This document shows positions 1-40,383 of a stretch of 40,383 bases of DNA, piece by piece; within the stretch, counting starts at the first letter, position 1, and every line of letters begins with the position of its first letter. A program made the translations under genes and the position numbers. Location of the stretch: the IMG/VR virus record IMGVR_UViG_3300046777_001852, positions 1-40,383 of that record; one strand, given 5' to 3'. The notes under the pieces were generated by a model. It was not told the origin of the DNA and made no database searches. It was given only the letters and a program-made list of their open reading frames with translations. This stretch comes from a virus.

Positions 1-1
1 T

Positions 2-595
2 GCTGATGGAATCTTGCCCATTGATACATACAAGAAGGATGTAGATGAAGTCACTTCTGTTGGATTAGAACATGATTGGGAAACTCTTAGAGCATCAATC
101 TTGGAATATGGCCTCAGGCACTCAACACTGTCCGCACAGATGCCATCGGAGAGCAGTTCCGTTGTGTCAAATGCAACTAATGGAATCGAACCACCTCGCG
201 GATTCTTGTCCATTAAGAAGTCGAAGAAGGGACCACTCAAGCAAATTGTTCCCCAGTATCATACACTTAAAAATAATTATACGTTGCTTTGGGATATGCC
301 TAGCAATCGTGGGTATATCAATATTGTTGCTGTTATGCAGAAATTCTTCGATCAAGCAATTTCTGGAAACTGGTCCTATAATCCAGAAAATTACAAAGAT
401 AATGAAGTTCCTGTTTCTGTGATGGCAAATGACTTTTTAACTACATACAAATATGGATGGAAAACTTCTTACTACCAAAATACTTATGATATTAAGACTG
501 ATGAGGTTGTAGAAGAAAAGAAATCCGAATTAGAAAATTTGATTAATGAATTAAGTTCAGTAGAGGAGGGAGAGTGTGAATCCTGTGCAGTTTAA
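2..595 (+). CDS. nrdA: Ribonucleotide reductase class Ia large subunit, C-terminal part (5' end outside window)
   Basis: The open frame enters from the left edge, so only the last ~198 residues are present. It ends in the C-terminal barrel segment and a flexible tail that finishes ECESCAV. The CxxC pair is the expected swinging thiol pair of NrdA, which re-reduces the active-site disulfide using thioredoxin or glutaredoxin. The tail before it is acidic and Lys/Glu-rich, as usual. The gene overlaps the start of nrdB by 20 nt, the usual phage nrdAB coupling. The enzyme makes dNDPs from NDPs for phage DNA synthesis. The first in-frame start-like codon in the window (position 14) is inside the gene and is not a real start. 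Confidence 0.9.
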   Translation, partial: ADGILPIDTYKKDVDEVTSVGLEHDWETLRASILEYGLRHSTLSAQMPSESSSVVSNATNGIEPPRGFLSIKKSKKGPLKQIVPQYHTLKNNYTLLWDMPSNRGYINIVAVMQKFFDQAISGNWSYNPENYKDNEVPVSVMANDFLTTYKYGWKTSYYQNTYDIKTDEVVEEKKSELENLINELSSVEEGECESCAV

Positions 596-1763
596 AATTT
601 CTTCCACAAAAGAAGAAACCCAAATCAAGGGAATGACGGTTTTTAATACAGATAAAGTTAATACTAAAAAACAACCAATGTTTTTTGGAGCTCCTCTTGG
701 AGTTCAAAGATATGATTCATACAAATATCCAGTATTCGATAAACTAACTACACAGCAACTTGGATATTTTTGGAGACCTGAAGAAGTGTCTCTTCAAAAA
801 GATCGTGGAGATTATCATACTCTTCGTCCAGAACAAAAACATATCTATACTTCAAATCTGAAATATCAGATTATGTTGGATTCTATTCAAGGTCGTGGAC
901 CTGGTATGGCTTTCATTCCTTATTGCTCATTGCCTGAATTGGAAGCATGTATGGAAGTGTGGGGATTTATGGAAATGATTCATTCTCGTTCTTACACATA
1001 TATCATCAAAAACGTTTATTCGGATCCATCTGAGGTTTTTGATACTATCATCACCGATGAGCGCATTCTGGAACGTGCTAAGAGCGTTACAGAATCATAT
1101 GATGATTTTATCCAAGCATCACAAAATTATGGAACATCCAATACATGGATGCATAATCTTGAAGGAGTCCCATACGCAAAGGAAACCATCAATGACGTTA
1201 AAAGAAAACTCTATAGAGCAATCGCAAACGTTAATATTCTTGAGGGTATTCGGTTCTACGTTAGCTTTGCTTGTTCTTTCGCATTTGGTGAGCTTAAGCT
1301 TATGGAAGGATCAGCTAAGATCATCTCTCTTATTGCAAGAGACGAAAACCAACACTTAGCAATTACTCAAAATATCTTGAATAAGTGGCGTGATGGTGAT
1401 GATCCAGAAATGAAACAAATTATGAAGGAAGAAGAAGAGTGGACATATAAAATGTTTGATCGTGCTGTAAATGAAGAAAAAAGATGGGCAGACTATCTTT
1501 TTAAAGATGGAAGTATGATTGGACTTAATGATAAATTGTTACAACAATATGTCGAATGGATTGCAAACCGTAGACTAAAGGCAATCGGACTCAAACCCCA
1601 GTATGATATTTCAGCAAACAACAATCCACTACCTTGGACTCAGCACTGGATTTCTTCTAAAGGACTCCAAGTTGCTCCCCAGGAAACGGAAGTCGAATCA
1701 TACGTAGTCGGTGGTATTAAACAAGATGTTACCAAAAATACTTTCTCAGGATTCAAATTATGA
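576..1763 (+). CDS. nrdB: Ribonucleotide reductase class Ia small (radical) subunit
   Basis: Ferritin-like diiron subunit that generates the tyrosyl radical and partners NrdA. Visible ligands, aligned from memory to E. coli NrdB: Asp102 in LDSIQGR, Glu133 and His136 in MEMIHSRSY, radical Tyr140, and the ExxH of RDENQHLAIT near residue 257. Length (395 aa) is normal. A GTG start at 576 is chosen because a very strong Shine-Dalgarno (GAGGAGGG, 563-570) lies 5 nt upstream. An ATG at 633 (MTVFNTDK) would give a 376-residue protein beginning where many phage NrdBs begin, and remains possible. The start lies inside nrdA, so translation is probably coupled. Confidence 0.93.
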   Translation: MNPVQFKISSTKEETQIKGMTVFNTDKVNTKKQPMFFGAPLGVQRYDSYKYPVFDKLTTQQLGYFWRPEEVSLQKDRGDYHTLRPEQKHIYTSNLKYQIMLDSIQGRGPGMAFIPYCSLPELEACMEVWGFMEMIHSRSYTYIIKNVYSDPSEVFDTIITDERILERAKSVTESYDDFIQASQNYGTSNTWMHNLEGVPYAKETINDVKRKLYRAIANVNILEGIRFYVSFACSFAFGELKLMEGSAKIISLIARDENQHLAITQNILNKWRDGDDPEMKQIMKEEEEWTYKMFDRAVNEEKRWADYLFKDGSMIGLNDKLLQQYVEWIANRRLKAIGLKPQYDISANNNPLPWTQHWISSKGLQVAPQETEVESYVVGGIKQDVTKNTFSGFKL

Positions 1764-1890
1764 TGAATGGTGCGAACAGGAAATCCTGAACGCATATCAA
1801 GAGGCAGCGGAATGTGATGAATTTATGTTTGGAGATTATGACTATTGTAACGAATGGTTAGGAACAAAAGACTACATAGAGGAGGAATAA
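1726..1890 (+). CDS. Small acidic hypothetical protein downstream of nrdB
   Basis: A 54-codon frame starting at ATG 1726 inside the nrdB 3' end and running to a stop in the loop of a terminator hairpin. The part beyond nrdB is rich in Glu, Asp, Tyr and Cys (DEWCEQEILNAYQEAAECDE) and looks coding, with no recognised domain. The start is uncertain because the ATG lies 38 nt inside nrdB without a clear ribosome site. It fills the otherwise empty space between nrdB and the terminator. Confidence 0.5.
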   Translation: MLPKILSQDSNYDEWCEQEILNAYQEAAECDEFMFGDYDYCNEWLGTKDYIEEE

Positions 1891-1903
1891 CCTCCTCTTT
1901 TTT
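1878..1903 (+). terminator. Intrinsic terminator after the nrd genes
   Basis: Perfect 8-bp stem (AGAGGAGG with CCTCCTCT), loop AATAA and a run of six T at 1898-1903. The stop codon of the small ORF lies in the loop, and the next gene's ATG begins immediately after the T run. Confidence 0.85.
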
Positions 1904-2065
1904 ATGTCTAAAAATCAAATCACTAAAAATGAACTCAAAGTTCGTGTTTTAAAATTAAAAGATTCTCTTTATAAAGAACATGTTAGACACGACATGGATA
2001 TGAAAGGACTTGCTCATAAATATCTGAATGATGTTCTTAATATAATAGATGAGTATAGATATTGA
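1904..2065 (+). CDS. Small basic hypothetical protein (53 aa)
   Basis: ATG directly follows the T tract of the terminator, and the product begins MSKNQITKNELKVRVLKLKD. It is Lys-rich and predicted largely helical, without Cys or membrane segments. The stop overlaps the start of the downstream GIY-YIG gene by 17 nt. No family is recognised. Because the start abuts the terminator it has no room for its own leader, so it is probably made from read-through transcript. Confidence 0.6.
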   Translation: MSKNQITKNELKVRVLKLKDSLYKEHVRHDMDMKGLAHKYLNDVLNIIDEYRY

Positions 2066-2492
2066 CTATGAAAATCCTTGGACCTACAATGGAAAAGAAT
2101 TTGGTTCATGTGATATTCAAGATAATTTTGGTTTTGTATATCATATTCATTGCAATAAAACTGGTCGTAGTTATATTGGTCGAAAGTATTTCTGGTCTTT
2201 CCGCACACCAAGAGGAAAATCTAGAAAAGCTAAGTCGGAGTCCGATTGGAAAAAGTATTACGGCTCCTGTCCTGAGCTCAAAGCCGATATTAACATTTGG
2301 GGAAAAACATCCTGCGACAGAACAATACTTAGTCTCCATAAAACAAAAGGACAATGTAACTACGAAGAAACCAGACAATTGTTCTTAAATAATGTTTTAA
2401 AAGAATCTCTTGACAATGGAATTCCTGCGTATTATAATAGTAATATTCTAGGACGCTACATGCGAAAAGATTATTATGGGGTTGGCGATTGA
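2049..2492 (+). CDS. SegE-like protein with GIY-YIG nuclease domain
   Basis: 147 aa. The N-terminal half carries the GIY-YIG hallmark in variant form: FVYHI at about 29-33 and SYIGRKYFWS at about 41-50. ESDWKKYYGS and a downstream NYEETRQLF segment follow, a pattern I associate with T4 SegE-type putative endonucleases, common in cyanophages. GIY-YIG enzymes cut DNA with one Mg ion and phage versions often act as free-standing homing endonucleases. Position immediately after nrdB is typical for such elements, which favour nucleotide-metabolism genes. Catalytic activity is inferred, not shown. Confidence 0.7.
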   Translation: MSIDIDYENPWTYNGKEFGSCDIQDNFGFVYHIHCNKTGRSYIGRKYFWSFRTPRGKSRKAKSESDWKKYYGSCPELKADINIWGKTSCDRTILSLHKTKGQCNYEETRQLFLNNVLKESLDNGIPAYYNSNILGRYMRKDYYGVGD

Positions 2493-2670
2493 ACCAGTAG
2501 TTCATGTTAGAGATTGGTCTATTGATAGAATTCACTATTTGTCGGAATCAAATCTTTCAGAAGATTATCTGAATGCGATTGCAATTGCCTCAGAATTTGA
2601 GGAGTGGTTGAATATTCCTGAAGGTGTTAATGAATTGGATTATATGTGCATTGAGAGATTGGAAGATTGA
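2476..2670 (+). CDS. Small acidic hypothetical protein (64 aa)
   Basis: Starts at ATG 2476 inside the SegE-like gene (17-nt overlap) and ends just before a terminator. The product is acidic (many Glu/Asp, few Lys), predicted helical, with a Trp-Leu segment (EFEEWLNIPEGV). No known domain. It is the last gene of the nrd-linked run. Confidence 0.6.
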   Translation: MGLAIEPVVHVRDWSIDRIHYLSESNLSEDYLNAIAIASEFEEWLNIPEGVNELDYMCIERLED

Positions 2671-2702
2671 CGCAAGATAAATAATCACTTATAATGCTTA
2701 AG

Positions 2703-2728
2703 ACCCGATACCAAAAGTGTCGGGTTTT
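2703..2728 (+). terminator. Intrinsic terminator
   Basis: 8-bp stem CCCGATAC/GTGTCGGG with one T-G wobble, loop CAAAA, followed by TTTT (2725-2728). It closes the nrd-linked transcription unit before the lysozyme-like gene. Confidence 0.75.
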
Positions 2729-2759
2729 ACATTATGTGAAAGTGATGTGACATTTAGAG

Positions 2760-2808
2760 CCTAGGAGATTGCCCCTTGAGAAAGGGGAAGTGCGCTTTCT
2801 CTATTAGG
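2760..2808 (+). promoter_or_regulatory. Structured leader with two mutually exclusive hairpins
   Basis: Between the terminator and the lysozyme start. Hairpin A: CCCCTT (2772-2777), GAGA tetraloop, AAGGGG (2782-2787). Hairpin B: GAGAAAG (2778-2784) with CTTTCTC (2795-2801), which uses the loop and 3' arm of A, so both cannot form together. CCTA (2760-2763) can close the region with TAGG (2805-2808). Such competition is what an attenuator, riboswitch-like or temperature-sensitive leader would show; function is unknown. Confidence 0.4.
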
Positions 2809-2830
2809 ATGTAGAGTTCAATCGGAGTTA

Positions 2831-3493
2831 ATGCAAAATTTCTTTACAGTAGCCCTGCCTCTTCTGGCAACGGTTACAACCAGTACGGCATCACTGCCAT
2901 TCGTCAACTACAAGATGCAAGGTCCTCCTCCTTCAGTGGAGCAAGCACCTTTCTCAGTTATTAAAGAGTTTGATCTTGTAGATGAAAAGAAGACAGCAAT
3001 CCGCGAGGTTGCTCCCGAAAAGCCAAAAGAGAAAAGGCTAATTTGTAAAGGGTGTAATGAAAATGAAAATGTTGCCCTGAATTATTTTCAGGACATTGGA
3101 ATTAAAGACAGAAACGCCCTTGCTACTATCATGGGCAATATTAGACAAGAATCTACATTCGTGCCTAATATTTGTGAAGGTGGTAGCAGAACCAGTTGGA
3201 GTAACTGCGGACGTGGTTACGGACTGATTCAATGGACATCTGCCAACCGTTACTATGGATTGGGTGATTTTGCTAAGAAGTATGGTGGTTCACCATCAGC
3301 ACTTCACACGCAACTTCGTTATCTAACGAATGAAGTCCAGTGGAAAGAGATTGAGGAGCGTATGAAGACTCCTGGTAAATCAATTAACCGCTACATGGAC
3401 TATGCGTATAGTTGGATTGGTTGGGGGCATCATGGTGCCCGCACTTCGTATGCTCATGAGTATGCTTCCAAACTGATCACGGTAGAAGTTTGA
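2831..3493 (+). CDS. Secreted phage tail lysozyme-like protein
   Basis: 220 aa. An N-terminal hydrophobic stretch (about 5-20) looks like a signal or anchor sequence, followed by a Pro-rich linker (31-70) and, from about residue 78, a lysozyme-like domain of the phage tail lysozyme type: YFQDIGIKDRNALATIMGN, IRQES with likely catalytic Glu107, GYGLIQW and a C-terminal SWIGWGHHGA segment. Family members hydrolyse peptidoglycan. The signal-like start suggests delivery to the periplasm rather than virion packaging, but a structural role cannot be excluded. It is a single-gene unit between a terminator and a weak hairpin. Confidence 0.72.
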   Translation: MQNFFTVALPLLATVTTSTASLPFVNYKMQGPPPSVEQAPFSVIKEFDLVDEKKTAIREVAPEKPKEKRLICKGCNENENVALNYFQDIGIKDRNALATIMGNIRQESTFVPNICEGGSRTSWSNCGRGYGLIQWTSANRYYGLGDFAKKYGGSPSALHTQLRYLTNEVQWKEIEERMKTPGKSINRYMDYAYSWIGWGHHGARTSYAHEYASKLITVEV

Positions 3494-3502
3494 TACAATA
3501 GA

Positions 3503-3509
3503 ATAAATA
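3503..3509 (+). promoter_or_regulatory. Late-promoter-like box
   Basis: ATAAATA matches the T4 late box (TATAAATA) except for its first base. It lies 53 nt before the carbamoyltransferase ATG, with a hairpin between. Confidence 0.45.
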
Positions 3510-3511
3510 CG

Positions 3512-3533
3512 GGGGAGTGCTGCAGACCTCCCC
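3512..3533 (+). terminator. Weak hairpin, possible terminator
   Basis: GGGGAG (3512-3517) pairs with CTCCCC (3528-3533) around a 10-nt loop. The following sequence is only T-enriched (TTATTC), so termination would be weak. It could instead be a leader hairpin of the carbamoyltransferase transcript. Confidence 0.35.
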
Positions 3534-3562
3534 TTATTCAATATTTTTTATTATAGATTGCA

Positions 3563-5287
3563 ATGAAAGTTTTAGGTGTACAAGTTCATCACAATTCTTC
3601 TGTGTGTCTTTTTGATGATGCGGACTTAATTTATTATAATCTGGAAGAAAGAGTATCTAGACTTAAAACCAAGGGAGGAATTCCCGTTAAGTGTTTATTA
3701 GAAATAAAAAAAATTATAGATTATGTAGATGTAATAGTAATATCTGCATATAATTCTGACTGGGATAATTCCGCTATGGTAGCTCATTATATAAGAGATG
3801 AGTTGGGAATTATGTTTGGAGAATTTTTTTATTACTATAAATCTCATCATCTAGCACATGCTTTTAAAGCTTTTGCCTCTTCAAATTTTTCGGAGTCTTT
3901 AGTAGTTGTTTGGGATGGAAGAGGATCTAATTATAGTCTTACTGATGGTTCGGTTGCTTATGAAACAACATCTGTGTTTCATATTTCATATGAAACAGGT
4001 ATTAAATTGGTAAGTAAAAAATTGTATAGTTATAACTCTTCTCAAAATAAAAATGCAAATGATCTTCATGTAAAATATTCTACTGATCATTATTTTAATA
4101 ATATTGATACTACTTTTAATTTGCATGAAAATTATACTGAAGAAATATTAACAAAAAAAGTTGATATTGGAGAATTTTATGATATTGTTGTAGAACATTT
4201 GGGATTTAACTCTCTGAGGGATCAGGGAAAAATAATGGGAATGTATTCATACGGAAATGAAAATAAACTCATATCAAATTTGATACTTGATAATGATCTT
4301 AATGGATTTACTGCGAATATTTTAAATTCTGGATTAGATAAAATAGATTCTCAAAAACATAAATTTTTGGAAACGAAAAAAGAAAATAAACAAACTCTTT
4401 TTGATCTAGCGTATGAAACTCAGAAAGGATTAGAAAAAATAGGATTTAATACTATACAAAAAAGTTTAGAAACTAATTTATCTAAAAATTTAGTATTGAC
4501 TGGTGGTGTATCTTTAAATATTGTCGCAAATAGTTTTTATAAAAAAAATCTTCCAAAAGATATTAATTTGTATGTGGATCCATTGTGTGGTGATGACGGA
4601 AATTGTATTGGGATATCTCAATTATACTTATTTGATAAATTACAAATTAAACCTAAAGTTCCTAATAAAATATATTTGTGTGGAAAAGATCCTGTATATA
4701 AATTAAATATGCATGTTAGTGAACAAATATTTCATGATATTGATCCTTCTTTTGTAGTAGAAAAGATATTAGAAGAAAATATTGTTGCTATTTTTCAAGG
4801 TAAAGCTGAAGCTGGACCAAGAGCATTAGGTAATAGAAGTTTGTTATTTGATCCTAGAATTAAAAATGGAAAGGAAATAGTTAATAGAGTGAAAAAGAGA
4901 GAATCATTTCGACCCTTTGCCGCATCTATTTTATTAGAAGAAGCTCCTTATTGGTTTGATATGTCTTTAATGGAGGAATCTCCTTATATGATGTATTCCT
5001 TTGAAGTTTTACCCGAAGTTAAATCTAAAATTCCCTCAGTTATACATGTGGATAATACTTGTAGAATTCAAACAGTAACCAGAGAACAAAACTATCATTA
5101 CTATCGTTTAATTGAAACATTTTTTTACACGACAAAGGTTCCCATTCTTTTTAATACATCATTTAATCTTGCTGGAGATCCGATAGTTGAAACTATAGAT
5201 GATGCTCTAAATACTTTGAGGAAATCTGAGTTGGAATATCTATATTTACCTGAAATTAGTAAATTGATTTATGTAAAAAATAAATGA
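3563..5287 (+). CDS. Carbamoyltransferase 1 (NodU/CmcH/TobZ family)
   Basis: 574 aa, close to the family's usual length. The N-terminal Kae1-like domain starts MKVLGVQVHHNSSVCLF and holds the metal-binding SHHLAHAF motif (94-101). LTGGVSLNIVANS lies at about 312-324. The C-terminal YrdC-like domain has AEAGPRALGNRS (about 415-426) and the closing PILFNTSFNLAGDPIV. Family enzymes form carbamoyl-AMP from carbamoyl phosphate and ATP and transfer the carbamoyl group to a hydroxyl on a sugar, antibiotic or modified base. The gene looks visibly more AT-rich than its neighbours, suggesting separate acquisition. A second, divergent member lies at 11029-12528. The acceptor is unknown. Confidence 0.9.
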   Translation: MKVLGVQVHHNSSVCLFDDADLIYYNLEERVSRLKTKGGIPVKCLLEIKKIIDYVDVIVISAYNSDWDNSAMVAHYIRDELGIMFGEFFYYYKSHHLAHAFKAFASSNFSESLVVVWDGRGSNYSLTDGSVAYETTSVFHISYETGIKLVSKKLYSYNSSQNKNANDLHVKYSTDHYFNNIDTTFNLHENYTEEILTKKVDIGEFYDIVVEHLGFNSLRDQGKIMGMYSYGNENKLISNLILDNDLNGFTANILNSGLDKIDSQKHKFLETKKENKQTLFDLAYETQKGLEKIGFNTIQKSLETNLSKNLVLTGGVSLNIVANSFYKKNLPKDINLYVDPLCGDDGNCIGISQLYLFDKLQIKPKVPNKIYLCGKDPVYKLNMHVSEQIFHDIDPSFVVEKILEENIVAIFQGKAEAGPRALGNRSLLFDPRIKNGKEIVNRVKKRESFRPFAASILLEEAPYWFDMSLMEESPYMMYSFEVLPEVKSKIPSVIHVDNTCRIQTVTREQNYHYYRLIETFFYTTKVPILFNTSFNLAGDPIVETIDDALNTLRKSELEYLYLPEISKLIYVKNK

Positions 5288-5688
5288 TTAACTTTAACTT
5301 TGGTAAGAAGAAACCAGATAAGAAACAACTGATCATAGTTGGTTTAGTATTATCAAGTCTTATTGCAGCACTCTCACAATGTACTGGAGTTTCTGAGAGT
5401 GGTCTCTGGGATTTATTAGACGAAATACAAAGAAAATATTTTCCAGGGACTATCCTCAATGAACTTATTCTTCAAGACCCTAACCAAGTAAAGCGTAGGG
5501 TTGAGAGAGATGTAACCAGAGCGATTGATGACGTAACACCAGAGTATGATCGGATTATTTCCGATTATGATAAGAAATACAAACCTCGTTATGTTGAGAA
5601 AGCACCAGACGGTAGTGAGGCACAAAAACTTCTTGGTGGAGAAATGAGAATCTGTGCAGTTTGGGTTGACGACTGCCCTAAGGACTAG
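5284..5688 (+). CDS. Membrane-anchored hypothetical protein
   Basis: 134 aa, overlapping the carbamoyltransferase stop by ATGA. A Lys-rich start (FGKKKPDKKQ) is followed by one hydrophobic segment (about 16-31) ending near Cys33; SQC is not a proper lipobox. The rest is charged and helical, with two Cys in the C-terminal MRICAVWVDDC. N-in, C-out topology with the bulk in the periplasm fits the positive-inside rule. No known domain. A tRNA promoter is embedded in its 3' end. Confidence 0.65.
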   Translation: MINFNFGKKKPDKKQLIIVGLVLSSLIAALSQCTGVSESGLWDLLDEIQRKYFPGTILNELILQDPNQVKRRVERDVTRAIDDVTPEYDRIISDYDKKYKPRYVEKAPDGSEAQKLLGGEMRICAVWVDDCPKD

Positions 5689-5694
5689 TATAAT
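5666..5694 (+). promoter_or_regulatory. Sigma70-type promoter for the first tRNA block
   Basis: TTGACG (5666-5671), 17-nt spacer, TATAAT (5689-5694), 16 nt before tRNA-Arg. The -35 box lies inside the preceding coding region. Confidence 0.75.
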
Positions 5695-5710
5695 AACTAG
5701 GTGAGCAAAT

Positions 5711-5784
<74 letters not shown>

Positions 5785-5808
5785 TTGGAGATTTATTCTC
5801 CAAACCAT

Positions 5809-5880
5809 TCCACAATAGCTCAGCGGTAGAGCTATCGACTGTTAATCGATTGGTCCCTGGTTCGAATCCAGGTTGTGGAG
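5809..5880 (+). tRNA. tRNA-Asn (anticodon GTT)
   Basis: Acceptor TCCACAA/TTGTGGA, D-arm GCTC/GAGC, anticodon stem ATCGA/TCGAT with loop CTGTTAA, T-arm CCTGG/CCAGG with TTCGAAT, discriminator G. No encoded CCA. Confidence 0.95.
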
Positions 5881-5984
5881 TTGGAAGGACTAGAAATTTC
5901 TGGGTCTTCCAAACTATGTTCTGGGTGAAATTCCCAGCAGTTCTTCGGGACCGTCCTTTGTAGGTTCGATACCTGCATCTTCCG
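5881..5984 (+). other. tRNA-like or degenerate tRNA locus with long hairpin
   Basis: The 3' part looks like a tRNA: T-arm GTAGG-TTCGATA-CCTGC, acceptor strand ATCTTCC and a G, able to pair with GGAAGG at 5883. Before it are an anticodon-arm-like hairpin CTGGG-TGAAATT-CCCAG and a small stem GTTC/GGAC like a long variable arm. However, there is no normal D-arm, base 33 would be G, and the length is about 101 nt. The first 32 nt (5881-5912) instead form a nearly perfect 16-bp hairpin using the same GGAAG. It may be a decayed class II tRNA, a tRNA disrupted by insertion, or a structured spacer RNA. Confidence 0.4.
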
Positions 5985-6020
5985 TATGGGAGATAAGAGT
6001 GGCTACTGGAAACATAACAC

Positions 6021-6092
6021 GGGCGATTAACTCAGCGGTAGAGTGCGCTCCTTACAAGTGTGAAGTCACTGGTTCGAATCCAGTATCGCCCA
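6021..6092 (+). tRNA. tRNA-Val (anticodon TAC)
   Basis: Acceptor GGGCGAT/ATCGCCC, D-arm ACTC/GAGT, anticodon loop CTTACAA, T-arm ACTGG/CCAGT with TTCGAAT, discriminator A. The anticodon stem CGCTC/GTGTG has one T-T mismatch and one wobble. Reads GUA. Confidence 0.93.
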
Positions 6093-6095
6093 TAT

Positions 6096-6103
6096 TATAA
6101 ATA
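6096..6103 (+). promoter_or_regulatory. T4-type late promoter
   Basis: Exact TATAAATA, 17 nt before the Dps start and 3 nt after tRNA-Val, so the ferritin-like gene can be expressed late. Confidence 0.7.
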
Positions 6104-6120
6104 CCTAAAAAACTGGTATA

Positions 6121-6558
6121 ATGGAAAAACTATTTAAACTATTAAGTGATGCTCAGGCATCACTTTTTGTTCTATTTCATAAAACTTGGGTTTATCATTG
6201 GAATGTAGTCGGTCCTGATTTTCATCAGTATCATACTCTTTTTGGTGAACAGTATGAAGCAATGTTTGAGGAGATTGATCGTCTCTCTGAGCATATGAGA
6301 TATTTAAATGCTAAACCTCTCAGTAGTTTAAAAAGAATTCTTGAAGTTTCTTATATTGAAGAAGCATCAAGTTCTGCAAATGATCAATCGATGATTGCAG
6401 ATCTTTTAAAATCAAATCAAGATTTATGCGAAAAACTTGGAAACATTTCTGAGGAAGCAGAAGAGCAAAAATCATATGCTACTGCAAATCTTGTTCAAGA
6501 TCTGATGGAAGCACATGGTAAAAACGTTTGGATATTACGTTCCTTTTTAAAAGAGTGA
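6121..6558 (+). CDS. dps: Dps-like ferritin
   Basis: 145 aa, near the usual Dps size. The ferroxidase pattern of Dps subunit interfaces is intact: His26 in YHWNVVG, His38, then Asp53 and Glu57 in EEIDRLSEH. Dps proteins form 12-mers that oxidise and store iron with peroxide and shield DNA. There is no Lys-rich N-terminal extension, so DNA binding is less certain than iron and peroxide detoxification. Known in T4-like cyanophages. It has its own late box and a 4-nt overlap with the next gene, a 2OG-Fe(II) oxygenase that also uses iron. Confidence 0.85.
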   Translation: MEKLFKLLSDAQASLFVLFHKTWVYHWNVVGPDFHQYHTLFGEQYEAMFEEIDRLSEHMRYLNAKPLSSLKRILEVSYIEEASSSANDQSMIADLLKSNQDLCEKLGNISEEAEEQKSYATANLVQDLMEAHGKNVWILRSFLKE

Positions 6559-7043
6559 AAACATTCTGCCTAATAGAAAACATTCTTTCAAATAATGAAT
6601 GTCAAAAAATTATTGACCTATATAATGATAATATAGAAAAATCCTATCAATATAGAGACGGATTTCATCAAGTTTTTCTCCCACCAATATCCGATGACTG
6701 GATCATCGATTTCAGTGAAAATTTAATAAACCTTTGTCAGTCATTATCAACTCAAAAAATAAGATTAGATAATTCTCTAATAGTTAAATGGCCAACTGGT
6801 TCATTTCAAAATGCACATTATGATCACGGAGATGCTTTTGCCGCTATAATCTATTTGAATGAAAATTTTTATGGGGGAAAAACTTGTTTTCAATTTAAAA
6901 ACGATCAAATAAGAGTAACTCCAGAAATTGGAAAATGTGTTATATTTTCCAACAATGATTATCTACATTGGGTAGAAAAAATTCAAAAAGGCACTAGGTA
7001 CACGTTAGCGTATTGGTTTATTCCTGAAGAAGAAAACAATTAG
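6555..7043 (+). CDS. 2OG-Fe(II) oxygenase 1 (prolyl-4-hydroxylase-like fold)
   Basis: 162 aa from GTG 6555, which overlaps the dps stop as GTGA; an in-frame TTG at 6528 is less likely. The iron facial triad is visible: His88 and Asp90 in AHYDHGD, His138 in LHWVE; the 2-oxoglutarate Arg148 is in GTRYTLAYWF. GGKTCFQF matches the P4H-like core. Such enzymes hydroxylate proteins, sugars or small molecules. The substrate is unknown; co-occurrence with carbamoyltransferases and glycosyltransferases makes hydroxylation of a modification site plausible. Single domain, no signal peptide. Confidence 0.8.
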   Translation: MKTFCLIENILSNNECQKIIDLYNDNIEKSYQYRDGFHQVFLPPISDDWIIDFSENLINLCQSLSTQKIRLDNSLIVKWPTGSFQNAHYDHGDAFAAIIYLNENFYGGKTCFQFKNDQIRVTPEIGKCVIFSNNDYLHWVEKIQKGTRYTLAYWFIPEEENN

Positions 7044-7062
7044 TAAAATTATTCAGGGCCCT

Positions 7063-7137
7063 TTGAGGTTTCATCCTCAAGATATTCATGAAGAATTAGA
7101 AAAGATTAAAGGTAAATTGGATCATGTTAGTAGTTAG
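7063..7137 (+). CDS. Possible 24-aa microprotein
   Basis: A short frame with TTG start reading RFHPQDIHEELEKIKGKL. The amino acid pattern is helical and charged, and the frame stays open upstream to about 7019 without an ATG. It may be a remnant of a longer gene. It overlaps the next gene start by 14 nt. Weak support. Confidence 0.25.
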   Translation: MRFHPQDIHEELEKIKGKLDHVSS

Positions 7138-7372
7138 ATGCAAGTGTTGCAACAAAGAATTGATTGGTACATCCAAACTACAGGTTTGCGGTTGCCAAAA
7201 TCAGATGTCAGTGAAAGAGGACAAGATCTCTGCGATTGACCTAACACAGGTTGTTGTGGTAGAATCTGATAACCAGAAAAAACAATCTGGTGTTCTTTCA
7301 TCTCAAGACCTTGCTTTTCAGGAAGCAAGGAGACAACGTAAAGTTCGTAAATTAGAATTTGACGTTCGTTAA
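7124..7372 (+). CDS. Small Cys-cluster (zinc-ribbon-like) protein
   Basis: 82 aa. The N-terminus has CKCC (6-9) and CGC (22-24), a likely four-Cys zinc knuckle, followed by a polar linker and a basic C-terminal helix (EARRQRKVRKLEF). This layout suggests a small nucleic-acid or protein-binding factor. It sits between the oxygenase and tRNA-Ser, only 5 nt before the latter. Function unknown. Confidence 0.65.
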   Translation: MLVVRCKCCNKELIGTSKLQVCGCQNQMSVKEDKISAIDLTQVVVVESDNQKKQSGVLSSQDLAFQEARRQRKVRKLEFDVR

Positions 7373-7377
7373 TTTTT

Positions 7378-7463
7378 GGAAGATTGGCCGAGTGGTTGAT
7401 GGCGATAGTCTTGAAAACTATTAACGTTAATAGCGTTCCAGGGTTCGAATCCCTGATCTTCCT
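7378..7463 (+). tRNA. tRNA-Ser (anticodon TGA)
   Basis: Class II tRNA: acceptor GGAAGAT/ATCTTCC, loop CTTGAAA giving anticodon TGA, long variable arm (TTAACGTTAA region), T-arm CAGGG/CCCTG. The base after the acceptor is T, whereas bacterial tRNA-Ser normally has G73. Reads UCA. No encoded CCA. Confidence 0.92.
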
Positions 7464-7520
7464 TACAAGTGTTACAAAATTTTATATTCTCTTAAACACT
7501 TTCTTGAAACCAACACAAAC

Positions 7521-7548
7521 TTGACAATTTAAGAATACTCACTAGCAT
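7521..7548 (+). promoter_or_regulatory. Possible sigma70-type promoter
   Basis: Perfect TTGACA at 7521-7526 with TAGCAT 16 nt later (7543-7548), before the small-gene run starting at 7575. The -10 is poor. The surrounding CTAGCATAACTAG is an imperfect palindrome that could bind a regulator. Confidence 0.4.
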
Positions 7549-7574
7549 AACTAGTAGTATTCAACCTAAACCTT

Positions 7575-7724
7575 ATGGATCAGCACACCTACGATAATTG
7601 GGTGAAGATCAAGGAGACCTTTGAACAGTCTGGTAATACAGACAATATGTTCTATAAAAGAGCGATAGAAATTGTTAAAACCAGAAGAGATCCTCTCGCA
7701 AAGTTTCTTGGAGACGAGAAATGA
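7575..7724 (+). CDS. Small hypothetical protein (49 aa)
   Basis: Begins MDQHTYDNWVKIKETFEQSG and is soluble, charged and helical. Its stop overlaps the next start (ATGA). It opens the run of tiny genes leading to gnd and PTOX. The type is familiar from T4-like cyanophages; function unknown. Confidence 0.7.
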   Translation: MDQHTYDNWVKIKETFEQSGNTDNMFYKRAIEIVKTRRDPLAKFLGDEK

Positions 7725-7924
7725 TGCATGAACACGAAGAATTTATTACACGTTCTGAAGTTCAGGAGATGATTGATGCTGCTATACGACGACACAACCG
7801 TAATGCTTCTATCATTAGCATGTGCGTCGGTTGGGTGGTTCTTGCTTTATTTGCTGAGGGACTCCTCCGACTAGTTGGTGTTATTCCACCACTACTTCCA
7901 TGGCTCAAAATCACTCTGAACTAA
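7721..7924 (+). CDS. Small single-pass membrane protein (67 aa)
   Basis: Polar N-terminal helix (EEFITRSEVQEMIDAAIRR) then one transmembrane segment at about 30-52. ATGA overlap with the previous gene and 25-nt overlap with the next. Likely inner or thylakoid membrane, N-terminus cytoplasmic. No known domain. Confidence 0.72.
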   Translation: MMHEHEEFITRSEVQEMIDAAIRRHNRNASIISMCVGWVVLALFAEGLLRLVGVIPPLLPWLKITLN

Positions 7925-8190
7925 TCTTTTTGGTTCCTTGGTTTGTTCTTGTGGGAATTGCTGTATCAATGTTTGTACAAGGTTGGATGATAATGAATGC
8001 TCATCACGGATATTCAAAAAATCCAAAAGTGAAGCATCCAGAAATGAACGACGTTAAGGCAGGAGATCCATTACTTGTGCTTAGAATTACAGAAGAGGAT
8101 TTAGAAGAACTCCAAAAAAGAGTTTTGCAACAGAAGATAGACGAACTATTTGAAGAACCTTCAACTTATGAGGACGAAGACGATGAGTAA
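7900..8190 (+). CDS. Membrane protein with acidic tail (96 aa)
   Basis: One transmembrane helix near the N-terminus (about 8-30) followed by a cytoplasmic domain that becomes very acidic (EELFEEP, YEDEDDE). Overlaps both neighbours, so translation is probably coupled. Unknown function, in the block carrying gnd and PTOX. Confidence 0.7.
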   Translation: MAQNHSELIFLVPWFVLVGIAVSMFVQGWMIMNAHHGYSKNPKVKHPEMNDVKAGDPLLVLRITEEDLEELQKRVLQQKIDELFEEPSTYEDEDDE

Positions 8191-8278
8191 CCTTTTTATA
8201 TCTTCACTTTTAGTTTTTAGTTCCATTATATTATTTGTTTATTGGGGACTTACACACGCATATCCAGGAGTTGTATGA
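8183..8278 (+). CDS. 31-aa single-pass membrane microprotein
   Basis: ATG 8183 overlaps the previous gene, and its TGA overlaps the gnd start as ATGA. Product is nearly one hydrophobic helix (SSLLVFSSIILFVYWG) with a short AYPGVV tail. It resembles small photosystem subunits in size but matches none that I recognise. Confidence 0.55.
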   Translation: MSNLFISSLLVFSSIILFVYWGLTHAYPGVV

Positions 8279-9309
8279 AAGTAGGATTAATTGGACTTGG
8301 AAGAATGGGTGAGGGAATGTCTCGCCGCATGATGAAAGCAGGAATAGAAGTCTGGGGTTACAGGAGGAATTATGAAAAGGCTCAGGAAGCATATGAAAAC
8401 GGATATGTTAATGGCGTTACAACTTCTATACAAGGCCTTGTTCAAGTAGTTAAACAAACAAAAACTGGTGGAACACAACCAGGTATTTTTCAAATGGTTG
8501 TTCCTGCCGAAACCGTAGAGGAGACAATCAATGAGTTACTACGATATTGTGGTGAGGGAGATATTATTATTGATCATGGCAATAGCAATTTTAAAGACAG
8601 TCGGAAAAGAGCAGAACGCCTGTCAAAGATTGGTATCCAATATATTGATTGCGGCACTAGCGGTGGTGTTTATGGTTTGGATCGTGGATACTGTCTTATG
8701 GTTGGAGGTGGAAATACTGCAGTCTCCACTTGTTCGCGCATTTTTGATGCCCTCTCCCCAGGTCTCGACGCTGCCCCCAGGACTCAATTTGACTCAGACG
8801 TAACCTCTGCTGAGTTTGGTTGGTTACATTGTGGTGGTCCAGGTGCTGGACACTTTGTTAAAATGGTTCACAATGGAATTGAATATGGGATAATGCAAGC
8901 TTACGCAGAAGGATTTAACATTATCAAGAACGCTAACGCAGGTGCTCAGTATGTTAGAGAAGGAGACGCAGAGGTTGCCCCAATGTCTGACCCAGAAAGT
9001 TATTGCTATGATATTGATGTTGCTGAGGTGGCTGAGTTATGGCGCCGTGGTAGCGTGGTTGGTTCTTGGTTACTCGATCTTACTGCTAATGTGCTTCGGG
9101 GCAATAGTGAGCTTAAACAGTTCTCTGGTGGGGTATCCGACAGCGGTGAGGGTCGTTGGACTGTTTCTGCCGCTGTGGATTTGGGGATACCCGCTCCTGT
9201 TATTACTACTGCCCTATTTGAGCGATTTAATTCACGCAATCTCGGAACTTTCGGAGCAAAAATCCTGAATGGTATGAGATTTATGTTTGGTGGTCACCAT
9301 GTTAGATAA
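8275..9309 (+). CDS. gnd: 6-phosphogluconate dehydrogenase, decarboxylating (short type)
   Basis: 344 aa from ATG 8275 (ATGA overlap). Rossmann GLGRMG at 7-12, a DHGNSNFKDS segment, the CGTSGGVYGLDRG substrate loop and the catalytic Lys196-His199-Asn200 in HFVKMVHNGIEYG. Shorter than the 470-aa enzyme of E. coli and matching the short bacterial and phage form. It converts 6-phosphogluconate to ribulose-5-phosphate with NAD(P)H. Cyanophage gnd is a known auxiliary metabolic gene that pulls host carbon into the pentose phosphate pathway for nucleotides and reductant, which would feed the nrdAB enzymes here. Confidence 0.93.
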   Translation: MKVGLIGLGRMGEGMSRRMMKAGIEVWGYRRNYEKAQEAYENGYVNGVTTSIQGLVQVVKQTKTGGTQPGIFQMVVPAETVEETINELLRYCGEGDIIIDHGNSNFKDSRKRAERLSKIGIQYIDCGTSGGVYGLDRGYCLMVGGGNTAVSTCSRIFDALSPGLDAAPRTQFDSDVTSAEFGWLHCGGPGAGHFVKMVHNGIEYGIMQAYAEGFNIIKNANAGAQYVREGDAEVAPMSDPESYCYDIDVAEVAELWRRGSVVGSWLLDLTANVLRGNSELKQFSGGVSDSGEGRWTVSAAVDLGIPAPVITTALFERFNSRNLGTFGAKILNGMRFMFGGHHVR

Positions 9310-9319
9310 GGAGTTTTCA

Positions 9320-9487
9320 ATGGAAAGATTTAAAGATTTTTCAGAGTATGAATTGCGTCTTCTTGCAGATGCAGTGTGGGTTAGGCAAAGACACCATATT
9401 GCTGGAGATAGAAAGTTCAGGGAGTATGGCGCACTTCTTGATGAGATTCAAAAGTTGGTAAATTATCAACCAGGAGTATTCCTATGA
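9320..9487 (+). CDS. Small hypothetical protein (55 aa)
   Basis: Start at ATG 9320 because AAGGAG (9308-9313) lies 6 nt upstream; an ATG at 9299 is possible. Product MERFKDFSEYELRLLADAVW... is soluble, helical and charged. Its stop overlaps the PTOX start by 4 nt, pointing to coupled translation. Function unknown. Confidence 0.65.
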   Translation: MERFKDFSEYELRLLADAVWVRQRHHIAGDRKFREYGALLDEIQKLVNYQPGVFL

Positions 9488-9984
9488 AAAAGTTCAATGA
9501 TGTAATCCTATCAATCACGGTAGCCATCATTGACTTCCTCTACCGTGATCTACCAATCCAAAGATTCTGGGTTCTGGAAACAATCGCCAGAGCACCATAC
9601 TTTGCTTTCCTGAGTGTTCTTCATCTCAGAGAATCACTAGGTCTCCGAACAGAAGAACACTACTACCTGATGAAAGAACACTTTGCACAGACAATCAATG
9701 AAACCGAACACCTCAGAGAAATGGAGTCGCGTGGTGGAGCAGATCGCTGGGTTGATCGCTTTTTCGCTTATCATTTGGTTCTCATCTATTATTGGATTAT
9801 GGTGGGTTATTATTTTCTTGCTCCTGTTTCTGCTTATCACCTGAACTCAGGTATTGAGTTTCACGCAACAGAAACATACTTAGATTACTTCTGGGATCAT
9901 CAGGATGATGCGAAGATTGCAGAGATCGCAGTGGATGAAATGAACCATTATATTGAACTAGAACGAGCAATGGAGATGATCTGA
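9484..9984 (+). CDS. ptox: Plastoquinol terminal oxidase (alternative oxidase family)
   Basis: 166 aa. Diiron carboxylate pattern of AOX/PTOX: Glu32 in LETIARAPYFAFLS, Glu73 and His76 in NETEHL, a Glu in GIEFHATETY (about 125-130), then Glu152 and His155 in DEMNH. Typical LHLRESLG follows the first Glu. The enzyme oxidises plastoquinol with O2 at the thylakoid membrane as a safety valve when phage draws electrons away from carbon fixation. PTOX is a known cyanophage gene and its pairing with gnd is expected. Overlaps both neighbours by 1-4 nt. Confidence 0.92.
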   Translation: MKKFNDVILSITVAIIDFLYRDLPIQRFWVLETIARAPYFAFLSVLHLRESLGLRTEEHYYLMKEHFAQTINETEHLREMESRGGADRWVDRFFAYHLVLIYYWIMVGYYFLAPVSAYHLNSGIEFHATETYLDYFWDHQDDAKIAEIAVDEMNHYIELERAMEMI

Positions 9985-10106
9985 TGTTATTAGCAAAAGC
10001 ACTTTTATTTGTTTCAGTCCCTTTCGTATTAACAACTCTTTATTTCGGAACAAAAGGAGGGTATTATGATACCGAGAAGTATAAAGGAAACGGAACCGCA
10101 CATTAG
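9984..10106 (+). CDS. 40-aa membrane microprotein
   Basis: TGATG junction with PTOX. One N-terminal hydrophobic helix (ALLFVSVPFVLTTLYF) and a polar tail GYYDTEKYKGNGTAH, a tail I associate with small proteins near PTOX in cyanophages. Overlaps the next gene by 41 nt in another frame. Function unknown. Confidence 0.65.
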   Translation: MLLAKALLFVSVPFVLTTLYFGTKGGYYDTEKYKGNGTAH

Positions 10107-10287
10107 ACAGCGGTATCACTTCGCAGCATCAGCATTTGTAAGAATGTGGGGGCATAGTTCACTACACGATCGTCGCATCGTAGAATTCTGTGAGGTATGG
10201 GCACATAGAACTGAAAATGCTCCATTAGATGATAGGGTAGTGGATCAATATTTTTATTATGAATTTAAAACTTGGAGAGGATACTGA
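10066..10287 (+). CDS. Small hypothetical protein (73 aa)
   Basis: Strong ribosome site AAGGAGGG (10054-10061), 4 nt before ATG 10066, inside the preceding gene. Product is Arg/His-rich with several aromatics (RYHFAASAFVRMWGH). Soluble, no known family. TGATG junction with the next gene. Confidence 0.65.
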   Translation: MIPRSIKETEPHIRQRYHFAASAFVRMWGHSSLHDRRIVEFCEVWAHRTENAPLDDRVVDQYFYYEFKTWRGY

Positions 10288-10439
10288 TGGGACACTTTGC
10301 ACGATGGGTATTAGAAAACCCTTATACACTTGGATTTCTTGGATATATTTTGATCGTGTTACCTATTATGGGTATTTGGGCAATACACGAATATGGATGG
10401 CAGCACTGGGAACCATTTGACAAAGGGCATAAAAAGTAG
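10287..10439 (+). CDS. 50-aa single-pass membrane protein
   Basis: MGHFARWVLENPY then a hydrophobic helix (TLGFLGYILIVLPIMGIWAI) and a His/Trp-rich tail. Last of the small membrane genes in this run. Its last codons contain the -35 box of the tRNA-Pro promoter. Confidence 0.65.
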   Translation: MGHFARWVLENPYTLGFLGYILIVLPIMGIWAIHEYGWQHWEPFDKGHKK

Positions 10440-10445
10440 TATAAT
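10417..10445 (+). promoter_or_regulatory. Consensus sigma70 promoter for tRNA-Pro
   Basis: Perfect TTGACA (10417-10422), 17-nt spacer, perfect TATAAT (10440-10445), 15 nt before the tRNA. A full-consensus promoter embedded in the 3' end of a coding region; likely an early host-polymerase promoter for the second tRNA block. Confidence 0.85.
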
Positions 10446-10460
10446 TACTTCCATAAGCAA

Positions 10461-10534
10461 CCGGGTTTAGCGCAGTTTGGTAGCGCATCTGCTTTGGGAG
10501 CAGAGGGTCGGGGGTTCAAATCCCTCAACTCGGA
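10461..10534 (+). tRNA. tRNA-Pro (anticodon TGG)
   Basis: Acceptor CCGGGTT/AACTCGG with one wobble, D-arm GCGC/GCGC, anticodon stem TCTGC/GCAGA with loop TTTGGGA, T-arm GGGGG/CCCTC region with TTCAAAT, discriminator A. Reads CCA. Confidence 0.93.
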
Positions 10535-10550
10535 CTCATAAAATCACTTT

Positions 10551-10790
10551 ATGAAAATGTATCAAGAACTAAACGAACTTCAATCATTTACAATCGAAGA
10601 GTTCCAAACAGATTTTGATAATCTGATGGATAGAGTCGAAAATGGAGAGTCTTTCATCATAAAAGATGGTAGAAGAAGTGCCGTAATAGTTCCTTTAAAA
10701 GAAACCATAAAGTATGCACTAGATTCTTTAAAACCTTCTGTGGATGACGAACTCATACGTCTCCACACTGATCACGAAGAAGGTTCTTAA
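10551..10790 (+). CDS. Orphan Phd/YefM-type antitoxin-like protein
   Basis: 79 aa. FTIEEFQTDFDNLMDRVENGESFIIKDGRRSAVIVPL (about 14-50) has the Phd/YefM layout: a short N-terminal strand, a helix, the ENGESFII turn and the R-SAVIVPL strand. The C-terminal tail is acidic, as in toxin-binding tails. Antitoxins of this family bind operator DNA and neutralise Doc or RelE/YoeB toxins. No toxin gene is adjacent: tRNAs lie on both sides. It may act against a host toxin or be a repressor. Start at 10551 or at ATG 10557. Confidence 0.7.
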   Translation: MKMYQELNELQSFTIEEFQTDFDNLMDRVENGESFIIKDGRRSAVIVPLKETIKYALDSLKPSVDDELIRLHTDHEEGS

Positions 10791-10797
10791 TTTTCCT

Positions 10798-10869
10798 GGG
10801 AGTATAGCTTAATGGTCAGAGCGGCCTGCTTATAACGGGTTAGTCTGGGTTCAACTCCCAGTACTCCTA
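10798..10869 (+). tRNA. tRNA-Ile (anticodon TAT)
   Basis: Acceptor GGGAGTA/TACTCCT (first pair G-T), D-arm GCTT/GAGC, anticodon loop CTTATAA giving TAT, T-arm CTGGG/CCCAG with TTCAACT, discriminator A. It would read AUA directly. Most bacteria use a lysidine-modified CAU tRNA for AUA, so a TAT tRNA is noteworthy. Confidence 0.88.
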
Positions 10870-10870
10870 T

Positions 10871-10924
10871 GGAGGTTTCGTGCCTGCGAAGAGGAAACTC
10901 TGAGGCTGTGTAAATCCTCCTTTT
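10871..10924 (+). ncRNA. Structured spacer RNA between tRNAs
   Basis: Ends pair as GGAGG (10871-10875) with CCTCC (10916-10920), extended by TTT/AAA past one bulge. Inside are GCCT/AGGC (10882-10885 with 10903-10906) and AGAG-GAAA-CTCT, a GNRA tetraloop hairpin (10890-10901). TTCG/CGAA is an alternative inner pair. TTTT follows directly, so it may be an attenuator or terminator-like element. It is not a normal tRNA. Confidence 0.4.
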
Positions 10925-10997
10925 GCTCCTTTAGCAATCTGGTGAATGCACCGAACTCATAATTCGGCTAAGGTGGGTTCGATCCCCTCAAGGAGCA
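10925..10997 (+). tRNA. tRNA with CAT anticodon (Met, or Ile2)
   Basis: Acceptor GCTCCTT/AAGGAGC, D-arm GCA/TGC, anticodon stem CCGAA/TTCGG with loop CTCATAA, T-arm GTGGG/CCCTC with one mismatch, discriminator A. Elongator Met and lysidine-type Ile2 cannot be separated by eye; the neighbouring tRNA-Ile(TAT) makes Met more likely. Confidence 0.88.
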
Positions 10998-11001
10998 TGT
11001 A

Positions 11002-11008
11002 ATAAATA
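11002..11008 (+). promoter_or_regulatory. Late-promoter-like box
   Basis: ATAAATA, 20 nt before carbamoyltransferase 2 and 4 nt after the tRNA, the same arrangement as tRNA-Val and dps. Confidence 0.55.
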
Positions 11009-11028
11009 CATCTAAAATTTAAACATTT

Positions 11029-12528
11029 ATGAAATTTATTGGATTGAGATTGTGTGAACACGATTCAAATATTTCTTATTCTAATGGTAAACATGTAAAA
11101 TATTATAAGTCGGAAAGGGATTATCAAATTAAGCATCATGGATTTCAAGATCTTAATCAGTGGAAAAAAATAATTGATAATTGGAATATCAATCCTTCTG
11201 AGATAGAAGCGATAGGAATCGTTCTCGATTGTTTTAGTCATCCATATTTAAAATGTGATGAATCTAAACTTTATGAAACAATTGATATTCCATTATTTAA
11301 ATTAATGGGATTTGATTGCCCAGTTTTTAGAATAGATCATCACTATGCACATTTTTTAAGTTCATGGCCATTGGGTATTGATCCAACGATAGGATTTGTA
11401 TTTGATGGATTTGGAGATGATTTTATTACTCACAGTATTTTTAAATCTAACGAAAAGATATTAAATTATAATTCAACATCATCTCCTTCTTTAGGATGTG
11501 TTCTTGGAATGTTGGGTGAACAACTTAATATTTCTGGAAATTCTCTTGATCATGCCGGAAAAATTATGGCATTAAAGGGATATGGAAAACTTTCTTCAGA
11601 AGAAATTAAAAGAGAAAAAGAACGACTTTCTAGATTTAATATAAACTTTTTAGATATTTTGTGGAATGTTTTTTGTATTGAGAATTTAAATGAGCAAGAA
11701 AGGTATAATCATATCCAATTGTGTCATGAAGTAACCGAACAAATTTACGCAGATCATTTTACACAATATTCTCATAACGAAGATGTAGTTTGTTATTCTG
11801 GAGGTATATCTCAAAATACAATCATCAATACTAAACTTAAAAAAGTTAGACACAATCTTCACATTCCACCTCACTGCAATGATGAAGGATTATCTTTAGG
11901 TGTGGTTGAATTTTTGAGGCAATATTATCAACAAGATTCTTTCGATAGAACAGGATATCCTTTCTGGCAATCTGATGAGGCGCCAGATTCTGTTGCTTCA
12001 GAAAAAACAATTTCTAGAACCGCTGAATTATTAGCACAAGGAAAGATTGTTGGGTGGTATCAAGGACATGGGGAAGTTGGTGCAAGAGCACTTGGTAATA
12101 GAAGTATTTTAATGGATCCAACCGTTAAAAATGGAAAAGAAATTTTAAATCAAAAAGTCAAACATCGAGAATGGTATCGGCCCTTTGGAGCATCTATTCT
12201 TGAAGATGAAATTCAAAATTATTTCGATTGGAATGATACTTCTCCATATATGCTGTATGTAATGGATGTATTGGACAAACAAAGTTTTCCAGCAATTACA
12301 CATATAGATGGTACATGTCGAACACAAACAGTATCATCAAATTTAACGTCTTATTATTCTTTAATTAATAAGTTTGGAGATCTCACAGGAATTCCAATGT
12401 TGTTAAATACATCTTTAAATAATGGAGGTAAACCAATATGTGGAAGTGTAAATGAGAGTTTAGAACTTCTTACCTCAAGTGAGTTGGACGTATTGGTAAT
12501 TGGTGACGAGATCTACGAAAAGACTTGA
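11029..12528 (+). CDS. Carbamoyltransferase 2 (NodU/CmcH/TobZ family)
   Basis: 499 aa, about 75 shorter than carbamoyltransferase 1. Metal motif DHHYAHFLSSW (103-113), SGGISQNTIINT near 260-271, and the YrdC-like EVGARALGNRSILMDPT at about 349-365 with MLLNTSLNNGGKPI near the end. All main motifs are retained, so it should be active. The N-terminal half differs strongly from copy 1, arguing for an old paralogue or independent gain, and for a different hydroxyl acceptor. It sits behind a late box and before a sigma70 promoter that overlaps its stop. The acceptor is unknown; nucleotide-sugar, glycan or DNA base are all possible. Confidence 0.88.
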   Translation: MKFIGLRLCEHDSNISYSNGKHVKYYKSERDYQIKHHGFQDLNQWKKIIDNWNINPSEIEAIGIVLDCFSHPYLKCDESKLYETIDIPLFKLMGFDCPVFRIDHHYAHFLSSWPLGIDPTIGFVFDGFGDDFITHSIFKSNEKILNYNSTSSPSLGCVLGMLGEQLNISGNSLDHAGKIMALKGYGKLSSEEIKREKERLSRFNINFLDILWNVFCIENLNEQERYNHIQLCHEVTEQIYADHFTQYSHNEDVVCYSGGISQNTIINTKLKKVRHNLHIPPHCNDEGLSLGVVEFLRQYYQQDSFDRTGYPFWQSDEAPDSVASEKTISRTAELLAQGKIVGWYQGHGEVGARALGNRSILMDPTVKNGKEILNQKVKHREWYRPFGASILEDEIQNYFDWNDTSPYMLYVMDVLDKQSFPAITHIDGTCRTQTVSSNLTSYYSLINKFGDLTGIPMLLNTSLNNGGKPICGSVNESLELLTSSELDVLVIGDEIYEKT

Positions 12529-12554
12529 CAGGATCTCAGTCAAACCTGTATAAT
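12525..12554 (+). promoter_or_regulatory. Sigma70-type promoter
   Basis: TTGACA (12525-12530) overlapping the carbamoyltransferase stop, 18-nt spacer, TATAAT (12549-12554). The spacer carries GTCAA complementary to the -35 TTGAC, and ACAGG/CCTGT, so operator-like dyads overlap it. Drives 12577 onward. Confidence 0.72.
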
Positions 12555-12576
12555 ACATAGGTCAACATTCAAAACA

Positions 12577-12792
12577 ATGACTCTCACAGCAAAATTCAAG
12601 AAAGACGTTCAAACCCTTCGTGGTGCAGCAAACGGTGATTTTTACCTTGATGTAAAGAACCCAAAACTTTTTAAAAAAGTTCGTCGATACTATGAAAATG
12701 AAGGTGTAGTGTTCTCTGGTGATCCTCTTGATGACTATGAAATTCTTATGGAATACGTTCTTGCTGATCTGGAATCTGTTGAAGTAGCATGA
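12577..12792 (+). CDS. Small hypothetical protein (71 aa)
   Basis: MTLTAKFKKDVQTLRGAANG, then a Lys-rich middle and acidic C-terminus. Soluble mixed alpha/beta. First gene after the 12525 promoter, ATGA overlap with the next gene. Resembles conserved cyanophage proteins of unknown function. Confidence 0.65.
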   Translation: MTLTAKFKKDVQTLRGAANGDFYLDVKNPKLFKKVRRYYENEGVVFSGDPLDDYEILMEYVLADLESVEVA

Positions 12793-13034
12793 AACTTAAA
12801 GTTCTTTTTGAACGTGAAGGATATCGTTTTGTAGAAGCAGGTATCCTTGAAATTAACGGTAAACCAGATTATCGTATGCAAAAACAAAACGAATATACTA
12901 AAAGGTGGAATGACATCTATCTTTTTGATAATGGTCTTCAATGTACTACTGCCATGGAAGATATTGAATACGCAAAATGGTTAGACCCAGATAGAGTTCC
13001 TTGTTATATTGATTCTGATGATGAAGATTGCTAA
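12789..13034 (+). CDS. Small hypothetical protein (81 aa)
   Basis: Overlaps the previous gene by ATGA. Predicted beta-rich (EREGYRFVEAGILEINGKPDY), acidic end IDSDDEDC with a terminal Cys. No recognised family. Probably co-translated with 12577-12792. Confidence 0.65.
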   Translation: MKLKVLFEREGYRFVEAGILEINGKPDYRMQKQNEYTKRWNDIYLFDNGLQCTTAMEDIEYAKWLDPDRVPCYIDSDDEDC

Positions 13035-13048
13035 TAATTAGTTGTTCT

Positions 13049-13678
13049 ATGGACAGAAAAATAACTCCACTGTTTTCAGTTCCTTTATATAAAACTGAAT
13101 TAGAAATTACGGACGAAGAAAATAACAATTTTTTGAATGTAGTTGAATCTTTGGATTATTATCTGTCCACAGACGATATGGACCATCTAAATGGATTCAT
13201 ATCAAATAATCAAAATATATTAGAACTAATTCAATTCCAAAAACTAAAAAATCTTATAGAAACTGAATTAAAGGTATTTTTATATGATTGTTTGAAAATT
13301 GATCAGTCGCAGCAAATAAGACATTCTTGTTCTTGGATAACAAAACATGAATATGGTCATTGCTCACATCAACATACACATAATAATAGTTTATTCAGTG
13401 GAGTTTACTACATAAAAGTTCCAAAAGATAGTGGAGAGTTTTTAACTCTACATTCTCCAATTGATCATAGGATAGTGGTGCCAACTTTAACTGAATTTAA
13501 TATGTTAAATAGTACACTATGGGATGAAGAAGTATATGAAAAAAAACTTTTATTATTTCCTTCTTCTCTTAAACATGGAGTTTCTGTTTCTAAATCTTAT
13601 GAGGCTAGATATTGTCTAGCATTCAATTATTTTCTTACAGGAAAATTTGGCACTGATACTTCACATGCATATTTTTAG
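13049..13678 (+). CDS. 2OG-Fe(II) oxygenase 2
   Basis: 209 aa from ATG 13049; an in-frame TTG at 13028 is rejected because ITPLFSVPLYKTEL is the usual family start. The double-stranded beta-helix shows CSHQHTHNNSLFSGVYYI (His109/His111 region), PKDSGEFLTLHSP and the distal FPSSLKHGVSVS (His177) with Arg188 in EARYCLAFNYF. This looks like the putative 2OG oxygenase type that is very common in marine cyanophages. Substrate unknown. It is unrelated in sequence layout to oxygenase 1. Confidence 0.8.
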   Translation: MDRKITPLFSVPLYKTELEITDEENNNFLNVVESLDYYLSTDDMDHLNGFISNNQNILELIQFQKLKNLIETELKVFLYDCLKIDQSQQIRHSCSWITKHEYGHCSHQHTHNNSLFSGVYYIKVPKDSGEFLTLHSPIDHRIVVPTLTEFNMLNSTLWDEEVYEKKLLLFPSSLKHGVSVSKSYEARYCLAFNYFLTGKFGTDTSHAYF

Positions 13679-13725
13679 TCTCGGGATGACTCTAAAAGCG
13701 CCCTGGTCGGTGATGAAAACCCCTT

Positions 13726-13953
13726 ATGTCTAAAACAAGTATCCTGAGGTATCTTGGGAACCTTTTCCTTATAATTGGTTATCAAATCATGTTATGGGGA
13801 GATTTTAAAAACGGTTTATTGTTAAAGTGTATTGGAGGTTTTCTTACAGTACCTTTTGCTATTAAACTTAAACTTTGGGATGTACTATTCTTATGTGCAT
13901 TCTTTGGTATTACCGAGATATCAAAGTTAACCCAACTTTTCTTGGTTTCCTAA
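13726..13953 (+). CDS. Small two-helix membrane protein (75 aa)
   Basis: MSKTSILRYLGNLFLIIGYQ then two hydrophobic helices (about 9-24 and 34-64, possibly three segments). The stop codon lies inside the first of three tandem hairpins that lead into the cpeT-like gene. No known family. Confidence 0.6.
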   Translation: MSKTSILRYLGNLFLIIGYQIMLWGDFKNGLLLKCIGGFLTVPFAIKLKLWDVLFLCAFFGITEISKLTQLFLVS

Positions 13954-14066
13954 AACCAAGTGGTGGAGTCAAATATGACCCTATTGTTTTCTTGCTTTTC
14001 TCAAGAGCAAGTGGTGCGGATGGGACTCTCTCCCGCCTGGTTTCTTGCTTCCAGTTAAAGAGCAAG
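13941..14066 (+). repeat. Three tandem hairpins of a repeated unit upstream of cpeT-like gene
   Basis: Units: CTTGGTTT-CCTA-AAACCAAG (13941-13960), CTTGCTT-TTCTCAA-GAGCAAG (13991-14011) and CTTGCTT/GAGCAAG around a 9-nt loop (14044-14066). Each is preceded by TTTTCTTG or GTTTCTTG and followed by TGG, spaced 50-53 nt. Stems are kept while loops differ, including a compensatory G-C to C-G change between unit 1 and units 2/3. This points to selection on RNA or DNA structure in the 131-nt gap before 14085. Confidence 0.65.
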
Positions 14067-14084
14067 TGGCGAGCCTGGAGAATC

Positions 14085-14531
14085 ATGTTTATGGAATTTA
14101 AAGAAATTGTAGGAGAGTATCTAAATCAAACCCAAGCGTTCACGTATCCAGCTGATTTTGCTATGATACGTTTAGTTTGGAAAGATCTTGGTGAAAATAA
14201 ACTACATTCCCAAAGTTTTTATGAATATGATCGATCAAAACCATATCGTGAATCATATCATAAGTATGAATTAGTTTCTGAAAATGAAGTTTTACTTCAT
14301 AGTTATGATATGGATTGGAACCCAACATGCGACCATAAAATTAATTGGGACGGATTGTTTTGGGTTGCTGAAACCTGTGGTGAATGTGTAGTAAGAGGTG
14401 TAAAAATTGTAAGTGAATTTAAATTCAATCACGAAAAATGTTTTTCACGCGATGCTGGATATGATATTGCAGGAAAATTGATATGGGGAAAAGAAGACGG
14501 TATTTTCGAATTCGATAAACTGTCTTTGTAA
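14085..14531 (+). CDS. cpeT: CpeT/CpcT-like phycobilin lyase
   Basis: 148 aa from ATG 14085, with GGAG at 14077-14080 upstream. EYLNQTQAFTYPADFAMIRLVW at the start, QSFYEYDRSKPYRESYHKYEL in the middle and a GCSFSRD-like CFSRDAGYD segment near the end match the T-type bilin lyase layout. CpcT/CpeT proteins attach or chaperone a phycobilin at Cys-153/155-type sites of phycocyanin or phycoerythrin beta subunits. cpeT-like genes occur in cyanophages. Presence suggests manipulation of host light harvesting and favours a phycoerythrin-containing host. A terminator follows directly. Confidence 0.78.
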   Translation: MFMEFKEIVGEYLNQTQAFTYPADFAMIRLVWKDLGENKLHSQSFYEYDRSKPYRESYHKYELVSENEVLLHSYDMDWNPTCDHKINWDGLFWVAETCGECVVRGVKIVSEFKFNHEKCFSRDAGYDIAGKLIWGKEDGIFEFDKLSL

Positions 14532-14536
14532 ATGTG

Positions 14537-14564
14537 AGAGGAGTTGCATAAACTCCTCTTTTTT
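14537..14564 (+). terminator. Strong intrinsic terminator after cpeT-like gene
   Basis: Perfect 9-bp stem AGAGGAGTT/AACTCCTCT, loop GCATA, T run 14559-14564. Confidence 0.92.
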
Positions 14565-14572
14565 ATTATAAT
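14544..14572 (+). promoter_or_regulatory. Possible sigma70 promoter of the glycan block, overlapping the terminator
   Basis: TTGCAT (14544-14549, two mismatches) in the terminator's stem-loop, 17-nt spacer, perfect TATAAT (14567-14572), 33 nt before the GME start. The only promoter candidate seen for the 16 kb block. Confidence 0.5.
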
Positions 14573-14605
14573 ATATACTACATAAATTAATTCAATTGAT
14601 CATTT

Positions 14606-15742
14606 ATGAGTCAATACAAAAAGACTGCACTTGTTCTTGGTGCAGGTGGCTTTATTGGAAGTCATATGGTTCGCAGATTGCGTTCCGAAGGATACTGGGT
14701 TCGTGGTGTAGACCTTAAGTATCCAGAATTTTCAGAAACCGAAGCAAATGAATTCATTCAGGGAGACCTGAGAGATATGAATTTTGTTCGCCGTGTTCTT
14801 GAATTTAAAGGTGAACAGGGCAATTTTCATAATTCAGTTCCTTATCAGTATATTCTTCCTTTTCACGAAATCTATCAATTTGCTGCCGATATGGGTGGAG
14901 CTGGATTTGTTTTCAGTGGGGAGAATGATGCCGACATTATGCATAATTCTGCAACCATCAACCTCAATGTTTTGGAAGCTCAGAGGCAGATGAATGAAAC
15001 TTTTGGTGAAGAGTCTTCTTGGAAAACAAATACTAGACCATCTATAGATTACACCACTAAAATCTTCTACTCTGGATCTGCTTGTATGTATCCAGAACAT
15101 AATCAATTAGATCCTGATAATCCAGATTGTCGTGAAGAATCTGCTTATCCAGCCAATCCAGATTCGGAATATGGTTGGGAAAAACTTTTTTCAGAAAGAT
15201 TGTATTTTGCCTATCATCGCAATTATGGCATTCCAGTTAGGGTTGCTCGCTACCACAATATTTTCGGTCCAGAAGGAACATGGGAAGGTGGAAGAGAAAA
15301 AGCCCCTGCAGCAATCTGCCGCAAGGTCGCCTATCTTCCAGAGGAAGGTGGAACCATCGAGGTGTGGGGAGACGGCTTACAAACTCGTTCCTTCCTGTAT
15401 ATTGATGAATGCATCGAAGCAACTCGTCGTTTAATGGATTCTGATTTTATTGGACCAGTAAACATTGGTTCCGAAGAAATGGTAACCATTAATCAGTTAG
15501 TAGAAACTGCTGCTAAAGTTGCCAATAAGAATGTAGAGAAAGAGCATATTCTTGATGCACCTCTAGGTGTTCGTGGTCGTAATTCTAATAATGATCTTGT
15601 TCGAGAAAAGCTTGGATGGGATTATTCACAGACTCTTGAGGAAGGTATTCGTAAAACCTATGATTGGATCTCGGATCAAATCGATAAAAAAATGGAAGAA
15701 GAAGATTACTTACTCGCATATCTTAGTACATCACCGTTTTAA
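14606..15742 (+). CDS. gme: GDP-mannose 3,5-epimerase (GME-like)
   Basis: 378 aa extended SDR. Rossmann GAGGFIGSHM near 12-21, AADMGGAGF, catalytic SGSACMYPE with Cys160, Tyr189-x3-Lys193 in EYGWEKL, the GME hallmark NIFGPEGTWEGGREKAPAA with Lys232, WGDGLQTRSF and GVRGRNSNN. These match plant GME, which turns GDP-D-mannose into GDP-L-galactose and GDP-L-gulose. It opens the 19-gene glycan block behind a promoter/terminator junction, so this sugar donor is probably its first committed product. The C-terminal extension after DQIDKK is short. Confidence 0.88.
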   Translation: MSQYKKTALVLGAGGFIGSHMVRRLRSEGYWVRGVDLKYPEFSETEANEFIQGDLRDMNFVRRVLEFKGEQGNFHNSVPYQYILPFHEIYQFAADMGGAGFVFSGENDADIMHNSATINLNVLEAQRQMNETFGEESSWKTNTRPSIDYTTKIFYSGSACMYPEHNQLDPDNPDCREESAYPANPDSEYGWEKLFSERLYFAYHRNYGIPVRVARYHNIFGPEGTWEGGREKAPAAICRKVAYLPEEGGTIEVWGDGLQTRSFLYIDECIEATRRLMDSDFIGPVNIGSEEMVTINQLVETAAKVANKNVEKEHILDAPLGVRGRNSNNDLVREKLGWDYSQTLEEGIRKTYDWISDQIDKKMEEEDYLLAYLSTSPF

Positions 15743-15751
15743 TTTTAAAAA

Positions 15752-16603
15752 ATGAGAATTGCTATACTTGGTTCTAGTGGTCAAATTGGAGCGTATTTGA
15801 CTGATTATCTTCGTGAAAAGGGGCATGAAGTTACAGAGTTTGATGTTGTAAATGGTGATGAACAGGATCTTACTAAGATTCCTAATACCAAACTCATGCA
15901 TGATATTCGTCTTGCAGATTTTGTATTTTTTCTAGCATTTGATGTTGGTGGATCTAGGTATCTGAAAAAGTATCAGCATACTTATGATTTTATTAATAAT
16001 AATGCAAGACTTATGGTAAATGTATTTCAGTACCTTGCTGAATATCGCAAACCATTTGTATTTGCATCATCGCAAATGAGTAATATGAGTTACTCTCCAT
16101 ATGGGGTTATGAAAAGAGTTGGAGAACTTTATACCCAAACTCTCAAGGGACTTACTGTTCATTTTTGGAATGTGTATGGTATTGAGAGTGATCCAGAAAA
16201 GTCTCATGTAATTACTGATTTTATTCGTCGAGGGTTTGAAGAAGGTGAGTTTGAAATGCTTACCGATGGAACTGAAGAACGTCAGTTTCTTTATGCTGAA
16301 GATTGCTGCGAAGCTTTGGAAACAATTATGAATTGTTATTCAGATTTTAAATCGGATGATCCTCTTCATATTACATCTTTCCGAGGTAATACTATTAAAG
16401 AAGTTGCCGAAATTGTTCAGGGTCAATTTAATTTAATTGGAAAGCATGATGTTAAAATTAAACCAGGTCTTGCAAAAGATAGTGTGCAATTAGATAAGAG
16501 AAATCAACCCAATAATTATATTACTGGATGGTGGATGCCAAAAACTAACCTTCAGGATGGTATTGCAAAAGTATTTGAGGCAATGAAAGATGATTGGGTT
16601 TAA
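15752..16603 (+). CDS. NAD-dependent epimerase/dehydratase (extended SDR)
   Basis: 283 aa. Rossmann GSSGQIGAYL at 7-16; FASSQMSNMSYSPYGVMK carries the Ser and YxxxK active site; EERQFLYAEDCCEA is the usual sugar-nucleotide SDR signature. Smaller than the GME and without its Cys motif. Probably epimerises, dehydrates or reduces an NDP-sugar made by the neighbouring enzyme; the exact substrate cannot be told. Overlaps the next gene by 14 nt. Confidence 0.82.
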   Translation: MRIAILGSSGQIGAYLTDYLREKGHEVTEFDVVNGDEQDLTKIPNTKLMHDIRLADFVFFLAFDVGGSRYLKKYQHTYDFINNNARLMVNVFQYLAEYRKPFVFASSQMSNMSYSPYGVMKRVGELYTQTLKGLTVHFWNVYGIESDPEKSHVITDFIRRGFEEGEFEMLTDGTEERQFLYAEDCCEALETIMNCYSDFKSDDPLHITSFRGNTIKEVAEIVQGQFNLIGKHDVKIKPGLAKDSVQLDKRNQPNNYITGWWMPKTNLQDGIAKVFEAMKDDWV

Positions 16604-17435
16604 TCATTTAGGAAATTTGGGCAGACTTGGTAATCAAATGTTCGAATTTGCTGCACTAAAAGGTATTGCAGCAAAACATAATTATGAAATTTGTATCCCT
16701 CCATCATCCCATAAGGGAATTGAAAATTATAGTCTTCACCAATGTTTTAAATTGGACCATATTCCAGTTGGGTATATTGAAGGTGAAAATTATGCCGTAG
16801 AAAGTTCTTTTCATTTTGATGAGAATTTATTTGAAAGTTGTTCAGATGATATAAGTCTCTTTGGATTTTTTCAATCAGAAAAATACTTTCAACATATCTC
16901 AGATGAGATTCGTAAAGATTTTACTTTTCATGACGAACACTTTGGACCATGTAAAGAAATGATGGAATCTGTTGATGGAGAACCAATCATGCTACATGTT
17001 CGTCGTGGAGATCCTAATTTAACTGATCCTCGTGGATTTAAATGGTCTTATACTCAATGTGGAGATCAGCACCCAGTTCAACCAATAGAATATTATGAAA
17101 AAGCACTTTCCGAATTTGACGATGATCAGCCTGTAATTGTTTTTTCTGATTCGCCTGAGTGGGTTAAAGAGCAAGAATTTTTTTCTGGAGATAGATTTTT
17201 AATTTCGGAACCACAAGAAAAATATGCAGATGGTTCCTATACGCCATATGCAGACTTATGCTTGATGTCTTTATGTTCTCATGCTATTATTGCTAATAGT
17301 AGTTTAAGTTGGTGGGGTGCTTGGTTAATTTCAAATCCAAATAAAAAAGTCATCGCACCAAAAATGTGGTTTGGACCTGCTTATGCGGATAAAAATACTA
17401 AAGACCTTTATGCTGAAGATTGGATTGTGTTATGA
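16590..17435 (+). CDS. GT11-family glycosyltransferase A (alpha-1,2-fucosyltransferase-like)
   Basis: 281 aa. GRLGNQMFEFAALKGIA near 12-28, MLHVRRGD (the donor-binding HxRRxD) near 134-141, and IIANSSLSWWGAWL near 233-246 are GT11 hallmarks. GT11 enzymes use GDP-L-fucose; with a GDP-L-galactose-forming GME upstream, GDP-L-galactose is an attractive alternative donor. Closely similar in motifs and length to 27592-28380, an evident paralogue. No membrane segment. Coupled by overlap to both neighbours. Confidence 0.85.
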   Translation: MIGFNHLGNLGRLGNQMFEFAALKGIAAKHNYEICIPPSSHKGIENYSLHQCFKLDHIPVGYIEGENYAVESSFHFDENLFESCSDDISLFGFFQSEKYFQHISDEIRKDFTFHDEHFGPCKEMMESVDGEPIMLHVRRGDPNLTDPRGFKWSYTQCGDQHPVQPIEYYEKALSEFDDDQPVIVFSDSPEWVKEQEFFSGDRFLISEPQEKYADGSYTPYADLCLMSLCSHAIIANSSLSWWGAWLISNPNKKVIAPKMWFGPAYADKNTKDLYAEDWIVL

Positions 17436-18256
17436 ACCGTATTACTGATTATTCTGAATTAAAGACAAGAATTGTTAATTGGATTAAAGATTATACTACC
17501 TCTAATGGTATTAAATCACTTGTAGTAGGAATTTCTGGAGGAATTGATTCTTCCGTTGTTTCTACCCTCTGTGCTGAGACAGGACTTCCTACGTATGTTC
17601 TTTCCATGCCTTTGAATTCAATCAGCTCTCAATCAGATTTGTCTGATGTTCACAGAAAGTTTCTTTCTAAAAATTATGAGAACGTTGTTCCTATGCGGAT
17701 TGATCTCTCATCTGTATATGAGCAGTTTGTAAAGAGCACCAAGTTTTGGTTAGGTGATGAATTTGCAGAAGCAAAGCATCCTTTAGCTAATACTAAGTCG
17801 CGCATTCGTATGCTAACTTTATATCAGATTGCTGGTGATGTTGGTGGTATTGTAGTTGGAACTGGAAATAAAGTTGAAGATTATGGTGTAGGATTCTACA
17901 CTAAGTACGGTGACGGCGGAGTTGATATCGCTCCCATTGCCGATCTTTACAAAACTGAAGTATGGGAACTTGGAAAGCATCTTGGCGTTGATCAACGCAT
18001 TATTGATGCACAACCTACAGACGGTCTTTGGGAAGACGGAAGAACTGATGAAGATCAGCTTGGAGTTTCTTATGAAGATCTTGAGTGGGTAATGGAATCG
18101 GGAATCTTTAATTCTCCTCTAGCTACTCCAAAAAATCTTACTGAATGGGGTGGCAAACCACTTACCGAAGAACAACGAAACGCAGTTCATCAATATTCAA
18201 AATTTAATACTCAAAACAAACATAAGATGGTAGAAATTCCCACATTCAAACTATGA
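17432..18256 (+). CDS. nadE: NH3-dependent NAD+ synthetase
   Basis: 274 aa, matching single-domain bacterial NadE. N-type ATP pyrophosphatase P-loop SGGIDSS at 35-41; GTGNKVEDYGVGFYTKYGD; VDIAPIADLYKTEVW; PTDGLWEDGRTDEDQLG, which is diagnostic for NadE. It amidates deamido-NAD using ATP and ammonia; no glutaminase domain is present. ATG 17432 overlaps the GT11 stop (ATGA). Embedded in the glycan block, it may keep NAD high for the four NAD-dependent sugar enzymes, or counter host NAD depletion; both are inference. Confidence 0.9.
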   Translation: MNRITDYSELKTRIVNWIKDYTTSNGIKSLVVGISGGIDSSVVSTLCAETGLPTYVLSMPLNSISSQSDLSDVHRKFLSKNYENVVPMRIDLSSVYEQFVKSTKFWLGDEFAEAKHPLANTKSRIRMLTLYQIAGDVGGIVVGTGNKVEDYGVGFYTKYGDGGVDIAPIADLYKTEVWELGKHLGVDQRIIDAQPTDGLWEDGRTDEDQLGVSYEDLEWVMESGIFNSPLATPKNLTEWGGKPLTEEQRNAVHQYSKFNTQNKHKMVEIPTFKL

Positions 18257-19398
18257 AAATCGGACTCATTGGCGCAGGAAGACTAGGAATCTGTCTCGCA
18301 CTTCTTATGGAAAATGCGGGATATGATGTTCTTGTTTCTGATATTCGTGAGGATTATGTAGAGAACCTCAATAAAAAAATCATTCAAACTGCAGAACCTC
18401 ATGTTGCAGAACATCTAAAAGAATCAACAAATATTGAAGCAACCACCGATAATCACAGAGTTATCAAAGAGTGCGATATTATTTTTACTTTAGTTGCAAC
18501 TCCTTCTTCTCCCGATGGTTCTTACGATGTAAGTGCTGTTTGGAATGTTGTCCGTGACTTTCAAGAAGTTCAAGATGTGGAAGGAAAGACTCTTGTGGTT
18601 GGATGTACTACCAATCCAGGAGATTGTGTAAGGTTTCAAGATCAACTTAAATCTTATGGTGTGAGTGTAATTTATAATCCAGAGTTTATTGCACAGGGAT
18701 CTATCATCAAAGATCTTACTCATGCAGATATGGTTTTGATTGGTGGTGAGAATGAAGAAGTAATGAATCTTCTTTCCGAAATGTATAAGAAGATTCAAGT
18801 CATCAAACCCAAAGTAAGTTGCATGTCTTTGACTGCTGCAGAACTTGTAAAACTTGCAGTTAATTGTTATCTGACGACTAAGATAAGTTATGCAAACATG
18901 GTCGGTGAAGTGATGACTATGGCTGGACTAGAGGACGAAATTGAAACCGTCTTGAATGCTATTGGAAACGACTCCAGAGTCGGAACTAAATATCTCAGAT
19001 ACGGATATGGATTCGGTGGTCCATGTCTGCCTAGAGATAACAGATCCTTCGCAGCATTTGCAAAAAAATTAGGATTAACTTATAATTTAGGTGAGACAAC
19101 AGATAATTTTAATTACGAACACGCAAAGTTCCTAAGAAATTACTTTATTAAAAAGAATAAAGAAAGTCTTCCATTTTATTTTAGTTACATTTCCTATAAG
19201 AAGGGAACTGATATTTTAACTGAAAGTCAACAATATATTCTTTGTCAAGATTTACTTGATCAGGGGTATACCGTTTATGTTGATGATATTGATTCAATTA
19301 TTAAACAAGTTGATAAGTATTTAATCGAATGGTATGGTGATAGAATCAAGTTTGGTAAACCACCCGAAGGCATTAAAACAATTGCGATTAATTTATGA
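18253..19398 (+). CDS. UDP-glucose/GDP-mannose 6-dehydrogenase-like enzyme
   Basis: 381 aa. Rossmann GAGRLGICLA at 7-16, TLVATPSSPDGSYDVSAV, YNPEFIAQGSIIKD, middle-domain Lys/Asn in ELVKLAVNCYLTTKISYANM, and catalytic Cys258 in YGFGGPCLPRDN. Family members oxidise an NDP-hexose twice to the NDP-uronic acid with 2 NAD+. C-terminal domain is present but short. With GME it implies both a GDP-hexose and an NDP-uronate donor for the downstream transferases. ATGA overlap with nadE. Confidence 0.85.
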   Translation: MKIGLIGAGRLGICLALLMENAGYDVLVSDIREDYVENLNKKIIQTAEPHVAEHLKESTNIEATTDNHRVIKECDIIFTLVATPSSPDGSYDVSAVWNVVRDFQEVQDVEGKTLVVGCTTNPGDCVRFQDQLKSYGVSVIYNPEFIAQGSIIKDLTHADMVLIGGENEEVMNLLSEMYKKIQVIKPKVSCMSLTAAELVKLAVNCYLTTKISYANMVGEVMTMAGLEDEIETVLNAIGNDSRVGTKYLRYGYGFGGPCLPRDNRSFAAFAKKLGLTYNLGETTDNFNYEHAKFLRNYFIKKNKESLPFYFSYISYKKGTDILTESQQYILCQDLLDQGYTVYVDDIDSIIKQVDKYLIEWYGDRIKFGKPPEGIKTIAINL

Positions 19399-19411
19399 GG
19401 ATTTTTAACCT

Positions 19412-20086
19412 ATGAATATTAACACCTATTATGATTCTGAAAAAGATGAACTAATCCATTCTTTTACTAATTCAGAGTTAATTAAGAGAACCTATTCTCA
19501 GGCATATCAAGATCTTTTTGTTCTTTCTGTTCTTGATGGAAAGAAAAATGGAACTTATGTGGAAATTGGATCTAACCACCCAACAGTAGCAAATAACACT
19601 TATGTTATGGAAACTGTTCTTGGATGGAAAGGAGTTTCCTTTGATATTGATGAGGAAATGTGCAAAGAATTTAAAATTCAGAGAAGAAATCCTGTTGTGC
19701 TATGTGATGCAACAACAGTAGATTATTCTAGTATCTTTGAACAATATAGATTGCCTACTAATCCAAAAAGGATTGATTATTTGCAAGTTGATATTGAACC
19801 AGCACCACAGACACTTGCGGCACTTAAAGCAATTAATCTTGATCTTTATAAATTCTCTGTAATTACGTTTGAAACGGATGTTTATGCCGGTGGTAGTAAT
19901 GCAAGGATCGCAGAAGAATCCAGAGAATATCTTCAATCTTATGGATATCAATTAGTTGCAAAAGATGTTATGAATGGTGGAAATTCTTTTGAAGATTGGT
20001 ATGTTGATCCTTCTGTAGTACCTGAAGAAAAATGGAAACCATTTGAAAGTCAATCTGTAGAATGTGTGGAGTTGTTTATCAAATGA
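19412..20086 (+). CDS. FkbM-type SAM methyltransferase
   Basis: 224 aa. YSQAYQDLFVLSVL, GTYVEIGSNHP (SAM motif I) and NNTYVMETVLGWKGVSFDID match the FkbM-like family, which O-methylates sugars. Motif DYLQVDIEPAPQTL is the later SAM/metal region. Likely caps a glycan hydroxyl. ATGA overlap with the following methyltransferase, so the two are made together. Confidence 0.78.
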   Translation: MNINTYYDSEKDELIHSFTNSELIKRTYSQAYQDLFVLSVLDGKKNGTYVEIGSNHPTVANNTYVMETVLGWKGVSFDIDEEMCKEFKIQRRNPVVLCDATTVDYSSIFEQYRLPTNPKRIDYLQVDIEPAPQTLAALKAINLDLYKFSVITFETDVYAGGSNARIAEESREYLQSYGYQLVAKDVMNGGNSFEDWYVDPSVVPEEKWKPFESQSVECVELFIK

Positions 20087-20835
20087 GTTGGACATTACAA
20101 GATAGCCCAGCAAATGCTTATCTAGCATCTTGTAGAAGGGCAGCGCAAGACGATCAGTTTTTCTCCATGTTTAAAAGAGATGGGGCGTATCGATATGTTT
20201 TAGAGCACGTTTCTCCAGAAGAAGGACAAAAATACCTGGATGAAACTGATTTTAATTTCATGGATAAGATCGATGAGATTAAAGAGAATGATTCATTAGG
20301 ATCTCCTTATCTCTATGAATATGAAGGTGTGGGTCAAATTTCTCCAACAACTTTGAGATATATTAAGAATACTTCCGACATTGTTAATAAGTTTGGTACA
20401 GATATTAAGTCTGTTGTTGAGATTGGGGGTGGATACGGTGGATTGTGTAAAGTTCTTAGTTCATTTATTGATTTTGAAAGTTATCTTTTAATCGACTTAG
20501 AAGAGCCAAACCTTCTATCTAGAAAATATCTGAGTCATTTTAATCTTCCAACCTTGTCGCATCGGTCAGAAGAGATTGTAGAGATTGAAGAAAATTTCGA
20601 CCTATTGATCAGTAACTATGCTTTCTCTGAATGTGATAGAGAAACACAATTAGAATATATTGAGAAGTTTGTTAAAAAAACAAATCGAATTTATATGATG
20701 TATAATGACTTTTCTCCAGAAAATATTCATCATCAAGAATTTGCAGATATGCTATCTGATTTATTTGATATTGAATTTTATGCTGATCATGGAGTTGATA
20801 CCGAACCAAAAGTATTATTTGGAACTAGAAAATGA
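20083..20835 (+). CDS. Putative sugar O-methyltransferase A
   Basis: 250 aa from ATG 20083. DSLGSPYLYEYEGVGQISPTTLRYIKN precedes SAM motif VVEIGGGYGGLCKVLS (about 123-138), then LLIDLEEPNLLSRKYL and LISNYAFSECDRETQLEY. This is the pattern of putative sugar O-methyltransferases of polysaccharide loci. The same order and near-identical motifs recur at 26104-26919. No membrane segment. Confidence 0.78.
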   Translation: MSWTLQDSPANAYLASCRRAAQDDQFFSMFKRDGAYRYVLEHVSPEEGQKYLDETDFNFMDKIDEIKENDSLGSPYLYEYEGVGQISPTTLRYIKNTSDIVNKFGTDIKSVVEIGGGYGGLCKVLSSFIDFESYLLIDLEEPNLLSRKYLSHFNLPTLSHRSEEIVEIEENFDLLISNYAFSECDRETQLEYIEKFVKKTNRIYMMYNDFSPENIHHQEFADMLSDLFDIEFYADHGVDTEPKVLFGTRK

Positions 20836-21653
20836 TTTATAGCGTATCAAATTGGTCTGGTAGATTGGGTAACAATATTCAGCAAGTATCTAATGCATTA
20901 ATGCTTGCTGAATATAAAAAAGAAAAATTCTTCCAAAATCTAGATCATGATATCATTAATAAATTTGCTATTGCTTTTGGCGATAGTGATGATAATCAGA
21001 TTGCTTCTGGTAGATTTTATGCATGGGAACCTCTTTTTACCAGCAATAATACCTTTGAAGGTGGTAATGAAATTGGATTGGATAAAGATTATATCTACTC
21101 AAATGTGAGAAGAATTTGTAAAAAATATATCGCTAATAATTTAAATATCCCAGAGTATGATCCACTTCCAGAGGATACGATTGTAATGCACTTAAGAAGT
21201 GGTGATAATTATCATAGGATATTTGATCCTCCCACAGATTATGTTCCTAATCCATTAATATTTTATTTGAATTTAATTGAAGAATTTGAGAATGTAATAG
21301 TAATTACGGAACCTGATAGAAATAATCCTATCCTTTTTGAACTGGAAAAAATTAAAAAAGTAAAAGTTCAAAGTAAATCAGTCCAAGAAGATTTTGCAAC
21401 ACTTATGAGTGCTAAACATATTGCACTCTCTGGAGTAGGAACTTTTGCTATGGCTGCAGCATTATGCTCTTCTAATATAAAATCTTTATATACTACTGAC
21501 TTATTGTTGACTGAACATTTAAATTATAGTATGCTATTCAATACCGATGTAACTGTAAATGTTATGGAGTTGAAAGATTATATTCCCGTTTATCCATGTA
21601 GTTGGAGAAACACAGAAGAACAAAGAAAATTTATAATTGATTATAGGATTTAA
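20832..21653 (+). CDS. Divergent GT11-like glycosyltransferase
   Basis: 273 aa. GRLGNNIQQVSNALMLAEYK at about 10-29 and VMHLRSGD at about 117-124 match the N-terminal and donor motifs of GT11/GT-B fucosyltransferase-like enzymes, but the C-terminal SWWGAWL motif is replaced by SGVGTFAMAAALCSS. Probably a transferase with altered donor or acceptor choice. Overlaps the methyltransferase by 4 nt. Confidence 0.65.
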   Translation: MIYSVSNWSGRLGNNIQQVSNALMLAEYKKEKFFQNLDHDIINKFAIAFGDSDDNQIASGRFYAWEPLFTSNNTFEGGNEIGLDKDYIYSNVRRICKKYIANNLNIPEYDPLPEDTIVMHLRSGDNYHRIFDPPTDYVPNPLIFYLNLIEEFENVIVITEPDRNNPILFELEKIKKVKVQSKSVQEDFATLMSAKHIALSGVGTFAMAAALCSSNIKSLYTTDLLLTEHLNYSMLFNTDVTVNVMELKDYIPVYPCSWRNTEEQRKFIIDYRI

Positions 21654-21654
21654 G

Positions 21655-22647
21655 ATGAAAATATTTGTTACTGGATGCGCTGGTCTATTAGGATCAAATT
21701 ATTCTAGGCACCTTATTTCGCATGGTCATGAAGTAATTGGTATTGACGATTTATCTGGAGGACATAAAGCCTTTGTTCCTAAAGCAGAAAATTTTACTTT
21801 TGTAAAATTAAATCTTGAAAAAAGAAAAAAGGTTGTAGAACTTTTTGAAGAGCATAGCCCAGATGTTCTTCTGCATTTTGCAGCTTACGCTGCGGAAGGT
21901 TTATCTCCTTTTATTCGCAATTTTAATTACCGAAATAATCTTATTTGCTCGGCAAATCTTATTAATGAATGTGTAAACTATAATACTAAGATGATTTTTA
22001 CATCTAGTATGGCTGTCTATGGAGAACAAGAACCTCCCTTTACCGAAGATAAACGACCACAACCGATTGATCCTTATGGAATTGCTAAGTATGCTGTAGA
22101 GTGTGATTTAAAACTCGCACATGAGCAATTTGGTCTGCGTTATAATATTGTTCGCCCACATAATGTTCTGGGCATATATCAAAATATTTGGGATCGTTAT
22201 CGCAACGTAATCGGCATTTTTATTCGCAAAACTATTAATAGACAACCAATTCTTGTATATGGTGACGGAGAGCAAACCCGTGCATTCTCTGATATTCGTT
22301 ATTATATGGAACCCTTTGATAAACTTCTAACGGGTTATGATAATGAAATATTTAATATTGGTGCTGATAAATATTTTACTTTAAATGAGGTTGCTGAAAC
22401 CGTTCAAAAAATTGGTAAAAAGTATGGATATGATGTTCCAATTGAACATGGAGAACCAAGGCATGAAGTAAAACATGCATATTGTGATCATACAAAAGCC
22501 AAAACTATGTTAGAATTTAAAGATGATACTAAACTTGAAGATTTGATCGAAGGAGTTTTTGTTTGGGCAATGAGTCAACCAAACAGAAAAGTAAAAAATA
22601 TGGATTATGAAGTAACAAAAAACATTTACGATTATTGGAGACAATGA
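21655..22647 (+). CDS. UDP-glucose 4-epimerase-like extended SDR
   Basis: 330 aa from ATG 21655. Rossmann GCAGLLGSNY (about 7-16), DDLSGG at 31-36, LHFAAYAAE, FTSSMAVYGEQ, YGIAKYA (YxxxK) and GDGEQTRAFSDIR are GalE-type features. It would interconvert an NDP-hexose at C4, or act on another C-position. The YxxxK and Ser of the active site are present. Fits the supply side of the block. Confidence 0.82.
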   Translation: MKIFVTGCAGLLGSNYSRHLISHGHEVIGIDDLSGGHKAFVPKAENFTFVKLNLEKRKKVVELFEEHSPDVLLHFAAYAAEGLSPFIRNFNYRNNLICSANLINECVNYNTKMIFTSSMAVYGEQEPPFTEDKRPQPIDPYGIAKYAVECDLKLAHEQFGLRYNIVRPHNVLGIYQNIWDRYRNVIGIFIRKTINRQPILVYGDGEQTRAFSDIRYYMEPFDKLLTGYDNEIFNIGADKYFTLNEVAETVQKIGKKYGYDVPIEHGEPRHEVKHAYCDHTKAKTMLEFKDDTKLEDLIEGVFVWAMSQPNRKVKNMDYEVTKNIYDYWRQ

Positions 22648-22648
22648 A

Positions 22649-23323
22649 ATGAAACCTAAAATTTTAGTATACAAACCAAAAAAACCTTTGGTAAAACCTA
22701 AGATTGAAAAAGAATTTAATCTGCAAGGACTATATGAAGAAGCATGTGAATGCTATGTCTCAGACATTTATCAACATCTTCCAGTTCTATATGAGTATGC
22801 TAAAGATTGCGAGCATGTGACGGAGATGGGCGCAAGAGGCGGTAATAGCACTCGTGCATTTCTTTATGCAAACCCTAAAAAATTTGTTTCATATGATTAT
22901 CAATATGAAACTCCAGAACCTCATTTGGAAAAAGAAGTTAAAGATCTAATTTCAATTTTTGAAAAGGCAAAAGAACAAGGAGTAAATTGTGAATATATTG
23001 GCGCGGATGTTTTAACAATCGAAATTGAAGAAACTGATTTACTTTTTATTGATACCTGGCACTGCTATGCTCAATTGAAAAAGGAATTGGAACTTCATGC
23101 TGGAAAAGTAAGAAAGTATATTGCTTTCCATGATACTTATACATATGGGCAAAAGGGTGAAGGATATCCAGAGATGGATATCAATCATCCAAATAGAGAT
23201 GCCTTAAATGGTAATGGTGGGATTAGAAAAGCTATTGATGAATTTTTGGAAGAAAATTCTGAGTGGAGTATTTCTTACGAAACCGAAGAAAACAATGGAT
23301 TGATTATTATTGAAAAAGAGTGA
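22649..23323 (+). CDS. Class I SAM-dependent methyltransferase
   Basis: 224 aa. A basic N-terminal tail (KPKILVYKPKKPLVKPK), then TEMGARGGNSTRAFL (motif I, about 57-71), FVSYDYQ and LLFIDTWHCYAQLKKEL with FHDTYTYG, the arrangement of the Methyltransf_24 or cephalosporin-hydroxylase-like group, where Asp and His bind a metal. Members methylate sugar hydroxyls. Third of four methyltransferases in the block. Confidence 0.72.
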   Translation: MKPKILVYKPKKPLVKPKIEKEFNLQGLYEEACECYVSDIYQHLPVLYEYAKDCEHVTEMGARGGNSTRAFLYANPKKFVSYDYQYETPEPHLEKEVKDLISIFEKAKEQGVNCEYIGADVLTIEIEETDLLFIDTWHCYAQLKKELELHAGKVRKYIAFHDTYTYGQKGEGYPEMDINHPNRDALNGNGGIRKAIDEFLEENSEWSISYETEENNGLIIIEKE

Positions 23324-23324
23324 T

Positions 23325-24185
23325 ATGAAAGTATTTGATTCTTTTAGATTTTATAATGAACTGGAGTTATTAGAATTACGATTAAATGTCTTAAATGATG
23401 TTGTTGATTATTTTGTATTAACTGAGTCTCCTGTGACTGTAAGTGGTAATGAAAAACCACTTTATTATTTGGAAAATAAGGATAGATTTAAAAAGTTTAA
23501 TCACAAGATAATCCACAATGTCGTGGAAGAAATTCCTAACGACTTTAGTGATTATCTAGATAAAAAACCATATCACACTGCATATAAATCTATAGATCAA
23601 AATTGTGGGCAACCATATATTGATATTCCTATCAGGTATCAAAGAGATATTTTTAGCAGAAACAGCACTGTCTATGGTATGCTTTCTGGGAAAGTTCAAG
23701 ATGATGATTTGATCATTACTAGTGATGCAGATGAAATTATTAATCCCCTAGTTCTCGAAGATTTAGATTGGTTTGATCCTACAAATCATTATGTTTGCTT
23801 ACAAAGAGCATTTTACTATAAGTTCAATTTTCTTTATATGGAAGATTGGATGGGATCTAGAGTATGTTCTTGGAAAATGTTAAAGGAAACCTCTGTTAAT
23901 GATCTGAGACAAATTCATCAGCAAGCATATCGTATTGAAAATGCTGGATGGCACTGGAGTTTCTTTGGAAATGCCGATACATTCCGATCTAAAATATCTG
24001 CATATGGAGACTGTCATATGAACATCCCCTCAGTAACTGATAATGCTGAGGAAAAAATTGAAAATGGATATGATCCTTTAAATCGTGGAGGATCTCTACA
24101 AGTTGTTCCTATTGATGATTCGTATCCAGAATATATCATTCAAAATCAAGAAAAGTATTCTGAGTATATTAAATCATGGAATTAA
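23325..24185 (+). CDS. GT17-like glycosyltransferase (MGAT3 family)
   Basis: 286 aa from ATG 23325. KVFDSFRFYNELELLELRLNVL, VVDYFVLTESPVTVSG and KPLYYLENKDRF are the typical GT17 opening; IITSDADEI (DxD) near 133-141; GWHWSFFG near 212-219. GT17 is known from animal beta-1,4-GlcNAc transferase III and from marine bacteria and viruses. The linkage made here is unknown. Overlaps the next gene by 10 nt. Confidence 0.8.
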   Translation: MKVFDSFRFYNELELLELRLNVLNDVVDYFVLTESPVTVSGNEKPLYYLENKDRFKKFNHKIIHNVVEEIPNDFSDYLDKKPYHTAYKSIDQNCGQPYIDIPIRYQRDIFSRNSTVYGMLSGKVQDDDLIITSDADEIINPLVLEDLDWFDPTNHYVCLQRAFYYKFNFLYMEDWMGSRVCSWKMLKETSVNDLRQIHQQAYRIENAGWHWSFFGNADTFRSKISAYGDCHMNIPSVTDNAEEKIENGYDPLNRGGSLQVVPIDDSYPEYIIQNQEKYSEYIKSWN

Positions 24186-25132
24186 TTGAAGGTATAGCAC
24201 TTTCTAATTTGTGTGATTATTCTTTTGGAGACCAATCTGGTCAATGGGGGAATATTCACACTTCTTTTATGAAAGATGCTAATTTAAAAAATGTGGAGTT
24301 CGTAAGCAAATTATTTGAAGTAAAGAAAAGTCGTAATTATATGACTTTGTTTATTGATAATATACGCTTATATAATAGAAATATTGCTTCTACTAAAAAG
24401 GAAGATAGACCTTATATTGAATCTTTACTTGAAAGAAATGATCTTTTAGATTTATGTTCTAAGTTTAAAGATATGAATTTTATTATCTTTACAAATTTAG
24501 AAGATACTCCAATTGATGAATTTATTTTTGATAAAATTCCAGATAATGTATTGAGTGTGAACGCAGTTAATGCACTTTCTTTTGGTGGAAAAGTAAATCC
24601 AATTCCATATGGATTGCAACGTGCAATGCATCCTCTGGATAAGCGAGCGGATATAATTCAATATTTTATGGAGGAAAGGGTAGATATAGAAGCATTAAAT
24701 CTTCTGTACGTTAATCATAGTATCAATACAAATCCAAATGAAAGAGAAGGAATTAATGAGATTTTTTCTGAAAAACATTGGGCTTTTGTTGAGAATGAGA
24801 GGGTAGATTTCTACCAGTTTTTATTTAAAATCAAGGAACATAAGTTTATGATTTGTCCAATAGGTAATGCTATTGACTGTCATCGTAATTGGGAAGTCTT
24901 ATATTTAAGGCGAGTTCCTGTTATGAAAAAACATCCATACTTGCAGCATCTTTATAAAGATTATCCTGTTTTATTTGTCGATAGCTATGAGGATGTAACG
25001 GAAGATCTATTAATCAAAAACAATCATCTATATGAGCAGGCTCAGACTATGGATTTGTCTGAATTGACTTTGCCTAATTTTTTTGATAAAATTGTAAATA
25101 AAAATCTTGGGAGAGAAGATGTTAGTAAATGA
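24176..25132 (+). CDS. Exostosin/GT47-like glycosyltransferase
   Basis: 318 aa. C-terminal half HKFMICPIGNAIDCHRNWEVL followed by RRVPVMKKHPYLQHLYKDYPVLFVDSYEDV resembles the exostosin-type GT-B donor domain. The N-terminal half is unrecognised and may bind the acceptor. Family members in eukaryotes add uronic acids, which would fit the dehydrogenase at 18253. No signal or membrane segment. Confidence 0.65.
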   Translation: MELIEGIALSNLCDYSFGDQSGQWGNIHTSFMKDANLKNVEFVSKLFEVKKSRNYMTLFIDNIRLYNRNIASTKKEDRPYIESLLERNDLLDLCSKFKDMNFIIFTNLEDTPIDEFIFDKIPDNVLSVNAVNALSFGGKVNPIPYGLQRAMHPLDKRADIIQYFMEERVDIEALNLLYVNHSINTNPNEREGINEIFSEKHWAFVENERVDFYQFLFKIKEHKFMICPIGNAIDCHRNWEVLYLRRVPVMKKHPYLQHLYKDYPVLFVDSYEDVTEDLLIKNNHLYEQAQTMDLSELTLPNFFDKIVNKNLGREDVSK

Positions 25133-26096
25133 AATGTATCTTGGATCTGGATTGGGGAACCAGATCTGGGCATCAGTTGTTGTTAGAATTATTGCCGAAA
25201 AATTGGGATATGAATACGGCATTAAAGGAAAGGAACTTTGGAAAGGTTCTGGTTGGATGCCTTATTTTTGGGGAAATGAAGTTGTAGGTGGTACTGGACC
25301 AGATGGTGGTCCCCCAGAAACTCTTCCAGAAGGAATTAAATATTATTATCGTGAGAGGCAAGAAAGACAACACACTTGTCCTCATGATATTAATCCGATT
25401 GATCATGGTCTTTTCTTTCTCCCAGATAATACAAAAGTTGATGGTTCTTTTCAGAACATGCTTTATATTGAAGATCGTCGTGATGATATTCGAGAGTGGT
25501 GTAAAGTAGATGAGGATAAAATTATTAGGGATTATTCCCGAGATGATATTTGCGTAATTCATTTTAGAGGAGGTGATTATACTACAGGTCACTCTTTCCT
25601 TCCCCCAAATTATTATCAGATGGCTATGGATCGAATGAAAGAGATTCGTAGTGATATGAAATTTGTTGTAGTAACTGATGATGTTGATACTGCAAGAATG
25701 CATATTCCAAATGCTGAGGTAGTTGGTGCTGCTATTTCTGATGAACCAGGTGGTCCAGACTATAAAATTGGTTGGTATCAAATGAAAGGAGGACCCTTAT
25801 CCATTGATTACAGTATTTTGCATACTGCGAAGAATGCTATCATTTCTGCCTCAACTTTTGCATTTTGGCCAGTTTGGCTTTCAACTGATGCTGAGAATGT
25901 AATCGCTCCAAAATATTGGTTTGATTGGAATATCTCTGATGGTTGGTGGAGACCAGTAGATTCCATTGTTGCAGAGTGGAATTATCTTGATCGAGAAGGA
26001 AATCTCATGATTGGTGACGAATGCTGGCAAGAGTATCGTCATTATAACAAAGTAATTAATCCAGATACATCTGGAGTTATCATTCAATATTCTTAA
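25119..26096 (+). CDS. GT11-like glycosyltransferase, long form
   Basis: 325 aa from ATG 25119, overlapping the previous stop. GSGLGNQIWASVVVRIIAEKLGY near 10-32 and CVIHFRGGDY near 150-159 give the GT11-like core; SASTFAFWPVWLS replaces the SSFSWWGAWL of the standard copies. A long insert between the motifs (about 40-110) is Gly/Pro-rich. Likely another fucosyl- or galactosyltransferase with its own specificity. Confidence 0.65.
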   Translation: MLVNEMYLGSGLGNQIWASVVVRIIAEKLGYEYGIKGKELWKGSGWMPYFWGNEVVGGTGPDGGPPETLPEGIKYYYRERQERQHTCPHDINPIDHGLFFLPDNTKVDGSFQNMLYIEDRRDDIREWCKVDEDKIIRDYSRDDICVIHFRGGDYTTGHSFLPPNYYQMAMDRMKEIRSDMKFVVVTDDVDTARMHIPNAEVVGAAISDEPGGPDYKIGWYQMKGGPLSIDYSILHTAKNAIISASTFAFWPVWLSTDAENVIAPKYWFDWNISDGWWRPVDSIVAEWNYLDREGNLMIGDECWQEYRHYNKVINPDTSGVIIQYS

Positions 26097-26103
26097 TAAA
26101 CAT

Positions 26104-26919
26104 ATGACTATTCATGGATGGATCGCTGCTCCCGATGATGTATTGGGTTCATACGCACAATCTTGTTTTGATTGTGCAAGCGACGAAAGTAAATTTAAAA
26201 ACTTTAAAAAAGATAGTGGGTATAGAACTATCGTAGAAGGAGCTCCAAAATTATTTTTTGATTATTATGTGGAAGCTATTAAATCACATGAGAATTATAA
26301 AACCTTCAAAGATAATCTAGAAAAATTTAGGGTTAATGATACTATTGGTAATCCAGATACCTATGTTGACCCTGAAATTGGTGAGTTTTCTGGATCTACT
26401 TTGAAGTTCGCGTTTAACGCAATTGATATTTTAGAGTTCATTAAAACTCAAGGTAATGAATCTGAAATTAAAAATATTGTGGAAATTGGTGGTGGATATG
26501 GAGGACTTTGCTTGATCCTTTCTAAATTGGTTGAATGGGATCAGTATACGCTTATCGATCTTCCAGAAACCTGTTTATTGGTTGATAAGTACCTATCAAA
26601 TTTTCCCGATATTAAAGATAAAGTTAAAACAATTCCATGTGATAGAGTTGATAAAGAAAACTTTTCTAAAATTGATTTAGCAATCGCAATTAATTCATTA
26701 TCCGAATGTGATCTGGAAACACAATTGAATTATTTTGATAAAATTATTTCCAAGTCAAAATTTTCTTATATTGTAAGAAATCCAGATACTCAAGAAAGAA
26801 TGAATCATCACAAACAAACAATAGATAGTCTTCCAGATAATTTCCTTGTAGACGATTCAAATCGAGTCGAAGAATGGTACAGCAGTAATATTATTGTTTA
26901 TATTAAGAGAGATGATTAA
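26104..26919 (+). CDS. Putative sugar O-methyltransferase B (paralogue of 20083-20835)
   Basis: 271 aa. Shares with copy A the N-terminal PDDVLGSYAQSCFDCASDESKF-like start, NDTIGNPDTY, FSGSTLKFA, SAM motif VEIGGGYGGLCLILS, YTLIDLPETCLL and INSLSECDLETQLNYF. The two copies probably arose by duplication within the block and then split roles, methylating different positions. Confidence 0.78.
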   Translation: MTIHGWIAAPDDVLGSYAQSCFDCASDESKFKNFKKDSGYRTIVEGAPKLFFDYYVEAIKSHENYKTFKDNLEKFRVNDTIGNPDTYVDPEIGEFSGSTLKFAFNAIDILEFIKTQGNESEIKNIVEIGGGYGGLCLILSKLVEWDQYTLIDLPETCLLVDKYLSNFPDIKDKVKTIPCDRVDKENFSKIDLAIAINSLSECDLETQLNYFDKIISKSKFSYIVRNPDTQERMNHHKQTIDSLPDNFLVDDSNRVEEWYSSNIIVYIKRDD

Positions 26920-27583
26920 TCTTCCAACCGTAACACTTTTTTGCATTTCATCTAATAATATTCCCGGTGCAGTTTATGCTCTCCAAAAAAGTATGGAGGG
27001 CATAAACTATGGATCTGTAAAATTAATAACTCATGAAGATCCTGGAGAACTTCCTGATAATATAGAATTTTCAAAGTGTTACGAGATCAAGTCCATTCAC
27101 GATTACAATTATTATTGCATCTATAATCTTACTAAACACATTGATACGGATTATTGTTTACTTGTTCAGCCTGATGGATATGTAATTCGTCCCTGGAAAT
27201 GGGAAGATGAGTGGTTTAGATATGATTATATCGGAGCACCATGGAGGTGGGAAGAGAGATCATTTGTGACCCCATTTGGTGAACATATCGCCGTTGGTAA
27301 TGGTGGATTTTCTTTTAGAAGTAAAAAACTCTTAGATGTCCCAACAAAAGTCCAAGTTCCTTGGGATGTAAACAAAGGAGATTTTTATAAGCACTTTGGA
27401 TATGGATCTACATCAGAAGATGGAAATATCTGTGTGCATAATAGGCATATATATGAAGAGCAAGGATGTGTTTTTGCTCCAGTAGAAATAGCAGCAAGGT
27501 TTTCAAAAGAAAGACACATTTCCCCATATCATGATGGTGTAGACACTTTTGGATTTCATTTTTTTGTTCAAGATATTCGTTGA
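26912..27583 (+). CDS. DUF5672-type putative glycosyltransferase
   Basis: 223 aa from ATG 26912, 8-nt overlap. TDYCLLVQPDGYVIRPWKWEDEWFRYDYIGAPW near 83-115, then AVGNGGFSFRSKKLL, is the DUF5672 signature, a domain found in polysaccharide loci and thought to be GT-A-like; the DG in VQPDGY may replace DxD. Enzyme activity is inferred. Confidence 0.7.
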   Translation: MINLPTVTLFCISSNNIPGAVYALQKSMEGINYGSVKLITHEDPGELPDNIEFSKCYEIKSIHDYNYYCIYNLTKHIDTDYCLLVQPDGYVIRPWKWEDEWFRYDYIGAPWRWEERSFVTPFGEHIAVGNGGFSFRSKKLLDVPTKVQVPWDVNKGDFYKHFGYGSTSEDGNICVHNRHIYEEQGCVFAPVEIAARFSKERHISPYHDGVDTFGFHFFVQDIR

Positions 27584-27591
27584 GGTAAATT

Positions 27592-28380
27592 ATGATTGGA
27601 TACAATCATCTGGGTCGTAATGGAAGACTTGGAAATCAGATGTTTCAGTATGCAGCACTACGAGGTATTGCTGCAAAACATGGATATCAATGGTGTATAC
27701 CGCCTAGTAATTTTACTGTAGAACCAAAAGCTGGTGAAGAAAAAGATCATCAGTTATTTGAAGCATTTAAACTTCCTTCTGTGGAGCATGTTGAAATGCT
27801 CGGAGCAGTTTATCTTGAAGAAAAAACTTTTACATTTGATCAAGAACTATTTGAGACTTGTCCAGATAATGTAAATCTGTATGGATTTTTTCAAACAGAA
27901 AAATACTTTAAACATATTGAGCAACAAATCAGAGAAGATTTTATTTTCAATGATGATATCTGGAATCCATGCAAGGAGATGTTTCAATTTGATGATGCGA
28001 TTTCTTTACATATTCGTAGAAGTGATTATGTCCAAAAACAAGAGTTTCATCCACTATGTCCAATTGACTATTATGAAGTTGCGCTGAGCAATCTCCCCGA
28101 TGATATTCCTGTTCTTATTTTTTCTGACGATACAAATTGGTGTAAAAGACAAAAAATATTTTCCTCTGATAGATTCTTAATTTCTGAATCTGATAGTAAT
28201 TTGGTTGATTTATGTTTAATGTCTATGTGCAACTATCACATTATTGCAAACTCATCATTTTCTTGGTGGGGTGCTTGGTTAGCAAATGGTAAAAAAGTAA
28301 TCGCACCAAAGGTTTGGTTTGGACCAAAAGCCAATCTTGATGATTCGGATCTTGTTCCAGAACATTGGGAGAGAATTTGA
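27592..28380 (+). CDS. GT11-family glycosyltransferase B (paralogue of 16590-17435)
   Basis: 262 aa. GRLGNQMFQYAALRGIAAKH, ISLHIRRSDY and IIANSSFSWWGAWL are intact. The start MIGYNHLGRNGRLGNQ and the NLYGFFQTEKYFKHI segment are nearly the same as copy A, showing recent duplication. Copy A has RRGD with a longer insert after it, this one RRSDY, so acceptors may differ. Confidence 0.85.
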   Translation: MIGYNHLGRNGRLGNQMFQYAALRGIAAKHGYQWCIPPSNFTVEPKAGEEKDHQLFEAFKLPSVEHVEMLGAVYLEEKTFTFDQELFETCPDNVNLYGFFQTEKYFKHIEQQIREDFIFNDDIWNPCKEMFQFDDAISLHIRRSDYVQKQEFHPLCPIDYYEVALSNLPDDIPVLIFSDDTNWCKRQKIFSSDRFLISESDSNLVDLCLMSMCNYHIIANSSFSWWGAWLANGKKVIAPKVWFGPKANLDDSDLVPEHWERI

Positions 28381-29138
28381 TGCCTGAATTTTCAATTGCT
28401 ATTCCTACTCATGATCGAGGAGAAAATGGTCCAGTATGGATGAGGGAATTACTTGATAGTATTAAATTGCAAACCTTTGCAGACCTTGAGATTGTTGTAT
28501 CTGATCAAAGTAAAGATGATTTAATTTTAGACGTTTGTAAAGAATATTCTGAGACTTTTGATTTTACTTATGTTAGATATGAGGGCAGTATTCCCTGTGA
28601 AAATATTAACATCGCACTAGAAAACTGCAAAGGTAGAATAATCAAAATCATGTTTTCTGACGATTTATTCATCGTAGAGAATGCATTAGAATTGATTAAA
28701 AAAGAATATGATGAAACTAATTGCAAGTGGATGTTCAGTGGATTTTGTGGAACCTCTGATGGAAAAAATTTTTATGATTCAAAAGTTCCCATGTGGACTG
28801 ATTACATGCTTGAAGGGAGAAATCTTTTAAGTAGTCCTTCCGTAGTTTCATTTTTAAACGAATGTAAAGTTGATTTTGATGAAAATCTTAAACTTCTTTT
28901 AGATACGGATTTTTATCATAGAATGCGATGGAAAAATGGAATGCCGCATATTATTTCTGAAGTTTTAGTTGCAAATCGTGATCATAATGACAGAATTAGT
29001 AGCCATGCAACATCTCAATATGATGCATATGTCCAACATCCGGAAGGGGGATGGGCAGTAAACAGATCTGAATTAGAATACTTAGAAGCTAAGCATAAAA
29101 AATTCTGTAGAAATAGAAAGTATCCAGATGAGAATTGA
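28380..29138 (+). CDS. GT2-family glycosyltransferase
   Basis: 252 aa from ATG 28380 (TGATG junction). FSIAIPTHDR near 4-13, LEIVVSDQS, and KIMFSDDLFI with the DD metal site near 97-106, then FSGFCG. A GT-A fold inverting transferase. Donor unknown. Overlaps the next gene by 11 nt. Confidence 0.82.
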   Translation: MPEFSIAIPTHDRGENGPVWMRELLDSIKLQTFADLEIVVSDQSKDDLILDVCKEYSETFDFTYVRYEGSIPCENINIALENCKGRIIKIMFSDDLFIVENALELIKKEYDETNCKWMFSGFCGTSDGKNFYDSKVPMWTDYMLEGRNLLSSPSVVSFLNECKVDFDENLKLLLDTDFYHRMRWKNGMPHIISEVLVANRDHNDRISSHATSQYDAYVQHPEGGWAVNRSELEYLEAKHKKFCRNRKYPDEN

Positions 29139-29937
29139 TTTAACAGAAGCAACATTTATTGTTCCGATTCGCATTGAGTCTTCTGATAGACTTCGAAATG
29201 TAATTACATCTACTGCTTTTCTTTTAGAGAACTTTGATACAAATATTATTATCAAAGAGGTTGATTCTGAATCAATCTTTCAAAGAGATGCTCTTCCAGT
29301 CTTAAAAGATATTCTGGATGTAAATGTAGAAGTTCATCATATTTTTGAAAAAAGTGATGAACCATTGTTTCATCGTCAGAAAGTTCTGAATGAAATGATC
29401 GTTGCGGCAGATACAGAAATAGTGGTTAATTATGACTGCGATGTTTTGCTTCCATTGGATTCTTATCATGAAGCATATCAATCAATTCTTCACCATACTC
29501 ATGATGTAATCTATCCATATGGGCAAGGAATGTACCAAAAACAAGTTAGAGCAACTGATGAAATAGTTTCTAATTTTTTGCAAACTGGAGATTTTGCATA
29601 TCTTGAAGAACATTCCAATCTCCATACTTCTGATTTTGGATGGGCTCAATTTTTTAATAGAAAAGTTTATATTGATGGGGGCATGGAAAATGAAAACTTT
29701 AAAGCCTATGCCCCAGAAGATAAAGAAAGATTTTACAGATTCACAACCTTAGGATATAATGTTGGTAGAATCAATAACTTTGTTTATCATTTGGAACACG
29801 CTAGGGGAGAAAACTCCTGGTTTAATAACCCACACATGCAAAGTAATAATAATGAGTGGGAAAAAATTCAAAAAATGAATGCATCACAATTAAAAGAATA
29901 CTATTCCAATCAATCTTACTTAAAGAAATATGGATAA
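29128..29937 (+). CDS. GT-A glycosyltransferase (galactosyltransferase-like)
   Basis: 269 aa. FIVPIRIESSDRLRNV near 10-25, IVVNYDCDVLLP with DxD near 97-108, and SDFGWAQFFNRKVYIDGGMENE with KAYAPEDKERFYRF near 170-206, the WGxEDxE-like acceptor region of beta-galactosyl or GalNAc transferases in altered form. Soluble. Overlaps the GT25 gene by 8 nt. Confidence 0.68.
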   Translation: MRIDLTEATFIVPIRIESSDRLRNVITSTAFLLENFDTNIIIKEVDSESIFQRDALPVLKDILDVNVEVHHIFEKSDEPLFHRQKVLNEMIVAADTEIVVNYDCDVLLPLDSYHEAYQSILHHTHDVIYPYGQGMYQKQVRATDEIVSNFLQTGDFAYLEEHSNLHTSDFGWAQFFNRKVYIDGGMENENFKAYAPEDKERFYRFTTLGYNVGRINNFVYHLEHARGENSWFNNPHMQSNNNEWEKIQKMNASQLKEYYSNQSYLKKYG

Positions 29938-30715
29938 AAATAAGTCTGCTTATAAATTAAAAAACCTTGGTCCAATATATTATTTAAATCTTGACGGACA
30001 ACCCGAAAGAAGAAAATATATGGAAGATCAATTTGCCTATTGGGAAATTGAAGACTATACCAGGATTTCTGCTTACGATGGTAGAACTGATGATTTGAGT
30101 GATATTATTTCTGGTAAGTATCCAGATAATATGACTTCGGGAGAAATTGGTTGTATTACCTCACATTTAAAAGCAATTAAACATTGGATGGAAACATCTG
30201 ATAGTCCTTATGCAATTATCATGGAAGATGATTGTAATATGGATCTTGTTAAATATTGGGATTTTACCTGGAGTGATTTTTACGCACATATTCCTTATGA
30301 CTGGGATGTTGTACAAATAGCAATTATTTGCACGGGAGACCTTCATGTAAAATTACATAAAAGATTTGTAAATGACTTCTCTACAGCTTGCTACTTAATT
30401 ACTCGCCATCATGCAGAGAAACTTTTAAGACTTCATACCAGGGGAGATAAGTATAAACTTGATAATGGATGTAAACCACGTCCTGTTGCTGATGATGTAA
30501 TTTATAATTCTGGAAATACCTTTAGTATTCCTTTATTTTTTTATAGAGTGGAATTGGGATCTTCTATCCATCCAGAACATATTGATGCATTTCATAAAGC
30601 TAATCATGATGGATTGCTTAATTTCTGGCAGCAAAGGGGAGCTCAGATTGATATTAAAGAATATATGAATTATGATCCTTATCTTGGTAGGATAACAGAA
30701 GCAAGTGAATCTTAA
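29930..30715 (+). CDS. GT25-family glycosyltransferase
   Basis: 261 aa. YYLNLDGQPERRKYME near 17-32, SGEIGCITSHLKAIKHW and AIIMEDDCN (EDD) near 98-106, with STACYLITRHHAEKLL, are GT25 features. GT25 includes bacterial LPS galactosyltransferases and procollagen galactosyltransferases. Last gene of the block. With prolyl-hydroxylase-like oxygenases in the same window, transfer to hydroxylated protein side chains is worth considering. Confidence 0.85.
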   Translation: MDKNKSAYKLKNLGPIYYLNLDGQPERRKYMEDQFAYWEIEDYTRISAYDGRTDDLSDIISGKYPDNMTSGEIGCITSHLKAIKHWMETSDSPYAIIMEDDCNMDLVKYWDFTWSDFYAHIPYDWDVVQIAIICTGDLHVKLHKRFVNDFSTACYLITRHHAEKLLRLHTRGDKYKLDNGCKPRPVADDVIYNSGNTFSIPLFFYRVELGSSIHPEHIDAFHKANHDGLLNFWQQRGAQIDIKEYMNYDPYLGRITEASES

Positions 30716-30786
30716 CCTTCCCTTAGTTGACTTCCCTGTGAGATCGTAGTAGTATATACGCAATCTTAAGTTTTGCTTAAGACGCT

Positions 30787-30793
30787 CTAAATA
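30787..30793 (+). promoter_or_regulatory. Late-promoter-like box
   Basis: CTAAATA, 7 nt before the 30801 micro-ORF. A CTTAAG-TTTTG-CTTAAG hairpin (30765-30781) lies just upstream and may mark the end of the glycan transcript, although no T run follows. Confidence 0.45.
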
Positions 30794-30800
30794 CTCACGC

Positions 30801-30884
30801 ATGACAGACGCCCCAATTACTCGCGTTATCATGTATTCCATAATACTTGAGGTTTATTTTAACCTCGTGTACAATGTCGTTTAG
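30801..30884 (+). CDS. 27-aa hydrophobic leader-like peptide upstream of porin
   Basis: ATG 30801 reads MTDAPITRVIMYSIILEVYF and stops 20 nt before the porin start. No clear ribosome site. Its last third overlaps a GAGGTT/AACCTC hairpin (30849-30866). It could be a leader peptide or chance; the 189-nt gap otherwise holds only regulatory-looking sequence. Confidence 0.3.
   Translation: MTDAPITRVIMYSIILEVYFNLVYNVV
30847..30875 (+). promoter_or_regulatory. Possible sigma70 promoter for porin
   Basis: TTGAGG (30847-30852), 17-nt spacer, TACAAT (30870-30875). The spacer contains the GAGGTT/AACCTC inverted repeat, which could serve as an operator. Confidence 0.4.
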
Positions 30885-30903
30885 TACAAAACACAAATCT
30901 TTT

Positions 30904-32406
30904 ATGAAACTCAAACAACTGATGCTTGCACCTGTTGCTCTGGGAATGGTTGCTCCTGTTGCTGCGAATGCCGCAGATCTTAATATGGCAGCAGTCAACC
31001 AATATGTTTCCTCCGAGCAGGTCTCAAGTATCACTCAATTGTCTGATGTAAAGCCTACTGATTGGGCTTATCAGGCACTCAGCAATCTTGTTGAGCGTTA
31101 TGGTTGCGTTGCTGGTTATGAAAACGGAACTTACCTTGGTGGTAAGGCAATGACTCGTTTTGAAGCCGCTGCACTTCTGAATGCTTGTCTTGATCGCGTA
31201 ACTGAAGTCACCGATGAACTCCAGCGTCTTGCTACCGAGTTCGCCAATGAACTTCAAGTTCTTCGTGGTCGTGTTGCTAAACTGGAGAAACAAACTGCTG
31301 CTCTTCAGGCACAGCAGTTCTCTACCACTACCAAACTCAAAGGTGAAGCAACCTTTGTTTTGGGTGGTGTAGATGGTGCTCGTCTTGCTAACAGCACTAA
31401 TGTTGGAAACACTGCTTTCAACTATGACCTCCGCCTGAGTTTTGATACTTCCTTCACTGGTAAGGATCTGCTCAAGACCCGTCTGCGTTCTGGTAACTTC
31501 TCCTCGCAACCTTTCGGTTCTTCTTCCTCCCTGTTCAAACTGGACAAGGCAGAAACCTATGCGAACCAAGTCACTCTTGATCGTCTGTACTACAGCTTCC
31601 CTGGTCTGACCAAAGGTATGACTCTGACTGCTGGTGCTCTCGTTCGTAACACTGAGATGGCGTGGGTTCCTACCGCATACAAGTCGGACGTTCTTGACTT
31701 CTTCTCTGTTGCTGGTGCTCCTGGTGTCTACAATAAGGCAACTGGTTCTGGTTTCGGTGCTCAGTGGGCACAACCTACCAAGAAAGGTAAGGGTGGATTC
31801 GTTGCTGGCATCAACTACGTTGCCCAGAATGGTAACGACAGCACCAAAGGTCAGTTTGATGAAGATGGTTCTCTGAACACTCTTGCTCAAGTTGGTTATC
31901 GTGCTCCTCAATACGGCATCGCATTCGGTTACCGCTATGGTACTGAAGGCACCCGTGTTCGCACCTTCAACGCTCTGGGTGGTGGTTCTGGCAACCTTGC
32001 TGCTAACCAAACCTCCAATGGTTATGCTATCAATGCTTACTGGCAACCCAAGAAGTCGGGTATCATTCCTTCTGTGAGTGGTGCTTATGGTTGGAACACC
32101 GTAAGTCTTTCCAACAACCGCACGACTCCTACTGGTGCTACCGATTCACAAACTTGGATGGCAGGTCTTCAGTGGAGCGATGTGTTTGTTAAGGGTAATG
32201 CCGCTGGTTTTGCCATCGGTGCTCCTGGTAACGCTGCTTCTCTTGCTGCTGATCGCAAAGCGATTATGTGGGAAGCCTTCTATCGTTACAAAGTTAGCGA
32301 TGCGATCAGCGTGACTCCTGCTGTATTTTATGTGTCTAACAACCAAGGTCTGAAGCAAGCTTCCGATAACTATGGTGGTGTGATTCAGACGACCTTCCGT
32401 TTCTGA
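30904..32406 (+). CDS. Cyanobacterial-type SLH/OprB outer-membrane porin
   Basis: 500 aa from ATG 30904, chosen because MKLKQLMLAPVALGMVAPVA followed by ANA-ADL is a clean signal peptide; ATG 30874 is possible. An SLH domain (about 41-98: SDVKPTDWAYQALSNLVERYG, GKAMTRFEAAALLNACL) leads to a coiled coil (about 100-137) and then a beta-barrel with alternating strands ending in TTFRF with terminal Phe. This is the architecture of cyanobacterial SOM/iron-uptake porins. Codon use (CTG, ACC, CGT, GGT) is visibly more GC-rich and optimised than the glycan block, suggesting recent host origin and high expression. Confidence 0.88.
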   Translation: MKLKQLMLAPVALGMVAPVAANAADLNMAAVNQYVSSEQVSSITQLSDVKPTDWAYQALSNLVERYGCVAGYENGTYLGGKAMTRFEAAALLNACLDRVTEVTDELQRLATEFANELQVLRGRVAKLEKQTAALQAQQFSTTTKLKGEATFVLGGVDGARLANSTNVGNTAFNYDLRLSFDTSFTGKDLLKTRLRSGNFSSQPFGSSSSLFKLDKAETYANQVTLDRLYYSFPGLTKGMTLTAGALVRNTEMAWVPTAYKSDVLDFFSVAGAPGVYNKATGSGFGAQWAQPTKKGKGGFVAGINYVAQNGNDSTKGQFDEDGSLNTLAQVGYRAPQYGIAFGYRYGTEGTRVRTFNALGGGSGNLAANQTSNGYAINAYWQPKKSGIIPSVSGAYGWNTVSLSNNRTTPTGATDSQTWMAGLQWSDVFVKGNAAGFAIGAPGNAASLAADRKAIMWEAFYRYKVSDAISVTPAVFYVSNNQGLKQASDNYGGVIQTTFRF

Positions 32407-32428
32407 TAACTACTCATAAGTTGAGTGG

Positions 32429-32454
32429 AACCACCCCTTTCTGGGGTGGTTTTT
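32429..32454 (+). terminator. Strong intrinsic terminator after porin
   Basis: Perfect 9-bp stem AACCACCCC/GGGGTGGTT, loop TTTCT, T run to 32454. Confidence 0.93.
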
Positions 32455-32469
32455 CAGTAAATGGACATA

Positions 32470-32499
32470 TTTAACCTTCCGTTAACTTTAATCAAGTAA
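32470..32499 (+). promoter_or_regulatory. Pho box upstream of pstS
   Basis: TTTAACCT (32470-32477), 3-nt gap, GTTAACTT (32481-32488), 3-nt gap and a weak third unit TCAAGTAA (32492-32499). The 11-nt spacing and PyTTAAPyPyT core match the cyanobacterial PhoB site. Host PhoB control of cyanophage pstS is established in the literature. Confidence 0.8.
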
Positions 32500-32525
32500 A
32501 ATTACTACGAAGTTTTTTAATCCCA

Positions 32526-33503
32526 ATGAAACTCAAACACATTGCTACAATCGGTCTTGCTTTTGCTCCTGCTGCTGCATTTGCTGGACCTGCTATTAAT
32601 GGTGCTGGTGCTACCTTCCCTGCACCTATCTACCAGCGTTGGTTCCAAGATTACGCTGCTGCTACTGGTGAAAGAGTAAACTATCAGTCCGTTGGTTCTG
32701 GTGCTGGTATCCGCCAGTTCGTTGCTGGAACCGTTGACTTCGGTGCTTCTGATGAACCTATTAAGGCAAAAGAAGCAGCAAAAGTAAAGCGTGGTGTCGT
32801 TCAGATTCCTATGGTGGGTGGAACTATTGCTGTTGCTTATAACAAACCTGGATGCAAACTGAAACTGACTCAGAAGCAAACTGTCGATATCTTTGCTGGT
32901 CGTATTAAGGACTGGAAGCAAGTCGGTTGTGCTGCAGGTTCTATCAGAGTTGTTCATCGTTCGGACGGTTCTGGAACCACTTATGCTTTCACCAACTCTC
33001 TGGATGCCTTTGGTGGTTGGACTGCTGGTGTAGGTAAGTCAATCAACTGGCCTACTGGTGTTGGTGCTAAAGGTAATGAAGGTGTTGCTGGAACTCTTTC
33101 CAACACTCCTGGCGGTATTGGTTATTTGAACACTGGATTTGTTCGTGCTAACAAACTCCAAGCCGCTGTTCTTCAGAACAAGGCAGGTAAGTTTGTCGGA
33201 CCTTCTGCCGTGACTGGTGCCGCTGCTCTGAATGGTATCAAACTGGACCCCGTGACCCTTGCTGGTGAAGATCCCAACCCTGCAGGCGTCCGTGCCTATC
33301 CTATTTCCACTCTGACCTGGATTCTTGCTTATAAGAATGGTTATGCTCCTGGTAAGGCACAAGCAGTTCGTGATGCTATCAATTATGCTCTGAGTTCTAA
33401 AGCACAATCTATTGCGGATGACTTGGGTTATGTTCCTCTTGCTGGTTCTATTCTGAATCGTTCCCGTCTGAAAGTCCAACAAATCGGTCTGGGCGAGAAG
33501 TGA
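32526..33503 (+). CDS. pstS: Periplasmic phosphate-binding protein
   Basis: 325 aa. Signal peptide about 1-20 (AAAFA-GPAI). GAGATFPAPIYQRWF, SVGSGAGIRQFVAG, FGASDEPI and HRSDGSGTTYAFTN are the PstS phosphate-site loops; TLSNTPGGIGYLNTGF completes the second lobe. It captures phosphate for the host ABC importer PstCAB, supporting phage DNA synthesis in phosphate-poor sea water. Preceded by a Pho box and followed by a terminator, so it is an independent, host-regulated unit. Codon use is host-like. Confidence 0.95.
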   Translation: MKLKHIATIGLAFAPAAAFAGPAINGAGATFPAPIYQRWFQDYAAATGERVNYQSVGSGAGIRQFVAGTVDFGASDEPIKAKEAAKVKRGVVQIPMVGGTIAVAYNKPGCKLKLTQKQTVDIFAGRIKDWKQVGCAAGSIRVVHRSDGSGTTYAFTNSLDAFGGWTAGVGKSINWPTGVGAKGNEGVAGTLSNTPGGIGYLNTGFVRANKLQAAVLQNKAGKFVGPSAVTGAAALNGIKLDPVTLAGEDPNPAGVRAYPISTLTWILAYKNGYAPGKAQAVRDAINYALSSKAQSIADDLGYVPLAGSILNRSRLKVQQIGLGEK

Positions 33504-33540
33504 TTTGCATTTCCTAACAAAATAAGTATAAATTACTACA

Positions 33541-33567
33541 AAAGGGGCTTGACGCCCCTTTCTTTTT
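33541..33567 (+). terminator. Intrinsic terminator after pstS
   Basis: Perfect 8-bp stem AAAGGGGC/GCCCCTTT, loop TTGAC, then C and TTTTT. The loop is also the -35 box of the next promoter. Confidence 0.93.
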
Positions 33568-33577
33568 GCTATATAAT
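33549..33577 (+). promoter_or_regulatory. Sigma70 promoter nested in the terminator
   Basis: TTGACG (33549-33554) is the terminator loop plus first base of the 3' arm; 17-nt spacer; TATAAT (33572-33577). Transcription would start near 33584, about 20 nt before the hli ATG. Confidence 0.75.
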
Positions 33578-33604
33578 TGTGTAACAATTCTTAACGAATT
33601 TACA

Positions 33605-33799
33605 ATGACTGTAACAACGAATGAGCGTGGGCAGCAAAATATGTTTGCTAAAGAACCCACAATGTATTACCACAATTATGGTATGCAAACCCCTAATGAA
33701 TGGAAGGAGACCTACAATGGGCGCTGGGCAATGGTCGGCATTATTGCTGGGGCTATTTCTTATACTCTCACTGGTAAACTCTTCTTCGGGATCTTCTGA
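33605..33799 (+). CDS. hli: High-light-inducible protein 1
   Basis: 64 aa from ATG 33605. The chlorophyll-binding helix signature is ETYNGRWAMVGIIAGAISY (about 36-54) with the ExxNGRxAMxG motif. Hli proteins bind chlorophyll and carotenoid and protect photosystem II during light stress; they are common in cyanophages. The N-terminal tail is polar. First gene of a photosynthesis/redox run driven by the nested promoter. Confidence 0.93.
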   Translation: MTVTTNERGQQNMFAKEPTMYYHNYGMQTPNEWKETYNGRWAMVGIIAGAISYTLTGKLFFGIF

Positions 33800-33812
33800 C
33801 AATTGATTGACA

Positions 33813-33899
33813 ATGACTTCAATTATCTTTACAATAACTAGTGTTGCCTTTTTCATTTTACTGGCACACTCAGTTAATCAACTATCAGATACTTACTAA
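33813..33899 (+). CDS. 28-aa membrane microprotein
   Basis: MTSIIFTITSVAFFILLAHS then NQLSDTY: a single hydrophobic helix with short polar end, between hli and ferredoxin. Size and position suggest a thylakoid microprotein, perhaps tied to photosystem or cytochrome complexes, but it matches no subunit I recognise. Confidence 0.55.
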   Translation: MTSIIFTITSVAFFILLAHSVNQLSDTY

Positions 33900-34461
<562 letters not shown>

Positions 34462-34465
<4 letters not shown>

Positions 34466-34581
34466 AATTTGGTTTTACCCCTGAGGCAGAAATCCTCAAT
34501 TCTCGTCTAGCAATGCTTGGATTTGTCGCAGCTGTTGCTTCTTATGCCTTCACTGGGCAAGTGATTCCTGGAGTTTGGTGA
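34462..34581 (+). CDS. hli: High-light-inducible protein 2 (short form)
   Basis: 39 aa. EILNSRLAMLGFVAAVASYAF is the chlorophyll-binding helix with ExxNxRxAMxG, followed by TGQVIPGVW, typical of short phage/host Hli. AAAGGAG (34448-34454) precedes the ATG by 7 nt. Lies between a ferredoxin-linked gene and a peroxiredoxin. Confidence 0.92.
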
Positions 34582-34582
34582 T

Positions 34583-35122
34583 ATGGAAATGACTATGCGT
34601 AGCGAAGGTTATCAGCTTCCTCAAGTTCAATTCATTTTTCGTGAATCTGGAGAATTCGTAACTCGTACAACCGCAGAACTTTTTGATGGTAAGCGTGTGG
34701 TTATTTTCAGTCTGCCTGGTGCATTCACTCCTACTTGCTCTGCTTATCAGTTGCCTGGATTTGAAGAGAAGTACGAAGATTTTATTGGACTCGGTATTGA
34801 TGCTATTTACTGCATCTCTGTTAATGATGGGTTTGTTATGAATGCCTGGGCTAAGGACCAGAACATTGAGAAAGTCAAACTCATTCCAGACGGCAATGCT
34901 TACTTCACACGTTCTATGGGAATGCTTGTTAATAAGTCCAACCTTGGTTTCGATAATCGGTCTTGGCGTTATGCTGCGGTCGTGGATAATGGAATCATCG
35001 AAAAACTATTCGTGGAAGAGGGGATCCGGCACAATGCCGACACCGACCCTTATGAAGCGACTACTCCTGAAAATGTTCTAGAGTATGTATCGGCAAATCT
35101 GAAAGTTGGTGCTACAACTTGA
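34583..35122 (+). CDS. Type II (Prx5-like) peroxiredoxin
   Basis: 179 aa. FSLPGAFTPTCS with peroxidatic Cys near 52, LPGFEEKYEDF, DAIYCISVNDGFVMNAWAKD (a second Cys near 75) and the Arg-containing SWRYAAVVDNG. Reduces H2O2 and alkyl peroxides with thiol donors. Fits oxidative stress from PTOX, Hli and disturbed electron flow. Three ATGs lie within 12 nt; the first is used here. Ends at a terminator that runs into a late promoter. Confidence 0.85.
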   Translation: MEMTMRSEGYQLPQVQFIFRESGEFVTRTTAELFDGKRVVIFSLPGAFTPTCSAYQLPGFEEKYEDFIGLGIDAIYCISVNDGFVMNAWAKDQNIEKVKLIPDGNAYFTRSMGMLVNKSNLGFDNRSWRYAAVVDNGIIEKLFVEEGIRHNADTDPYEATTPENVLEYVSANLKVGATT

Positions 35123-35132
35123 AGATAAATGA

Positions 35133-35156
35133 AGCGCCTAAACAGGCGCTTTTTTT
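35133..35156 (+). terminator. Intrinsic terminator after peroxiredoxin
   Basis: Perfect 7-bp stem AGCGCCT/AGGCGCT, loop AAAC, T run 35150-35156. Its last T is the first base of the following TATAAATA. Confidence 0.92.
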
Positions 35157-35163
35157 ATAAATA
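35156..35163 (+). promoter_or_regulatory. T4-type late promoter fused to terminator
   Basis: Exact TATAAATA beginning on the last base of the T run, 24 nt before the C39 peptidase-like gene. Confidence 0.75.
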
Positions 35164-35187
35164 TCTTCAGTGTTTAAGTAATATCCA

Positions 35188-35859
35188 ATGACTCTAGATC
35201 TCCATAACTTTTTTAAGTTTTATGATGAGAAGAACGCAAATCACGTAGCTGCTGTTCAGTGGTTGGAAGATAATCTTCCCGCACAATTTCTAGACGACGC
35301 AGAGACTGATTGGATTGGTATTTTCAGAACAAAACCACCAACTCCAGCAGTACTCGATGTTCCATATTTCAATCAAGTAGACAACTACAGAGATGCACAT
35401 AGAACTTGTAACAGTTCGTCATGTGCTATGTGTCTTGCATTCCTCAAGCCAGGAAGCATCAAAGGTGACGATGAGTATGTTAAGAAAGTATTTGCGATTG
35501 GCGACACGACTGACCATGCGGTACAAACAAAGGTACTTGCAGGTTATGGAGTTAAGTCACACTTTAGTTACAATCTTTCTTTTGCTGATATTGATAAAAG
35601 TCTTGACGCTGGGAAACCCGTTGTTATTGGTATCCTTCACCGTGGTCCTTTATCTGCACCTACTGGTGGGCACATGTGTGTAGTCATCGGTAAGACACCA
35701 GATGGTAAGGGTTACTATGTAAATGATCCATATGGTTCATGTAATGATAATTACACTGGTCCAGTAACAAATGGTAAGAAGACCATTTATACTAAAGCAA
35801 TGCTTAAGCATCGTTGGTGCCCAGGAGGTAACGATGGCTGGGGAAGAATCTTCGATTAA
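35188..35859 (+). CDS. C39-like peptidase with phage N-terminal module
   Basis: 223 aa. Residues 1-47 (DLHNFFKFYDEKN, VQWLEDNLP, DWIGIFR) form a module shared with the GH24 lysozyme at 35958. From about 55, VLDVPYFNQVDN, likely nucleophile Cys79 in NSSSCAMCLAF, His162 in GGHMCVVIG and Asn179/Asp180 in VNDPYG fit a C39_2 papain-like fold. Probably cleaves peptide cross-links or host proteins. No signal peptide, so it may be a virion-borne or holin-released enzyme. Confidence 0.75.
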   Translation: MTLDLHNFFKFYDEKNANHVAAVQWLEDNLPAQFLDDAETDWIGIFRTKPPTPAVLDVPYFNQVDNYRDAHRTCNSSSCAMCLAFLKPGSIKGDDEYVKKVFAIGDTTDHAVQTKVLAGYGVKSHFSYNLSFADIDKSLDAGKPVVIGILHRGPLSAPTGGHMCVVIGKTPDGKGYYVNDPYGSCNDNYTGPVTNGKKTIYTKAMLKHRWCPGGNDGWGRIFD

Positions 35860-35971
35860 TTTCAAGAGAAAGATGCTTAAGGTTATTAAGGATCTTACAA
35901 ACAACGGTAAACATAAAGAAGCAAACGACCTTTTTCAAAAGTATTTTGGAGGACCAAATGGCAAGAGTTGA
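35834..35971 (+). CDS. Small basic protein between the two lytic genes (45 aa)
   Basis: ATG 35834 with GGAGG 5-9 nt upstream, overlapping the peptidase by 26 nt and the lysozyme by 14 nt. Lys-rich helical product (FKRKMLKVIKDLTNNGKHKE) ending in GGPNGKS. Overlap on both sides suggests a tightly coupled trio; it may regulate or chaperone a lytic partner. Confidence 0.6.
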   Translation: MAGEESSINFKRKMLKVIKDLTNNGKHKEANDLFQKYFGGPNGKS

Positions 35972-36626
35972 TCTACACAATTTCTTTCAGTTTTATGACG
36001 AAAGAAATCCAAATCACGTTAAAGCAGTTCAATGGTTAGAAGACAATCTTCCCGTTAAGTATCTGGAAGATAATGTTGATTGGGCGGAGATTTTTAGAGG
36101 AAAAAAGACTAGTGCTGCACCAGCCCCAGCCGCTGCTGCAGCTCCTGTAACTGGTGGTGATGATGTCCCACAAATGGGCATCAAGTTAATCAAGGAGTTT
36201 GAAGGATGCCACCTTAAGGCATATCCTGACCCTCTGACTGGTGGACTTCCAATTACTATTGGTTGGGGATCTACCCGTAAGAAGGATGGGTCACCTTTCA
36301 AACTTGGTGATACACTGACTCAACAGGAAGCAGATGCACTTCTGATTGAGCAGTGTAAGAAGGAGTTTCTTCCCGCATTACGCAAAATCCCATATTGGAG
36401 TGAAATGTCAGATGGAAAAAGAGGAGCTTTGCTCAGCTTTGCTTATAATCTTGGTGCCGGTTTTTACGGTGGCGATAACTTTAATACTATTACTAAACGC
36501 TTGAAGAATAAAGAGTGGGACTTAGTTCCTGATGCTTTATTCCTCTATCGCAATCCTGGTTCTAATGTAGAGGCAGGTCTCGCAAGACGCCGTAAGGCAG
36601 AGGGCGAAGCCTGGAAGAAGGGATAA
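35958..36626 (+). CDS. GH24 (T4-type) lysozyme with phage N-terminal module
   Basis: 222 aa from ATG 35958 (GGAGG upstream). Residues 1-47 repeat the module of the C39-like peptidase; an Ala/Pro linker spans 50-66; the GH24 domain starts near 72 with FEGCHLKAYPDPLTGG and TIGWG, giving Glu82, Asp91 and Thr100 as the E-D-T triad. LSFAYNLGAGFY and GLARRRKAEGEAW complete the fold. It cuts the glycan backbone of peptidoglycan. The extra N-terminal domain is not in T4 gpe. The stop codon merges with a late-promoter box. Confidence 0.88.
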   Translation: MARVDLHNFFQFYDERNPNHVKAVQWLEDNLPVKYLEDNVDWAEIFRGKKTSAAPAPAAAAAPVTGGDDVPQMGIKLIKEFEGCHLKAYPDPLTGGLPITIGWGSTRKKDGSPFKLGDTLTQQEADALLIEQCKKEFLPALRKIPYWSEMSDGKRGALLSFAYNLGAGFYGGDNFNTITKRLKNKEWDLVPDALFLYRNPGSNVEAGLARRRKAEGEAWKKG

Positions 36627-36696
36627 ATAATTACAATCATAACTGATTCTTGATCTTTTGATCTGAATCTACATACTCCGAGTCCTCTGGACTTGG
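36623..36696 (+). promoter_or_regulatory. Late box and paired hairpins before the barrel protein
   Basis: ATAAATA at 36623-36629 overlaps the lysozyme stop. Two hairpins follow: GATTC-GATC/GATC-GAATC (36645-36669) and CCGAGTCC-TCT-GGACTTGG (36678-36696, one G-T), then a T-rich stretch. A 137-nt leader this structured suggests attenuation or mRNA stabilisation. Confidence 0.45.
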
Positions 36697-36765
36697 TGAA
36701 TACTTTACTTTTTAAACACACTTCGGTCTGTTTTGTTTAGTACACACTAAGCTCAGAGGATTCTT

Positions 36766-38589
36766 ATGTCTTACGCTACAAGGGCGCTTGCTGTAGCGTC
36801 TGCTCTTTTGATGGGAGCACCAACAGCAGTATTAGCACACACTAACTCTATCGGATATGTTGGTTCAGGCAATGGAACAGTTACCTTTTGGTATGGTAAC
36901 TGGCATCCTGGAACCACCTTTACTGAAGGTACTATGACCTTGCAAGGTGTAAATGGAACTAGTTTTGCACCAACAACCGTCAACTGGACCTTAATTCAGA
37001 ACACAATGCCTACAGGTCTTGTTTCTGGAACAAACTATTTTATGAGTGACGGAACATCTCTTGTTCCATATGTTGCTGGTAACTCAGGATGTGTTTATAA
37101 TTCTTGTACAAGTTATAGTTGGCAGGGTGTAACATTCACTGGTCTTTCTGCTGGTGATTATCAGTTTACTTATAATCCTATTCAATATCCAACGGCAAAC
37201 TGGGACCCAGCACACCCAACAATTCAAACTGGTACTGTAACTCTTACAAGTGCAATTATTGCTGGTCCATCAGCACCAACTGTTACATCAACTGCTGCTG
37301 GTTCTGATATTGTTACTACATCAACAACTTATGGAACCAGAACTGTAACTGGAAATCCACACAGACACGTGATGGGAACTGATGCGAATGGTAATCAAAC
37401 AGAAACTCACTATACTGATAGTGCTGTAACAACCATTCCAACAACCACAGTTACTACCACAACAACTCCAGTAACAGTTACAACTTGGTCTGATGGTTCT
37501 ACTACCACAACAAATGGTACTCCAGTTGTAACATCAGTCACAACTGATGATAATGCTGGAACAACTGTTATTACTCAAACCAACGTAATTGATTGGGTAA
37601 AGACCAGAACTTATGATGTTGCTGCTGTTTCTTCAGTTCAGCATACAGCATCTGAAAGTGGTGGAAAGCAAAAAGTCAATGCCTATACAACCACTACAAC
37701 CACAACCACTCCAGTTTACACAAAGGTCTACCCCAATGGTTCCCCTACTGTAGTTACAACTGGTCCTGCAACTGTTGATGTTGCTTATGCATCCAGAGAT
37801 TACTTTGGTCGTATTGATCAGTTAGAAGTTCTTGATGGAATCAATGATGGTATTAATGGACTTCTGAATCACGAACCAACCTCAGGTAAGCAAAGATTGA
37901 GAGTGTTTGAGAACAACAGATTTGTTCAATCATACAATGCCGATGGATACACTGCAGATTCCAAGATCTTCGGTGGTGGTTTTGAGTTTGATGTAACTAA
38001 AGGATGGACTCTTGGTGGACAGTATAATAGAGTTAACATAAACCTCAATGGTGTTGACTCAAGCACACAACAGAACAAAGATCACTTTGGTGTATTCAGT
38101 GAACTCAGAGGAAACACACTGACTCTGAATACTAATGCTGCTATTGCGAACAGCAACTACAAGTATAACAGAAATGTTGAAGGTGTCTTTAATAATGCTG
38201 GCGAAACAACTGGTTCTGAGTGGTGGGTATCCAATCGTTTATATTGGCATCTTCACAAGGCAGTAAAACCATTTGTTGGTTATACTGTTCAGAATGTAAA
38301 GAGAAACGCTTATAATGAAACTGGTTCTTCAGAATCTGCTAGAAATGTTGGTGAGTTTAATCAAACCACACACGTTGGAGAAGCAGGACTCAAACTGGAA
38401 ACTCGTTTTGGTGGTAAGAAAAAGGATCTCTTTGGTGTTAGCGTAGAAGGTGCTTATGGAACTGATAACTCTTATGGAGTTACTGCAGAAGTGGATTATA
38501 AAGAGATGTTAATTGTCGAAGCATCTCATGGTGTAAATAATGGAGTCACCAACAATTCTATTGCTGGTAAGATTAAATTTAAGTTCTAA
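36766..38589 (+). CDS. Secreted Thr-rich protein with beta-barrel-like C-terminus
   Basis: 607 aa. Signal peptide about 1-24 (SALLMGAPTAVLA-HTN). A passenger-like region follows, then Thr/Val tracts at about 220-275 and 305-335 (TTTVTTTTTP, TTTTTTTTPVY), and from about 390 a run of alternating polar/hydrophobic strands (GGGFEFDVTKGWTLGGQYN, LYWHLHKAVKPFVGYTVQ) ending IAGKIKFKF with a terminal Phe, the BAM signal. This resembles an autotransporter-like outer-membrane protein. Encoded by phage it could alter the infected cell surface; a virion role is the alternative. Unrecognised as a family. Confidence 0.6.
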   Translation: MSYATRALAVASALLMGAPTAVLAHTNSIGYVGSGNGTVTFWYGNWHPGTTFTEGTMTLQGVNGTSFAPTTVNWTLIQNTMPTGLVSGTNYFMSDGTSLVPYVAGNSGCVYNSCTSYSWQGVTFTGLSAGDYQFTYNPIQYPTANWDPAHPTIQTGTVTLTSAIIAGPSAPTVTSTAAGSDIVTTSTTYGTRTVTGNPHRHVMGTDANGNQTETHYTDSAVTTIPTTTVTTTTTPVTVTTWSDGSTTTTNGTPVVTSVTTDDNAGTTVITQTNVIDWVKTRTYDVAAVSSVQHTASESGGKQKVNAYTTTTTTTTPVYTKVYPNGSPTVVTTGPATVDVAYASRDYFGRIDQLEVLDGINDGINGLLNHEPTSGKQRLRVFENNRFVQSYNADGYTADSKIFGGGFEFDVTKGWTLGGQYNRVNINLNGVDSSTQQNKDHFGVFSELRGNTLTLNTNAAIANSNYKYNRNVEGVFNNAGETTGSEWWVSNRLYWHLHKAVKPFVGYTVQNVKRNAYNETGSSESARNVGEFNQTTHVGEAGLKLETRFGGKKKDLFGVSVEGAYGTDNSYGVTAEVDYKEMLIVEASHGVNNGVTNNSIAGKIKFKF

Positions 38590-38593
38590 AAAC

Positions 38594-38600
38594 CTAAATA
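38594..38600 (+). promoter_or_regulatory. Late-promoter-like box
   Basis: CTAAATA, 25 nt before ATG 38626, right after the barrel gene stop. Confidence 0.55.
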
Positions 38601-38625
38601 AGAAGGACATCAATCACACGGACTG

Positions 38626-38964
38626 ATGGGAAACACAAAGGAAAAAGCTATGGGACAAGTGATTCGTATTGCTATTCTGAGTTGGTCTGCCGCTCTTTTG
38701 ACTGCATCATATGCTGGTATGCTCTCTAAGATGGATCCAACTTTCATTGCGACCGTCTTTACTGCCTCTGCTGCTACTTTTGGAATTAATACCATGAAGA
38801 AAGGTGGAGAAGATGATGAAAAGAAAGAAGAGCCAAAGAGAGAAGAAGTGGTGGTTGAAGCTCCACCAGAATTACCTGTTTCGGAAGCGCCAGCACCATC
38901 TCTTGAAGAGAGAGTTGAAGCTCTTGAGGAGGGTCAAGTTCAACCACGTACCGCAGGAGCATAA
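38626..38964 (+). CDS. Holin-like membrane protein
   Basis: 112 aa; ATG 38650 (MGQVIRIAILSW) is an alternative start giving 104 aa. Two hydrophobic segments (about 11-31 and 38-54) are followed by a strongly charged tail (GGEDDEKKEEPKREE) and a Pro/Glu-rich end. This size and layout suit a class II/III holin, and it lies 2 kb after the lysozyme. No sequence family is recognised, so the role is inferred from topology and context. Confidence 0.5.
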   Translation: MGNTKEKAMGQVIRIAILSWSAALLTASYAGMLSKMDPTFIATVFTASAATFGINTMKKGGEDDEKKEEPKREEVVVEAPPELPVSEAPAPSLEERVEALEEGQVQPRTAGA

Positions 38965-39080
38965 TGTCCAAGTCCCCAAATAAAGGCAAGAAAGGTTCTG
39001 CTGGAGGTCAAAAGAACTCTAAGCAGAACCAAGGCAATGCTACTGCTAAAAAGGCTAAGAATGGTGGTAAGAAAAAGTGA
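38964..39080 (+). CDS. Lys-rich micro-protein (38 aa)
   Basis: TAATG junction with the holin-like gene. The product consists almost entirely of Lys, Gly, Asn, Gln, Ser and Ala (SPNKGKKGSAGG, TAKKAKNGGKKK) with no aromatic residues. Such composition suggests a disordered polycation that binds nucleic acid or peptidoglycan/LPS. Comparable tiny basic proteins occur in cyanophages, function unknown. Confidence 0.55.
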   Translation: MSKSPNKGKKGSAGGQKNSKQNQGNATAKKAKNGGKKK

Positions 39081-39093
39081 ACTATGAGGTATT

Positions 39094-39294
39094 ATGCCAC
39101 GCGAATGGAATACTCCAATTCGAGAACCTTGGAATCCTGTAATTAAAAAGTGCCTTGATGCTGTCGATGAACACATCAAGGCATATGTTAAAACAGGAGA
39201 TGACTGGCACTTATCACAAGCAGAAATATTAAGAAAGTATGTAAAAGATTTGAAGGTCTGGATACACAAAAAAGAAGGATGGTGGGATGAATGA
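39094..39294 (+). CDS. Small hypothetical protein (66 aa)
   Basis: MPREWNTPIREPWNPVIKKC then a helical LDAVDEHIKAYVKTGDDW and C-terminal HKKEGWWDE. Trp-rich, soluble. Stop overlaps the next start (ATGA). It looks like a conserved cyanophage protein; function unknown. Confidence 0.65.
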   Translation: MPREWNTPIREPWNPVIKKCLDAVDEHIKAYVKTGDDWHLSQAEILRKYVKDLKVWIHKKEGWWDE

Positions 39295-40037
39295 AAAAAC
39301 TCCTTACAGCATTCGGTTTATCTTTAACTTTATCATTTCCAGTAGGTGCTAGTTCTTTAGAAAAGAAACAACCAACAGTTCCAGCATACAGCCTTGCAGC
39401 GATGGGTTGTATGATACTCAGAGAATGTACAGAAGGGGTCGAACAACTTACACCAGACTCTGCATTTTTATCTGGTAAAGAGTTTGATAACTTCAGAACA
39501 GAAATCAAATCTATTCTAGCAGCACTCAATAAACTGAATGTTCCAGTTTATGTTGGTCCGAGTAGATACTTCACACCACGAACGATTGGTTTATACAAAC
39601 CAGAATACAATCGTTTCTTTATCAATGAAGAACTGCTCAAAGATCCTAGAGAGTTTCTGGGAACTTTAAGACATGAAGGGTGGCACGTGGTTCAGGATTG
39701 TATGGGTGGTGGATTAAAAACTTCATTCATGGCACAAGTACATCAAGACTCAGAGATTCCTGCTTGGGTGATGAAGATGACTAAACTATCTTATGAATCT
39801 ATGGGAATGAGTCGTGCTGTACCTTGGGAAGCAGACGCAAACTGGGCAGAAGAACAGTCAGGTCAAACTGTAAAACACTTGGAGATGTGTGCTAAAGGTC
39901 CACTATGGGAACAGGTAAGACCAACTCCTATGACGATGGAATGGCTAATTGGATGTGGGTGGATGAAACCACAAGAAGGTTATAAGGAATATACACCAAA
40001 TAAAAAGTCAGATTATTGTGTAGAAGGTAAGTACTAA
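39291..40037 (+). CDS. Secreted HEGWH metallopeptidase-like protein
   Basis: 248 aa. Signal peptide about 1-20 (LLTAFGLSLTLSF-PVGA-SSLE). Zinc motif RHEGWH at 127-132 (HExxH) with a plausible third ligand Glu180 in PWEADANW about 50 residues on, a gluzincin-like spacing. Cys pairs (40/46 and 137 with later Cys) suit a periplasmic disulfide protein. Probably a periplasmic protease acting on envelope proteins or precursors, or a virion-associated enzyme. Family not recognised. Confidence 0.6.
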   Translation: MKKLLTAFGLSLTLSFPVGASSLEKKQPTVPAYSLAAMGCMILRECTEGVEQLTPDSAFLSGKEFDNFRTEIKSILAALNKLNVPVYVGPSRYFTPRTIGLYKPEYNRFFINEELLKDPREFLGTLRHEGWHVVQDCMGGGLKTSFMAQVHQDSEIPAWVMKMTKLSYESMGMSRAVPWEADANWAEEQSGQTVKHLEMCAKGPLWEQVRPTPMTMEWLIGCGWMKPQEGYKEYTPNKKSDYCVEGKY

Positions 40038-40192
40038 TGCCTCACGATTTTCCTTGGGGAGTTTTTATTATTCTTTCTTGTGGGCTTGCTTTTACTGCGT
40101 ATGTAATCTACTACATAATGAGGTTAGCATTTGAGGAAATGAAAGATGAAGAACCTAGCGATCATTCTGTCAGCGACAAGTCTGACCATTAG
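40037..40192 (+). CDS. 51-aa single-pass membrane protein
   Basis: TAATG junction. One helix (WGVFIILSCGLAFTAYVIYYIM) and an acidic/His-rich tail. Overlaps the next gene by 47 nt. The overlapping pair of small membrane proteins recalls holin/antiholin or spanin arrangements, without sequence proof. Confidence 0.5.
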   Translation: MPHDFPWGVFIILSCGLAFTAYVIYYIMRLAFEEMKDEEPSDHSVSDKSDH

Positions 40193-40358
40193 TGCCGCAC
40201 TTTGTTATGGTGCTTATGTGACTTATCAGAAAGCTCAGAAGATTCTTGAGAATCCTGAAGAGTTTGTCGGTAAAGTCGTAGAGAATCAAGTCAATAAGGC
40301 TTTTGAAAAACTTCCTATTCCTAAACTAAATACTGGGAGTATTAAGTTTCCTTTCTAA
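40146..40358 (+). CDS. Small exported or membrane-anchored protein (70 aa)
   Basis: N-terminal hydrophobic helix (LAIILSATSLTISAALCYGA) with a Cys near 20, then a charged helix (QKAQKILENPEEFVGKVV) and PIPKLNTGSIKFPF. Starts inside the previous gene in another frame. An embedded small-protein pair of this kind is compatible with a spanin pair, but no lipobox is clear. Confidence 0.5.
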   Translation: MKNLAIILSATSLTISAALCYGAYVTYQKAQKILENPEEFVGKVVENQVNKAFEKLPIPKLNTGSIKFPF

Positions 40359-40383
40359 TGGATAATAAAGACCCATACATATA
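40358..40383 (+). CDS. Start of next gene (cut by window edge)
   Basis: TAATG junction with the preceding stop; reads MDNKDPYI and runs off the window. Identity cannot be told. Confidence 0.4.

Follow-up and report, generated by a model that had tools for sequence, protein, structure and literature searches.

Large LPS gene clusters were described in the cyanophages S-SSM7, P-SSM2 and S-SM2, where they account for about 72–85% of the extra genome size in S-SSM7 and P-SSM2; the authors of that study left open whether the clusters function, with "stuffer DNA" as an option (Sullivan 2010, PMC3037559). These clusters, as well as that of S-SCSM1 (2022), lie in a T4-like setting with tRNAs and pstS or hli genes close by, and comprise GDP-mannose 3,5-epimerase, SDRs, glycosyltransferases of the families GT2, GT11 and GT25, and methyltransferases. 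Virus-coded glycan machinery is also described for the chlorovirus PBCV-1, whose transferases are mostly predicted to be soluble, some members having predicted transmembrane domains (PMC9614988). One of them, A075L, is a beta-xylosyltransferase acting on the N-glycan of the major capsid protein Vp54, with UDP-xylose as donor and the O4 of L-fucose as acceptor, whereby Arg158 and Arg208 stabilise the leaving group (PMC11571054).

We analysed a 40-kb piece of DNA (40,383 nucleotides, as a whole referred to as the window) of a T4-like cyanomyovirus infecting ocean cyanobacteria, whose NrdB is 86–87% identical to the NrdB of S-SM2 and Bellamy. A block of 19 consecutive plus-strand ORFs spans positions 14606–30715, with seven tRNAs upstream, pstS downstream and, within the window, no adjoining structural genes. 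It joins the known cyanophage LPS gene clusters (S-SSM7, S-SM2, P-SSM2) as a new member, sharing with them the setting and gene content given above and being set apart by 19 contiguous genes with a GT17-A075L-GT11-DUF5672 unit and a nadE-ugd pair.

Gene content of the block and its relatives

The first-pass annotation had described a block of nearly all overlapping or adjacent genes, in agreement with the ORF list, where all 19 ORFs overlap or sit at most 13 bases apart, and all 19 reading frames are open. Several of the listed TTG starts are probably too early, with a likely ATG a few codons downstream as judged from the translations, so that the real overlaps are smaller than listed. Twelve of the 19 genes scored above the Pfam curated cut-off (Epimerase and Glyco_transf_11 three times each, NAD_synthase, UDPG_MGDP_dh, Glyco_transf_17, DUF5672, Glycos_transf_2 and Glyco_transf_25), and an NCBIfam search covered the first ten. 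Together with PDB and fold comparisons, these searches confirmed the earlier inventory of four sugar-nucleotide enzymes, one NAD synthetase, about ten glycosyltransferases and four methyltransferases, three of the assignments (22649–23323, 26104–26919 and 29128–29937) being weak.

Gene 1 (14606–15742; this and all following features on the plus strand) is identified by its sequence as a GDP-mannose 3,5-epimerase (GME; PDB 2c59, E 1.4e-81), which would make GDP-L-galactose and GDP-L-gulose. Its residues C160, Y189, K193 and K232 align with C145, Y174, K178 and K217 of 2c59, which we take to be the catalytic Cys, Tyr and two Lys of GME; these positions are identical in all six aligned phages, and 37 phage records contain matches to gene 1 at E ≤1e-60. 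The other sugar-nucleotide enzymes are a short SDR epimerase or decarboxylase (15752–16603; Epimerase, E 5.6e-24; weak, mixed PDB matches), a UDP-glucose 4-epimerase-like SDR (21637–22647; Epimerase, 1.3e-43; PDB 4zrm, E 3e-39) and a Ugd of the UDP-glucose 6-dehydrogenase type (18253–19398; UDPG_MGDP_dh, NCBIfam and motif), which retains the catalytic-Cys region GFGGPCLPRD and whose C-terminal domain matches Pfam weakly.

Pfam assigned three glycosyltransferases to GT11 (16590–17435, E 5.7e-22; 25107–26096, E 7.8e-10; 27592–28380, E 1.1e-25) and one each to GT17 (23310–24185, E 1.2e-25), GT2 (28365–29138, E 1.1e-10), GT25 (29930–30715, E 5.8e-14) and the putative glycosyltransferase family DUF5672 (26894–27583, E 3.2e-17). 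A further gene with a DCD motif is weakly GT2-like (29128–29937; E 0.014, below cut-off); none of the 12 members of its family had a Pfam match at 0.01, nor was there a PDB match. The product of 20832–21653 is fucosyltransferase-like according to its predicted fold of the FUT8/POFUT1/NodZ type (AlphaFold2 pLDDT 87.4; Foldseek E 4e-4; VIA Z 10.5, rmsd 4.1, 207 aligned), and the resulting four fucosyltransferase-like enzymes fit the GDP-L-galactose-type donors expected from gene 1. Among the methyltransferases, the sugar O-methyltransferase 20062–20835 passes TIGR04371 (69.4 bits, cut-off 44) and has the stretch VEIGGGYGGLC in common with the weakly matching 26104–26919 (Methyltransf_12, E 0.0037, below cut-off). 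Gene 19412–20086, itself without a Pfam match at 0.01, is FkbM-like via its relatives, eight of 13 family members matching PF05050 (best E 1.6e-6), and 22649–23323 is a weak Methyltransf_24 match (E 0.013, below cut-off).

The gene at 24176–25132, previously called exostosin-like, is homologous to A075L (GT114) both by sequence (PDB search with the family profile, E 2.3e-30, covering the C-terminal half) and by fold (Foldseek E ~1e-12; VIA Z 20.2, rmsd 2.9, 242 aligned). Its Arg190 and Arg237 align with R158 and R208 of A075L in a hand-counted register (offset 2) and are invariant in all 23 family members; D61, a candidate counterpart of the catalytic base Asp73 of A075L, is invariant in the same 23, but lies outside the sequence alignment. 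The likeness to PBCV-1 extends to a GDP-L-sugar route (for GDP-L-fucose in PBCV-1), a Ugd and methyl caps. The two differ in that the host of the block is a bacterium, and in that some of the PBCV-1 transferases have predicted transmembrane domains.

Related phages, where the first-pass annotation had proposed to look for the same block, indeed carry clusters of this kind: those of S-SSM7, Bellamy, S-SCSM2R and Sf-FS3 have tRNAs and pstS or hli genes in their vicinity, and that of P-TIM68 lies downstream of talC. Both nadE and ugd are present in the clusters of S-SSM7, S-SCSM2R and Sf-FS3, where GT11 and GT25 are annotated in part. S-SM2 contains a gene 1 homologue, with no ugd match (all 34 matching records listed) and no nadE match among the matches listed (30 of 43); P-SSM2 was absent among the matches listed for block genes. 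Gene content varies much between phages. The median dN/dS among relatives was 0.063–0.294 in 18 of the 19 gene families, and this purifying selection speaks against the published "stuffer DNA" option.

The nadE-ugd pair

The block encodes an ammonia-type NAD synthetase, NadE (17432–18256; listed ORF start 17420, likely ATG 17432; NAD_synthase, 9.8e-49), which passes TIGR00552 (174.8 bits, cut-off 63.65) and stays under the stricter cut-off of NF010587 (188.4 versus 255). Its ATP-pyrophosphatase motif SGGxDS is present, in the invariant form SGGIDS. In cyanophage-type loci, nadE lies almost always immediately upstream of a UDP-sugar dehydrogenase gene, and it adjoins Ugd-family genes even where Ugd is only 24–30% identical to that of the window. 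The NadE lineages beside Ugd-family genes separate in the tree, and the lone phage NadEs examined form one other clade. Likewise, nadE overlaps the UDP-sugar dehydrogenase gene in the glycan region of the pelagiphage HTVC008M, which also holds a carbamoyltransferase and a methyltransferase, but differs from the block in its Ugd type (25% identity), in a NadE of another lineage and in having one gene annotated as glycosyltransferase within the 14.7 kb examined. Judged by these sequences, the pair formed repeatedly, with either partner being replaced.

The most likely role of NadE, which accompanies Ugd in loci of both the cyanophage and the pelagiphage type, is to provide NAD+ to the dehydrogenase. 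NadE enzymes adenylate a carboxylate and then form an amide with ammonia; NaAD and UDP-GlcA alike belong to the nucleotide-diphosphate carboxylates. The enzyme might thus amidate the carboxyl of UDP-glucuronate from the adjacent dehydrogenase, yielding a uronamide sugar donor instead of NAD+, which would be compatible with either main acceptor discussed below. The pairing with divergent Ugds in separate NadE lineages, and the position of the lone phage NadEs in another clade, would suit such a role. We nevertheless consider it unlikely, as viral and cellular NadEs have 63 near-invariant residues in common and differ at three near-fixed sites, the cellular homologue was the sole full-length NadE match in all 14 genomes tried, and the ATP-site and nicotinate-region motifs of phage NadE are as in its cellular relatives.

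Membrane steps and expression signals

The absence of evident signal peptides and membrane helices in the block was upheld by a hydropathy scan of the 19 proteins in 19-residue windows, whose highest value, 1.71, falls on the Rossmann strand with which Ugd begins; exported neighbours reach 1.65–1.75, which leaves little contrast. The Pfam matches of the 19 genes included no flippase, polymerase, initiating transferase, ligase or exporter. In order to extend the search for such genes beyond the block, as had been proposed, 11 large or complete records of relatives were searched alongside 14 controls. None of the 11 matched Wzx (PF01943; controls 13/14), WbaP (PF02397; 10/14), WecA (PF00953; 12/14), Wzy/WaaL (PF04932; 10/14) or the ABC2 exporter (PF01061; 14/14). 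Like the O-antigen and capsule loci that depend on Wzx/Wzy or an ABC exporter, the block unites nucleotide-sugar enzymes with several glycosyltransferases in a single operon; unlike in such loci, neither the block nor these relatives yielded a match to a flippase, polymerase, initiating transferase, ABC exporter or ligase family. Phage cytoplasmic glycan kits without export parts of their own are already known from related phages.

The first-pass annotation had reasoned that LPS loci need Wzx, Wzy, WecA and a ligase, and had therefore placed the sugars on a soluble acceptor. This premise holds for O-antigen loci, but not for core/LOS oligosaccharide, which is built up on lipid A on the cytoplasmic side of the membrane before host MsbA exports it. 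Missing export genes hence do not separate lipid from soluble acceptors; the A075L homology adds weight to a soluble acceptor.

A wcaG RNA (RF01761; 13983–14080; cmscan 103 bits, E 7e-19), a candidate cis-regulatory element, lies directly upstream of cpeT, which precedes the block and, by reading the sequence, starts at about 14085–14091. It was present in all seven chosen related loci, in five of them within 80 bases of gene 1, is annotated in S-SCSM2R and is reported in S-SCSM1. An intrinsic-terminator-like hairpin found by sequence scan (14536–14560) closes the cpeT unit, followed by TATAAT at 14567–14572 upstream of gene 1. No late-type motif was found in the window; in Bellamy, this motif lies within 110 bases of 11 of 16 structural genes versus four of ten other genes (one of ten non-structural genes at ≤70 bases), and two of 11 gene 1 leaders (L003 and L006) carry it.

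The acceptor of the glycan

Based on the gene content, we infer that the SDR and Ugd enzymes would convert host GDP-mannose and UDP-glucose to GDP-L-galactose-type and UDP-glucuronate-derived donors, from which the soluble transferases and the methyltransferases would assemble, within the host cytoplasm, an oligosaccharide that is short, branched and O-methylated. The acceptor may be host lipid A-core, which would be elongated at the inner leaflet before host MsbA exports it, and the changed surface of the infected cell could lead to superinfection exclusion or masking. We tentatively favour this reading of the block as a T4-like marine cyanophage glycan cassette, placing the host envelope slightly ahead of a virion protein and regarding DNA as unlikely. 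It is favoured because of the gene content, the like clusters in named cyanophages, the purifying selection and the lack of the five membrane-step families in relatives, as well as the hairpin and TATAAT before gene 1 with no late-type motif, the published S-SCSM1 virion list (no named glycosyltransferase among 45 proteins, 13 of unknown function) and the LPS reported for two marine Synechococcus strains, with Glc, GlcN and GalA but no heptose or KDO (PMC4515613). Host-surface alteration by cyanophage LPS genes is an idea relayed in a 2010 review (PMC2984593); no experiment on altered host LPS was found in the literature examined. Host envelope synthesis may, however, be too slow for remodelling to have much effect before a lytic cycle ends, early-type promoters are compatible with virion acceptors, given that PBCV-1 transferase genes are expressed early according to a giant-virus review (PMC9614988), and the two late-type leaders also tell against host lipid A-core.

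A serious possibility is that a structural protein of the phage serves as acceptor, with the soluble transferases assembling the glycan directly on it in the cytoplasm, in the manner known for the major capsid protein of PBCV-1. The mix of GT17, A075L-like, FUT-like and FkbM genes recalls chlorovirus capsid glycosylation, and the A075L homology with its two conserved arginines, the PBCV-1 parallels and the lack of a known membrane step in the relatives all point this way; glycosylation of a mycobacteriophage capsid by phage glycosyltransferases has also been proposed (PMC11256854). A single homologous transferase does not fix the acceptor, though, as GT114 is also found in bacteria and eukaryotes (PMC11571054), the block does not adjoin structural genes, and no glycosylated cyanophage virion protein was found in the literature searched. 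Slightly less likely is a full phage counterpart of giant-virus capsid glycosylation, in which cyanophages and some other phages would decorate their virion proteins in the cytoplasm with a branched, O-methylated glycan that contains L-galactose, using the chlorovirus-homologous GT114, with the nadE-ugd pair providing or amidating the uronate donor. T4, a distant relative, glucosylates its DNA, and the block has about ten transferases and UDP-sugar enzymes; glycosylation of DNA bases or free nucleotides, included in the earlier soluble-acceptor proposal, is nonetheless very improbable, since the 2010 review reports no evidence of modified nucleotides or DNA glycosylation in cyanomyoviruses (PMC2984593), and ten transferases plus methyl caps far exceed what base modification needs. 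The T4 DNA glucosyltransferase families (AGT/BGT; PF11440, PF09198) were found in none of the 11 relatives, which weighs little as the controls were silent too. Least credible is passenger DNA filling a large head: this option, left open by Sullivan 2010 (PMC3037559) and in line with the variable gene content, is already largely refuted by the purifying selection, the 19 open frames, the conserved modules and the maintained nadE-ugd pairing.

New in this analysis are the purifying selection on relatives of the block, the identification of gene 1 as GME, the homology of the exostosin-like gene to A075L and the nadE-ugd pairing via partner replacement. Selection in nearly every family says that LPS clusters work, a point left open in 2010, and the GT114 link to chloroviruses offers a testable handle on the attachment target of the glycan, as does the recurrent pairing of nadE with different UDP-sugar dehydrogenases on the need of phages for an NAD synthetase beside Ugd. 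Both possible outcomes, a reshaped host surface or glycosylated virions, matter for how abundant ocean cyanobacteria are grazed, and for receptor recognition and superinfection.

The glycan block and its source phage

The window is the entire virus record of 40,383 bases, and the genomes of its relatives are far longer. Judged from the sequence, its source is a cyanomyovirus of the T4-like type. NrdB shares 86-87% identity with the S-SM2 and Bellamy proteins, and outside the block the window encodes a partial nrdA, nrdB, gnd, a plastoquinol terminal oxidase, a CpeT-like gene, pstS, ferredoxin, peroxiredoxin, two carbamoyltransferases, endolysin-like genes and seven tRNA genes. ORF calls, Pfam and NCBIfam bore out the first-pass annotation's description of the 19 plus-strand genes at 14606-30715, and a simple hydropathy scan likewise found no convincing signal peptide or membrane helix in any of the 19 proteins. 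The assignments of 22649-23323, 26104-26919 and 29128-29937 are weak, 12 family members of the last having no Pfam match at 0.01 and a PDB match also being absent, and the PDB matches of the short SDR at 15752-16603 point to no one specificity.

Gene 1 (14606-15742) is a predicted GDP-mannose 3,5-epimerase, which aligned to PDB 2c59 at E 1.4e-81, keeps at the aligned positions a Cys, a Tyr and two Lys that we take to be catalytic, and has counterparts of 76-85% identity in five named phages. Its product, GDP-L-galactose, would fit as donor for the fucosyltransferase-type enzymes of the block, which are three GT11 enzymes and one FUT8/POFUT/NodZ-like enzyme (20832-21653). The AlphaFold2 model of the latter (pLDDT 87.4) matched the FUT8/POFUT/NodZ-like fold in Foldseek at E 4e-4 and with VIA at Z 10.5 (rmsd 4.1 over 207 residues), heptosyltransferases coming next at Z 9.6.

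Several genes around the block were also inspected. Between the block and pstS (30847-32406, and 32526-33503) lies a gene for an SLH-OprB outer-membrane porin, higher in GC; porin homologues occur in 23 of the best 80 viral loci of the NadE scan, and the S-SRM01 copy is 74.5% identical. Upstream of it, at 30765-30781, stands a CTTAAG-N5-CTTAAG repeat resembling a Pho box, and the porin may thus work together with pstS in phosphate uptake. Outside the block, at 3563-5287 and 11029-12528, are two Nol-like carbamoyltransferase genes that differ from each other; since such a gene is near or adjoins nadE-ugd in Bellamy and HTVC008M, both may be part of the block's glycan pathway. An 81-residue protein without Pfam match (12789-13034) has homologues, mostly 5' of glycan genes, in 38 of the best 80 loci of the GDP-mannose 3,5-epimerase scan and in 20 of the best 80 of the NadE scan. 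The 607-residue Thr-rich protein at 36766-38589, for which neither Pfam nor PHROG gave a match at 0.01, has a likely signal peptide and, read by eye, an outer-membrane-barrel-like C-terminus ending in F; its homologues were found in 2 of the best 80 NadE-scan loci, L088 and L115. Finally, the best PHROG label of the SegE GIY-YIG endonuclease at 2049-2492 (PF19835, E 5.3e-51) is 'NAD synthetase', a label that the S-SSM7, Bellamy and P-TIM68 records carry on a gene matched to it by size and place. Published counts of cyanophage 'NAD synthetase', such as the 24/153 tallied as a metabolic gene in part of PMC10452541, may therefore refer to this SegE-type gene.

Related loci and the nadE-ugd pair

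In S-SSM7, S-SCSM2R and Sf-FS3 the order is gene-1 epimerase, more SDRs, nadE, ugd, glycosyltransferases, and pstS or hli genes; Bellamy and P-TIM68 have arrangements related to that of the block. Each scan for related loci was counted over its best 80 (21 in one scan), and one contig may recur across scans. Content was modular across the best 80 viral loci by NadE and the best 80 by gene-1 epimerase. In a set of 167 loci, which includes the window's own piece, the named phages and one locus from a cellular bin (L007), and in which some contigs were counted in both scans and many loci are only partial, those with the A075L-like gene (24176-25132) also had the GT17 gene (23310-24185) in 41/44 cases, the DUF5672 gene (26894-27583) in 42/44 and the GT11 gene of 25107-26096 in 42/44; the respective numbers for loci lacking it were 6/123, 7/123 and 8/123. 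The 642-kb uncultured jumbo phage LR756502.1 (L324) encodes two A075L-like proteins (50 and 45% identity), and GT17-, DUF5672- and GT11-like genes, judged from their N-termini, adjoin its own nadE-ugd pair. On another related phage contig (L229) we noted an abiF RNA match at 3549-3585 near tRNA genes (41.3 bits, cut-off 37).

With NadE (17432-18256) as query, a Ugd-family gene was present in 80/80 viral loci (best 80), on the same strand within 2.5 kb in 79. The Ugd query (18253-19398) returned nadE in 77/80 loci (best 80; many contigs are common to both sets), upstream every time and at a distance of at most 50 bases in 63/77, 51-1500 in 7 and more in 7; in the three loci without nadE the contig starts at most 1.3 kb from ugd. 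Among the matches listed, 11 annotated phages matched NadE across 94% or more of the query with at least 46% identity (15 records, of which S-SSM7 and S-SSM6a are near-identical). All 11 had a Ugd-family match, by coordinates directly adjacent in 10 and with one gene between in Bellamy; the identity of the paired Ugd to that of the window falls to about 25% in Bellamy, AG-345-E15 and HTVC008M and is 30% in LR756502. As counter-cases, four further records among the matches listed matched NadE across 80% or more of the query, at 34% identity or less, and had no Ugd match, the 735-kb phage records LR756501 and LR756503 had a partial NadE match and no Ugd match, and 19/34 Ugd-matching records were absent from the NadE matches listed (30 of 43). 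Nine phage loci (L338-L346) carried nadE without a Ugd-family gene, and in seven of them a glycan-type gene was not evident from ORFs inspected by eye. When viral NadE sequences were clustered at 80% identity, 37/44 clusters were paired, the 7 unpaired ones all falling within these nine loci. The best 80 cellular loci held the pair in L007 only, and none of the best 80 from the NadE genome-contig scan is titled Synechococcus. L007 is contig NZVE01000057.1, binned in a Rhodobacteraceae MAG; because it bears a phage-type block from gene 1 to GT25 together with nadE-ugd, it was taken as a phage contig and is probably a misbinned cyanophage-like one.

This association needs a functional explanation. 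In a NadE tree of 90 rows, the cyanophage-type (100/99) and pelagiphage-type (100/100) sequences formed separate clades, the latter nested in a group (100/99) that also holds the cellular NadE of SAR11 and a lone-phage NadE clade; LR756502 NadE sits on a long branch, its placement unsure. Since separate NadE clades stand beside Ugd, NadE in the pair has at least two origins, and either the pair would have formed at least twice or NadE would have been replaced in place. As to its role, we favour supply of NAD+ to the dehydrogenase; a limited search of the phage and lipopolysaccharide literature found no paper joining NAD synthetase to UDP-glucose dehydrogenase. The bolder option, that paired NadE amidates a uronate to a uronamide sugar, we regard as unlikely. 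Position 127 is Ser in paired sequences (88/88, 13/13 and 1/1) and Ala in 6/9 lone phage and 72/79 cellular sequences, and a stricter convergence filter left two positions only, both unremarkable; such residue differences do not suffice for proposing a new substrate. The uronamide reading is weakened because the cellular homologue is the sole full-length NadE match in 14/14 chosen genomes (completeness unstated; one, G009, holds an extra 70-residue NadE piece at a contig end) and because viral and cellular NadE have 63 near-invariant positions in common.

The leader of the block

A wcaG RNA (13983-14080, 103 bits) abuts cpeT in the window. It was found in 7/7 chosen related loci, about 65-80 bases 5' of gene 1 in five, with a terminator-like hairpin between RNA and gene 1 in four leaders inspected by eye, and is annotated in the S-SCSM2R record. 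According to part of PMC2864571, wcaG RNAs occur in cyanophages and marine metagenomes, where they stand before exopolysaccharide genes or high-light genes. A terminator-like hairpin and a TATAAT also lie 5' of gene 1 in the window. TATAAT occurred in 8/11 gene-1 leaders and a late-type motif in 2/11 (L003 and L006, the latter by eye), the window's leader lacking it; for hand-chosen Bellamy genes, this motif was located within 110 bases of 11/16 structural genes and 4/10 others (1/10 within 70). These results point weakly to early or middle expression. In 13600-32700 the scans counted 73 sigma-70-like sites where 76.5 were expected, which is uninformative, and 21 terminator-like sites where 8.7 were expected; ATAAATA, with eight plus-strand and no minus-strand copies in the window and about 9.3 expected per strand, is uninformative alone. 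Transferase genes of PBCV-1 are early too, as stated in part of PMC9614988, and expression timing therefore does not settle the acceptor.

Acceptor and function

As the window is only a fragment, we searched the full records of 11 relatives for export families, namely five isolate genomes (Bellamy, S-SSM7, P-TIM68, S-SCSM2R, Sf-FS3) and six IMG/VR contigs of 138-284 kb, completeness unstated, two of which (those of L133 and L136) are near-alike around the block. Wzx (PF01943), WbaP (PF02397), WecA (PF00953), Wzy/WaaL (PF04932) and the ABC2 exporter (PF01061) each matched in 0/11, with positive controls matching in 10-14 of 14 genomes. The absence of export genes reported by the first-pass annotation thus holds and extends to the relatives, in whose records these five families revealed no Wzx/WecA/ligase set elsewhere. 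Its step from there to a soluble acceptor fails, because core oligosaccharide, too, is built in the cytoplasm, on lipid A, and leaves through MsbA, a host protein.

We tentatively favour the host envelope as acceptor. Marine Synechococcus LPS, which contains Glc, GlcN and GalA, with heptose and KDO absent according to part of PMC4515613, is a possible target. A virion protein is a somewhat less probable yet serious candidate, on account of the A075L-like enzyme at 24176-25132. Its predicted model (pLDDT 79.6) matched A075L of PBCV-1 at a Foldseek E of about 1e-12 and with VIA at Z 20.2 (rmsd 2.9, 242 aligned; human exostosin next at 12.5), and its family profile hit PDB sequences at E 2.3e-30, all three matches being A075L. 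R190 and R237, corresponding to A075L Arg158 and Arg208, are invariant in 23/23 family members. RXYLT1_C (Pfam) covers the C-terminal region in 23/25 relatives at E 0.01, the window's own score being under the curated cut-off. A075L, founder of GT114, is described in part of PMC11571054 as the beta-xylosyltransferase of the Vp54 capsid N-glycan. DNA is a very improbable acceptor; T4 DNA glucosyltransferase families had no match in the 11 relatives, the controls being equally silent.

That the block is without function seems more improbable still. We calculated dN/dS (NG86) for homologous pairs among relatives, window genes excluded, with at most 40 sequences per family and dS of 0.1-1.2. Medians were 0.063-0.294 in 18/19 families; the 26104-26919 family had no usable pair, and those of 20062-20835 and 22649-23323 had two pairs each. 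The block's highest single value was 0.524, and every value is well under 1, the values being rough since pairs are non-independent and dS is near saturation. PMC3037559 leaves in doubt whether LPS cluster genes are functional or stuffer DNA, and the low dN/dS among relatives gives a partial answer to that doubt.

Follow-up and report, generated by a model that had tools for sequence, protein, structure and literature searches.

A type Va autotransporter with exchanged passenger domains at a fixed locus of T4-like cyanophages and its possible role at the infected-cell surface

Introduction

A stretch of viral DNA of 40,383 nt (IMGVR_UViG_3300046777_001852; the whole stretch analysed is called the window here) raises the question of why a lytic phage should encode a protein resembling the autotransporters of bacteria, and of what such a protein would do on a cell that is already doomed. 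The open reading frame concerned occupies positions 36766-38589 of the plus strand, starts with ATG and encodes 607 aa. A chance open reading frame is excluded because 189 IMG/VR stretches encode a relative (191 in a barrel-based search) and because median dN/dS is 0.16-0.29 (N-domain 0.24, linker 0.29, barrel 0.16), values which indicate that every part of the protein is under purifying selection.

Results and discussion

Genomic context and phage identity

The gene content of the 40 kb contig is that of a T4-like cyanophage and includes the ribonucleotide reductase small chain, a peroxiredoxin, PstS, endolysins and a glycosyltransferase, and further open reading frames have homologues among the genes of Synechococcus phages DSL-LC02 and DSL-LC03, namely hli and ferredoxin. 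These two are the nearest named genomes, with protein identities over the autotransporter gene of 62% and 46%, respectively; both derive from metagenome assemblies of Dishui Lake, with Cyanobiaceae as the predicted host (PMC10611076). Where the context of the relatives is known, they are T4-like cyanophages and the named ones come from a lake; the label “freshwater” is based on the two Dishui Lake genomes. The gene lies between those of a lysozyme and a DUF6450 protein:

35188-35859, plus strand: C39-peptidase-like endolysin (conserved synteny; late motif ATAAATA at 35157-35163)
35946-36626, plus strand: phage lysozyme (conserved synteny)
36766-38589, plus strand: autotransporter gene, 607 aa (open reading frame, relatives and dN/dS as above)
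38626-38964, plus strand: DUF6450 small membrane protein, one or more hydrophobic segments (PF20048, hydropathy, synteny)

Elsewhere in the window, two carbamoyltransferase-like genes (3563-5287 and 11029-12528) carry the Pfam Carbam_trans N and C domains. Downstream of the locus, positions 39291-40037 encode a 248 aa protein of phrog_591, a family of unknown function, which is conserved in most relatives; it has a signal-peptide-like start and a histidine-rich LRHEGWHVVQD segment, and is possibly secreted with a metal site.

Anatomy of the protein

From the N- to the C-terminus, the protein comprises the following parts:

36766-36837, plus strand: signal peptide, residues 1-24 (basic start, hydrophobic core, conserved A/S-x-A/S site before the mature His)
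36838-37260, plus strand: N-terminal passenger, class I “HTN” domain, residues 25-165 (AF2 beta-sandwich; homologues in bacterial surface proteins)
37261-37800, plus strand: Thr-rich linker, residues 166-345, predicted beta (Thr/Val composition; strands in the model; recombination zone)
37819-37863, plus strand: helix before the barrel (pore helix), residues 352-366 (AF2 model)
37897-38586, plus strand: 12-stranded translocator barrel, residues 378-607 (AF2 strands; PF03797; Foldseek)
38566-38586, plus strand: C-terminal beta-signal GKIKFKF

The protein begins with MSYATRALAVASALLMGAPTAVLA, and HTNS follows the A/S-x-A/S-like cleavage site. Pattern, hydropathy and conservation all identify this segment as a predicted Sec signal peptide, as is characteristic of type Va autotransporters, and the His directly after the cleavage site is invariant in every class I relative counted. 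The linker consists of 31% Thr and 13% Val and is mostly beta in the AF2 model. A preliminary description of this DNA had proposed a signal peptide, which is borne out, and linkers of nearly pure Thr/Val; the Thr-rich linker is real, but only brief stretches, for example TTTVTTTTTPVTVTT and TTTTTTTT, come near to purity.

In the AF2 model, one helix is followed by exactly 12 strands in a single chain (residues 378-606, a broken first strand counted once). PF03797 matched the C-terminal part alone with 60.2 bits (cut-off 26) and scored 57.9 bits in a genome search; hmmscan with the full-length protein missed the barrel, for which a composition filter is our guess. When the predicted structure was compared with the PDB by Foldseek, ranks 1-14 were all autotransporter translocators (NalP, EstA, Hbp, BrkA, EspP and AaaA), with a TM score of 0.73 for NalP by target length. 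The chain ends in GKIKFKF with an aromatic last residue, and K-F-x-F is invariant in 36 relatives. The outer-membrane barrel with passenger, the 12 strands and the alternating C-terminal strands ending in Phe that had been anticipated from the letters are thus all supported; a predicted structure without a barrel would have spoken against that description, and the model came out the other way. In the TXSScan model, PF03797 above its curated cut-off is the sole mandatory part of a type Va autotransporter (PMC4793230); the predicted translocator scores above this value and, in the structural model, combines the 12-stranded barrel with a pore helix ahead of it. We therefore regard the overall anatomy, with high confidence, as that of a classical type Va (monomeric) autotransporter. 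The full-length model has a pTM of 0.44, so that it does not fix the relative placement of the domains.

Two other structural assignments were considered. A trimeric autotransporter (type Vc, YadA-like, with a short 4-strand anchor) was rejected, there being no YadA-type Pfam match and twelve strands in one chain. The protein could also be a virion component, that is, a decoration or fibre protein with a barrel-like domain; YadA-like domains have been reported in phage virion proteins (PMC9146016), and the late motif described below would suit such a role. The signal peptide and the monomeric translocator barrel argue against it, and a search of the PHROGs structural families gave no match for the whole protein or the barrel and only chance-level matches for the N-domain. 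A virion fibre was accordingly rejected as the main reading, and a virion role of any kind is very unlikely.

The class I passenger and its bacterial relatives

The class I N-domain was modelled as a beta-sandwich (pLDDT 86, pTM 0.85). Passengers of type Va autotransporters are usually, although not universally, beta-helices; here the N-domain model is a beta-sandwich and the linker is predicted to be beta. Fold searches with the N-domain against PDB and BFVD gave no significant match and therefore suggest no ligand.

Contigs from bacterial genome assemblies do contain the domain, with identities of 45-58%. Four of these (L086, L087, L088 and L089), together with the more distant L097, carry it right after the signal peptide of a protein with a C-terminal PF03797 barrel, at 45-50% identity to the phage N-domain (in L097, 33% across the N-terminal part); by our reading of the translations, the flanks of L086 and L087 resemble ordinary bacterial genes. 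Among more distant copies, the protein in L093 ends in a PEP-CTERM sorting signal, and that in L098 has a similar C-terminus below the cut-off. The HTN domain is nevertheless rare, with matches in 3 of 369, 1 of 199 and 3 of 289 genomes of class- or phylum-level samples, the query genome being counted each time. Roughly half of the N-domain residues are identical, yet the phage barrel can hardly be aligned with the bacterial ones, so the two modules have had separate histories; the linkers also differ, with Big_5 repeats in L088 and L089. Concerning a host origin of the barrel, PF03797 was absent from S. elongatus, the only cyanobacterium in our control panel.

The mature class I passenger (window positions 36838-37260) starts with His-Thr, invariant in phage and bacterial homologues, and H1 is also kept in the distant ones. 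A second conserved His lies in WYGxWH, where metal binding would be a guess. A copper “histidine brace” formed by H1 and H23 is likewise guesswork and was rejected as a candidate, since the counterpart of H23 in L098 lies one position away and neither LPMO nor CopC was among the best Foldseek matches.

Autotransporters are often adhesins, and the protein might cause infected cells or their debris to adhere to other cells or to particles, thereby raising contact between progeny and hosts. The occurrence of the passenger domain in bacterial surface and PEP-CTERM proteins speaks for this, as does the variety of passengers described next; on the other hand, the passengers match no adhesin family and the benefit to a lytic phage would be indirect, so we consider an adhesin unlikely.

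Passenger exchange at one locus

Three unrelated passenger classes were found among 70 distinct, intact and assignable proteins, with 51 belonging to HTN (class I), 13 to DFEGG (class II) and 6 to GNxVKIG (class III). The locus itself is fixed: lysozyme lies upstream and the DUF6450 protein downstream in nearly all relatives with flanking sequence, including those with the other passenger classes. In a further stretch (L069, 887-2275), passenger and barrel lie in different frames; the gene appears disrupted here, either by a frameshift or through misassembly.

Within class I, the pairwise identities of N-domain and barrel are uncorrelated (rho 0.05, Mantel p 0.23), whereas correlations of 0.72-0.90 are obtained between segments of the barrel and of 0.67 between segments of the N-domain; the linker takes an intermediate place. 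This pattern places recombination in or near the linker. The comparison of alleles indicates that passengers are swapped between related viruses on a conserved export scaffold.

Expression signals

Two elements precede the start codon:

36622-36629, plus strand: late-promoter motif GATAAATA
36671-36769, plus strand: 5'-UTR hairpin whose pairing takes in the ribosome-binding site and the AUG (fold energy; covariation)

The first matches the cyanophage late motif NATAAATA (PMC2984593). It occurs at -100 to -149 in 34 of 40 relatives, also where it is shifted relative to the lysozyme stop codon. Its 7-base core has 8 copies in the window, all on the plus strand, which is below the shuffled expectation; the argument is therefore the conserved position and not the count. 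Judging from this motif, late expression of the gene is likely.

The hairpin lies between the motif and the start codon, so transcripts from the motif would contain it. It folds at -43 kcal/mol (z -6.7) and pairs with the Shine-Dalgarno sequence and the AUG. When 29 relatives are compared, pairing is retained in 98.6% of pair cells, and compensatory changes are seen at 7 of the 22 pairs; double-change cells number 22, versus 2.9 in shuffles, and slid controls are far lower. Alleles with another signal-peptide start (MSTNTQ or MSTYTQ) have a different, unrelated hairpin directly before the AUG. No Rfam family matches the UTR hairpin, which could delay translation.

Distribution and the question of lysis or nutrient capture

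Among 50,697 annotated phage records, the autotransporter gene is present in only two, while the neighbouring C39 endolysin is present in 106; the gene is thus limited to a subset of cyanomyoviruses. These counts led us to reject an essential lysis protein, and they bear equally on a broader proposal, in which the barrel is part of the lysis programme and weakens or opens the outer membrane as infection ends, replacing or working beside spanins, together with the endolysins and the DUF6450 protein. The fixed position between lysozyme and DUF6450, the late motif and a hairpin that could delay translation would all suit such a part, but related phages lyse without the autotransporter and passenger exchange would be unexpected, which makes a lysis role improbable.

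Ten long gene-bearing contigs contain gp23 in 2, psbA/psbD-type reaction-centre genes in 4 and an OprB porin in 8 cases; since these contigs are fragments, absences of genes in them mean little. In the window, the porin (30847-32406) joins an SLH domain to an OprB barrel and is 74.5% identical to the porin of the freshwater isolate S-SRM01; a PstS-like phosphate-binding protein (phrog_5385, PBP_like_2; 32526-33503) is encoded between porin and autotransporter. The porin is present in the window and in most of the long contigs, so the changes that these phages make to the outer membrane may be wider.

The SLH-OprB porin and PstS genes, 3-6 kb upstream, and the co-occurrence of the porin in most long contigs also suit a reading in which the autotransporter, like these proteins, serves nutrient capture during infection. 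However, autotransporter barrels carry a plugging helix and make poor pores, and the passenger resembles no solute-binding family; we consider nutrient capture highly improbable.

A possible role in adsorption

The preliminary description had listed superinfection exclusion, vesicle formation, aggregation and nutrient capture as possible functions, which the sequence by itself neither proves nor ranks. Roles related to adsorption are our first choice because of the late-promoter motif and the passenger exchange. According to this proposal, the protein would be exported by Sec, its barrel would be inserted in the outer membrane by the host BAM machinery, and the passenger would be displayed outside the infected cell. 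There it could mask or compete for a receptor and so change what can adsorb; rival phages would then fail to superinfect, and freed progeny would avoid sticking to the dead host envelope. The three passenger classes and their many mosaic alleles fit a binding function whose target varies with the host or the competitor, and the presence of the class I domain in bacterial autotransporters and PEP-CTERM-type proteins also counts in favour. Superinfection exclusion is usually most profitable when made early, and the late position of the motif here is a point against the proposal, as are the low full-length pTM, the fold searches without a significant match for the N-domain and the fact that the bacterial homologues of the passenger are without known function.

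From its sequence, the autotransporter probably alters the surface of the infected cell. Our best overall reading, in which an autotransporter, made late and displayed at the surface, alters adsorption to the infected cell or to debris from it, is plausible but falls short of probable, and the adsorption role by itself is possible and on the doubtful side. More speculative, and rather unlikely as a whole, is a surface-conversion cassette of freshwater T4-like cyanophages, in which an autotransporter scaffold at one fixed locus, with passengers exchanged by recombination within the Thr-rich linker and with a late motif and a translation-gating hairpin, would set which phages adsorb to infected cells and debris, in many cases together with an outer-membrane porin that the phage also encodes.

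The sequence indicates that the host machinery for outer-membrane assembly is put to use by a lytic phage to show a protein of its own outside a doomed cell; the exposed part varies modularly, whereas the export scaffold is conserved. Should this be confirmed, the surface of an infected cell would be something that cyanophages can alter in a tunable manner, and cell-surface change has been put forward as an idea for cyanophage LPS genes (PMC2984593). Because viral contigs commonly carry the gene, a single cultured phage would be informative for a large group.

Comparison with known systems

The protein class is known already, and one member has been correctly named by automatic annotation: DSL-LC03 encodes an “autotransporter outer membrane beta-barrel domain-containing protein” which, like its DSL-LC02 homologue, is a direct homologue at the same locus. 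That name is an automatic annotation only, and the paper on these genomes (PMC10611076) mentions no autotransporter. Our search of openly accessible literature found no paper on a cyanophage autotransporter of this type, and within that scope the exchange of passengers, the hairpin in the UTR and the link to the HTN domain appear undescribed.

Like the type Va autotransporters NalP, EstA, EspP, Hbp and BrkA, the phage protein unites in a single chain a signal peptide, a passenger, a helix, a barrel of 12 strands and a beta-signal. It differs from them in that its gene belongs to a lytic phage and follows a late motif, in that its N-domain is a short beta-sandwich in place of a long beta-helix, and in that passengers are exchanged between alleles. 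The T5 lipoprotein Llp and the Lc porin of the lambdoid phage PA-2 are phage-coded envelope proteins that alter adsorption, and the proposed effect on adsorption to the infected cell would make the cyanophage protein similar to them; those are a lipoprotein and a porin, whereas here an autotransporter with an exchangeable passenger would take this part.
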